Of a stretch of DNA of 64,000 nt, positions 1-64,000 are shown in pieces. The translations under genes were made by a program, and so were the position numbers. The DNA is taken from NCBI GenBank assembly GCA_030386875.1, contig CM059568.1, positions 11,642,316 to 11,706,315 of the forward strand, written 5' to 3'. The DNA comes from Morinoia aosen (taxonomy: Eukaryota; Arthropoda; Malacostraca; Amphipoda; Talitridae). Position 1 is the first letter of the stretch. Each line of letters starts with the position of its first letter. The notes beneath the pieces were generated by a model. The model saw nothing but the letters and a program-made list of their open reading frames with translations. It was not told the DNA's origin and did not search any database.

Positions 1-771
1 GAGGGAAATCTTCAAAATTTTCGGTTATTTGGCGATAAAATGAAAAGCTCCATCCTGCTCCTCAAAGTTGTTGTCTGTATTGCTAGAGTACTTGGAAAAA
101 AGACTTAAATTGATAACGTACCAATGAACCAAAGTTCCTATCACCCGTATGGAAAGATCAACAAATTTAAGTTGAAGTCAAAGTATACAGAACACTCTAG
201 GTGTCCCATTCACTCTTCATTTTTGAGAATATACAGACTTTGGTAATCAAATTAAAGTTATTGGACTTCTGAGTTTAGAGATCATATATTCTTAACTTGG
301 ACTTAAAAGTGAGGGTCGACCTCACTTTTCAACATCAAGTCAACATTAACAAGAGAGGTCCAAAGAATCTCCAGGAATTGAAACGCATCGCCATTGAAGA
401 ATGGAACAATATATCATCTGAAACTACTGAAAAGCTTCTAAAATCTATAATAAAAGGCTTTTAAATGGCTTTTAAATGTTATGAAGATGAAAGGTCCCGC
501 TATTGATTATTAAAAATGTACTAAAATGGTAGATTCACATCAATAAAGTGTTATACTACTCACTGTATGCAAAATTTTGTCTTATCGTGTTTCTGAAGTT
601 CAGCTTGTTAAATCTTTCAAAAATAATATTTTGCTCTAAAAACTTTGCATTATTGTCACAATATGAGCTTCACACCTTGTGAAAAACTTATGCCTGTGGC
701 AACAATGGCTTTTGAGTAATTCTAGAAAGTTTTGATAAACGAGGGGTGTACGAATAATTTCGTCGCTAACT
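1..771. other. Unassigned AT-rich sequence
   Basis: No gene, splice-linked exon set or transposon terminus is recognisable here. Reading frames are short and AT-driven. The stretch runs directly into the minisatellite that begins at 772. Confidence 0.5.
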
Positions 772-3700
772 GTATACGACAGTGGTCTGTTGCATTAGAG
801 GTATACGACGGTATAGAGGTATACGACAGTGGTCTGTTGCATTAGAGGTATACGACGGTATAGAGGTATACGACAGTGGCTTGTTGCATTAGAGGTATAC
901 GACGGTCAATAAATTATACGACGGTATAGAGGTATACGACGGTATAGAGGTATACGACGGTATAGAGGTATACGACGGTATAGAGGTATACGACGGTATA
1001 GAGGTATACGACGGTATAGAAGTATACGACGGTATAGAGGTATACGACAGTGGCTTGTTGCATTAGAGGTATACGACGGTATAGAAGTATACGACAGTAT
1101 AGAGGTATACGACGGTATAGAGGTATACGACGGTATAGAGGTATACGACGGTATAGAGGTATACGACGGTATAGAGGTATACGACGGTATAGAGGTATAC
1201 GACGGTATAGAGGTATACGACGGTATAGAGGTATACGACGGTATAGAGGTATACGACGGTATAGAGGTATACGACGGTAGAGAGGTATACGACGGTATAG
1301 AGGTATACGACGGTATAGAGGTATACGACAGTGGCTTGTTGCATTAGAGGTATACGACGGTATAGAAGTATACGACAGTATAGAGGTATACGACGGTATA
1401 GAGGTATACGACGGTATAGAGGTATACGACGGTATAGAGGTATACGACGGTATAGAGGTATACGACGGTATAGAGGTATACGACAGTGGCTTGTTGCATT
1501 AGAGGTATACGGCGGTATAGAGGTATACGACAGTGGCTTGTTGCATTAGAGGTATACGACGGTATAGAGGTATACGACGGTATAGAGGTATACGACGGTA
1601 TAGAGGTATACGACAGTGGCTTGTTGCATTAGAGGTATACGACGGTATAGAGGTATACGACGGTATAGAGGTATACGACAGTGACTTGTTGCATTAGAGG
1701 TATACGACGGTATAGAGGTATACGACGGTATAGATGTATACGACGGTATAGAGGTATACGACGGTATAGAGGTATACGACAGTGGCTTGTTGCATTAGAG
1801 GTATACGACGGTATAGAGGTATACGACGGTATAGAGGTATACGACGGTATAGAGGTATACGACGGTATAGAGGTATACGACGGTATAGAGGTATACGACG
1901 ATATAGAGGTATACGACGGTATAGAGGTATACGACGGTATAGAGGTATACGACGGTATAGAGGTATACGACGGTATAGAGGTATACGAAGGTATAGAGGT
2001 ATACGACGGTATAGAGGTATACGACGGTATAGAGGTATACGACGGTATAGAGGTATACGACAGTGGCTTGTTGCATTAGAGGTATACGACGGCATAGAAG
2101 TATACGACAGTATAGAGGTATACGACGGTATAGAGGTATACGACGGTATAGAGGTATACGACGGTATAGAGGTATACGACGGTATAGAGGTATACGACAG
2201 TGGCTTGTTGCATTAGAGGTATACGACGGTATAGAAATATACGACAGTATAGAGGTATACGACGGTATAGAGGTATACGACGGTATAGAGGTATACGACG
2301 GTATAGAGGTATACGACGGTATAGAGGTATACGACGGTATAGAGGTATACGACGGTATAGAGGTATACGACATTGATCTCTCACATTAGAGGTATACGAC
2401 GGTATAGAGACATACGACAGTGGTCTGTTGCACTAGAGGTATACGACGGTATAGAGGTATACGACGGTATAGAGGTATACGACGGTATAGAGGTATACGA
2501 CGGTATAGAGGTATACGACGGTATAGAGGTATACGACAGTGGCTTGTTGCATTAGAGGTATACGACGGTATAGAGGTATACGACGGTATAGAGACATACG
2601 ACAGTGGTCTGTTGCACTAGAGGTATACGACGGTATAGAGGTATACGACGGTATAGAGGTATACGACGGTATAGAGGTATACGACGGTATAGAGGTATAC
2701 GACAGTGGCTTATTGCTTTAGAGGTATACGACGGTATAGAGGTATACGACGGTATAGAGGTATACGACAGTGGCTTGTTGCATTAGAGGTATACGACGGT
2801 ATAGAGGTATACGACGGTATAGAGGTATACGACGGTATAGAGGTATACGACAGTGGCTTGTTGCATTAGAGGTATACGACGGTATAGAGGTATACGACGG
2901 TATAGAGACATACGACAGTGGTCTGTTGCACTAGAGGTATACGACGGTATAGAGGTATACGACGGTATAGAGGTATACGACGGTATAGAGGTATACGACA
3001 GTGGCTTGTTGCTTTAGAGGTATACGACGGTATAGAGGTATACGACAGTGGCTTGTTGCATTAGAGGTATACGACGGTATAGAGGTATACGACGGTATAG
3101 AGGTATACGACAGTGGCTTGTTGCATTAGAGGTATACGACGGTCAATAAATTATACGACGGTATAGAGGTATACGACGGTATAGAGGTATACGACGGTAT
3201 AGAGGTATACGACGGTATAGAGGTATACGACGGTATAGAGGTATACGACGGTATAGAAGTATACGACGGTATAGAGGTATACGACAGTGGCTTGTTGCAT
3301 TAGAGGTATACGACGGTCAATAAATTATACGACGGTATAGAAGTATACGACAGTATAGAGGTATACGACGGTATAGAGGTATACGACGGTATAGAGGTAT
3401 ACGACGGTATAGAGGTATACGACGGTATAGAGGTATACGACGGTATAGAGGTATACGACGGTATAGAGGTATACGACGGTATAGAGGTATACGACGGTAT
3501 AGAGGTATACGACGGTATAGAGGTATACGACGGTAGAGAGGTATACGACGGTATAGAGGTATACGACGGTATAGAGGTATACGACAGTGGCTTGTTGCAT
3601 TAGAGGTATACGACGGTATAGAAGTATACGACAGTATAGAGGTATACGACGGTATAGAGGTATACGACGGTATAGAGGTATACGACGGTATAGAGGTATA

Positions 3701-4620
3701 CGACGGTATAGAGGTATACGACGGTATAGAGGTATACGACAGTGGCTTGTTGCATTAGAGGTATACGGCGGTATAGAGGTATACGACAGTGGCTTGTTGC
3801 ATTAGAGGTATACGACGGTATAGAGGTATACGACGGCATAGAGGTATACGACGGTATAGAGGTATACGACGGTATAGAGGTATACGACAGTGGCTTGTTG
3901 CATTAGAGGTATACGACGGTATAGAGGTATACGACAGTGGCTTGTTGCATTAGAGGTATACGACGGTATAGAGGTATACGACGGTATAGATGTATACGAC
4001 GGTATAGAGGTATACGACGGTATAGAGGTATACGACGGTATAGAGGTATACGACGGTATAGAGGTATACGACGGTATAGAGGTATACGACGATATAGAGG
4101 TATACGACGGTATAGAGGTATACGACGGTATAGAGGTATACGACGGTATAGAGGTATACGACGGTATAGAGGTATACGAAGGTATAGAGGTATACGACGG
4201 TATAGAGGTATACGACGGTATAGAGGTATACGACGGTATAGAGGTATACGACAGTGGCTTGTTGCATTAGAGGTATACGACGGTATAGAAGTATACGACA
4301 GTATAGAGGTATACGACGGTATAGAGGTATACGACGGTATAGAGGTATACGGCGGTATAGAGGTATACGACGGTATAGAGGTATACGACAGTGGCTTGTT
4401 GCATTAGAGGTATACGACGGTATAGAAATATACGACAGTATAGAGGTATACGACGGTATAGAGGTATACGACGGTATAGAGGTATACGACGGTATAGAGG
4501 TATACGACGGTATAGAGGTATACGACGGTATAGAGGTATACGACAGTGGTCTGTTGCATTAGAGGTATACGACGGTATAGAGGTATACGACATTGATCTC
4601 TTACATTAGAAGTATACGAA
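772..4620. repeat. 18-bp/29-bp composite minisatellite
   Basis: Tandem copies of the 18-bp unit GAGGTATACGACGGTATA are interspersed with a 29-bp variant in which the second half becomes ACAGTGGCTTGTTGCATTA. Rare variants (CAATAAATTATACGACGG junctions, a GATATA unit, a GAAGG unit, a GGCGG unit) act as markers. They show that about 1.4 kb at 894-2330 is repeated at 3131-4560. Because 18 is a multiple of three, the array gives long spurious reading frames on both strands; none is a gene. Confidence 0.97.
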
Positions 4621-5160
4621 GGTCTTGTACAACGCGGCTGCTTACGCCTCACGCTCACCGTGAGTGCAAAAATTGAACTTTATGCTACAGCTTTGACTCA
4701 CAATAACGAAGCATGAACACGAAGGACTGTACTCTGTAAATATAGGACGGCACGCTGATTTATGACATCTCAATATCTTTTTATTACAACTCTGGAATCA
4801 ATCAATTGATAGTTACTAGGAACCAGGCTAGCTAACAGATTTCAATAAAAGTGGGACATCGGAGAAAGATTATAAATTACCAGCAATTTTTTACTCCATT
4901 TAACTTTTGGAGCACCAACCTTTACAGCCAGATTCCTCACACTCAATGCGTGTATAGTTCTATCGAAAATTCTCATTCACGCTTTCGCTTCTTTTTTGTT
5001 TCTGAAACCGAGAGTTGAGTAGAATTAATCATTCATGTTTGCGCAAAAACTTATGAATTTAGCGAAAGCGTTTGAGTTAATGCGGTTTTTGGGCTCATCC
5101 TCCCACGCGTTCATGAATCACCTGTCGGCTGCGTGCTGCGTGTCGCACATGCTGCTCTAA
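4621..5160. other. Upstream region of peptide gene 1
   Basis: Single-copy-looking sequence between the minisatellite and the gene 1 TATA box. It presumably carries the proximal control region of gene 1. I do not see a convincing transcription-factor site shared with the upstream regions of genes 2-4. Confidence 0.4.
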
Positions 5161-5229
5161 TATAAAGCTCTATCTGATTATTGTGCTCACTTGCCTCTCA
5201 GCGTTCCCTGCGTACAATACTCAAGTAAG
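5161..5229 (+). promoter_or_regulatory. Gene 1 core promoter and non-coding leader exon
   Basis: The TATA box TATAAAG lies at 5161-5167. An initiator-like CTCACTT puts the probable start at A5189, 28 bases after the first T of the TATA box. A second motif, TCAGCGTTC, lies 11 bases further on. The leader exon is read as 5189-5229 (41 nt), ending AAGTAAG before the donor GTGAGTCTTCAC. The same TATA to initiator to CAG-motif to donor layout recurs at genes 2, 3 and 4. That recurrence is the main support, since no transcript data are available. Confidence 0.72.
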
Positions 5230-6919
5230 GTGAGTCTTCACTGTGAAGCTACGTCCTCCTACGTTCAACATTTGACTTACCACTAGTAATGCAGCAAGAG
5301 GATTAGCCAAATGAGGAGAGTAATTTCTAGAAAAGACATAATTTCGCTCAATGATAAATTACCCTATCAAATTAAACCATTAGTAAAAAAATTTTGTTTG
5401 ATAACCTATTGTACTTGAAACTTTGAAACTTTGAATTAAAATTTAGACTTTAGACTCACACTCACACTGCAGCGTGTGTTACCGGTATTTCCTGTTGCTT
5501 CGAGATGAAAGATGAATAAATATTAATTCCTTTCTGTGTATCATATTTATTGTAATTACAATTTCCATTTGCAGCCTAATGGAACAACAAGTTTATAGAA
5601 TCAATCTCTAGATTCCATAGAATCAATCAATAGAATCTTTCAAGCTTGGCAGCATACAAAGTACTGTCAACGGCACCTCACTCGCAGTATATAGTAAATG
5701 CTCATAGGTTTTGAGCAACACTATTGGATCAAGAGTTTCTTACCTGAAAAATAGGTCTCCTTTATTTTGAGATGAAATTTCCCCTAATGATTACACCTTA
5801 GTTTTTTACTGGAACAGTTTTCACGGTCGAAGAGCTGCATGTGAACAACTAACCTTGTCTCAGATGGACTTATCACTTAAGACTTCTTCCTCAAAGCCTC
5901 TGAAAATTTTGAAGTGTTCTTTTTCTTACTTTTTAAAAGCATTCAGATTGTTTATTGGGAACTCAATAGTGAGCATCATATTTGTATAAAGAGTAAACAC
6001 GTCGAATTCTTAAAGCAATTCATTATTTGGAAATTTACATTCCTTGAAGAGATAAGGGCTCGTTTAGGGTGCTTATGTTTAATGGTTTTATTAGGTTTAT
6101 ATTTCTGAAAGATAAATACCGCTGTCATTATTTTGGAGTGGAATTTTTGCTCGTAGTTCACCTCTGATTTGAATAACGGGAGTTGCACCAATACGCAGTT
6201 CGAGTCTCGGCAATTTTTTAATGGGATTGAAATGATTAAAAAATGAACAAATTTCACAAAAAGTCAAGCTGCCCAAAAGTACTCTTAATCAACGATGCCT
6301 ATAGGTAAAAATGAATTTTTTACTGCTAAAAATTCAGTCGCGTGTTAATTGCTCGGCTTTTCTCATAAATTCATTAGCAAAAGGTTCAGTAATTGAATGA
6401 TAAGAGTAGAGTCATTTGGACATCAGTACATTCATTAAAATTTCATGCAATCTCACAGATAATTGTATGTCTTACTTTTATTACAAATTAAAAACAATTT
6501 AACGTACTTTCTTGTAAATATTTACGGTTTAAATTCTTCAAAAGTTCATTTCTATATCTCTCCGGAGAAGCTAAATCGGTTTTCAAGAGTTTGAGGTAGA
6601 AATTAACGCTTGGATATTTTATGCTCGAATGATAAGCATAGTTTATGTCCATGAAGCGAGAGAACCGCTGTGTTTCTCTATCCATCGTGGAACAACTAGT
6701 CCCTAAAAAGTGGTCTGTCTTAATTTCTGTGAGTGAACGCCACAGTTTTACCTAATCTTCATCTTCTTGGAGAAGTAAATGTAAAAAAGGACCAGATTCT
6801 TACGACGGTTGAGTAAGGGATTTTTACTCAATTTAAATATTACGAAGTGAGTGCTGTGATGCCCAGAGTCTAATTTAACTCTGCCCTCACGACCATCACT
6901 CCAGCAGAGCCCAGCAGAG

Positions 6920-9900
6920 ATGAAGGAGGCCCTAGCGTTCCTGTTGGTGGTGGCCGTGGTGGTGCTGGCGGCGCCCAACGGGGGGCTGCAGGAGGTGAAT
7001 ATACATCTTATTTGATCTTAATGAATATACATCTTATTTGATCTTATTGAATATACATCTTATTTGATCTTATTGAATATACATCGTATTTGATCTTATT
7101 GAATATACATCTTATTTGATCTGATTGAATATACATCTTATTTGATCTTATAGAATATACATCTTATTTGATCTTATTGAATATACATCGTATTTGATCT
7201 TATTGTATATACATCTTATTTGATCTTATAGAATATACATCTTATTTGATCTTATTGAATATACATCGTATTTGATCTTATTGAATATACATCTTATTTG
7301 ATCTTATTGAATATACATCTTATTTGATCTTATTGAATATACATCTTATTTGATCTTAATGAATATACATCTTATTTGATCTTATTGCATATACATTTTA
7401 TTTGATCTTAATGAATATACATCTTATTTGATCTTATTGAATATACATCGTATTTGATCTTATTGAATATACATCTTATTTGATCTTATAGAATATACAT
7501 CTTATTTGATCTTATTGAATACACATCTTATTTGATCTTATTGAATATACATCTTATTTGATCTTATTGAATATATATCTTATTTGACAATTTTATATTT
7601 AATTTTAATGCATTCATCATTCATTGAATTCTAGAGATCCGAAGATACTCAAGACTTAGCTGTGGCACAGGGCGACCCTGGTGAGTTTAAATTTGTAGTT
7701 ATCTTTGAGTAGGTTGACTGCAGACGAGTTAGGAGGCATGCAGAAGCTACCAAATTATTTCGGATCGCTTCGAGGTGGAAGATTGAAACGATCGGTCACG
7801 AAAATGATCTTCATTCTCATTCTTTTATCGTAGCTGAAACGATAAATTTATGAAATACGAGTTGTTGAAATATGTGGCTGTTGTTTATAACCCAAAAAAT
7901 ATTACGGCGATGAATATTGAATTTATTGTTCAAGAATATACAACTTATCGAGATGAAAAAGACATAGCAATTTTTTACGAAAATTTTGTATACTAATAAT
8001 AATTAATAATACGCAGTTGTTGCTTGCTTGGTTGGTCCGTGTGACTGTCACGCTCTATCAAATCTGGTCATTTAGACGGACCGTTTATCAGAGAACATGT
8101 AAACTACCGCTCTACTTCCCAAAAACACCAATTTAATCTTTACACCAAACTTACACTAAATTTCTCCCAAGAAATTAAAGCTTGTTTTCGTTCAAGATGT
8201 AAATTCTAAAACTTGAGCTAAAACTTGCGAGAACTCATGCTAATTAGATCCCCAACTGTGTTGTGTAGAAAAATTATCAAACAATCCATTGAACTAACCA
8301 TTTTATTTCAAGTGTTTTTATCAGAAGGAATGCCATCTCTATTTCCACTTTCCGGTATCCCGGTACTCCTACAGTGATTGTTTTTAGACATTTTTTAGTT
8401 TTCGGTCATGTATAGTAAAGTGAGCTTCTTTGAACTCTTTGCACCGAAACACACAATAGTAAATCTTCACCTTCAACAATAATAATTTGAGACTAAAAGA
8501 CTTCGATTTCGATTTGCGTAGCACAAAGATTCCGTTAGGGAACTGTCGAATATAATTTTGGCGAGCGCCTGACCCTTTAGTGTATGACCGTCATACCTTC
8601 ATTTCTACCCTGCACCCTCCCCTGCATCCTCCCCTGCACCCTCCTCTGCACCCTCCCCTTCACCCTCCCCTGCACCCTCCCTTGCACCCTCCCCTGCACC
8701 CTCCCCTTCACCCTCCCCTTCACCCTCTCCTGCACCCTCCCCTTCACCCTCCCCTGCACCCTCCCCTGCACCCTCCCCTGCACCCTCCCCTGCACCCTCC
8801 CCTGCACCCTCCCCTGCACCCTCCCCTGCACCCTCCCCTGCACCCTCCCCTGCACCCTCCCCTGCACCCTCCCCTGCACCCTCCCCTGCACCCTCCCCTG
8901 CACCCTCCCCTGCACCCTCCCCTGCACCCTCCCCTGCACCCTCCCCTGCACCCTCCCCTGCACCCTCCCCTGCACCCTCCCCTGCACCCTCCCCTGCACC
9001 CTCCCCTGCACCCTCCCCTGTACCCTCCCCTGCACCCTCCCCTGCACCCTCCCCTGCACCCTCCCCTGCACACCTCCCCTGCACCCTCCCCTGCACCCTC
9101 CCCTGCACCCTCCCCTGCACCCTCCCCTGCACCCTCCCCTGCACCCTCCCCTGCACCCTCCCCTATACCCTCCCCTGCACACCTCCCCTGCACCCTCCCC
9201 TGCACACCTCCCCTGCACCCACCAATAGAGGCTGTTCTCGTATCCTGTGTACAGAAAAAATAATGAAATTTTTCTGAATGAATTCGTTTTCTCACTTTTT
9301 GCAGAATCAAGATTTTGCTTCTGTCTCGGGTATTGCATCGCCAACGGCACGGTGAGTTTATTCATTTGTAACTGCGATCATTGTTTAAATTGCTTAAATA
9401 ATGCGGTGTTAACGAACGCGGCATTCACTTCTACTCGTAGTGAAGATATTTAGACAGTAAAAATAAATTAATTCCATCTTCAGGAATAAAGTATTTGCAT
9501 AAAAGGCGTGACTTGCACAAGTAAGGAAAGCAAAAAGTGTGCTAACTACTCTATGTAAACGTACCTATTTTCGAATTTTTTTATTTCAAAATTGTAATAC
9601 TAAAATGTTGAATTATGCGAGTGTGCCTGGGCAAGAACATTTTTACTTGACTGGTGGAATTTAGTTATTTTTACCGCATATATTTGTCACTTAAATATTG
9701 AAGTCGAAACGAATTGAATAATTAGGTAAAGAAAAAAGGTGATCCGACTTTTGTCCTACAGAAGGATGTTCATAATATTCACGAGCGTCTAGCAAATATT
9801 TAATACTTTATTTTTATATCTTTGAACATATCATATTTTGAAACAAATTTTTTGTTACAATCAGTGCAATTAATAATACTAAACTAAGAACGCATAGGCT

Positions 9901-10359
9901 CAGTGATTCTCGAACATAAAGGATCTTGCTCTCTAAAAGAAGAAAAAATGTTTATTTCCAATAAATGTACAAATATCATTGGTTCTTAAAATGTCTTAAA
10001 TTACCGATCATTAGTTGATAAACGTACATGGGTACCATAATATTGGTGTAAAATGGGTGTCATAACGTGCACCAAATCAGTCCTCTTTGACTATTCAAGC
10101 TTGACCATGGTGGTTGTATGCAAGCTAGTGTAGCTACAACTCTAACTATTGATACAAATGCTATCCATTGACATTAAGCAAATTCGCAGCCACGCAATTG
10201 GGGGAAAAATTAGCATTTTTACAGAAGGGAACTTTCGTTTAGAATTTGACATACCTTTAACCTCAGATTGGCTACCGCTGGAAGACTTGCTTCTTTGGGG
10301 CAAGGGCCTTTGACGATCCGTTCCCGTGCTGCGTTTGCTGTGTGTTCGTCAGAGGATGA
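6920..10359 (+). CDS. Peptide gene 1: secreted 8-cysteine peptide, four coding exons
   Basis: Coding exons are 6920-6994, 7635-7680, 9305-9351 and 10267-10359, with intron phases 0, 1 and 0; all introns are GT-AG. The 86-residue product has a hydrophobic signal peptide starting MKEALAFLLVV (residues 1 to about 18-23). A short acidic linker follows (RSEDTQDLAVAQGDP, 26-40). The mature region contains CFCLGYC, a potential N-glycosylation site in IANGT, one Cys in WKTCFFG and a CCVCC cluster near the C terminus, eight cysteines in all. Exon 2 starts at about 6905, after CCAG, with a 15-nt leader CAGAGCCCAGCAGAG before the ATG. Intron 2 is filled by a 26-bp minisatellite and intron 3 by a 12-bp one. 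Architecture resembles a defence-peptide precursor, but the cysteine spacing matches no family I can name. No defect is seen. Confidence 0.86.
6995..7588 (+). repeat. 26-bp minisatellite starting at the gene 1 splice donor
   Basis: About 23 head-to-tail copies of a 26-bp AT-rich unit containing GAATATACATCTTATTTGAT. The first copy includes the intron's first bases: the donor reads GAG then GTGAATATACATC, so the splice site is part of unit 1. This gives gene 1 the donor GTGAAT, where genes 2-4 have GTGAG at the same place. Variation is mostly single-base (TCTTAT, TCGTAT, ATAGAA). Confidence 0.95.
8606..9222. repeat. 12-bp CT-rich minisatellite in gene 1 intron 3
   Basis: About 50 copies of CTCCCCTGCACC, very homogeneous in the centre (8760-9060). 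Variants at the edges are TTCACC, TGCACACC and TGTACC. The array ends about 80 bases before the acceptor of the third coding exon (9305). It gives low-complexity frames on both strands that are not genes. On the transcribed strand it is a roughly 600-base pyrimidine-rich tract. Confidence 0.96.
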
Positions 10360-10493
10360 AGCTCGGTGCCGTGGCTCATCAGTGGGCTACCGTGTCTGTT
10401 TTGTTGCAGCGCGTGGCGGCTGTAGTAACAAGTCTGCACATGCTGCAAAAATGTGGGCTTATTTTCTTTTAATTGTTAGTTTGCACAAATAAA
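10360..10493 (+). terminator. Gene 1 3' untranslated region and polyadenylation signal
   Basis: A canonical AATAAA lies at 10488-10493, about 130 bases past the stop codon and within CACAAATAAATTG. No other AATAAA occurs between the stop and this point, so it is the likely end of the gene 1 transcript. Confidence 0.6.
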
Positions 10494-10548
10494 TTGAAGC
10501 GTGAAATGCGTTTTGTTTTACTCTCACGCATGGGTGCGTTTGGCAATC

Positions 10549-10655
10549 GAAGCAATTGGCAATCAAAGGTGAGAGGCTACACCCCCTAGCCAATCAAAGG
10601 TGAGAGGCTAGACCCCCTAGCCAATCAAAGGTGAGATGCTAGACCCACTATCCAA
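10549..10655. repeat. 31-bp tandem repeat, about three copies
   Basis: Units begin CCAATCAAAGGTGAGAGGCT and end CCCCCTAG. The third copy is diverged (GAGATGCT, CCCACTATC). It lies just downstream of the gene 1 polyadenylation signal. Confidence 0.85.
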
Positions 10656-12419
10656 TCTCATGTGACGTCACGTTTGCTCTTAATTCCATATCAAGAGTGA
10701 GATTTTCTCGAAATTGAGCAATGAAGATCATTGGAAAAATCATGAAGAAACTCGTTTTTATCGTCTTAATACTTTTTATTCAATGAGTATTGTTTATATC
10801 AGAAAAGCCTATGTTTTATGTCAACTTGTTGGTCTTAAAGATCCAAGGCAAATAAACGAAGGAATTAAAGATGAATAAACATTACGACTGATAAAGTTCT
10901 TCAAAATGCATCTGAGCTCTTCTAACATAGTTTGTGTAGAACACACACAACGTCGCAGAAGACATTTGACTTTTTAGTTCATAGTCTCTCTCCGTACAGC
11001 CTGCGAACGAAGCTGGCGGCGTACGAGCAAGAATGCTTAGAAATTCTTTACGGAGGTGCGTGCGAACCCCAACATTCATGTGAACTGAGAACACAAGCCT
11101 TTATACGAAAATCATTTAACAGAACAGCTCTCATAAATTTTTGACTCATGCATGAACATAACCACTGCACTCAGAATACAGATTTTCCCCTAACAGATTA
11201 ACAATGACGTAATCTTTAAGTCTCAACGCCGAAGACTTTTCTAAAGTCAGCCGTCACAAAGTTCTACTCTATGGGAACGAGCTAAACTATAAGCTCTAGA
11301 ATGCCAGTTCTTTTCTCGGTCTCTTGGCTCAAATTGGTTCTTTTTACATCTCTGCATTAACTAAATGGCTGATCAGACAATGCTTTGTGGAGGATATGTT
11401 CACTCACACTTGCTTCTTGAGTTGTTAATGCCTAAATATTATCCTTCACAACATATAATATTAAATATTATCGAAATACTATCCCTGACGAAATTACAAA
11501 ACGAAAAATATTATTATAATGTTATTTACCAAAGTACTGGCCCGTGATTGCAAGTTGGAAAGTGAATGCAAATTTTTGCATTAGTTTGAAGTAGGAAAGT
11601 GTGTAAATATTGATAATAACTTCAATGAAAATGGCTCATTTTTAACGAAACCATCTACAAGCCCCACGAGCGAGAAGCATTAAGTGACACATAACTATAA
11701 GGCTCTTAAGGTAGAAACACACAGCGGTGCTTGAGCTAAAATTGTTCATCATCAACATTGATGTAACAGTTTTATTAATTCATTATCAGGGAAAAATTAC
11801 TATAAGAAAATGAATTAAAAATAATCTTCATCCAGAAAGAGCGCATCATTTCCACACTTTTCAAGACACGTTTTTGAAGTAAGGAGAAAATTTTCCGTAG
11901 ACTAATCTTTGTTTTCCTGAAATGCAGGGCGCGGCTGCAAGATGAACAGCCGTTGCTGCACACCAGCTCCAGAAAGCAATAAAAAACACCAACAATCGGC
12001 AAGAGGACAGCTGTCCTTTTTTGTGCACAACGCAGTATTTATCGCAATAGCAGTATTGGCTACATGCAAACATGCGCACACAGCACAGATCGCCTCATCC
12101 CATGTTTTGTAACCTGAAACTTTCTAATTAATGAAATTATTTCCTAACGGATAAGTAATTTCTCTCTCTTTCAATAAAGATCAAAGACTCTACATAAACT
12201 CTAGGAGAATTTATCACAATACGAAACACATCGTGAAAATTGTACCACCCAAATTCACATAATATTAGTCAATGTTTTTCCCCAACATTCTTGACACATA
12301 CGTACTTTTCGACCCTAACGGAACGCACATTTTCAATCCGCATTTCATAAATACAACACTTTTTTTGCGAAGGAGAGAATCCAATTTTGCTGCACTCTTC
12401 GGGCCGGTTAGGAGAGCAG

Positions 12420-12660
12420 GCTTGTGGTTGTCTGCGCTGGCGGTGCGGTGTGCGGGGCGACAGCTCATCGCGCTGCTGTGATCTACGAGCCGGGCTGTGG
12501 GCTGTGCTGTGCGAGCTGTGGGGGCTGTGTGAGCACCGCACTTTGTGAACACATCATTGTTGTGCACAGCTGTGTTGTGTGCAGTGTATGTTGTGCACAG
12601 CATGTGTTGTGTGCAACAGGTGTTGTGCAAAGTGTGTGTTGTACCAAGCGTTGCGGAACA
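12420..12660. repeat. TG/GC-rich low-complexity tract
   Basis: Irregular runs of GCTGTG and TGTTGTGTGCA. They produce cysteine- and valine-rich translations on one strand and histidine/threonine-rich ones on the other. There is no signal peptide or splice context, so it is treated as simple-sequence DNA. Confidence 0.6.
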
Positions 12661-14059
12661 CAGCTTGAGTTATTCCACACTTCTTTTCAAAAAATCGTCT
12701 CATAAACATTCACACATGAAATAAATTGTTTTATGCTCTTCACTGTCACGTGTCAGATGTTGCAAGAAATGCAAGGTGTAACTGAGACAAAGAGTATATA
12801 CATACATATATATGAATGAGTGTGATGATAAAGCTTACGCTCGTTCATAATTAACGCATTTTCATAAATTGACAAGAGCAACACAGAACTCACTTCACTG
12901 CAGCTATATTTTTGACTCACATATTGAATAATAAGATAATTTATTACACTTTGTGATAGTGTACTAAAAATAATGATAAATTATTCTGGCAAGACGCAGC
13001 ATCAATGATGACTAGCTAATTTGACTTCAAGAATATTTGCGTATGTCACCTGTTAATGCAGAATTATTAACGCCATATTTCTGAATTTTGAGCTCCGTTC
13101 AGAGCGTGTAATGTAGCGAAATATGTATGAGGGCTTGTTAGTGTGTCTGACAGCACAGACTATCATGTAAGGCATGAGTTAAACACTCTAGTTATAAGTT
13201 GAGTAATTTTTCTGATTCACACTTCAGTGTTCAGTTGTGAATAGAATTGTGGTGAACAGCAATTCTTCGCTGAGAAAATTCTCCGAGTTTCTGTCGATTT
13301 TATAGAAAACAATGTTTGATCAAATGAATAGCGAAGTATAAGAAGAACACTCAACAAACTACTAGCATCTTCATACTATGTAAACTTGGATGTATGCAGT
13401 ATTTTTAAAATAATGCGTTGGTGTGTTAGACGTTAATTGCACTTGCGGTTGTGCGGCTTTACCAATAATAGATGCGCGAGTTGTAGCGCATCATGGACGT
13501 CAAACAGGAGGCAAAACCAGTTTATAATTGGCCGTGTAGCAGTTGGCGTTTGTAGAGTGCAGGATTTGCGTTCCATTAATTAGTGGTTTAGAACTAGGAA
13601 AACTCATTCTATTAAAATTGAGGGCTGAAGAGTTTTCAGGCGAGCAGTTCGAGAGGGACGACTTAATTAAAAGCTACCTGGCACGATAGCGCACGTCTGC
13701 CTCTCCCGTTGCCCTCGACTGCAACTTTTTCCACTTCAAACGATTTTTGCTTTGATAAAAATTCTGCATTTGGTGCTCAGAATTTTTAGTGTAGCAGAGC
13801 GCATGCAGTTTTGTTTTTTATTTTTGCGAACGAGGTTTTCTCAGTTAACATTTCTTGAAGTCTCTCATTGATGTTGTGGTTTATAACTAAAATAAAATGC
13901 ATGCAAATTGCGCTTGTGCGCTGTCAAAATAACCAATTAGTGGCTCCCATGAAGCTCGCCGAGAGTTTCTGTAAGACGTAGCTGACGTAATCGTAGTACC
14001 TCCGCTCTACTCCACTTGATAATGACGACATTTCAGCCATTTTCATACAGGCTTCTGTG

Positions 14060-14330
14060 CTCGTCATAGCCGTGTGGTTCAAAGACCTGCCTTTCCGTGA
14101 AGGCATCGAGGGTTCAAATCCCGGCTCTGGGTGGCGATTTTCTCCGGTTGGTATAGGGGAAAAATTCACTGCACAATACCCCACTCTTCCCAGGTGTCTG
14201 AAAAGGGTACCGGCCTTGAGCGGGGGAAAGCGTCTTGGCGTCCTGGTGTTTGTTATAACTTATAAGGCATTTGAAAAACCAATGTACAAGGTGATATATA
14301 TCAGGCTTGATTGGAAATAAAGCATCCTTA
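14060..14330 (+). repeat. SINE with tRNA-like head
   Basis: A Pol III A-box-like TAGCCGTGTGG at 14067 and a perfect B box GGTTCAAATCC at 14111-14121 are about 44 bases apart, as in a tRNA. A GCCTT/AAGGC stem lies between them. The sequence continues into a non-tRNA body that ends near GGAAATAAAGC. There is no good acceptor stem, so this is a tRNA-derived SINE, not a working tRNA gene. Confidence 0.55.
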
Positions 14331-15060
14331 GATGCCGATGTTTGTTTGTTTGACCCACAAATTGGTTCTGCCCTGAGCTCTCACTGCCTACTACACTATA
14401 CTCAGGAGGGCGAAAGGAACGCTCGGTTCACTCGCTCCCTTCTCTACTTCTTACGAGTACTTTCAAAGATAAGGTTACACTTCGAGTGTTTATTTAACGA
14501 GCTTGGGCATTGGCACGGAGTGGCTTTGTACCAAAAGCATCAAAATAATTCTAGTACATGGCCGATGTAGAGGCTGTGCGTCAATGGTTTTCCATCAGAA
14601 AACGTTGATATTTCGTTTTCTTTTCTTACTGTGCCGATATTTGCTGTAAGTTGGGCGAACGTGCGATCCGTTACAACGGTTTTGATTTTTTTTTAATACT
14701 TAATCATCAACAGTTATAAATGTGCTTGTATTCAGTCGGGACTAGATCAACATCCATCTTTAATATTTAGGCTGCATTGATTGAAACAGCACTTGAAAAA
14801 TGAATATTCCATTGATTGAAAAATGCTGGAATATTCAACTCTATATACTTTCAGTTTACAAAGTATTGATTCACATTCTCTGTCATACTTGCTCGATTGA
14901 AAATACGTCGGCAACCATATGAACTTGTTTCACTAAATGAACTTTTCTCGTCAGTACGTAGCTGTACATAACGTGGTCGTGTTCGTAGATAACGACATTC
15001 ATAATAAGTTTCTTTTCGTAATCGTTCGCGCACTAAATTATTGTATAATTCCACGTATAA
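14331..15060. other. Spacer between the SINE and the 3' end of gene 2
   Basis: No gene or repeat recognised. The interval 15070-15130 resembles 23118-23165 downstream of gene 3 (shared TAACACACAA and TTGAACAA), so it belongs to the duplicated 3' flank of the two minus-strand genes. Confidence 0.4.
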
Positions 15061-15231
15061 CAAGGTCAAGTAACACACAACGTCAAATTTAGTTTATGTG
15101 TGCAAATCAATTGAACAAGAATGCATTATTAAATAGACTTCTGCTGCTCTGCGTACAGAGGTTCCAATCTGCTGCAGCGGCTGCGCGGCTATCGCGTCAT
15201 CTGCAGCGACTCCAGCATCCCTGCGTCGCGG

Positions 15232-18200
15232 TCAGCCAGTGACGTAGGCACAGCAGTTGCAGAAGGGGCAAGCGTCAGGGAATGGTACTGTCCCAAAGAG
15301 ACAAATCCTGCTACGGATGCCGATCTGAAATGGAACAAAGTTTCATTGTGAAAATCTAATTCATTCAGGTTAATTCTGATCAAGTTTTCGCGTATCGCAA
15401 TGAACTGGGATCTAATGGCGTCTTTTTCATGCCTGGCGTTATACCTATTCTGTGAGTTTCTTTGTTTAGCCACTTTCATTCGGAGCTTTCGCCTCTATTC
15501 CTGGGTAAGACAATGGACCCATTCACTGCTAATGTGTACTATTTGCATCAAAAGTCATGACAGTAGCGAGATAAGCCAATCATGGGTCCGCGCAAATGAA
15601 ACTTGAGCAATCGAACCACTTCAGAGGCTGACATGCTGAGGGTTATGGAGTGCTCTTCATGTGTCGTATTTGTAATCACGAGATGAAATCAATTTCAACA
15701 AAGAACTTTTGTTATCAATATTATATAATTAGACGGCTAGGTTTAAATGTAAGACATGTAATTATTTCTGAATATTTTGAGCATTCAGAGCCGCAACATC
15801 GGCTTAGGAAATGTGGTACAGGCTCATGCTCTCTCATCGCAGCGACTAGTTTTTTAAGTCTCTTATTCATACACTGTAAATATACATAACCAGTCAAAAG
15901 TGGACAAATTTTAATGCTAATTTTAACTACTACACACAATTACTTGGAAATTTAAAGCAGGAATGAATAAAATTGATTTTATTTTGTTGAAACTCATTGT
16001 GTGCTCTATTTCTGCTGGTAGATATCGTGCCGTTCGTGTGAATAACTTCCTATAAAATTAGATTCGTTCATTTTTTTCAGTATTCTATGTATTCCAGGAG
16101 GGTATGAGAAAATTGTACTTTTTGAAACAAAATTAATCTAGTTTCCATACATAGTAATATTTTGGAACTCTATTGAGCAAATACAAACAAAACACTCCTT
16201 CACATCCACTGACGTGATATTATTTAATTTGTCTGACATCACAAAGACAATCTAACATCATAAGAGTGTACTATTACAATAGTGTAACATCATAATAATA
16301 TAAATTCACAATAACGTAAAATCACAACCCAGTCTAACTTTTTCGCCGCCTGCATGCATGTTTTTCGCCGCCTAAGCGATTTAACCGCTTAAATCGCTTA
16401 AGCGGCGAAAAACATGCATGCAGGCGGCGAAAAAGTTACATTGGAAATAAGGTATCATCACAAAAAATAACATCACAATAAACACAAGCTCACCGTGCCG
16501 TTGGCGGTGCAAAATCCTCCACAGAAGCAAAAGAAAAGTCTTGAATCTGTAGCAAGAGTAAAACATTGCACGTTAATTCAGAATATTCAACGATTTTTTT
16601 TTTGTAATTACAGTACAAATAGAGCTATGGTTTGTGTATAACATTCATCTCGCCTGTGTTGGGTGAGGGAGAGATAGAGTGATAGCACAAGATAAAAAAA
16701 TTGTTGACATAATTTTTACGCTTTTCGATTGGCAAAGGTGCAATCACGGAGTACCGTAGTGGCGATTCTGGTTATGCTATCTCGCTATGATGGGCGTGAT
16801 GAATTAGCATTGTATGAATTAGCATTATATGAAATTAGCATTACATGAAATTAAAATTATATGAATTAACTTTATATCAAATTAGCATTACATGAAATTA
16901 GTATCATATGAACTCATGTGATTGATATTATGAATCTCTAACTTAAACCTGTGCCAATAAAATATCGTCCACCAATTTAAAGATATCAAACAAAGTTAAT
17001 AAAATAGCAACTAATTGCACTCACCAGGGTCACCTTCAGCCACAGGAGCATCTCCCGCCTCTTCAGATCTCTGCAACGAGTAAATCAAACTTGAAGCAAA
17101 TTAAAAACCAAACCGCTGAAACCGCTGATTTGAAACCAAAATACTGAGGATAAAGTATAATTCAATACGAACACGAACGAACGTAAAAGAGGAATATTAT
17201 CGTGAGTGAAAGTAAATTAAATTAAAGTCTTGCACGCGAAGTTCTTGCATTTCGAAATTCTTGCAAATTAAACGTAGGTATTCTCTAGGGACCTATATTT
17301 GTGTGCTTTTTCCGTAGGCAGTGCATCACACTATGGACAAAAAAATATCCAGGTTCAAGTCCAGTCCTGCAAACGAGGTATTTTCTGCAAATGAAGACGA
17401 TAGCAGCTTTTTTTGGTGATCATATAAAAGGGTTGGTAGATGAGGATGTTGGGATAACCCTTTAACTTAATTCGCTTACATTTTTGTTTCAACCATTAGG
17501 CAATGATCGAAAAAATAATTGAAAAAAGCTATTGTAATAAAGCAGAGATCAATAAAAATGCATCACAAAAAATGGTTTTCCTATAATTAAATTTTATCTA
17601 TAATGTCTTTAATTGTCTAGTATTCCCTGAGACCTGAATCATGTGCAGAAATTCACTCAATTCTATACTTAGTTGTATAATCATTGTACAACGCCAGTTG
17701 GGGGAAATCAAGAAAACAATGTTCACAATAAAGAATATAAGGCCTGTTGCAGAAGCAGGAATTTATCTATTGAAATACATAAGAACTATTTGGAACCAAT
17801 GGAAATACCAAAGAGCACGAGATGAATATTTTTGATACAAAGCGCACTATTCAAATTACTAGGGGTAAGTTTTTAAAGGGCAAACTTGACTTTCTAACGC
17901 AAATTACATCATTGTTCTGATGTGCAAATACTGGCTCACATCCAATGATGAGATGTGATCCATTGGGAAAATGTGGTAAATGCCATGCCTCTCGCAATGA
18001 TGAAATGTGAAAGTGTGGTGTGATCCAATGATAAGATGTGGCAAATATCGCTTCTCATGCAATGATGAGGTGCGATATTTGCCAGCGCCCTAACCAGCCT
18101 TGCGCCCTCACCAGCCAGGCGCCCTCACCAGCCTGGCGCCCTCACCAGCCAGACGCCCTCACCAGCCAGGCGCCTTCACCAGCCTGGCACCCTCACCAGC

Positions 18201-18679
18201 CTGGCACCCTCACCAGCCTTGCGCCCTCACCAGCCTGGCGCCCTCACCAGCCTGGCGCCCTCACCAGCCTGGCGCCCTCACCAGCCTGGCGCCCTCACCA
18301 GCCTGGCGCCCTCACCAGCCAGGCGCCCTCACCAGCCTGGCGCCCTCACCAGCCAGGCGCCCTCGCCAGCCAGACGCCCTCACCAGCCAGGCGCCTTCAC
18401 CAGCCTGGCACCCTCACCAGCCTGGCACCCTCACCAGCCTTGCGCCCTCACCAGCCTGGCGCCCTCACCAGCCTGGCGCCCTCACCAGCCTGGCGCCCTC
18501 ACCAGCCAGGCGCCTTCACCAGCCTGGCACCCTCACCAGCCTGGCACCCTCACCAGCCTGGCACCCTCACCAGCCTGGCACCCTCACCAGCCTGGCGCCC
18601 TCACCTCCTGCAGCCCGCCATTGGGCGCCGCCAGCACCACCACGGCCACCACCAACAGGAACGCGAGGGCCTCCTTCAT
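15232..18679 (-). CDS. Peptide gene 2: secreted 8-cysteine peptide, four coding exons
   Basis: Reading on the minus strand, coding exons are 18679-18605, 17070-17025, 16546-16494 and 15324-15232, phases 0, 1, 0; all introns are GT-AG. The 88-residue product has the same signal peptide as gene 1 (all nucleotide differences in that exon are synonymous). The linker is RSEEAGDAPVAEGDP, followed by a mature part with FFCFCGGFCTANGT, then RICLFG, FPDAC and CPFCNCCAYVTG. It has eight cysteines and a potential N-glycosylation site in the ANGT motif. The coding start is the first ATG after CAGAGCCCAGCAGAG. Intron 2 begins inside a 17-bp minisatellite and intron 4 holds a 104-bp palindrome. Gene 3 is the closest relative and lies about 4 kb away in the same orientation. 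A defence-peptide role is inferred, not shown. Confidence 0.86.
16335..16438. repeat. 104-bp near-perfect palindrome (foldback)
   Basis: The two arms of about 50 bases are reverse complements with one internal mismatch and a few unpaired central bases. The left arm starts TAACTTTTTCGCCGCC and the right arm ends GGCGGCGAAAAAGTTA; both contain TGCATGCATG. It lies in gene 2 intron 4, about 56 bases downstream of the donor in the transcript. It is much more GC-rich than its surroundings. No target-site duplication is obvious. Confidence 0.93.
16798..16915. repeat. Degenerate short tandem repeat (GAATTAGCATTATAT type)
   Basis: About seven imperfect copies of a 15-18-base unit such as ATGAAATTAGCATTAC within gene 2 intron 3. 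Confidence 0.6.
17330..17470 (-). repeat. SINE-like relic in gene 2 intron 2
   Basis: It carries the B-box-like GGTTCAAGTCC (17352-17362) followed by a body with GGTATTTTCTGCAAA and TTTGGTGATCATA. The copy at 25190-25290, in the equivalent intron of gene 3, has the same landmarks in the same order, so the relic predates the gene 2/3 duplication. A related body is at 32440-32600. Confidence 0.5.
18085..18604 (-). repeat. 17-bp minisatellite starting at the gene 2 splice donor
   Basis: About 30 copies of GCCCTCACCAGCCTGGC (plus strand), with CCAGGC, CCTGGCA and CTTGCG variants. On the transcribed strand the unit is GCCAGGCTGGTGAGGGC. The array begins exactly at the donor of the signal exon (GAG then GTGAGGGCGCCAGG). 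Most units therefore contain a donor-like CTGGTGAGGG. Long proline-rich frames here are products of the repeat. Confidence 0.95.
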
Positions 18680-19325
18680 CTCTGCTGGGCTCTGCTGGAG
18701 TGATGGTCCTAAGTGCAAAGTTAGACTCAGGGCATCAAAGAACAAATGTGCAGTATTATGTGAATGCATGCGTCAAATGAGAGGATTAACTGATAATTTT
18801 TCGCTAGTATCTTTTCTGCAAGATAGTTTGTCTAAGCAAAGGAACCTAATATTTTCCATTAAATAGAAACTTGACTGCTTTGGGAGAATTTCATGTCACT
18901 TGCAATAGGAGTAGCTTAGTTGAAGGTTATCTCTACTGGTTCTGCAGATTCTCTTAACTTTACATATGATTTCAAATCAAAATTATTTCAAGCATTTAAA
19001 TTTTCAACCTTTCTGTGAAAAAGTATACATTTCCAAGTTTGAGCAAAAACACATAAAATTAGACGGATACATTAGATTAGACATTAGTAATAAGAATTCA
19101 TAAACCTCCTACCCTGTTTGTATTGTTTGCTGGTAACTAGAATGTTTAATAGTAATAAGTTTGCATTGTGTATCAGAATTATGTTTACTCGAAATTGTCT
19201 CTTCTGTGTGTCCACAGCCAGTGCATTAAAGATTTTTATGATTAAACAATAAAATAACCGGTAAAACAAACTGTCGTGTGGGGCAGAGTTCAAAACAGGG
19301 ACAGAGCTCTAAAGTGAAGACTTAC

Positions 19326-19394
19326 CTTAGAAAAGTATTTCACAGAATGAGCACTGAAGGGAGAGTGAGCACACTGTGCACAAAGCGCCTTATA
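19326..19394 (-). promoter_or_regulatory. Gene 2 core promoter and non-coding leader exon
   Basis: On the minus strand TATAAGG starts at 19394 and an initiator-like CTCACTC places the probable start at 19366, again 28 bases on. The motif TCAGTGCTC follows 11 bases later. The leader exon ends at 19326 with CTAAG before the donor GTAAGTCTTCAC and is 41 nt, the same length as in genes 1 and 3. The intron's CTTCAC extension beyond the splice consensus is also shared. Confidence 0.75.
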
Positions 19395-20860
19395 TCAGTG
19401 TGTGTGATACAGGTATGTTGCTGTGAAGCTGCGGTCACGTACGTACGTACGTCCGTGCTCGGAAGTACGATGAATTCGTTGAAACAACATCAATTGTAAT
19501 AGTAATTACTCAAATTCTCTTCCTGCTTTCAAAACTTTTATTTTTTGGTACACGATGAAGATTTAATATCTACTTCATATATATTTCACAGGGATTGAAA
19601 AGTGGAGAAACATTCCAGAGTAAATGATCGATGGAATTGGATCTGTATATTGTTTGGCAGGTCTTGGTCTGAAATTTTGGGGAATGTCGATGTCAAATTG
19701 AACACAAATTCATTGGTCATGTATAAACTTCCTTTGACGTCATGGCGTTATTAATGATTTTTATATTCAAGCCTGAGCGTGAGTGATCAATTACTAATGT
19801 TAGTATAGAACTGTTACTAATTAATAAATCTTTCAACGCACAGTCTGAAAGTCAACAGTTTGTTATTCGAGAACGAGCTTTACGTTCATAACGACTAAAA
19901 ATTGTTTTGTTAGATTGGGTTACCAGCTCTGCTGATGTCGTAAAGTTTAAAGAGAACTGACAAGCTCACCTATAGCGGCGGCAGATGGCGGGTGCAGCTA
20001 CGCGGCTAGGGGTTTGCTTCGTTGTAGGCTAAATTTCCAGTTTTGATGAAACTTAAAATGTTGGACTTCAATGAGCACAGAGCGTATTTTGTGCTTGATG
20101 GAACTATCTTCCATGATGTAGAGCAGTGTTATTCACTAATTTTCACAAGAGAGCCACTTCGGTTAAACGCATTGATTGAGAGAGCCACAGCTACTGCGAG
20201 TCAGCGTATAATTTATAAATTATATATTGATTAATTAATTTACATATTTTTCTAGAGCCGTGAATTGAGTCATCGCAAGCCGTGCAATGAATACCACTGA
20301 TATAGAGTATGAATCACACATAAAAAATATTCACTCGTAAAATGGTCCTTTTGCTCTATTGCCGATTTATTTCGTGAAATTTTTAAATCGAAATTTAACC
20401 AAAAAACAAATTTTACATACGACGGTAAAATAATCTTTTACACAAAGCCAATATTCTGACGCCGCAAGTCAAACTTCTCCTTGCGCCGTTGAAACGAATA
20501 TAACAATAATCAGTTAATTGTAGTGAAAGAGACAAAATTTCCTTAAAGTCCGCTCAGGTAACGTTGAAGGACACAACTGAATGGAGTCAGCCACAACTAG
20601 TGTATCCCACGAGTAAAATACATTTATGGCGATGACAAAAAAAAAAGAAATCCATTCAGTTCATAATCGCAATCCGCAGAATTATTTAAATCAGAATGCT
20701 CATCAGAAACTGGAAAAGTTCCCTCATAGAAGCAAATTATTTGCACGGACAAATCTTCTCATTTAAAATGCACAGGTGCGCGTACACGGCGATATGTTAA
20801 GCGGTCGCATAAAGCTCTCAGAGGCGATTGTTGAGCACGTCTATTTTATGAGTGATTTGC
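19395..20860. other. Gene 2 upstream region and intergenic DNA
   Basis: A short ACGT run at 19439-19453 lies about 50 bases upstream of the TATA box. Beyond it no gene or element is recognised. Confidence 0.4.
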
Positions 20861-20862
20861 GT

Positions 20863-20867
20863 GCGTG

Positions 20868-20916
<49 letters not shown>

Positions 20917-20952
20917 TTGTGTGTGTAGTGTTTGTGTGTGTGTGTTTGTGTG
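20863..20952. repeat. GT microsatellite
   Basis: (GT)n interrupted by GTTTGT and one GTAGTG; about 90 bases. Confidence 0.95.
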
Positions 20953-23080
20953 CTCTGAGGTGGTCAAGTTGTAGAGCTGGGGAGGGAGAGGGACCGACAC
21001 CACATCATGCACTTGAAAGATATTCCCCAATGAAATTCTTGATCTTCAACAAAACTCATCCTGTGCATTGAAAAGGGCATCCAAGAGCGACCTCATTAAA
21101 AAACTTAATGTAAGCGGAAAGAAAATATAAATGAAGATTTCACGTTAACTAAAATGAGGTTTCAATTAAACTTGTGATTCAGCCTAATTTAATGATATAT
21201 AACTTACAGAACATCTTGCTACAACTTTTTACCAAATATCACTAAAACTACTCGTAAATTCTATTATTGTTAACTATTTTAGATTAGAAGTGTTTGCAAC
21301 GTGAATTCAAAAATAAATATTGCTAGTAATTGCGTAATTAAATTTCATTCTTTATAACAATAAACAGCTAATATCTCATAAACCCGATTTTTTCGGAAAA
21401 TTTCATAAAAGAAAAAGTATTTATTTTGTCATTTTCTACTTGGTTTGCAATTTTGTACCTCTTGTTCTGAAACGCAGGGTACATATATGTATAGATATAT
21501 TCTATATGTCACAGATGCAATTGCACACTGACGTCAATTATTTTTTTAGCACGAATGTGGAAGTAAATGAATTCCAATTAAAACATGCATGAACTTAGAG
21601 ATACTCTAGAAAATAACCGTAGAAACCAATATGTGGTAGTTAGAATCAAGCTGTACCACAAGTCCTGCTCATTCTTCACATTTTTGTTTAGGCTAATAAA
21701 AATATACCCTCTAAAATAAACTTAATCTCCATCGTAAGCCACCTGACCTTCAAAAACTTTTGCTTTATTGCTAACTAACGTTTAATGCTTTGCTGAAAAT
21801 CCTTAGTGTATGATCAAGAAAAAACAGCGGCTCATTTTCGACTTGGCCCTCGAAAATCAAGGTGTTTCCTTTAAGACGACTCTCGAAATTCATGAAAATG
21901 CCGAAATCTGATGAAGCAATAACTGGTGAAATTGAATTCTTTTCCAGCCCAAAGTGTGAAGTTACTCACGAGTCGAGCAAGCTATGTGTGCACGCATATT
22001 GTTATATTGAAGGATGACCTTTCTGCAATTGACCAAAGTTAGGCGTTCTTTGATGTAGAAGTTTTTATCTCCGTAGTATCGGCAGAGCAGTTAAGCAGTA
22101 ATGGTCCACTGGTAATGCAACAGCTCAGAGGGTCTCACTCCTCCCACATCCCACCAAACACTCGACCAAATTTTCTCAAGGAGAAGCTCCTTTTATGGTT
22201 ATCATTTGGGCTTTGTATATTTATCTAGCCTTGGATGTCAACGTTTAAAATTGTTGTAGAGAATCCACTTTTCATCTTCAGACACAATCTCTCCCAAAAA
22301 TAGCATTCAGTCAACGGGATTGTTATTAATGAGATACTAATTGTTTAGATTACAATTGCCGAGGCTACAATTGAGAAGTTTGAAATTTTCAGGGTTGCAA
22401 TAGTCAAGATTGCAATTGTCGAGAGCGCAAAGGCGAGAATATGTCGTGTGTGCTGTTCAGGTGACTCCATATTCGTTCAAGATATAAAGAGCAATATAGA
22501 GAGGAATGCCAAGCCATTTTACTGTGAACCAACTGTACGGGAGGCTGAAGAAAACTCGATGTCATTCCGCATTGAGTTCGCCAATTATCATCACAAGGCA
22601 GATCGTATGGCTCTAAGATATTGCATTTAGGAGCAGTGTGCACAAGCTTTCCGTCAGAGAACATTTAACTTTTCTCTCTTTGTTTCTACTACATAAATTG
22701 ACTGAAGTCGAGCAAAAGGGTGAACTATTGCAGTATTTTTAATTTGATGAAAAAATTAACGATTTAATACTTACATGTGCAAAATTTCCTGAAGACATAA
22801 AAATCAATTTCTCAGACTAGAACTTTAGGTTACATTCATTAAAACAGTGCGTGAAGTTGCTTTTTAGAAATGCCATCATAACCAAAGCTTCACTTAAAGT
22901 CAGGTCATGAAATTGGGATTCATCTCCGCTCTTTTATCTTCTTAGAACACGTTTGTCAAAACATCAGCTTCTTTTACTAAATACGTATAACTGCGCCATG
23001 TAGCACTTCACGAACTCTAATGCAAACTTTGATCATAGGAAAATTACTGAAAGTTGTTCAATCAAAGTTAATAATGGAAG
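20953..23080. other. Intergenic sequence, nothing recognised
   Basis: AT-rich sequence with only short random-looking frames and no splice-linked exons. Between about 22320 and 22440 there is a loose repeat of the type AGATTACAATTG / AGGTTGCAATAG. It ends at the 3' flank of gene 3. Confidence 0.4.
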
Positions 23081-23127
23081 ACGAAGATGGAGAACTTCGG
23101 GATACATGAGGGTAAAATAACACACAA

Positions 23128-23141
23128 TTTAATGCTTTAAT
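23128..23141 (-). terminator. Candidate gene 3 polyadenylation signals
   Basis: Two ATTAAA hexamers on the minus strand (plus-strand TTTAAT at 23128-23133 and 23136-23141) lie about 140-150 bases beyond the gene 3 stop codon. Neither is canonical AATAAA, so assignment is tentative. Confidence 0.35.
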
Positions 23142-23281
23142 TTATATATGCGAACCAATTGAACAAAGCCGTGCCATCATATATGCTCCTGCTGCTGTGC
23201 AACCAGATGGTTTAGAAACTGCTACACACACCAGCTGCAGTAGAACATCAGGAGCGACTCCGGTGTGTGCGCTGCCCCACT

Positions 23282-26167
23282 TCAGCCAGTCACGTAGACG
23301 CAGCAGAGGCAGCCAGCGCAAGCGTCAGGAAATGCAGTTGTTCCGAAGAGACATATCGGCTTACGAAAACCGAACTGGAATAGAACACAGTTTCAATATA
23401 AGTGTTTTCAATTTATATCTTCTCTGATGAAATATCTGATGCCTAGCTCTTGAAGGGAGTACAACCCATGAATGCCATCTCTTTCTTCTTCTCCATGCAG
23501 ATCATCTCAAGGCATCACACCTCTGTCGAACGTCTCTTTGTTTAGTCATTTAGGAAGCGCTGGTACCTACCTATACGAGTACTGTAGTAATTCAATAATC
23601 CCATGCATGGCTTATAGCAGCATTTGCAACTTAGGCTGCAACTGTAGGGAAACAAGCATGTAACAAGACTACACGGATCAGAGGAAGATTAATTCGCGCA
23701 GTCGAAAGTTTGGTGCTCAGCGCAGAGGCTGAAATGTTCAGACTTGAGGAATGCTGTTTCCACTTCCAAAGAGCATTAAATAAATTATTTGGAGATATTA
23801 TATGGATCTACGGTTCTTGATTTAATTTAAATGTATGTTTCGAGCACTAAAAGCGAGATGTATAAATTTCTACTCATGAATAATTTGAATCTTTTGCGGA
23901 GGCATGCCATCTTGGGATACAACTTCATCTCTTCCACCGAAGTGATCGTTTTTATTTATGTCCCAGTATTGATTTGCTACGAACATGACTAAATGTGATC
24001 AGTTAGGCCAGATTGAGCAAATTTACTAATATAACTCAAAGTTTGATGCCGGAATGGATGCAAAATATTTTTATATAATTGAAGCAAATTGTACGCCGTG
24101 CGCACACCCAACGCACAGTCCACCCAAATTATTTACTTAAAATTTCTGCAATATTTTTTTACGTTTTCATTATTTTCGAAAACGAAAGAAATAACATATT
24201 TTTAAGAAAAAGTTAATTTGGTTTAGAAGTGATATTTCATATGAAAGATGTGAAGCAAGTAAAATAGAATACAGACACCCACCGTGCCGTTAGCGCTGCA
24301 GAGGCCTACGCAGAAGCAGAGTGTTCTTGAATCTGTAAGAAGCGTAGGGTATGTTAGGTAATTTGAAAAATTGAACATATCACGCTCACTTCATAGTAAA
24401 AAACAAAACGCGTGATTATTTGCGTTAAACACACATAGCAACTGCAGGATACAGGAGGAGTAACAAATGAAACAGTTATGTGGTGACAACAGTTTACAAA
24501 TTACACGGTTTTGCTGAAAAGTTTCTGGGCGTTTTAATTCACAAAGCTGCAAATGTTGAGTACCGCAACGACAATTTCTCTCCACGCTGCTGCTGCCTCG
24601 CCATGTCAGACGTGATGACAGAATCAGGAAGACCTAAACTGACGGTATTGATTCTAAGAATCGTAAGCTCAAAAGTGTACCAGTAGAATTTGATAAACTT
24701 ACCCTCGTCGCCAAACTTTGGAAATTAGTAAAGTTTTAAAAAATGCAACAAATTAGCACTCACCAGAGTCACCCTCCACCATGACTGCGTCTCCCTCGTC
24801 TTCAGATCGCTGCAAAAAGTAAAACACATTTTAATAAAACTAAATTCATTATCTGCATTCTTTGTCGCAAGTTATGCTATAAGAGTATTAGTTCTTTGCC
24901 AATGCTTGCTTAGCTTACATTGTATCACTGAAATTATAAAAAACATAACAAATATAATGAAAAATTCATTTATTAGTTAATGTATTTATTTATTTGTGGT
25001 TAGCGTATACTTCGTAGATCCGCTGAACGAAAAAAAAATTAGTAATAAAAAAAATATAATAACACTACCGAAACAAGTTGATAAATAATATTTTAATCAA
25101 AACGAAAATTCATTAAAAATTACTCAAAATTATTCGTTAGAAACAAGCATTTGTTCGCTTCCATCATATGTAGATTTTTACAGTTTTTACAAAAAAGATC
25201 CTTGTTCAAGTCCGGTCACGCAACCGCGGTATTTTGAGCAAAGGAAAGCAGATTATTTGGTGATGATAGGAATCAAGGAATACGGACACGAGAGATTATT
25301 CGACAAACAAATACCTCATTTAGGATGTACTTCATTACCTGACTTAAGATTAAGATAACTAAAATAATTGTTCAAGGCCATGTCCCCTTAAGGGGATACA
25401 GCTATTGTACCCATGAAAATTGGAGCTCCCAGAGAGAATATGTGAGGTCCCAAGCTAAAGTTTAGGTTGTCATTCCTTTTGTTAAAATATAATAGATTTT
25501 TTTTGCTACGGACCATCATTTTCGGTTCACTGTTGTCCTGTTTTTCAGCACCTACTACTTTTTTAAATTTTTATCTTATTTCATAAACTTCTCTCTCAAT
25601 TTACTCTTTCTATGCACCTTCTCCATAGATTCCGCGTTTATTTAACTCCATACTAAATGGTGCCTTCCTCCTTCCTCTCTTTGGAACATCTTTGTATCTG
25701 TTGGGGAGGCTTAAACTAAAGTCTAGTCTAGTCTGTACAGCGCTATTGTTATAATGGAGATATCAATAGAATTTTTTTTAATGAAAGATAAGTTTCTTTT
25801 GTATTTGGATTTCCATTGTTGCCCACTGTACATTTCGCATTATACACAATTAAATTTAGCTTCATTATTTGAGGCTGATGCGCACAGTGAAGTAAACTAC
25901 GAGCATGCGCTCTTAAAGAGAACATTTCCAACTTTGGTACGAAAGTGGTTCATATGAAATCATTAAAGTGAAAATATCAAAAAACAAAATCTCCTCGACA
26001 TGAATTAGGAATTAAAATACCATTTTACATCTTTGAATTTCTTTGTCTGCCCGTTATTCACATTTATTCTGAGTGTACTCGCTAGTTCTCACCTCCTGCA
26101 GCCCGCCATTGGGCGCCGCCAGCACCACCACGGCCACCACCAACAGGAACGCGAGGGCCTCCTTCAT
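23282..26167 (-). CDS. Peptide gene 3: secreted 8-cysteine peptide, four coding exons
   Basis: Minus-strand coding exons are 26167-26093, 24809-24764, 24332-24283 and 23374-23282, phases 0, 1, 0; all introns are GT-AG. The 87-residue product carries a signal exon identical to gene 2 over all 75 bases. The linker is RSEDEGDAVMVEGD, followed by SRTLCFCVGLCSANGT and a last exon with RKPICLFG, FPDAC, AGCLCC and the tail VYVTG. It has eight cysteines in the gene 2 spacing. The last exon differs from gene 2 at 25 of 93 bases, 18 of them changing residues. The 15-nt leader before the ATG has one change (CAAAG for CAGAG). Introns lack the minisatellites of genes 1 and 2; intron 1 holds a foldback sequence. 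Function is inferred only. Confidence 0.86.
25190..25290 (-). repeat. SINE-like relic in gene 3 intron 2
   Basis: B-box-like TGTTCAAGTCC at 25203-25213, then GCGGTATTTTGAGCAAA and ATTTGGTGATGATA. It is the counterpart of 17330-17470 in gene 2. Confidence 0.5.
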
Positions 26168-26421
26168 CTTTGCTGGGCTCTGCTGGAGTTAAAAAAAACA
26201 GTTTATTTTCAATAAAGTAAAAATATGAAATGTTGATACATTGGTTTTTAAAGTACCTTAAACATTAACATCCTTAACTGATAATAAAACATTGGCACAT
26301 GGTATCGTAATACCCTTGCAAAATGTTGAAACAAAAAATGATTGACAGAAAAGCATGGTCGAATGAGATCGCAAGTCTTACATAAGATCTTAAAAGGCTT
26401 TCGAATAAAAGCACAGATCCA

Positions 26422-26577
26422 GTTCAACACGAGTTAAAGTACGAAGATAATCATTTACCATCTTTTCTAAAAGAACACTCCAAAGAACTAGAGACTGACA
26501 GCTCTAAAATTATAACAATTGATTGTTCTTTTAGTAAAGATGGTAAGTGATTACCATCGTATTTTAACGTGTTGAAC
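26422..26577. repeat. Foldback sequence in gene 3 intron 1
   Basis: Imperfect inverted repeat. The left arm 26422-26476 starts GTTCAACACG and ends TAAAAGAACA. The right arm 26524-26577 starts TGTTCTTTTAG and ends CGTGTTGAAC, and the spacer is 47 bases. The arms pair over about 54 bases with several mismatches. It could be a small MITE or a transcribed hairpin. Confidence 0.75.
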
Positions 26578-27132
26578 TGAAACAGTTTCGCAAGGTTGAG
26601 AAATGGGAAAATAAAACACACCGGCTTAAATGATGGAGCTGAAGTGTGGGATGTTATGACTAGATATCTTGTTCAGCATGGCTTAGCTTTGACAATTTAC
26701 ACGCGTTCTCTCCCGAACAAACAGCATGCCAAAATTAGGAGGCCTTGCATTCTCCCTCAAGTAGTAGAGGTTAGTCGCTCTGTGTGAATATCGTACTACG
26801 AGTATTTGCAGTAAAAGTAGCTTGACAGTTTTTCCTTTAATAGGGACTCAATCCATTAGGCATTATTTAAGGCAATAATTATATCGAGCATTTCGAACTT
26901 TGCACGAAACATTCTCAATCTCAACAAAATATGCATTTAGAACTTTGAGGACAAATGTAGCAAGCAAAAAAATACAAAGTAAGTTTCTCGGATGCATCGC
27001 TTCAAAGGGTATTTGGAATATTCTGTGTGTACACAGAAACGATCAGGGTAAGTTTTATAAAAGATATAAAAACAGGTAAATAAATTGGCTTTAAGTTGAA
27101 CACAAAAATACGTCTCTAGAGTGAAGACTCAC

Positions 27133-27201
27133 CTTAGTAAGGTATTCTATTCAGCGAACACTGAGAGTGGAATGAACACCCTGGTGACACTGCGCCTTAT
27201 A
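27133..27201 (-). promoter_or_regulatory. Gene 3 core promoter and non-coding leader exon
   Basis: On the minus strand TATAAGG starts at 27201, the initiator-like TTCATTC puts the start at 27173, and TCAGTGTTC follows. The leader exon ends at 27133 (CTAAG) before GTGAGTCTTCAC and is 41 nt long. It matches gene 2 closely across TATA, initiator and donor. Confidence 0.76.
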
Positions 27202-30200
27202 TTGGCCGGACTGGTACACAAATGGTGCCAGTGTTTCTCACATTGATTACGATTCAGGAGAGCAGGGTGATGCATTATGCATGTGTGCGCGTGAATATGA
27301 TGAGTTGCGGGCATCAGCTGTAATAACTCAAGTGCTCTCACTGCATTCGTAACCTTCGTTTTTCGATGCACGGTTGATTGCTAAAATTTTATATTTGAAA
27401 GTAACCGAAAATCCAAAATACAATTTGGAAGTAGTAGAAGTGTTTGGGTATTGCGTGGGATGTATCGGTCTGAAATGACGAGCAACTGTGAATTCAAACT
27501 GAAAAATAATGCATCGGTCATCTAGGAACTTCTTCTCTTGTATTTTTGTTTTTTATGTATGTGTGTATGTAAGTTATGTATTTTTGATTTTTAGGTTTCT
27601 AGTTTAATTCACGTTTAGTGACCCGAGTAGGTAAATAGCCGAATTGAGCATCATAATGCAATATCTGTTAAAATTTTGTTTAATATGAACAAAAGAGAAA
27701 TAAAGTCCCAAGATGAAATGCACTTATTTGAAAAGATTGATGAATAAATAATAGCAAGAGGAGTTTGACAAATTTCTTAGACATATTCATTTATACCGAA
27801 AATTTGTTAGTTTTTAGGGTATGTTTTGGAAATTTGGACATCCTTGGTTGGTTTGCTTGACGCCTGCGTCCGGCCAAACTGCGCAGGCAGGTGCGTCAGC
27901 GAGTGTGTATTCCGATCTTTTTACTGATTGCGTTCGAATTAAATTGAGCATTTGTTCTTTTATTCGAACACCGACACGGCTGTTATGATGCCTATTATTT
28001 CTTTCGTACCAATTGAGGATCTGTGGGTTAGAAATGTTGAAAAACCAAAGTTATACCAAACTTCAAGCGTAAACTTTATTGGAAATAAAGTATTTCACTT
28101 TTCTTCTTTTCTTTCTGTCATTTTCATTTTAAATGCCATTTTTCTCGCAGTAACCATTAAGTTCTTGATTCAAACATCATTTCGCAAAATTTTCATGGTG
28201 ATGCATGCGTCAATACATACAAATATTTCAGAAATAAAATAAATGAGATGCTCAATACGACAAATGGACAATGAGACTTCTATTTGAACAACCTCTCTCT
28301 TGGATGCCTTCGAAACCTACTGAATTTCAACTTTCTCTGTTCACAATGTCTGTCCCTCCATAGCTTTTACACTACTCCTATTTGTTTACCAGCGAAGGCC
28401 CTTTATGTTAACACATTTTAAAAAACCAATGCTGACTTATTGCCTTTGTTAGCATTATTAGAAATAAACGGGGTGTCTTTCTTTCCTCGTGTTTAGCGTA
28501 CCCAGGCTTTTGGTCCTCTCGATCAATTTTTTGGTACACGTGTTTTTTGAGAGAAAAATAACATTTTGCTTGACCATGCTCGCCATGAGCATGTGAAGCT
28601 TAATGGCTGATACTTCCAAGCTCACGAGTGTAAGTCGTACGAACGTCTAAAAATGCCCAACACTAATTTTTTGTTCTACTTCATTCCTTGTTGAAATTTA
28701 AGCCACTCTATTTTTGTATTATAGCCAATGCAGACTGCATTTTATGATATTTAACTAAGATAATTTTTCTATGAACACTCTTCAAAAAATTATCTTTAGT
28801 GGGGATATACGTACGTTGTTTGGACTTTTTGTGAAAGTAAACAAAACTCTTGACCTGGTTTTGGCATAAAGGACTGCCTCCAGCACCAGCCGGCCAGGAG
28901 GCACTTACAGTAGAGCACCACAGCGTGACCTACGCTGCATGCCTTCTTGTCTGGGTAAGTGCCCTCTTGCGCAGAAAGCAACTGTTGTTTGCTTGAATAT
29001 TAGATCGGAGGTTCCCAACCTCTTTTCTCCCCGCACCCTTAAAGAAATTACATTCGAATCTCGCACAGCATGAAATAAAAATGCCGATACATAGCCAATA
29101 TCCTTTTATTTACCAGGACTTTTCTCACAGTCCCTGGAATATCGTCTATCACTCCATGTTGGAAGAAGCCCTTGTACTAGATTGTCAACAGACGCTGCGT
29201 AAGTTCCTTCAGCTAGTCTGGTTGGCTAGGCTCAGTTGACAACAATCCCTTTTAACATGATCACTGATCAAAAATATCGAATTCTCACGCGAACAGCGAA
29301 AAGTTGGTGAAAGACGATGCATTCTTCCATCATCGTAGTTAGATCTGTGCGTTACGAAAGTTGTGACACTTTTACTCCAAAAAGTACATTTCCAACTCAA
29401 AGGCGGTCAGTGAATTCCATTTGGTGAAAGGGTTCAATCTCATTCAGTTGAACGTTTTGAATTTGACCAGATCAATGAGTAAATAATATTTTTTATTCTG
29501 GAGGCACTTTGGGGTACCTGACCGTGATACTTTAACTTGAGTCAAACAAAGAATCGCTTACACGTCAATAGTTTACGAAAAGTTGTGGGAGAAAAATCTC
29601 AGAGGACCGAGTGATGCCACGATTAATTTTGTTCTCGATTTCGTCATCTCCATCTACTAATTCTGAGGAATAGAAAGCTCGCCAAAATTACGTGAGATCC
29701 TCATCTGAAGGATAAACTAAGGCAAAAAATTACTGGTTACGAAATGATTTGAAATCTTCAATATTTGATTTAATGCTGAAATGATTCAGAATGCCAGGAG
29801 ACGCGTGTTAGAAAAGTTGTGGAGACCAAATATAAAAATGTACGTATACCTCCAAGCAACAAGTTATCATGCCTCAAAAAATTGTCATAATGAAATACTA
29901 AGTACATAAATGTGCTTGTGGATGAACAATATACTTTCTTCAAGATATCAGTTATGTAATGCGAACATCAGCGCTGAAGGCACCTGAAACAAAGGTTGCA
30001 TTCGCACGGCGTTGCCACAATTGGAACTTTTTTTGTCGGTCAGCAGCAGGTGTTGCTGAGTCTCCTGCATCTGCTGGGTCATAAGTTCATCCCAAATGTC
30101 AGCGCGTGACAGTCACATCAGTTCATACCAACAACAGAAAGGAAACTGGAGGTCCGACCTCACGCATGGGGCGTATTCACAGCAACTGTTGCGTCATGAA

Positions 30201-32440
30201 TCCTTCCAAAGCGTCACTGCATCACAGGGACAGAGAGCACTCTACGTCGCCACATTTCATAATTTCAAGACTGTGAGAGGATCCATGGCCTCTTAACGTA
30301 CAATAGTAAATACTTGTTTTTCTAGTAATATCTTTGTACTGGAGGCCTCATCCATATTAACCACAAAGTTCACAGATGAAGAAATAAGTGTGTTAATTTT
30401 TGCTTCTGCAGAATTTTTGAACTGAATAAGAAAATGTTCGTCCTGTTTTCAGCATCGAATTGGGGCTACGAGCTTGAGGCTAATGAGGGCACGTGTCCCA
30501 TAACATTATTACTCAAATTTGGATACATTTCAAGCAAACAATTTCTACATGTGAGTATGCTTCATCATCTTTTTTCTTTGAGTAGCTTTCGTCCTTTGCA
30601 TGAAATGACTTAATCAGGCCTTGAAATTGCAGTGTGCTATTTCAAGTGCGAGCATCACTTGAGAGTGTGAGCGACACTGCACGAAATATCCTCGCCATGT
30701 CAGGCCTCCCCTCATCTATAGTCATGTTTTGTGGATCTTCCTTCTCCATCGCACATTAATCTACAGTTTCATGTCGGATGAAATGGCCTAATGTACATTT
30801 TCACGTCTGATAAAATGGCGAAAATGTTCAAACTGAGTCTGGGAAAACAACTCGAAGCAGATCCAGCCCAACTCGATTATGTTAGTTGACCTGATATCGC
30901 CTTACATTAAAGTGCTGGAATAATTTATTCACGCATAAGTTTGATTGAAATTAAGGCAGTACTATACATTTTCGGAGTGGAAATAACCTGTATTTTTAAC
31001 ACTCTTTACGATCAAGCACAATGTTTGGCAAATTGAGCGCTACTTGCGTTACATTACAGTGAGCAAATACTGCTTATGTGTGCTGCGTACACTCTGCAGA
31101 CGAAAAGTTGATCGTATTTTGTTAATATCAATGCAGATCTGTTTGATAGTTTTTGACTTTCGTGAGGTCTGTTACAACTCTAAATCTTTCAGAAAATCAA
31201 TTTGTTTAGATTTGTGAACACCGTCACTCATATCAGGCAACGCTGATACAAAACAAACTGTTCATTGAACCTCCAAGTGCTTTGCTCAGTTACTTTTACG
31301 ATTGTTCAACAGGGTTTAGCTCTGGGGATGTCGGGGTCACCCTACGTGAGAAAATGATCTGTCGTGTTCCCTATGGTTATTATTTAACTAATCGGTGTTT
31401 ATAAGAGTGTAGTGGTGCAGCGACTAGTACATCCTCTCAAAATGTTTGGAAGTTTTCTTATCACCGACATCCAAAAGAAATTTAAAAATATTAGTCTTCA
31501 GTGCGCTGAAGCTTCAACATGTTAGTGCAGCCGCTCCGTGCTCCCTAGTGACAACAAAACTACTGTCGTCTTCTTATTCATGTGGGCTGGAGAAAACGCG
31601 ACTGATCTTTTTAAATGAAAATGAGTCAGTAGCTCTGGGCCGACAATTTTTTATAATACTCATTTACCTCCTTGCTTTGCATGGCTGATAATGCCATTTG
31701 AGTAAAAATGCTTACGAAACTTTTACTCCTAAGGTATGGAATTTTAATTCATATACTGCCCTGAGAGGTTTTGCCATTACCTTCTTATTGCTTATGGAAC
31801 TTCGTGAATACTTTAAATGATGGAATATTTCTTGAAAACACTAGAGTTGAGCGAACTCAGGATCAAGTAACCCTGACAACACTTTGACGGATATTCAGGA
31901 TAATTCATGCCCAAATTAAATTTGATAAATTACAGAATTTACTAAAATCTGCCGACCGAAGGTAACCAGCCAGCCGAGGTGCACAGTTGCTATACAGCGG
32001 CAGCGAGCTGTCGCTGGTCTGTTAAGATGCAAGAGGTAATTCCCACGCTACTGATGTAACTGCGTTTCAACATTAAAATATGTGTACCTACATTTTGTAA
32101 GTAATATAATTTTGTTATGTAATGTGTACTTGCATTTTCAGCGAACATATAATTGTCGTGGAAAACTGAAGCCTTTTGGAATGACTTCATGATTGTATTT
32201 CGGTTCTGTTAATAAAGTACGACGAAAAATTATAGTGCCACTCGGTAGTGAACGTTAAAATTGTGTCGCTCATTTTAAAATTTACTTAAAATTTGAAATT
32301 CATTCATTATTCATTCATTTTCAGCTATTTCAAACAAAAACCAATCAAATCAATGTTTTATCGCAGACTTTTTCAGGATTTGAAAACAAAGCTTGCTGTT
32401 TTGTAGAGAGAGAGATTCCTTAAGTTCTATTTTTTTTGTA
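27202..32440. other. Long intergenic region with no assigned gene
   Basis: No intact gene is seen. A GC-richer, cysteine-containing minus-strand frame lies at 28796-28981 (see findings). At about 29004 GGTTCCCAACCTC followed by CCCCGCACCCTT looks like one terminus of an old hAT-type element, but I cannot find its partner or a readable transposase. The rest is unremarkable. Confidence 0.4.
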
Positions 32441-32600
32441 AACGCAGAGCAAGAAATTTGGGTGAAACAGTCCCGGGTTCGAGTCCTGCTTCTGTGCGGG
32501 CGGTCGGTACATTTATCAGAGCTAGCAGCTCTTCTGGTGATGTAGAAAACGGCAAACGCGAGTGAGAGGGAGACCCTTTCCGAGTCGATAAGTTATCATT
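32440..32600 (+). repeat. SINE-like relic with B box
   Basis: A perfect Pol III B box GGTTCGAGTCC at 32476-32486 is followed by a body with CAGCTCTTCTGGTGATGTAG and GAGAGGGAGACCCTTTCC. It resembles the relics in gene 2 and gene 3 introns, and this copy is the best preserved around the box. Confidence 0.5.
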
Positions 32601-32679
32601 TCTTTCTCTTTTCTTGAGTCAGAGGTAAAAATCATTGTGATTGCAAAATGGGATGCGATTGAAAGGTACTAAAATTAAG

Positions 32680-34010
32680 GGGATCATCCGGGGCCCTTGC
32701 CAGATCTTGTCGATGTCATGGTCATTTTGCATGTTTTTGTTGAAGAAGGACCCTTAGTTGGTGGACTATTCGTTCCTAAAATTTTATGGCGCTACGACAA
32801 TAATTCCCCCCCTCCCGGGGGGAGTGAAGGGACCAAAATATTTCAATTTTCCCGATTTTGACCCCATATAAAAAGAGAAGAAATGGGAAATGGAAAAAAA
32901 GCCGAATGTGAGTGTGTTAGAAATGTTTCAAGAGTTCTAAAACTGCATTTGTTTTTGTTCTAGCATCAAAACTGAAGGAGGAATCCCATTTTGTAATATC
33001 GATGTCAACGAAAAGCATCCAAAATCTTTCAATTTTCCCGATTTTGACCTCACATAAAAAGAGAACAAATGGGGAATGGAAAAAAAAACGAATGTGAGTG
33101 TGTTAGAAATGTTCCAGGGATTTTAAAACTGCATTTGTTTTTGTTCTAGCATCAAAACTGAAGGAGTCCCATTTTGAAATATCAATATTAGTGAAATATC
33201 AATACCTAAAGACCAGTATGTCAATTTTTTTGCAAAATCTAAGGCCTGAATCAGAAAAATGAATTGAATCAATTGTGTTTCTTTTCAAAAGTTACATATC
33301 ATAGTCAAATTTCATAAGAATCAGACTGAAAAAAGAAAAAAATTATTTTTTTATAAAAAAGGAACAATTTTTATAATTTTTTTTTTTAAATCACAATTCA
33401 GTTTGAATGTGAAGTTATGTATGGAAAGTATCGAACTAAGAATTAAAACTGCATTCAATTACATCAATTGTTCATTATATTACACTTCAACACAAAATTT
33501 TATTTTTTGCTTATACCCAACACTTTGAGTTTTCAACATTCATCCTGGGACTAGTTCTTGAGTTTTGATGCTAGAACAAATCCAAAGACAGTTTTAGAAT
33601 CCTTGAAACATTTCTAACAAACGTTCGTTCTGCTTTCTTTCAAATTTGAATTCTTTGAAGAAATATATAGCTCTAAACCCAAAAAATTGTTGCTGATTTT
33701 TGAAATTTCAAAATTTTTTGAAAAAATAGAAAAAATTTGAATTTGAAAAAAACTGAATGAGCGTTTGTTAGAAATGTTCCAAGGGTTCTAAAACTGTCTT
33801 TGTTTTTGTTCTAGCATCAAAACTGAAGGAGGAGTTCCAATCTGAAATATCAGTAAAAATATACAAAAAACACATTTTTCGTCAAAAAAAAAACTAAGGC
33901 CTAAATCGAAAAAATGACAGGAGTAAAAAAGGTTTACTTTCACAAAAGACATATACTGGCCAATTTTCAAACGAATCGGACGAAAAAAGGTCTCATACCC
34001 GGATGATCCC
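32680..34010. mobile_element. 1.33-kb inverted-repeat DNA element without a transposase
   Basis: The ends are inverted: GGGATCATCCGGG at 32680-32692 and CCCGGATGATCCC at 33998-34010. Internally a segment with GAATGTGAGTGTGTTAGAAA, TTTGTTTTTGTTCTAGCATC and AAAACTGAAGGAGG occurs at about 32900, 33090 and 33755, and inverted at about 33560. There is no transposase frame, so it is a non-autonomous foldback-type element. A target-site duplication is not clear. Confidence 0.7.
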
Positions 34011-34162
34011 ATTACTTAAGAAAACATTTTTCTGCTTTTCTAAAGCCAAATTCCATCCTTCATGCGCCCATTCCTACCTCTGAAATTATTTGTTTTGTAT
34101 TGTGTGAAACAAATTTTTACGATACTTATGAGAACTGATAAATACAAGGAAGGTTAACATAT

Positions 34163-34712
34163 AAAGGCCCCCTCACACGTAGAAATATGTTGGCAGACAA
34201 TCTGAACTGAATTTGGTATGTCGGTCTCAAGGCCCCTCACAGGATGCAAACAACACACTGCAAACTTGACAAAGACTGGCGCACGCTTCAGTAAACCAGT
34301 AGCAGCTAGGTGGAGAGTACGCACAAGAATAGCGACTCCAGACGGCGAGTTCGTACTATTGATAGGATTCGCTATAGCTGCAATGAATAAAAATAAAAGA
34401 GATGTAAAGGCTCGCTCAAAATGGGCTAAAGAATAGTTCTTAAAAAGTAGTGAACATACAAATAAGAAATGGCTTATTGAAGTGCATAAGGAGGGAGAGA
34501 GGCAGAGTACAGTCGTGCACCACACACGAAGGCTGGCGTGACAGTGTCACTGACGTGGTGTCAAGATTTGCAGCCGATCGCTCCAAAATTATCAAGCATG
34601 GCTCATCTGCCTCATACAGTCTGTGCCAACCTGAAATGAGCGTACAAACGCACGAATTCAGCACCAGTTCAGATATGTTTGCAGATATATTTGCGCGTGT
34701 GAGGAGGCCTTT
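34163..34712. mobile_element. 550-bp MITE, PIF/Harbinger-like
   Basis: Imperfect terminal inverted repeats of about 50 bases begin AAAGGCCCCCTCACACG on the left. On the right strand-reversed end they begin AAAGGCCTCCTCACACG; both continue through a shared ATCTGAACTG. The G/C-rich end followed by TCACAC is typical of PIF/Harbinger termini. A degenerate internal stretch (KNKRDVKARSKWAKEWFLK, about 34385-34443) is loosely reminiscent of the N-terminal part of such transposases. That assignment is weak; the inverted repeats are clear. Confidence 0.6.
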
Positions 34713-37700
34713 AGCTATTCCCTTCCTATCGATACTTGTGTATGGTTAATCCAATCGGTGATTGCAGCCACTAAGCAACACAATTCCAGTTCATCAAGTT
34801 TAAGGAACCTGAAAGTTCTTTTCGAATCAAATTCAGTTTTCATAAACTCAGTGTAGTAAATAGGAAAATTACTATTGCAAGGAGTCTAGTAAAAGTCTAT
34901 TGGCGCTCTTTAAGCCGCTCTCTGATGTTTCCTACAAGCCGAGGGGTGTCGGTGATGCCACTTGGAAAACACACTGTACTTGCAGCCCTTTCAAACTCTA
35001 TCACTATTTCCCCAGTTATTTTAGCCGCTCTCTGCTGAAGCTAAACTTTGACGGTTAGACTCAGTGAGGCCCCGGCGAAAAAGTTAGACACGCAGCACAT
35101 ACGCAGGGTAAGCGTAGTCTTCCATTCATTTAGGGTAGGGGTACCTATACGCTCGTCAAAAGCACGTCCCTCGCTTGTCAGAGCACCTCTGTACTTCCGA
35201 ACTGACTCGTGGTTTTTAACTTGGTTGAACAAAACCAGCTATCTTGTCATCAGCGACGACTTGTACTTCGTATGAAGAGCGTTTGGTTCACGGAACAGCG
35301 CTGGCGGTAGCATGTTTACGGAGCCGAGTGAGAGGGAACACCTGAACCTTCAATCCGTGTGTGTCGCGGTAGAGGAAACAAGGTAGGGTCATTTCTATGG
35401 GAGAAAATACACCTCCTCTTGTTCGGCTAGCCAATAGAAAGGCCTTATTTCAAACAAATTTGATGACGTCACCAAAACTCCATGTCGTTAGGCCAATAGT
35501 GGAGCCAGATTTAGGGGTGCAGTGCTACCAGATGCCGTGACGTCAGCAAAAACACACCATCAACGAAAAAAAGACTGGTTTCAACCTACCTTTTCCTTTA
35601 TCGTGTTTGTGTCTGTGATTAGTAAGAAAATCAAAATGTTTGCTACCAGCTGCCAGCGAGCTACTGACAGTAGGTGCATGTTGACCGTAAGTTTGCGATT
35701 AGCTCAATCCATTACCAAAATTTGTTAGAAAATTTTATCAATAATACGGTAGAAGAATGGATTCCACAGATACTGTTTTAAAAGAATTAAATTGGATGTC
35801 AGACATCAGATGTAAAAATTAACGTGAAAATTCCTATGGTGTAAATCCACACAACGCAAATCAACATCAAACATATTTTTACCAGAAGATGTCAAGTCGT
35901 AATCTGAACGACAAATGTAGAAGTAATTTAAAAGAAATCAATGAATGTACTACTCTACAGTGGATCAACAAACTTCATAGACATTATTGATAGAGGATGT
36001 CAACTAGTAATCTGAACATCAGACTTAAAAATAAACAACAAAAATTAAGTATCTTCGATGGTTGTACCAGAAAAAGTCTATAATGACATACCTTTACCTT
36101 GGTTCTCTCCGTAACACCACCCTTTTGCTGCCATGGGAAACTAATAGCCAACAATTTGGAGACGTTTGCTTTTCATCAATTCCATCTGTGAATATTTCAA
36201 ACTCCCACCAAATGCTCATAACTCTAAATCATGTGACTTCAGTGCAGTTTTACTTATTAAAAAATTATGCTTGCACCATGAAAACTACATGAGACCAATA
36301 CATCTAACAAAAGAATCATCCTAATGAATCATAATGTTCATGAATATTTGAAAAAGAAATTATTCTACCAGACAATCTCAATGCATTCAAACAGCTTCGA
36401 GTGTGAGTATTTTACCTTCCCTACTGAGTTCATTCTGCTCAAATTATTCACTCAGCTGCCACAGCGCACGGAGCGACCAGTGATGGGCGGCGAAAAACAA
36501 AGAAAATATTAAAAGAGTTCCCAGTCATTGTGCAGCAGGCCCCATAATCGCCCTTACGTACCAGCCACAACTTCCGCGGCACAGCATTACATCTGCAATG
36601 TCCACAGGTCAATTTTTTTATATCTTCGGGAAATATCACTTAAAAGAAACATGTTTTCCGAGTGTTATGCATATGAATGTTATAAACCTAAGTATTTTCT
36701 GGATGAAAAATATAATACGGGACTGCAAAACAAAACAAAATACATCCAAAAACAAATTTCCTGCTAATTGTTGATGCGTCTGCCTTTCAACCAGAATACA
36801 ATGAACAAAAAATAAATTAGCTGAAAGAAAGAATTAATCAACTCATCATTATCAAATACACTCTCTTAGTTTCATTGCGAAGAATTTAAATTTTCAGATA
36901 ATATTCCATTCTAGTAATGATTAGATTTATTTTCGACAAGCCACAAATTTCAAATGAAATACTGATGACAAGCTTGCTACCAAAACACCTTGAGACAGCT
37001 GAGGCACTAATTCTCTTAGGCCGCTTTTTAGTAGCAATACCGATTATCTATCGTAGAATTGAAAGAGGCTAAGTAGAGTTCGATGATTCAGACCAGCTGT
37101 AATCAACCTTCTGGCAAGGCAAGTTGGTAGTAGACCCCACACACTACAACGCAACTTTCCCTCGCGTCTAACAAAGGTTGTGTTAAGTGTGTACCCCAAT
37201 TTCAACTTTCTAGAGTTTTACAATAATATTCACCATTTTCAAGAAATTTTTTATGGGAATTCTGCAAGGTTCTGGGGATTTTGTTGCTCTGGAAAAGCCA
37301 AAACTGCCTTCTTTCGAAGTACACACCTACTCAAGGTAGAAATACGAATGATTCTAAATGAAATACGAATAAAAACGAATTACGAAATATGAATAAAATT
37401 TGATAAAATCATGCAAATTCATTAAGCTTTAGTCAAAAGTTATAAGTGTAATTTGTGTAAACTTTTAAAAAGAAAAAATCCATAGAATTGAGACTTGAGT
37501 TCATACAATTTATTCCACATTCCTATTGACAGCGTAGGTCTTTTATGATAAAAATTGAATTGGCCAATTACATTTAGTTTAACGGATGTGTAAAAAATGA
37601 TCATGAGTGGAAGACGAATTTAAAAGGAAATTATGTAGCTCCTGGTGGTGAACTCCCAACACTGACGATAAAAGTCGTAAATTCTGCTGCGGTTAAACAG

Positions 37701-38035
37701 AGCAGATATCTGTAATGTATTAATCTAAATAATAATAACAACGGAATAATAACTCTGGGTAATACTTTTTCAGTAACTTGGAGATGCATTGAATATTTTA
37801 ATTGATTCTGAAGGAGTTTTAGGCGCTGATTTCAAATCTGAAATTGGTTTTTCTCTACAAGCTTTAGTTTGTATGCAATTTGCGGTTTTTGAAATTGTAC
37901 TTGCGTAAGCCCGAATAAGCATTTTCACGTCCATACATATTTTTAAAAATAACTTCTAATATTTTGATCATACTTCTATGGTTCCAGTTCAAACGTGACT
38001 TCCAAAGAGAGACTTCATTGCAGAAACTAGCCTGA
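34713..38035. other. Intergenic sequence, nothing firmly recognised
   Basis: Only short frames, no paired splice sites and no clear transposon ends. A minus-strand 63-residue frame at 35041-35232 is isolated and has no recognised domain. Confidence 0.4.
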
Positions 38036-38037
38036 TG

Positions 38038-39918
38038 CCTTCTGCTACATATGTGGATGATACACACTCAATAGTCAGAGACGTAGCATATCCTCGTTCG
38101 TCAAGCGTGCCTACAAGGCATGCTATGAAGTTCGTCTTGGTGATCAAGACCAGCAATGGGCTTCTCATGTTGTTTGTCACAATTGTGAAGATATCCTTCG
38201 AGACTGGACCAAAGGAAAGCGCAAAGGTCTACCTTTTCGTGTTTCAATGATTTAATGCAAACCCACCAACCATGTACTGACTGCTTCTGCATGGTAAACA
38301 CAACGGGTGTTGGGAGGAAAAACCGACATAGGCGCTGAACATTCCCTCAGCTATTGGGCCTGCTCCGCACTCTGAAGAAGTGCATGTTCCAGTTTTCAAA
38401 GGCTTTCATTCATTGGACGATAAAGACATCGGACATGATACAAGCGAAAAAGACAGTTGTGACAGCGAATTGTCTGAAAAGTATTCACAATCGGAGAACT
38501 GTTCTTCCGACACTGAACTTTTTCCCTTCCCAAGTCTCTTCCCCAGGCTGAAATGAATGATTTAGTGCGGGATCTAGGTTTTTAAAGAAAGCAGCAGAGC
38601 TTTTGGCATCAAGATTACAAGGCAGAAGTCTTGTTGATCCCTCTGTTGAAGTATCATATTTCAGAAAGCGTAACCAGCTTTTTGTGACCTTCTTTTCAGA
38701 AGACAGACAGTTTGTTTACTGCCATGACATCCCAGGGCTTCTCAATAAACTGGGTGTACCTTACTATAGTCCTGCTGAATGGAGACTCTTTTTAGACAGT
38801 TCAAAACGCCGTCTAAAGTGTTTTATTTTACATAATGACAATGTTTATGGAATAGTACCAGTCGGTCACTCAGACCATTTGTACGAAGGCTATGAAGATT
38901 TCAGACTGCTCATGAACTTATTGAAATATCATGAGCCCAATTGGATCATTTGTGTAGACTTAACCCTTTAACACCCCAGAGGACTATACGGTCCTCTTTC
39001 GAAAGTAGCCTTAATATACTGTATTGTGTTTATAGCTAAATTTGTTCCCTAATATGTTTTTTAAAGTTAATTACCGAGTGGCATTTTATTTCTCATTTTG
39101 GTATCGAAGACAACCTGATGGCAGCGCCAGTCTAATGATGGTGGTTGTGATAACGACAATATGAAGACAAAAATGCTGGCGTTAAAGGGTTAAAGATGGT
39201 CGGCTTTCATCTTGGACGACAGAAAGGTTTCACCAAGCCTCCATGTTTCCTCTTTATGTGGGACAGCCGAGCACGAGACGAACATTGGGTCCAGCAGGAC
39301 TGGCCTATTCGTGACACCCTTCAAGCAGGCTTGCAAAATATCATACAAATACCATATATATCATTGTAAGTAGAGATAAGATCATCTTTCCTCCTCTTAA
39401 CATCAAATTAGTTTTGATGAAGCAATTTGGCAAAGCACTGGAATCTGGAGGTAAATTTTTCCAACACATCATCAGAGCTTTACCAGGGTATTCATTAGAG
39501 AAGATCAAAGCAGGAGTGTTTTTGATGGCCCACACATTCTCAACCCTAACTCGTGATGATCAGTTTGTTGCTAAGAAGACCGGTTTAAAAAAAGGCAGCA
39601 TAGTTACCCTTTGTGGCAGTCATTCATAACTTCCTAGGAAACTATAAGGCGGAGAACTACAGTGAACTTGTGAACAGAATGCTCCTCGCTTTTCATGATC
39701 TCGGGTGCAACATGAGCATCAAGCTTCATTTTTTGAACATCCACCTTGATAAGTTCCCTGACAACCTGAGGGCTGTGAGTGACGAACAAGGAGAACGATT
39801 CAACCAAGACCTAAAGGTCATGGAAGAACGCAACCAAGAGCGCTGGGACAAAAGGATGATGGCTGACTACTGCTGGAGCATTAAACGAGATCGTTCAGAT
39901 GAAGTGTACAAAGTTTAA
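38038..39918 (+). pseudogene. Broken copy of a repetitive arthropod gene family of unknown function
   Basis: An intronless coding relic spread over several frames. Landmarks in order are a Cys-pair (VCHNCEDILRDWTKGKRKG, about 38176-38232), a second Cys/His patch (TDCFCMVNT, about 38279) and SYFRKRNQLFV. These are followed by YCHDIPGLLNKLG, PAEWRLFLDSSKRRLK, KPPCFLFMWDSRARDEHW, LMKQFGKALESGGKFFQ, AVSDEQGERFNQDLKVMEE and MMADYCWSIKRD. I recognise this set from uncharacterised, many-copy arthropod proteins. Its biochemistry is unknown, and a transposon origin is plausible but unproven. It is dead here: an in-frame TAA at 38253-38255, frame changes near 38265, 38580, 39350 and 39600, and a 226-bp MITE at 38964-39189. 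The final 100 codons (39613-39918) remain open. Confidence 0.75.
38960..39193. mobile_element. 226-bp piggyBac-type MITE with TTAA target duplication
   Basis: The element occupies 38964-39189 and is flanked by TTAA at 38960-38963 and 39190-39193. The ends are inverted: CCCTTTAACACC on the left and GGCGTTAAAGGG on the right, 11 of 12 matching. TTAA targeting and CCC termini are the piggyBac hallmark. Removing the element and one TTAA brings the pseudogene codons on either side (ending VD and starting KMVGF) back into one frame. The insertion site is therefore exact. Confidence 0.88.
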
Positions 39919-40275
39919 AGTTACACACGCAAATTCCTGACTGAATGGAATACACAAACAAATTGATAAACTTTCACCAGCTGTGGTAATGTTCTGAAGG
40001 ATGCTAATCTACCTTCGATGTTTTCTAAGAAACGTTATCAGAAAATACGGCACAACCAACAATAGTGTAATTTACTCTCAAATAACATTTTAGTGTTCGA
40101 TTTCTTTTGCCTTAATAAATATGCAGAAATGTCTTTCATGCCGTTATAAGATTCAAGTGAACAAATGAATTGTGGCTGATGTTGCAATTTCCTAAAATAA
40201 TGAAAAATTGACGAACTGAAAAATTAAAAATGTCAAATTGCTCAAAATCTGTAGCTTGCAGACAAAAACTGGCTT

Positions 40276-41130
40276 CAGGAGAGCGTCCCCCATACGGACT
40301 TTTTTCTTTATTATTGAACCTAGAACAATGAAATTTGGTATACTGATAGGAAATTGAATTTGGAATCGTTTTTGCTTAGAGCAAAAGTTCAATTTTCTTG
40401 AAAAGAAAACGGGAAATCAAAGAAAACGAAGTTAAAAGGGGGGTGTTTCAAAAATCTTCTCCTCCTACAGTTTTTGAGCTACAGTGATGATTTGGGTATC
40501 ATTGAATGCGGAAAGACACGGGCTTTTATGGATGTTAAAATTCATTCCAAAATTATTCATTGCTCATGAGTTATGACGTCATAAATTTTCACTTTTTCGA
40601 AAAAGGACATTTTTTTCCTATTTTTACACTTTTTCATATTGAAAATGTAAATTTGAGGAAACGAATTTCAGCATCCATAAAACCCCGCAATTTTCTGCAT
40701 CCAATGATACCAAAATCATCACTGTAGCTTAAAACCTGTAGGAGGAGAAGCATTTTGAAACCCCCAAAACCATTGTTTACATTATAAGCAAAACAAAGAA
40801 ACATAAACAATTCAAATAAAATTTTTTTTTAAATTTTTGGTTCAAGTTAGACCCCTGAAATCATTATAGAGTAATCCAGAGACATAGGAGTTGACATAGC
40901 ATCTTTGCGCCGTGAAGAAAGTGCCATGGGGGAGGTGTAACATGATAAAATACAACTTCCCCCTCCCCTCCCCCCCATTCTTCAAACCCCCGTAGCGGGC
41001 GAACGAGTGAACGTACGAGTCTCATTTTTTCACAGGATGTACCTGACCTCTTGCACTTCTTATAACAGCAAAAATCCCAGTCTCTCAAGAAATCCCAGAA
41101 GCAAGGATTCATAAGGGGGACGCTCTCCTT
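40276..41130. mobile_element. 855-bp inverted-repeat element with an internal palindrome
   Basis: The termini are inverted: CAGGAGAGCGTCCCCC at 40276-40291 and GGGGGACGCTCTCCTT at 41115-41130 (15 bases matching). Inside, about 110 bases at 40449-40556 are inverted at about 40664-40775. Both arms share CTCCTCCTACAG and GATGATTT with GGTATCATTG. There is no transposase; it is a foldback or non-autonomous element. The outer end sequence differs from that of the 32680-34010 element. Confidence 0.72.
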
Positions 41131-42750
41131 CAGATTTGAAACGAACACACTCAAATTCACCATAGAAAGGTCTTTTTTAATTCAACAAAATGAGTGGTTC
41201 CCAAAGTATATTGTCTGAAGTTCATCATTTCATTTCGGAGCTTCAGGTGCACAAATGCAATATTTTTCGATAGAAATTAAATCCGGTTGACTAACAAAGG
41301 CAAAGAGCGAACAACATTTGCCGGACAAGTGTTTGCGGCAGCGCAGTGCCCATCAACACAGCGGACAGCTGCGTGAGTAACTGATCCCGTGATAAAGCCG
41401 CTGCAAAGCTTTCACACACACAACGCCGACAGAACATACTTGTTTCGTATTACGCTGCAGCTCACGCTCTTCATAAAATATAATAAAAGAGCAATGTTAG
41501 CAGTTTTTGTGTCTGTAATAATGTTTTTTTTGCACAAGTATCAACGCAGTGACAAAATTTTTCACCATAAACTGACTGCACAAAACAATTGTGTCGGTTG
41601 AGTTTCACTCACATAAAGCATTAACCAATAATCAAGCAATTCTGTGTATGTATAAAGCGAAATTAAAAGAATCCTGTTTTTTAAACAATTAAAGCTTGTG
41701 TGTTACAACACTGTGTTTTAATACAAAAATATTCTACCACAGAGAAGTGATGTATGCTTAAAATCGGCTTATGTTTGTACACCAGATATAATTGTACTTT
41801 CTAAACGCAAGTACTGATGTGTAAGACTTCGTTAATTTGTATTTATTTGACAGAATAAGTATTTTTGGGTTTTATTGGATGAGCTCTTATATAGGTCTCC
41901 ATGCAGGGTGGAGACAGTCAGGCAGCAGCCGGTATGGCCTCCTCTAAAATTGCCCCATCGAGAGATTCATGACAGAGTGACGCGTGAAAGGGAGGATTCA
42001 AATGCATTCCCCAAAAAATTAAATTGTTGTAAATATTAAAACGATATCAATAATGCATTAAACATCGAATATTAAACATTAATATATTAAAAGTTTCTCA
42101 CAATATTAAAAATTTCAAGGACTTCTGTTGACAATAATATATTTGAAAGGCTTTTCTCGAAAATAAAATATTCCAAGACTTCACTTGATAATGAAATATT
42201 TCAAAGACTCCATTTTTTAAGGATTTAAACTGCAGAGCTAGCGAATAAATATAATTAAATATAGTATGAACAATACATATATTTACTATGCTGAGCATGT
42301 ATAAATATAGAAAAAATCATTAGAGTATTTTAATAAACTTCATGACACTCATTGTAACTAAATGTGAATAATATTGAAAACTACGTTGTAGTCGCAGTTG
42401 CATAAGTTTTTAAAGGATCTATTTCAATCGGCGGCCTCTGGCGAACTGAAGTAATTCAATAAGTAACCAGAAGTTACGATCGAAGCTTATTCAAATTATA
42501 CAGAGCGATCGCACACATGTTGCTTGGTTTTTACATTTGTGGTTCCGTAAATCTGAAGTACAGATAAGGTTCGAGTGAAGCGTAAGTAGTTTTGAAATTG
42601 TGTTTCGTAACTCTCAGATTTGCATTTCTGCGTTATTTCTCAATTAATTAACTCGTAAGAAATACAAACTCATATTGAAGAAATAGAACATAGGCGCGCC
42701 AAATGATGCATTCATGTTTATTCTCACAACTTGCAGCAAGCGCTAGTTCT
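41131..42750. other. Intergenic sequence
   Basis: No gene recognised. The interval 42600-42720 resembles 45250-45370 (shared TTTGCATTTCTGCGTTATT versus GTGCATTTCTGTGTTATT, and downstream AATAATGCAT-type sequence). The two form a diverged dispersed repeat on either side of the 40-bp array. Confidence 0.4.
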
Positions 42751-43470
42751 TAACTAACACAAATTACAAGTATAGTTTTTTGGTGGATCTTAACTAACAC
42801 AAATTACAAGTATAGTTTTTTGGTGGATCTTAACTAACACAAATTACAAGTATAGTTTTTTGGTGGATCTTAACTAACACAAATTACAAGTATAGTTTTT
42901 TGGTGGATCTTAACTAACACAAATTACAAGTATAGTTTTTTGGTGGATCTTAACTAACACAAATTACAAGTATAGTTTTTTGGTGGATCTTAACTGACAC
43001 AAATTACAAGTATAGTTTTTTGGTGGATCTTAACTAACACAAATTACAAGTATAGTTTTTTGGTGGATCTTAACTAACACAAATTACAAGTATAGTTTTT
43101 TGGTGGATCTTAACTGACACAAATTACAAGTATAGTTTTTTGGTGGATCTTAACTAACACAAATTACAAGTATAGTTTTTTGGTGGATCTTAACTAACAC
43201 AAATTACAAGTATAGTTTTTTGGTGGATCTTAACTGACACAAATTACAAGTATAGTTTTTTGGTGGATCTTAACTAACACAAATTACAAGTATAGTTTTT
43301 TGGTGGATCTTAACTAACACAAATTACAAGTATAGTTTTTTGGTGGATCTTAACTGACACAAATTACAAGTATAGTTTTTTGGTGGATCTTAACTGGCAC
43401 GAATTACAAGTATAGTTTTTTGATGGATCTTAACTAACACAAATAACAAGAATGGATTTTTGGTAGGCTT
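42751..43470. repeat. 40-bp tandem array, 18 units, with 120-bp higher-order period
   Basis: Units start TAACTAACACAAATTACAAG and end TTTTTTGGTGGATCT. Units 1-6 read TAACTAAC. From unit 7 on, every third unit (42991, 43111, 43231, 43351) reads TAACTGAC. Unit 17 (43391) has TAACTGGCACG and unit 18 is diverged. Confidence 0.97.
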
Positions 43471-46400
43471 AGTAGTAGAGATTCATTTACGTAGTATATT
43501 TTCATATGATTCATTTTTTCGGCACAACAGTTTCAAATTTAGCAAAAATAGCACGATAAAAAAATATTGGAGTGACACAAATCACAATACTTTCAAAATA
43601 AGAACGTTCCCCTAAACACCTCGCCGAGACACGACGTGTGTGGCTGCTTTTAACATTTTCGTTCTGAGGCTAGTCATTACATAGAACTGTATGCATTGTG
43701 AAAATTTTGTAACTTATTTCAGGTACTTTGCGGGTAAAATAGAAGCTACTTAGCAGGACGCAGCAACTACGTACTTTAACTGTATGCTAGCCACACCAAC
43801 ACCAAATCAGCTATCATGCAAGTATGTAATGTAGGGACATGAGACCGAAGCTACTCTTTCTTTTCTCCTTCATAGCATTTAAGGGCCCTGCAAATATAAA
43901 TTTAAATGCAAGGGATTTTTAAAATCTATATTTGGTTTATATGACGATTTCTTCGTAGTAAAAACAAAACAATCACTATCTGCTAAGAAATTGGTAATGC
44001 CAAAGCATGCGTAAATTTCAATAATTCGGTCTACATCCTTCACATTTTCTGGCTAAGAAATTTGAGTGAAGCCCTCCGCCGGCTACAGTTATAAACAGCT
44101 CAAATATTATGTTTACATAATTCCAGCATGTAACATTGTCTTCGTGTCCACTCAGCGTGTTTTTTTAGTCATTATAGTATTATGCTTGAAAGCAGAGCGT
44201 TTATCAATGCTTGAAGAATGCTTAAACGGTGAATGTCTTGTACTCATAAGTAAACCTAATGCTTATTCCTACTCTGTTGTACTTCTTACTACATCTTCGG
44301 ACAATCTTTTCTAAACAGTTATTTTGGACACCAAACACTAATTTTCTAACTTTGAAGAAAGGAGCTAAAACGCAATTCATGTTCAAGGGATTTTTTTTTA
44401 TCTTCCCTATCAAATTATTTCTACATAATAAGACTTAAAATATGTGATCTCAGAAATTATAGTTTCTGTAAATTTGCTATTTAAAAAAATGAGTATGGGC
44501 TGGAACTAGATTCAAAAAACGTAAAAGAGTCAAAATGCTCGCTCGCTGTTACAAACATTTAAAATGCTGACCTCACCCAGCCTAATTCTTCAGATAATAA
44601 TCTGACCTGACGCCTTGTTACGGAAAACCAATATATCAGCCGACCGATTCTGTCTCCGATGAAGGCATAAATTGAAGAAAAACTGTCCGTGGCTGCGAAT
44701 ATCAGATCCTTGGTGTTCGGTCCGTCTTGTGCATAGTGATGTAGAGAGAAGGTTCCGCCTTTGCTTGGGGCGATGTTGAATGGGAAATTTTATGTTAATC
44801 TTTTCGAGCAAAAATTGTAGCAAAAATATGTGGCTGCGTAGCACGGTGAGAACGAGAGAGTCATGCCATGACAAAATGAAAATGTGCACTTATAGAGAGT
44901 TGCCAGGGAGATGAGGGAGAAGGCGATGCTCTATTATTAAGTGCCTGCTAGCCGCATCTCCGTAAAGGCCTCGTGCAGGCATGGCCGGACACATGATTGT
45001 CTTCCCAGGAGTATTTACAGTTGGTCTTATGTGCCAGGCCTCCATTATCGATGCAGCACTAAACTTAACTACTGACCAGGGGTCGCCATAAAGCTTGCCT
45101 GCTCACAGGAGCACGGAGCCGAAGATGCCGTAAAGCTGTGGCTGCCGACGGAGGTGCTGTGCGTGTAGAGACCGGCAGGCTGAGGTGGGGTGGGGCGTGG
45201 TAGGTCTGGGAGGCGTGCTGAGCTGTTCTATACTATTTAATTCATGGCTCTTAGATGTGCATTTCTGTGTTATTCCTCATTAAAATAATTGGCAAGAAAC
45301 TCAAACATATTTTTAATAAACAGAACACAAGCGCGTGAAATAATGCATGCAAGAATAATGTATTCGTAGCATGGAGTTAGCTTTATTTCACTACTTTCTG
45401 GGGTGTATGACACTGCATTCAAATGTAACACCGTAATTCCCGTGGAGTTTTAGCTCGTCGCTCAGTCCTGCTAATTGGGGTCATTCCTCTGTAAAGGCAT
45501 TTCCAAAGCGTTTCAATGTAAGTAAATAATTACTAAAGCAATGTAAATAAACTGAGTACGAAACAAATCAACGTTTCTAAATCTATACAGCGATCTGATA
45601 AAATTCTGCCATCAGATGAGCGACAGCTGCCCATCTTTGAGCTGCCCTCACTTCAGTCAGTTTAGTAAGAATTACCTGGACCACAGCCGCCGCTACAAGC
45701 ATTTTAGTACAATTTATTGTGCAGCTTAGGAGTACAACTTCTCAAAATATCATAATGAATAAACGTGAACAACTTTTATACCCTTATCTAATTAAAAACA
45801 AAGCCTACATTGTAAGTGAACTGCGATACTACCAAGAAAACATTTGTACAAGCACGTGCTTATTTAATTGTCCTAAATATCACATATTTAAAATACGAGT
45901 GGTTGAGTTCTAGTCTGATTCAGAGTTATATTCCTCATCTTGCTGCAGATACCGCAGCGTGTGTGAATTAATCTTCACAACAAGGCTCGAAAGACCGCAC
46001 GCACAAAATTCCTAGCAATAGTTTATAGGCAGAACAAAGAACAACAAACAGGAGCAAATAAACCAATAAATGTGCAACGAGGCGATCAGGTTTATGGTGG
46101 CCATGCATCTTGTGCCCGCGTCCGTGAGCATGACAGGGAGGCTTGCTCTGAACAACACCAGGTGCGCTGAGACTCTGCTGTATAGTTGCGCAGCACGAAA
46201 TTTTTAAGGAAATGGACCTTCTGTTTGGGGGAGGAGGTGCGGCAGTTTTGCTCTGGTGAGCTGCTGAGTGTTTTAACTCAAAGTCGAGTCACTTCACAAA
46301 AATTAATGTGTATTATTGACCTAAATATTAAAAAAACATCAAAAATTCAAAAATCCAAAAGATTGACTCAGCTATAGAAAAATACATAATTGTCAGTTAA

Positions 46401-47079
46401 AAAAGCGACTTGTTGGTTGTAGTGTGAATTTCCTCATGTAAATTGTAATTTTGAAGTACATTTTTTTGTGAAGCAGGTTTTTTGAAGTAACAGAAAAAAC
46501 AGTCTCACAAATAAATACATGGAAACTTTAAACTTTCGCTCACTGAGGACCAAAATTTTAGGATTAGTGAATCCAAGTAACGTTTTATTATTTATTGGTA
46601 AATGCAAGGAACGTTTTATTTAAATATAAAACAAGAAGGTTATGAGAAACAGCAGAAATATCTAAAATAAAGTACGTATCATACACTGAAATATAGGGTG
46701 AAAAATAAAAAAAATTAAGAATTCTTCGCTATTTTTTCCATATTTCTACAAGATTTTTTCATTATAAAACCAGTTATAGTGGTGAGGTTCAAATTTTAAA
46801 GCTGCTTAAACAAAAAACCAGATCGTGATAAAAATGGGGGCAAGGTTATTCTTACTTTTGATGAGCGAGAAACAGAATCATTTGGTGACTCCGATCTGCG
46901 GTTGACTTGTTCATTGTTCAATGGCTCGCACATCGAGACTTCGATGGGTGGAGCCCACATACTGCGACGAGCAACGTGAAAAAATAAAATTATGATTTAG
47001 GAATGGCTTTCTCTAGAATCGAAACCAAGCGTAATTTTTTACTGTCCACTGTTTCGCTGATGAACAACTTTTAGAACAT
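43471..47079. other. Intergenic sequence
   Basis: No supportable gene. A minus-strand 99-residue frame (44590-44889) and the GC-richer stretch 44940-45220 show no domain, signal peptide or splice structure that I can defend. Confidence 0.4.
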
Positions 47080-49459
47080 CTCATCATATGGTGAACACCT
47101 CATCGTATGGTGAACACTTCATCGTATGGTGAACACTTCATCGTATGGTGAACACCTCATCGTATGGTGAACACCTCATCGTATGGTGAACACTTCATCG
47201 TATGGTGAACACTTCATCGTATGGTGAACACTTCATCGTATGGTGAACACCTCATCGTATGGTGAACACCTCATCGTATGGTGAACACCTCATCGTATGG
47301 TGAACACTTCATCGTATGGTGAACACCTCATCGTATGGTGAACACTTCATCGTATGGTGAACACTTCATCGTATGGTGAACACCTCATCGTATGGTGAAC
47401 ACCTCATCGTATGGTGAACACCTCATCGTATGGTGAACACCTCATCGTATGGTGAACACTTCATCGTATGGTGAACACCTCATCGTATGGTGAACACCTC
47501 ATCGTGTGGTGAATACTTCATCGTATGGTGAACACGTCATCGTATGGTGAACACTTCATCGTGTGGTGAACACTTCATCGTATGGTGAACACATTATCGT
47601 ATGGTGAACACTTCATCGTATGGTGAACACTTCATCGTATGGTGAACACTTCATCGTATGGTGAACACTTCATCGTATGGTGAACACTTCATCGTATGGT
47701 GAACACGTCATCGTATGGTGAACACCTCATCGTATGGTGAACACCTCATCGTGTGGTGAACACGTCATCGTATAGTGAACACCTCATCGTATGGTGAACA
47801 CCTCATCGTATGGTGAACACTTCATCGTATGGTGAACACTTCATCGTATGGTGAACACCTCATCGTATGGTGAACACCTCATCGTATGGTGAACACTTCA
47901 TCGTATGGTGAACACTTCATCGTATGGTGAACACTTCATCGTATGGTGAACACCTCATCGTATGGTGAACACCTCATCGTATGGTGAACGCTTCATCGTA
48001 TGGTGAATACTTCATCGTATGGTGAATACTTCATCGTATGGTGAACACATCATCGTATGGTGACACTTCATCGTATGGTGAACACTTCATCGTATGGTGA
48101 ACACTTCATCGTATGGTGAACACTTCATCGTATGGTGAACACTTCATCGTATGGTGAACACTTCATCGTATGGTGAACACATCATCGTATGGTGACACTT
48201 CATCGTATGGTGAACACTTCATCGTATGGTGAACACTTCATCGTATGGTGAACACTTCATCGGATGGTGAACACTTCATCGTATGGTGAACACTTCATCG
48301 TATGGTGAACACTTCATCGTATGGTGAACACTTCATCGTATGGTGAACACTTCATCGTATGGTGAACACTTCATCGTATGGTGAACACTTCATCGTATGG
48401 TGAACACTTCATCGTATGGTGAACACTTCATCGTATGGTGAACACTTCATCGTATGGTGAACACTTCATCGTATGGTGAACACTTCATCGTATGGTGAAC
48501 ACTTCATCGTATGGTGAACACCTCATCGTATGGTGAACACTTCATCGTATGGTGAACACCTCATCGTATGGTGAACACTTCATCGTATGGTGAACACTTC
48601 ATCGTATGGTGAACACTTCATCGTATGGTGAACACTTCATCGTACGGTGAACACTTCATCGTATGGTGAACACTTCATCGTATGGTGAACACCTCATCGT
48701 ATGGTGAACACTTCATCGTATGGTGAACATTTCATCGTATGGTGAACACTTCATCGTATGGTGAACACCTCATCGTATGGTGAACACTTCATCGTATGGT
48801 GAACACTTCATCGTATGGTGAACACTTCATCGTATGGTGAACACTTCATCGTATGGTGAACACTTCATCGTATGGTGAACACCTCATCGTATGGTGAACA
48901 CTTCATCGTATGGTGAACACCTCATCGTATGGTGAACACTTCATCGTATGGTGAACACTTCATCGTATGGTGAACACTTCATCGTATGATGAACACCTCA
49001 TCGTATGGTGAACACTTCATCGTATGGTGAACACTTCATCGTATGGTGAACACTTCATCGTATGGTGAACACTTCATCGTATGGTGAACACCTCATCGTA
49101 TGGTGAACACCTCATCGTATGGTGAACACTTCATCGTATGGTGAACACCTCATCGTATGGTGAACACTTCATCGTATGGTGAACACTTCATCGTATGGTG
49201 AACACTTCATCGTATGGTGAACACTTCATCGTATGGTGAACACTTCATCGTATGGTGAACACCTCATCGTATGGTGAACACTTCATCGTATGGTGAACAC
49301 TTCATCGTATGGTGAACACTTCATCGTATGGTGAACACTTCATCGTATGGTGAACACTTCATCGTATGGTGAACACCTCATCGTATGGTGAACACTTCAT
49401 CGTATGGTGAACACCTCATCGTATGGTGAACACTTCATCGTATGGTGAACACCTCATCG
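47080..49459. repeat. 19-bp minisatellite, about 125 copies
   Basis: The unit is CTTCATCGTATGGTGAACA. The second base alternates between T and C (CTTCATCG versus CCTCATCG), and rarer variants are GTCATCG, ATCATCG, ATTATCG, GTGTGGTG and GAATAC. An 18-base deletion variant (GGTGACACTT) occurs twice, at 48059 and 48191. There are no spacers and no dyad symmetry, so it is a plain minisatellite. Confidence 0.98.
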
Positions 49460-50371
49460 CAGGTATTAGCAAAAACTTTCTCTGCGCAGAACAAGTGTTC
49501 ATACGAACGATAAGATTTGATCTTTGTTAAAAAAACTCAATACCTGCAATGCGTGTTGGCTGCGGGCAACGTTGCGTCCATCACGCACAGTCACTCCGTA
49601 CATTCGATCGCTTCTTCAGTTCCAACTCTTGCATTACGCAGCGTTGCGCAGATGTTCTGTAGAAATATATTATTAATGTTTATCAGTTTCATGCATGCGA
49701 CTCATGTTCAAAAAATTTGATAATTACACGAATGGTGTATAACCGAAAAAAATTGAATTTTTTTAGCATAGCTTTCCGAATTTCAATACATAAGCGAAAG
49801 AAATTAGTCCTGTCACACTGGAGCGCCACTGTAGTTATGCTGCAAATAGTGACAAAAAGGGAAAGAATAAACTTCTTAGGTTTTATTTGAAGAACATTAG
49901 ATCTATACACATTAGTAAAAGATGTTTCAACATGCATAGAATAGGTATCTCATTTGTGACGATAGAAATTCAGTATAAATGAAGGCAATTCGAAAGTATA
50001 TCGTTGTCAGCGACTCGCGCATATTGGGCCGATTTGTAGCAATACGAGAATATCGTGTGCTCGTCGTGCTGAGCATTTGTACGATAAAATACGCCTACTG
50101 TCATAACCACAAACGCTGTCCGTTGGGAAACAGTAAATAATTTTGTTTTATCGTTATTGCAGGTGCTCCTGTCCGTCCAGCACAACTAATTTGTTCCCGT
50201 TTATCATTTGACAAGAATTGCAATTTATAGTCGCATAATGTGTACCTTACTGCAAAACTACAATATAATAATAAGAGAAATCACAGACTTAAAGTATAGG
50301 GCAACAAACTTTTAAATCACAAGAATAACTTTAGCGTTAATGATAGTCCTCAGATACCTGAACGAGAATAT
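49460..50371. other. Spacer between two minisatellites
   Basis: No gene or element recognised. Confidence 0.4.
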
Positions 50372-51084
50372 GCAGTATATTATAAAGACATTCGTATGGT
50401 ACAGCGGGATATTATAGAGACATTCGTATGGTACAGCGGGATGTCATAGAGACATTCGTATGGTACTGTGGGATGTTATAGAGACATTCGTATGATACTG
50501 CGGGATGTTATAGAGACATTCGTATGATACTGCGGGATGTTATAGAGACATTCGTATGATATTGCGGGATGTTATAGAGACATTCGTATGACACTGCGGG
50601 ATGTAATAGAGACATTCGTATGATATTGCGGGATGTTATAGAGACATTCGTATGACACTGCGGGATGTAATAGAGACATTCGTATGATACTGCGGGATGT
50701 TATAGAGACATTCGTATGATACTGCGGGATGTTATAGAGACATTCGTATGATACTGCGGGATGTTATAGAGACATTCGTATGATACTGCAGGATGTTATA
50801 GAGACATTCGTATGTATGATGCAGCGGGATGTTATAGAGACATTCGTATGATACTGCGGGATGTTATAGAGACATTCGTATGATATTGCGGGATGTTATA
50901 GAGACATTCGTATGACACTGCGGGATATTATAGAGACTTTTGTATGGTACAGAGGGATATTATAGAGACATTCGTATGATACTGCGGGATGTTATAGAGA
51001 CATTCGTATGATACAGCGGGATGTTATAGAGACATTCGTATGATACTGCGGGATGTTATAGAGACATTCGTATGATACTGCGGG
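50372..51084. repeat. 32-bp minisatellite upstream of gene 4
   Basis: About 22 copies of a 32-bp unit containing GTTATAGAGACATTCGTATG followed by ATACTGCGGGAT. Variants are TGGTACAG, TGACACTG and TGATATTG, with one unit extended by a TATG duplication near 50812. It ends about 560 bases before the gene 4 TATA box. Confidence 0.96.
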
Positions 51085-51644
51085 GGTTCTCCCTGTGCTC
51101 TGCTCGCTGCATGAGTCACCTCAATACGAGTCAGTACTTTCAGGCAGGCTATCAATGAAACATTAGGTCCATAAAATTTATTGACTTCTAAGGAAGACAG
51201 TTCACCTTTCATAGAGTTCAGCAGAAATCCATGAATCCGACTGTTCTAATAATTCGTGCATTCTTTAAATTTCAGACCTAAACTGAGCCGGCATTGCCAT
51301 GTCAGATAAATAAAATGTTGGCATTACTGCGAAGAGTGCATTCACCTGTTGCACGTATGATGAAAACCCACACAACAGCTGTTTGCGAGAACACTACCCA
51401 GCCAACGTTTTCTTATGTGCAGCGGAATAATTTTCATGCAAACTTAGCGCACGAATTTCCATGTTCCCTCAGGAAAATATCGAACAAAGTACCGTCAAAC
51501 ATGTCTTATTAGCAAAACTAATCTATTGATTTTGAACAGTTCCCGTCATTGAGGTAACTTCGATCCCCACCGCAACATGTGTACCATGCTTCTCCGCAGC
51601 TGTGCAGCGACTCCGCTCCGGACGACCGCGTAAGAATTGGGCGT
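51085..51644. other. Upstream region of peptide gene 4
   Basis: Single-copy-looking sequence between the 32-bp array and the gene 4 TATA box. It is the expected place for proximal control sites, but I recognise none with confidence. Confidence 0.35.
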
Positions 51645-51713
51645 TATATAAAGGTCCAGTCTACCTCAAGTCCCACTACTTGCTTGCAGTGCGTTCGAAG
51701 TACGAGACATAAG
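51645..51713 (+). promoter_or_regulatory. Gene 4 core promoter and non-coding leader exon
   Basis: TATATAAAG lies at 51645-51653. Taking TATAAAG from 51647, an initiator-like CCCACTAC puts the start at A51675, 28 bases on, as in the other three genes. GCAGTGCGTTC follows. The leader exon is 51675-51713 (39 nt), ending ACATAAG before a weaker donor GTTGGT. It is the most diverged of the four promoters, and the donor assignment is the least certain. Confidence 0.6.
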
Positions 51714-52852
51714 GTTGGTTGTTCATTTTCTACTTGTACAAGCGGTAGTTCATTTTCTACTTGAACAGCAAAGAGGTTTATTGACTGAAAAAAGTTCTCC
51801 CGACGCACTAAAACAGGAAATATTTTGTTTAATGTGTTTATTTACATTATTATTTTATCCAGCAGTCATCAGTAAGCATTTATTATTATTCTGTGCAAGT
51901 TTCGGATCTTTATTAATAATTTTTAGTTATTAAGAAAGTATCTTTGCAAATGGTAGATAAGGTCGCGAATTAGTGAGAAACATGTTTTCGTTTTATAAAT
52001 CTTCTTAATTACTTATATCATTTATTTAGATTGTCTTGTTTTAAATATTGAATATCAGTTTCCATGTTGCATAAAGAAGACATTTACACTTCAAGATGGA
52101 GTCAAAGAGATTTTAGGTTGAAGAAATGAATGTAAAATTTAACGATGCGAAATGATTGTTTTTCTTTTAAGTGAATTCTTTACTGTATAAATGTCTAAAA
52201 AACTTCAAAATTGCAAAAATGAAGATAAAATATTGCATAAAATTATGTATGCGCACACAGTAAATACGATGGCAAGCGTGTGCGAAGAGAGCAAGATAGA
52301 ATTCAACGGATCACGCTACTTTATCGCGTTTAGGAAGTCAAAAGAGAAAGTTTGAACTAAGCCCCTGGTAGTTTGAGCACTCATCACACGTACTGTGAAC
52401 CATAAGTTCTGTGCTGGAAACTCATAGCCATCGTGTCCATGTTTGCTTTCATAAGCGATTCCAAGAATTTACATGGCCAATTTAAGTGATAATGATACGT
52501 TTAGTATAAATTTAGGTATTCATAGACTTTTTAAAACATGTGAAAAATGACACATGGAAGTAGCAATACGAATGGCAGAGTCAAAATCTTGTTACGGCAA
52601 AATCTCATTGTCTAGAAGTCAAGACTTGTGAAACACACTTATATCATTGATCTGTAGATAGACAAACTCCGCAATACATGACAATGGACGGAGCAACATT
52701 GAATTCTATTAAAAAGTTGAGGCAATCAGTCGCCATTCTCGACGCATTAGGTATCCCGTTTACCAGACAAGGCTTCGGAGCACCAGAAAATTCGAATGAG
52801 TGGACTATAGCGCAAGTTTCGTTGTATGATGTTTCATTCCATAATTCCGTTC

Positions 52853-53094
52853 CTGTACAGCAGGGCTTCTCAACCTTTCTATTGTCGTGTACCCCCTTAG
52901 CTTAGTGGTGTAGCTTCATGTACCCCCAGCACCGTTAAAGGTTTAGGAAACTATAAAAATACACTTAATTATTAATAATTATGTATACTTATACTGTTGC
53001 ATGTAAATATATGCTGTACATTTTAACATATGAAGTATGTTAGACGTACCTTTAAGGGTAAATGTACCCCCGGTTGAGAAGCCCTGCTGTTCAG
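52853..53094. mobile_element. 226-bp hAT-type MITE just upstream of the gene 4 signal exon
   Basis: The element is 52861-53086 with perfect 15-base inverted ends, CAGGGCTTCTCAACC and GGTTGAGAAGCCCTG. It is flanked by an 8-base target duplication CTGTACAG (52853-52860) and CTGTTCAG (53087-53094), 7 of 8 matching. CAG-starting ends and 8-bp duplications are hAT hallmarks. It carries no transposase. Its right flank ends 18 bases before the first base of the signal exon at 53113. Confidence 0.88.
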
Positions 53095-53117
53095 TACATA
53101 CTTCCGTTCCAGCAGAG

Positions 53118-56100
53118 ATGAAGGAGGCCCTCGCGTTCCTGTTGGTGGTGGCCGTGGTGGTGCTGGCGGCGCCCGATGGGGGGCTGCAAGAAGAGGTGAG
53201 CGTTGGAAAGGACATGCGAAAAAATGAAAATGAAATAGAAAACTTTATTTCAAACAAAGTTGATACATGATGTAGAACATTAGTTTTCAAAATGTCTCAA
53301 CATCAAGATTCTTAGTTGATATACACTCTTGAGTATCGTAGTCCCATGTTCCAATCACTTATGTTTTAAGGCTTTTGTTGCTTATAAACTGTACAAAAAT
53401 GCCGCAGCTTTTACTAAAATGGACAAAATCAAAGATTCGATGGTGGAATACTTTAATTATTATTGGTAATTTTTATTAATGAAAATTCATCAGCAGTTTG
53501 ATAAATTTAAATGTGTTTTAAATTTGCTAAAATAGCTTTATCAATTATTTTAGACTGTGAGAGTAGACATTTTCACTTAAAATTGTGGTTAGTAGACTTT
53601 GCTCTCACGACAAAAAGTAACACAAGGTTTTTAAAAATTATCAAGAGACATATAAATACTTGATTGAATTCCAAAATTAGATACCAAAATTATTAAGCTG
53701 TGATGCATGCATCCTTTAAAAACAATTATTCTATTAATTTAAATCTGACAGCGGTAATCGTTTGAATAAATTTCTAAAGTTTTCTTCTCTCTAAACATTT
53801 TAGAACAATAAAATTTTGATTCACGTTGCCGAGCTCTTAATGTCGCAAAAAAGATAACAATAATTGGTTTTGATTAAATAATTTATTTTCTGTATAAACA
53901 AGCAATTTTGCGAGGCATTCCAGCCATTACGGAATCAAAACTATTTTATTGACTGTATTGACTGTATTGAATCAAAACTATTTTATTGACTGTATTGACT
54001 GATTCACTGTACTTCCTAAAATTATAAAAAAATAAACAATCATGTTTTTCGCTGATTCATCATTTTTTATTGAAATAGAATTGCTTTTAGCCATTTTACA
54101 ATGAGACACTTCTTTCTTACTTTCTAAAATTAAAAAAACTAAACAATCATGTTTTTCACTGATTCAGCATTTTTTATTGAAATAGAATTGCTTTTAGCCA
54201 TTTTACAATGAGACACTTCTTTTTAATGACAATCAACACACAGCCACATCATATTTTTATCACCTACTGTTTGAAGCTACAGTTTCGAGCTGGAGAGATA
54301 TTTCCTTCTGCGTAAGCCAATATATAATATGAATAATTTGATGTTTTGCTATTTTATTTCAGTGATAGTAGGTGGCCGTTTCTGATGAAAAATTATCCCC
54401 TTTTTTGTTTTAAGTTGTTGCACTGTGCAGTAACTGTGCAGTAACTAGAATGTTGCACTCTTCAGTAACTGTGCAGTAACTACGGTGCAACAGTGTGCAG
54501 TAACTCATGAGTTCTCACATTGCATGAGCCAAGACTGTAAGTAACTCAAGTTTCATTCCATTTGACAGTTGCCTGTACGATAAACGGTTTTTATGTTAGC
54601 GCCGTAAGAAAGAAGCTAATTTCCATCCACTTTCAGAATCCTTCAGGAAGCTAAAAATAGTTTTGAAAAATCGACAAGTTCAGTTCTTATTCAGTAGCGT
54701 CACGTAGATCAACTCGAGCTCAGGACTGAAATTTGTAAATTTGCTCTCAGGTTTCCAGAGCGCTAATCTTCACTTCAACGTTGAATAAAGTTTCCATTTT
54801 TTAATATTGTGCTGGCGATTTTATTTTTGCAGAATTCTGGAGACACTGAAGATGCACTCCTAACTGGGATCAACATTGCGAACATTGGGAACATTGGGGG
54901 TGAGTGTGGGACACGTTTGTGAGCTGGGAGATTTTGCCATGGCATTTTACAACGACCGCAAGTGACTGGTGACTTTTTGTCGAGATTTCTCACATTTCTA
55001 TATCCTAACCATTCATTTTCACTTAAGACCGTGAGTGACTTCGTGCAACATCAGTTGCGAAACTGCTCCCCCGCGTTGTCATTGTAGATAAATAAAAAGT
55101 AGGCGTTATTGCTAAGCATGCCTCTTACGAATGCAAATAAACTATCTTGAAAGCCCTGAAAATGGCTGCCAACATGATCACAAGTCAATGATTTCTTTGG
55201 TGTAGCAAAACAAGTTTTCAGCAAACTCAACTAAGAGAAACGACGAGACTTGACGGACCGAAGACATGCTGTATGCTCTAGGTAGACGCAGTTATGCTAA
55301 CACAATCGACCCGTACTTTATTAACCCTTCAGTTTGCCGCGCATTTGGATCTTCTGAACTGAATTTAGGTGCAATTCAAAAAAATTTCTCCGTAGAATTA
55401 CCTCAGTTTAAAAAATAAGGATTGATTACGGGACATGCAGCAGTTGCTCATGCAATCGATGATCCCTGTGGGTCGTGACTCATCATTGATTAGTCTTTTC
55501 ACTTGTGTTCTAGAGTTTGTCGGTCTTGTGCATGTTTTGGTGCATAGCATTATTGCTGTCCAGACTGAGTGAATACAGCCAGTAATTCAAATCTGGCTCG
55601 ACGTTTTCAGAATTCGTTTCATTGTTGCCTAGGTGAACTTGATGGAAATTTGTTATGTCAAAAAAAGGAAAATGTCAGTGGAATGAATTTATTCATTCCA
55701 GTAGGCGTTAAATTTTGACGCTCATCAGGATCGTTAATTGATCATAATGATCGTTAAAAAACAATCGGTAATGAATTAAGATATCAAGAATAAAATTTTA
55801 TGTTTTATTCAGGTTATGAGTACGTATAATTCGCTGCATATTTGCTATAGGACCCCTAAAGCTTTCCACTCACATTTTTTCCTTACGAAGAGTGGAGGCA
55901 AACTGGGAAAGTGATTAGTCTAAACTTTCCGATGAAACGTAAAATGAGAAGGATACAGGTAGAGGTAACAAATGTGTGGAAAATATTTGTTTTAAATTCT
56001 CTAAAGTATTTTCTATATTCTTTGACCAACATTCGATGCTCTTTATCCTATATTATGTGTTATTTGTTTTGTATTATATGTTTTGTAGTTTTAATAACGA

Positions 56101-57333
56101 ACAAACTAAAGCTATAACCTACAAATCAGGGAAATTGACGAATATGTCAATTACATACACTTGAAAATTTTTTCTTCTCACCTCGTGCCTCGTGTGAGAT
56201 TGTCGAAAAATCGCAACACTTGTTCAATAGTTTTTGGAATTTCACACTTCATATTTCATATTCAACTTTATCTATTCTACATTTTTTATGGTAGCTTCTA
56301 ATTTTATACATCACGTTTTCAAAAATTTCATTGTAAATTTCACTCTAAAATTCTCCATCATTATCAATTTACACACATTAGGTGTAATGTATTTCATACA
56401 TCCCAACTCAGTTAATATTCCCTAATCTTTCCTCTATATTTATTGCTATTTATCCTGCAATCTATCTGACAGAACGTGTTGCGTATATTGCAAATTTTAC
56501 TTTCTTAATTAAACAGCAATGACGAGACTCACTAGCTCAGCTCACCACTATGTAGTGCCACAATCCTGAACTGCTCCACCACATGAGGCCTGCGAGTGTC
56601 TCCACGCAAGAAACTGTCGCACCTAATCACAAATTTCTTTTATTTAATGCTACGATAACGCGTTTTTTTACCAGGTGCAGCGGGCAAATTTTGCGTCGGA
56701 ATTTGCTTGGCCAACGGCACGGTGAGTATTTTGTAAAAACATTCCTGAATTATGATTGAAAGTAACTCAGTAGCATGATGACACTCCGTTTGGTGGTCCT
56801 ACTATAACGCTTTCGCATTGCCCCATGAAGACTGGGTAGTAGCCTTGCTGGTATCATCTTCGTTTTCAAATTGTATTTTGTGTTTAGAAGTTCTTCACGG
56901 AAACTAAGTCTCATCGTCAGAAGAGCAGCAGTACTACCTCATTCATGTTATCAATGCATCAATTGATAACATAGCAGAGATGACCGATAAATATTCTTAA
57001 TGTAGACACTAATAAAAACGTGAAAAAATTTCTATTTTTTGTCCTGTATACGTACAAGATCCCATAGTCGCACATTATTATGAATTTGACCTTTAGTTAT
57101 AGATCTGATGGTGCATTGTCAAGCTTTTTTACTACAAGCGTGTTTTAGAAGTTTTAACCCTTTTACTTGTAAAATGAAGTCTCTAAAACCACCTGCAATG
57201 TATGAGCGGGATTATACTTCTTCAATGAGAGGAGTTGTGTCCTCCGCAGATGGGCATTCGGCAGGCAACATGCCTAGGAGGACTCCGAACTTTCCCTGAC
57301 CCTCTGGCGTCATGCCGCTGTTGTGTGGCGTGA
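53118..57333 (+). CDS. Peptide gene 4: secreted 6-cysteine family member, four coding exons
   Basis: Coding exons are 53118-53195, 54833-54899, 56675-56721 and 57250-57333, phases 0, 1, 0; all introns are GT-AG. The 91-residue product starts with the family signal peptide, with D for N at residue 20 and one extra E before the donor. The second exon is longer and different (contains NSGDTEDALL and a near-repeat IANIGNIG). The third gives KFCVGICLANGT, where the first family cysteine is K. The last gives MGIRQATCLGG, RTFPDPLASCRCCVA and stop. It has six cysteines: the first of the CxC pair and the cysteine three residues before the final CxCC are both absent. The spacing of the remaining cysteines and the potential N-glycosylation site in ANGT are kept. 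A hAT MITE sits beside the first coding exon's acceptor. The frame is intact; role inferred as for genes 1-3. Confidence 0.84.
53930..54225. repeat. Local duplications in gene 4 intron 2
   Basis: A roughly 95-base segment (AATCATGTTTTTCGCTGATT through GAGACACTTCTTT) is present at 54025-54116 and again at 54138-54223. Just upstream, about 45 bases with CAAAACTATTTTATTGACTG are also doubled (53937 and 53974). Confidence 0.85.
54418..54520. repeat. Short TGTGCAGTAACT repeats in gene 4 intron 2
   Basis: Six or so spaced copies of GTGCAGTAACT, some preceded by GTTGCACT. No function is apparent. Confidence 0.7.
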
Positions 57334-57637
57334 TGCAGGCATGGCATCATACTCCAGCATGTGGGGCGTGATGCAGGCATGGCATCTTGCCACTGATGCA
57401 TGAACGGCTCCATGCCACAGTTGTGTGGCATCAGGATTAGTTCTCAGCGCATCGGGGACTAAACAGAGCAAAAATTTTCGGAAAAATGTTACTAGTTATT
57501 TAGAATATACTCGCTTACATACCAATGTGTCCTGTTTCCTTGTCCTGTGTTGAATTTAAATACTCATCTAATTATATTTTTGACTCAAACATTACATAAC
57601 GCATATGGATCCTTATGTAAGGTAGAATTTGAATAAA
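57334..57637 (+). terminator. Gene 4 3' untranslated region and candidate polyadenylation signal
   Basis: The 3' region carries imperfect repeats of GTGATGCAGGCATGGCATC (57330-57350, 57368-57388). The first AATAAA after the stop codon is at 57632-57637, within GAATAAATAAGG, about 300 bases downstream. Confidence 0.45.
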
Positions 57638-58675
57638 TAAGGCTCGGGTGCGTAAATATAATCATTGAAGTGGTTTAAAATTGCGTGATCAAAACAATGA
57701 AATTCTAAGCGCCGGCGACGGCCAGCCAAGTGACAGGACTTTACTTCGGAATTGAATCTTTTCTAGTTGAGGCAAGGAGTGGGTAAATACAGCAGAGCAT
57801 TCCCCTCTATCTCAGCAGGAAAACTGGTTTGATGTCAGGTCATAGCACGAGGTCACAGCAGACCGAACAATGAGTAAAAGAGCGGACAGATGACTTGTGA
57901 TACGCTTGACTTGCGTCTCTTTGAGTTACTAGCTCCGAACAGCTGCCGTACGGCTGCATTACTTCTCAGCCGTAGAGGCATTCCCACCAGCTCCGAACAG
58001 CTGCCGTACGGCTGCATTACTTCTCGGCCGTAGAGGCATTCCCACCAGCTCCGAACAGCTGCCGTACGGCTGCATTAGTGATGGCAGCGAGAGGGGACGC
58101 TCCCTTGGCTGCCGAAACATCATAACTTCTGCTCCATTATGGACGAGCTGCAGCGAGAAGTAAACCAAAAATACAACAACAGTCGGGAACAAACGACTTA
58201 CAATGACGCGTCTGCCAGAAAAGAGGGGCATTAACGACGGAAATGTGACCTGTCCTAGAGTGTAATTGAAATTTTTACTCATTTATAATTTGTTGAGACG
58301 CGGTGAATACAGAGACATGCTCTCAAGACTGACAATTTCTACGGTGTTTGTTCCACGCTGATGACTGCTCGCTTGTTCAGAACTCTCGTCTATTTAGTCA
58401 TTTTCTTTTACTCTAGTTACTCTCGTTACTCTTTTACTCTAATTTATTCTTTTACTCTAATTTACTCCTTAGTTGTAGTTCATATATGGCATCATTTGTA
58501 TTGATTGAAAACTATTCAAGGTTATGAACATTATGATGAAATAATTGAAAGGTAAAAAGTTTGCTTATGAATTTACTTATTCGGACACAAGCGAGGCACC
58601 GAAATTGAGGTTAATGATAGTTGCTCGTTATCTAGATACAACGTTATGCGTGAAATATTCTTCTCATTTTATCAG
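57638..58675. other. Spacer with a 58-bp repeat
   Basis: It contains a 58-bp tandem repeat, about two and a half copies at 57934-58076 (unit contains GAACAGCTGCCGTACGGCTG). Otherwise no gene is recognised. Confidence 0.6.
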
Positions 58676-59430
58676 GAAGCCTAAAGTGAAGCAAAGTTCA
58701 GGTGAGAAAGAGGCGTCTGTTAGAGTCACCAAAGTCGATTATCGAGAAGCCTATAGTGAAGCAAAGTTTAGGTGAGAAAGAGGCGTCTGTTAGAGTCACC
58801 TAAGTCGATTATCGAGAAGCCTATAGTGAAGCAAAGTTCAGGTGAGAAAGAGGCGTCTGTTAGAGTCACCTAAGTCGATTATCGAGAAGCCTATAGTGAA
58901 GCAAAGTTCAGGTGAGAAAGAGGCGTCTGTTAGAGTCACTAAAGTCGATTATCGAGAAGCCTATAGTGAAGCAAAGTTCAGGTGAGAAAGAGGCGTCTGT
59001 TAGAGTCACCAAAGTCGATTATCGAGAAGCCTATAGTGAAGCAAAGTTCAGGTGAGAAAGAGGCGTCTGTTAGAGTCACCAAAGTCGATTATCGAGAAGC
59101 CTATAGTGAAGCAAAGTTCAGGTGAGAAAGAGACGTCTGTTAGAGTCACCTAAGTCGATTATCGAGAAGCCTATAGTGAAGCAAAGTTCAGGTGAGAAAG
59201 AGGCGTCTGTTAGAGTCACTAAAGTCGATTATCGAGAAGCCTATAGTGAAGCAAAGTTCAGGTGAGAAAGAGGCGTCTGTTAGAGTCACCAAAGTCGATT
59301 ATCGAGAAGCCTATAGTGAAGCAAAGTTCAGGTGAGAAAGAGGCGTCTGCTAGAGTCACCAAAGTCGATTATCGAGAAACCTAAAGTAAAGCAAAGTTCA
59401 GGTGAGAAAGAGGCGTCAGTTAAAGTCACC
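58676..59430. repeat. 70-bp tandem array, about eleven units
   Basis: Units contain CCTATAGTGAAGCAAAGTTC followed by AGGTGAGAAAGAGGCGTCTG and GTCGATTATCGAGA. Variation is mainly ACC/ACT and TAAG/AAAG near the unit end. The first and last units read CCTAAAGTGAAG or CCTAAAGTAAAG and are the most diverged, so they are probably the oldest. The 70-bp period shifts frame each unit, so no protein spans it. Each unit contains the donor-like TTCAGGTGAGAA. Confidence 0.96.
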
Positions 59431-62400
59431 AAAGTCGAAGCCCGACTTGGCAGCAGCGGCAGAATCCGGAGCCCATATTTCCCAGGATGAGATTGCCCTC
59501 AAATTTGCGTGGCGTCCCTCACAGGATGACGCATGGAAGGGACACGCCTCTGTTGACGTGTCGTGCCAGACTTTCGAGTCAACTTATGATCACCATGAAA
59601 ATATATGTCTCGAAGCATACGAATATGGTTTTATTTAACTCGCTCGTGAACAACGAAGGGATAAAATTGATTAAGTTATCGTTAAATTAACATTGACAAA
59701 AATTTGAAATTTATGTTGGGATGAAATGGATAAAAATATTTGAAACCGATGAAACATAGGAAAATTGACCAACTGGCCGAAAATACTATCCATTTTGGTT
59801 ATTTGGGAAAAAAGTCATGATTTGGACAAACTTTAGCAACCAGATTTTTACGCGCACCGTACGATTTGTTTTTTTTCATCACACAACATAATTGCGGCAA
59901 GAGTGCGTAGGCAAGAAATGTTAGCGAATATCACTGCATGTTTCCTAATTTTTAGTCATTTTCATACACGTAATTCAGTTCTGGTTTTATTCCAACTTCG
60001 AGATTGAAGTTATCGCTAGCAAATAATTCATCGCACCAACATATGAGTTTAGATGCTTTTTACGGCAACTAGCTGTTCGAACGCATGTTTGTAGCTCATT
60101 TCACTTTCATTGACTCGCCAGAGCGAATCTTGTTCGAACTTGTCTTTATTATTCTGAAAACGCCTATATAACTCTAAAGAAATGCTCTCTGGTGTAACCC
60201 AAAAATCAATATCAAATATTAATACATAAATATCATTCTTTAAGTACTTAAAGCTAATCAGTTTGCACACATACAGGTACTTCATCTTGAATGTTTCAAC
60301 ATGATATTTTCTCTACTGTTGGTTGCGTAGTCTACATGTGCCATAAATGTATACGTTGCTACGGTATAAACATACTTCATCTTTTCTTTGAGAGTCATTT
60401 TCTCAAAGAATGCGAGTATTTCATAAAAGTCTCTCAACTAAGCAGCACTATCGATCATTTCACAGCCTCAGGAGCACGTCACGCCACCTCTATGATGCCG
60501 TCCGTCTCAGTCGTCGCTGTATCGTTTGTGTCACAACGAATGTGCCACATTGTTGCTGTAACTAATTAACCAATGCAAAGTATCTCTACTGATAAGTTTT
60601 GGAAGCAGTGAACTTATATAGTTCATTTAATTTTACCTCACGTCAATAAAAAGTAGAGTGGGATGAAGTGAGAACTTTTTAAATTTCACATAAAAAATGA
60701 AGCAATAGTTGCGACTTCTAACTTGGTAGCTCGTAAGTTTGCGATTTTTGCTTCCTATTCTAAATTTTCTACAGTTAGCAAATATTTCCGATACAATACG
60801 TCTAATACAATTGCAATTATTAATAGCGGTTAACTGGTCCATGAGCATACCTGGGTTTTATATTCAAGATCTCAAAAGTGTGCAGGATGATGTAATGTAT
60901 AGTTGTAAAATATGAAACAAATTATAGAAACCAAAAATGGTTACACAATATACACATGTACTGCATTTCCACATAATTGAACATTTACTGATGGAAGAGC
61001 GTAGGGAAACATAATTTATTTAGGAAATGGGCAGCAATGAAGCAAAGGAATCTATATTTTATAATTCTACTCGACGAAGAGTTATTTATAAATAAATGGT
61101 GGTAAAAATATTATCTAGAGTTTTGCTTTAACCAGTCGTCGACCTTTCCTTTAGAAAATTCTACTGAAAATGTTACTTGACTTGTCAGGCTTTTATTCTT
61201 ACAGGATTTGTGCAGTTCGACAGTATGAAAGAAACTCAGAACCAAGAAAATTTATTTAAAAATATCAGATATATCATTGCGTGTTGAAGAATTGTTTGTT
61301 GTTTGAATTCTTCCTCACAACGTTTTTTGAGCTTTAAAGAGCAAGTCAGGAGGTCGCTTAATTTTATGCAGAATAGAACCGATTCTATATGATAGATAAT
61401 TATGAACATAGTACAATTTTTGGAATGGCCAGGTATTTGTTCATATCCATCAAGGGGATAAAAGTCACAATTGAAAAAGACTTACTCAAAATGTCGTAAA
61501 AATTCAAAATGAAACAGGGTTCGTAAGTCTCAGGAATAAATAAAATGAAAAAATTCTCTTATCTGCTCTCAGTTTCTTTGTATTCTTACTTGCACGTAAA
61601 TATTTAGCCAAGTCAGTACTTGTGGTCTTACTGTGCAAGTAATTACATTTCTAAGTTATCTTACGTTCTCTTTTCCCTTGCATTCTCGTCTTTTATTCTT
61701 TCGGAACTGAAATTTTGCCTCGGTAGCTAATCAATTATTTGTTCCGATTTTTTAGCGCGTACGATGGTCCTCAATGCCGACATAGGCCAAGAATTTTCTT
61801 CAGAAGATCTTTTCAAAGAATGTGTGTCAGAGCGACAAGCTCTAAATAAAGAACATCAACTGGCGTTTGTTGGAGATTTGTGTGTCGGTGTCTGTTGAGA
61901 GTTGGCAATGGAGGAACCGCGCTCGGGTCAGACTGGAGCGCAGTCAGGGATGAACAGCAGAGAATTGTAGCCCAAAGTTAGCGGCGGCCTCCCCGGCATT
62001 GTGATGAGCAGCGGTCGCTCTGCAGACACAAGAACAATCAACGCGAATTTCTTAAACGCCACTGGAGTCCGCAAAAGAACATTCAGAGAACTTGGATGTC
62101 TGGAAAAGTGGAACCTATGGAACAAATGCGATTTTTCGTAGAATCGGGTTGTGAAATTTCGTCAAATGATGATGATGACGACATGAACGGGGGACTCCCG
62201 ATGGAAAGTTAGAAAATGTGCTGACATTTAGGGACTGGGGCTTCTCGGAAGCATGCGCACATTCTGACCGTAATGAAACAAACAGGTTTAAACTCTTCAT
62301 ACATATATGAGGAATGCTCATAGAAAGTAACCATTATTTTGTTCCATTAAAGATCCCCAACGCTTATAATGAACAAAAATTAAGCCCACAATAAAACTAC

Positions 62401-63703
62401 CAACATCAGAAATTTTAACAAACGTGTACCCAAACTACACACACATCGATAAACTTCACAGAAAAACAAAGCATGTATTTCCGTTGAGTTTGACATTGGA
62501 TGTGAGACACGGCGGCAGAATGGTGCTTGGTTTTCCAGTCGAGAGAGCGCATACCTCGCACGGCCGCAGTCGTTAGGGCCATCGAGAGGCTCGTCTTGTC
62601 TGCTTCTTGTCTGGTCAGCGCGCAATAAGAGTCTCGTGCCGCTTCAATCCTGACCAAATTTAGGGGAACCGATGGCTTCCTCGCACAGATTTACTTGATC
62701 AAACTGAGGGCTCGAATTTGCTGATTTGCCTTGGCTGGCTCAATTGGGAGCAGCTCGCTGGGACTGAAAAGTCCAGGCCTTCTCTTGAGTGAATCCCGAA
62801 CTTTGTTAAGATGAGATTACTAAAAATTTGTCGCTGATGTTCTGAGTAAACTTGGATGATAGAAATTTTATTATCCTGTTTATGGGGTGAGTGATTTTCA
62901 TCTTAGCTCTGAAAATCACAACTGTCTTTTATTTCAGTTTAATCTTCAAGCACTGACCAATATACTCTTCATTCTAAAACAGTTTTTTTGTCATAGTTTA
63001 ATTAAATTTAATTTGACGCTTACGGAAGAAAGAGTTAATTGGTTGATAATTTGCAGTGCACGAACAATATTCTAAATAACAGATTATTAAACTTCAATTG
63101 GACTGTTGCCAAAGATTTCTGTGAATATAAATTGATTCAATCCTGTATGATAAATTGAGAATTAATCCTTGAATTCTAAATCTAAAATACCTAATGATAC
63201 CAGGGACAGCTTCGGTACTCGAGCTCCATGCGATAAGTTCAGCATTTCGCAAAGAAAACTTTACCATATGAATACGCTTGCGTGATATTTGCTTGCTGTT
63301 TCCATGTTTTGCTATTGCTCTCTTCAAGTGCGTAATTACAGCCATTATCCAAAGCCTCTAGTCATCATAGGTCCTGTATTTTGTTGTGTGTCCGGCTGCA
63401 CATTTCGAGTTCCCTGCTTCAAAAATTTCACAAGCAACGGACGTTTTCTCAAAATAGTATTTACTCGTTAGATCATGGCTTGGAAATCACGACTCGATTT
63501 GTTATCAACCGGACTGAATAATAAGGGTATTTCGCACGCAATGTTTTCTTTAAGCTTGGTATTTATAGAATAATATCTGTTCACAGTCCAACCCGCTACA
63601 GTTTTTGCTTGCAATGTTTTATACAAATGAAAAATTGTGAAATAATTTATGTTAATACGAACAAACCTGGCAGGTTTCAAAAACTCATTAATATTTTTTA
63701 TCA
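59431..63703. other. Intergenic sequence, nothing recognised
   Basis: A 78-residue frame at 59402-59638 continues out of the repeat array but has no domain I recognise. The rest contains only short frames with no splice structure. Confidence 0.4.
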
Positions 63704-64000
63704 TGATACCTTCACAAATGTTGGTAACAAGTATAGGTCTTGCCATGATACCTTCACAAGTGTAGATAACAAGTACAGGTCTTGCCATGATACCTTCACA
63801 AGTGTAGGTAACAAGTACAGGTCTTGCCATGATACCTTCACAAGTGTAGGTAACAAGTACAGGTCTTGCCATGATACCTTCACAAGTGTAGGTAACAAGT
63901 ACAGGTCTTGCCATGATACCTTCACAAGTGTAGGTAACAAGTATAGGTCTTGCCATGATACCTTCACAAGTGTAGGTAACAAGTACAGGTCTTGCCATGA
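63704..64000. repeat. 42-bp tandem array running off the window
   Basis: Seven copies of a 42-bp unit containing ATACCTTCACAAGTGTAGGT and AACAAGTACAGGTCTTGCC. The first copy is diverged (AAATGTTGG). Because 42 is a multiple of three, two minus-strand frames stay open through the array (14-residue period). The right end is not visible. Confidence 0.95.

Follow-up and report, generated by a model that had tools for sequence, protein, structure and literature searches.

The 64 kb window analyzed here (positions 1-64000, the whole stretch of DNA) is predicted to contain four related genes, each intact and split into exons, whose products are small secreted cysteine-rich peptides. In the order of our reconstruction they are g1 (+ strand), g2 (-), g3 (-) and g4 (+); each has a presumed short leader exon at its 5' end, followed by four coding exons, and their precursors are 86, 88, 87 and 91 amino acids long, respectively. 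The g1 coding exons encode the signal peptide (6920-6994), an acidic linker (7635-7680), the first three cysteines and an ANGT sequence (9305-9351), and the last five cysteines, a C-terminal glycine and the stop (10267-10359); they are 75, 46, 47 and 93 nt in length. On the minus strand, coding exons 1 through 4 occupy 18605-18679, 17025-17070, 16494-16546 and 15232-15324 in g2 (75, 46, 53 and 93 nt) and 26093-26167, 24764-24809, 24283-24332 and 23282-23374 in g3 (75, 46, 50 and 93 nt). Those of g4, on the plus strand, are at 53118-53195, 54833-54899 (a longer, diverged linker), 56675-56721 and 57250-57333 (a six-cysteine form that lacks the C-terminal glycine), with lengths of 78, 67, 47 and 84 nt. 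Exon 1 sites were located through the start motif ATGAARGARGC; a pattern search gave exons 3 and 4 in every copy, and for exon 2 we took, gene by gene, the candidate whose acceptor, donor and frame best suited splicing. All coding introns are GT-AG with phases 0, 1 and 0, and every reading frame has a single stop, at its end, and no frameshift. This reconstruction confirms the claim of the first-pass annotation that four complete genes in +, -, -, + order share exon number and intron phases. It also supports the claim that ORF-based annotation would miss all four, and it illustrates how such families hide: the largest coding exon is 93 bases and each gene takes up roughly 4 to 6 kb. Three of the genes, g2 being the exception, have the sequence A[AT]TAAA no further than 400 nt from the stop.

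The presumed transcript starts, at 5189, 19366, 27173 and 51675, each have a TATAA 28 bases upstream (the g1 and g4 motifs are listed at 5161 and 51645). The corresponding leader exons are 5189-5229 in g1 (+, donor GTGAGT), 19326-19366 in g2 (-), 27133-27173 in g3 (-) and, presumed from position and promoter, 51675-51713 in g4 (+), whose donor, GTTGGT, is weaker. The start sequences are TCACTT, TCACTC and TCATTC in g1 through g3, which we take to resemble the arthropod initiator, and CCACTA in g4, and the leader intron acceptor is presumed to lie at a ..TCCAG sequence 5 to 15 bases ahead of the ATG. In BLASTN comparisons the g1 leader matched those of g3 (E 6e-8) and g2 (E 8e-6) and did not match that of g4, so the matching leader exons proposed earlier hold by sequence for three of the genes, and for g4 by position and promoter only. 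The upstream kilobases of the four genes have no NF-kB site in common; a strict form is present in one (g4) and a relaxed form in two (g1 and g4).

The recurrence of these elements is beyond chance expectation. ATGAARGARGC occurs four times in the window (0.16 expected), and the exon 4 signature described below is found four times in its six frames and in none of 40 simulated windows (first-order Markov sequences with the base-neighbour frequencies of the window). Between paralogues, tblastn E values ranged from 1e-11 to 3e-12 with exon 1, from 2e-5 to 3e-12 with exon 4 and, more weakly, from 0.004 to 2e-5 with exon 3, which is short. Searches of the window with the exon 1, 3 and 4 peptides ranked the four sites first, with the best matches elsewhere at E 0.067 and above, and found no convincing fifth copy in these 64 kb, beyond which the family may continue.

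All four precursors begin with a common signal, MKEALAFLLVVAVVVLAAP, and exon 1 encodes this signal and a further six or seven residues. It is followed in each by an acidic linker with a net charge of -4 to -6, which in g1 through g3 ends in ESR or DSR directly before the cysteine domain. The motif C-x3-C-x-ANGT closes exon 3 in all four genes, and both it and the common signal start are as the first-pass annotation had them. The exon 4 form was likewise found in every copy, as G-x-R-x3-C-x2-G-x3-F-x-D-x4-C-x-C-C; its description as ending in C-x-C-C does not literally mean the protein end, since five (g1 through g3) or two (g4) residues follow. The phase 0 intron after ANGT splits the cysteine domain in all four genes, and the N-G-T within that motif is an invariant N-glycosylation sequon. 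With cut points set at SR or GK, which was our choice, the mature parts have a net charge of +1 to +2 and GRAVY values of 0.75 to 1.07, and so are hydrophobic. The C-terminal residue is glycine in g1 through g3 and alanine in g4. A C-terminal glycine is the usual amidation donor, and amidation of the first three peptides is possible. A single basic residue marks the presumed linker cut site; in g4 this site and the terminal glycine are both missing.

The four mature peptides share an invariant core of six cysteines, C-x3-C-x12-C-x13-C-x-C-C, with offsets of 0, 4, 17, 31, 33 and 34 from the first core cysteine. The g1, g2 and g3 peptides have eight cysteines; their two accessory cysteines lie at -2 and at 28 (g2, g3) or 30 (g1), and g4, with six, has neither. 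Because the accessory cysteines are jointly present in three paralogues and jointly absent from the fourth, the pattern suggests that they bond to each other. Such joint presence or absence of two cysteines among paralogues amounts to a testable prediction of disulphide pairing.

Exon 1 has diverged far less than the rest of the coding sequence. Its base identity between copies is 94.7-100%, and that of the other coding exons is 56-85%; of 48 comparisons of the 40 bases flanking coding exons, 47 fall at 22-77% identity; the exception, at 90%, is the g1-g2 comparison upstream of exon 1. In exon 1 silent divergence (dS, Nei-Gojobori) ranges from 0 to 0.22 over all six pairs, and in the linker and the cysteine domain it is at least 0.84 and often saturated. 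Fisher tests of exon 1 against the remainder gave p values of 0.003 to 5e-7 in all six pairs, where counts were rounded and the pairs, which share sequences, are not independent. The tracts of high identity reach 44 (g1-g2) and 22 (g1-g3) bases upstream of exon 1 and stop four bases beyond it. Two tandem arrays, at 6996-7587 (26-base units) and 18085-18605 (17-base units), are unrelated to each other and start no more than about two bases from the exon 1 donor, in g1 and g2 respectively. The conservation of exon 1 could reflect gene conversion limited by the tandem arrays or selection on the bases themselves. Scorpion toxin leaders are likewise described as hyper-conserved with a sub-neutral silent rate, for which selection on bases was argued (PMC2651877). 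A frozen leader beside a diverged body is a place to test base selection against gene conversion in effector families. In the cysteine domain dN is 0.21 to 0.50 and is below dS in all six pairs, which indicates that selection preserves the domain and that its function is maintained. In the g4 linker replacement changes are saturated as well (dN 1.8 or more), and so selection cannot be read there. No sign of positive selection was seen in the body, a result with little power at single sites given four sequences and saturated dS.

No relatives of these proteins were found in Pfam, PDB sequences, viral contigs, bacterial and archaeal genomes or searchable paper text. These collections are without animal genomes or transcriptomes, so the absence is weak evidence and novelty is provisional; for want of a homologue in the libraries searched, the function is also without an anchor. 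The full and cysteine-domain profiles against viral contigs, and the cysteine-domain profile against bacterial and archaeal genomes, gave candidates that fit the patterns, none of which was confirmed. By sequence, neither the one of the four mature peptides that was used as a query nor the mature profile matched a solved structure; the full profile gave one match, to a hydrophobic photosystem stretch (E 3), which was rejected. Pfam scans, read up to E 10 with HMMER filters that drop most weak matches, gave only weak matches that were set aside: a BRCA2 repeat (0.28 and 0.64), a Pellino RING (0.78) and DUF1611_N (0.1). Among the matches examined, string searches of paper text with the exon peptides led to protegrin-4 and a synthetic peptide and to no relative. 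Rfam gave no match to the window.

The claim that the cysteine order is unlike that of known families stands for the families checked, and can now be put in terms of the defined core and its accessory pair. Beta-, big and alpha-defensins have a cysteine order of three, one and an adjacent pair, whereas the invariant core here is two, one and three cysteines. The defensin order is followed by g1 alone, in its first six cysteines (-2, 0, 4, 17, 30, 31), and this likeness to alpha-defensins was rejected because the adjacent pair is not conserved in g2 through g4; Pfam listed no defensin family up to E 10. Big and beta-defensin genes are reported to have a phase 1 intron just ahead of the cysteine domain, with an additional phase 0 intron further upstream in the big defensins of horseshoe crabs (PMC7203481). 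All four genes here have a phase 1 intron 5' of the cysteine domain, between coding exons 2 and 3, and share with those genes the order of a 5' leader intron, a phase 0 and a phase 1 intron, but they differ in the further phase 0 intron inside the domain. Arthropod defensins have the pattern C...C-x3-C...C...C-x-C and the CS alpha-beta fold, a helix and a sheet held by C2-C5 and C3-C6 bonds. All four peptides resemble them in having C-x3-C, then a single cysteine, then C-x-C, and differ in that the first cysteine is missing (g4) or merely two residues ahead (g1 through g3), in an extra terminal cysteine, in loops of 12 and 13 residues and in the lack of a Pfam match. The peptides may thus work like a defensin, though they are not shown to be one.

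Pfam gave no match to the WAP (four-disulphide core) domain of crustins or to DUF3254 of the anti-lipopolysaccharide factors, which have an LPS-binding loop between two cysteines. Penaeidins have a Pro/Arg-rich region and a cysteine pattern of their own; here the linker is acidic and not Pro-rich, and there is no Pfam match. Panusin is an amidated, beta-defensin-like disulphide-rich peptide of decapod blood cells (PMC10301333), and its amidated C-terminus recalls the possible amidation of g1 through g3. The mussel CRP-I genes are described as a gene family of undetermined function with leader conservation, which has a first exon of 5' UTR only, a conserved signal/propeptide and a variable cysteine-rich end (PMC10138031). 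In these respects they are like the genes in the window. They are also reported to have a C-C-CC-C-C array in one exon, a dibasic cut and positive selection, in contrast to the split domain, monobasic site and dN below dS of g1 through g4.

That these genes encode secreted disulphide-rich effectors with maintained reading frames is a well supported prediction. The explanation we favor, with our confidence about evenly divided for and against, is a locally duplicated family of such effector peptides, most likely host-defence peptides. In outline, the signal would be removed from the precursor, the linker would be cut at Ser-Arg just ahead of the cysteine domain in g1 through g3, the C-terminal glycine of these three would be converted to an amide and their accessory cysteines at -2 and 28 or 30 would form a mutual bond. 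The released compact, hydrophobic peptide would act extracellularly on microbes, probably at their membranes, and the near-identity of exon 1 would be kept by base-level selection or exon-limited gene conversion while the body diverges. Of the host-defence reading in the first-pass annotation, the local family of intact secreted cysteine-rich precursors stands, and host defence itself is not established: the charge is low, GRAVY is 0.75-1.07, no NF-kB site is common to the genes and in the cysteine domain dS exceeds dN. Neither charge nor promoter sites nor selection speaks positively for an immune role. Leader conservation, which is found both in scorpion toxins and in the mussel family, does not discriminate among functions. 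Slightly short of an even chance, in our judgment, is that this is an undescribed animal effector family built on a cysteine framework of its own, in which the accessory pair comes or goes as one unit and the leader exon is homogenised among inverted copies as the split body diverges. If expressed, it would add a disulphide framework to those of secreted arthropod-type effectors.

The genes might instead be a divergent branch of the paralithocins, or another known arthropod disulphide-rich family outside the libraries searched, which we think unlikely but worth serious consideration; as paralithocins are antimicrobial, this overlaps the host-defence reading. Paralithocins have a C-terminal amide and a disulphide pairing of 1-8, 2-6, 3-5, 4-7, which would be hard to reconcile with cysteines 1 and 5 being missing together from g4, an indirect hint against membership. 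Paralithocins 1-3, of red king crab, are the closest candidate by layout: like g1 through g3 they are short, secreted, hydrophobic-leadered peptides with eight cysteines (PMC9865402, PMC11767717). They are described as cationic (PMC11767717), against +1 to +2 for the mature parts here, and g4 has six cysteines, not eight. The printed paralithocin 2 signal is followed by RS (PMC7391757) and by eye resembles the signal plus RS in the window, but the likeness, with BLASTP E 6.6 to g2 for one of three printed signals, is not significant, and hydrophobic stretches this short carry little weight either way. The same paper reports a weak resemblance by BLAST, between paralithocins 1 and 3 and mussel mytilin and between paralithocin 2 and defensins (PMC7391757). 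We consider it unlikely that the peptides are gland-delivered toxins or allomones acting on animal targets. Toxins follow the same precursor logic of a frozen leader, an acidic propeptide ending in Arg (here ESR or DSR in g1 through g3), a disulphide-rich body and a C-terminal amide, and the sub-neutral silent rate reported for the scorpion leaders (PMC2651877) is found here too; the body, however, shows no sign of the diversifying selection of the scorpion case, and the four precursors have no sequence match to scorpion toxins and no toxin-family match in Pfam.

A reproductive, pheromone or hormone-like role is more doubtful. The amidation signal in three of the four, the N-G-T sequon in all four and the near-neutral charge would suit secreted peptides of this kind, but six or eight cysteines and a diverging four-copy family are unusual for peptide hormones. 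That the copies are decayed or untranscribed we regard as very improbable: g2 has no A[AT]TAAA in the 400 nt after its stop, but all four are free of internal stops and frameshifts, their splice sites are intact, dN is below dS and a TATAA precedes each leader.

Elsewhere in the window, open frames at 38561-39915, in at least three pieces, have the look of a transposon-derived protein and presumably resemble transposon proteins of arthropods; they have no credible Pfam match. Together with the initiator-like transcript starts, these frames suggest an arthropod source. A Pfam scan of the 60 longest of 215 frames (at least 60 codons without a stop, larger tandem arrays excluded) gave six weak matches, the best of which, to the scorpion calcine model, lies in a stop-free frame at 40867-41181 (-); at E 0.0021 and 18.6 bits (cut-off 25) over 15 residues, it is probably due to chance after 60 scans. 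The window is rich in further tandem arrays, whose units measure 12 to 70 bases; they lie at 890-4623, 8608-9220 (in the second coding intron of g1), 42748-43464, 47081-49459, 50380-51084, 58669-59438 and 63702-64000. An inverted repeat at 16329-16444, in the third coding intron of g2, has 56-base arms that are 95% complementary and four bases apart. The window as a whole is 38% GC and has an observed/expected CpG ratio of 0.94, so it is without CpG depletion.
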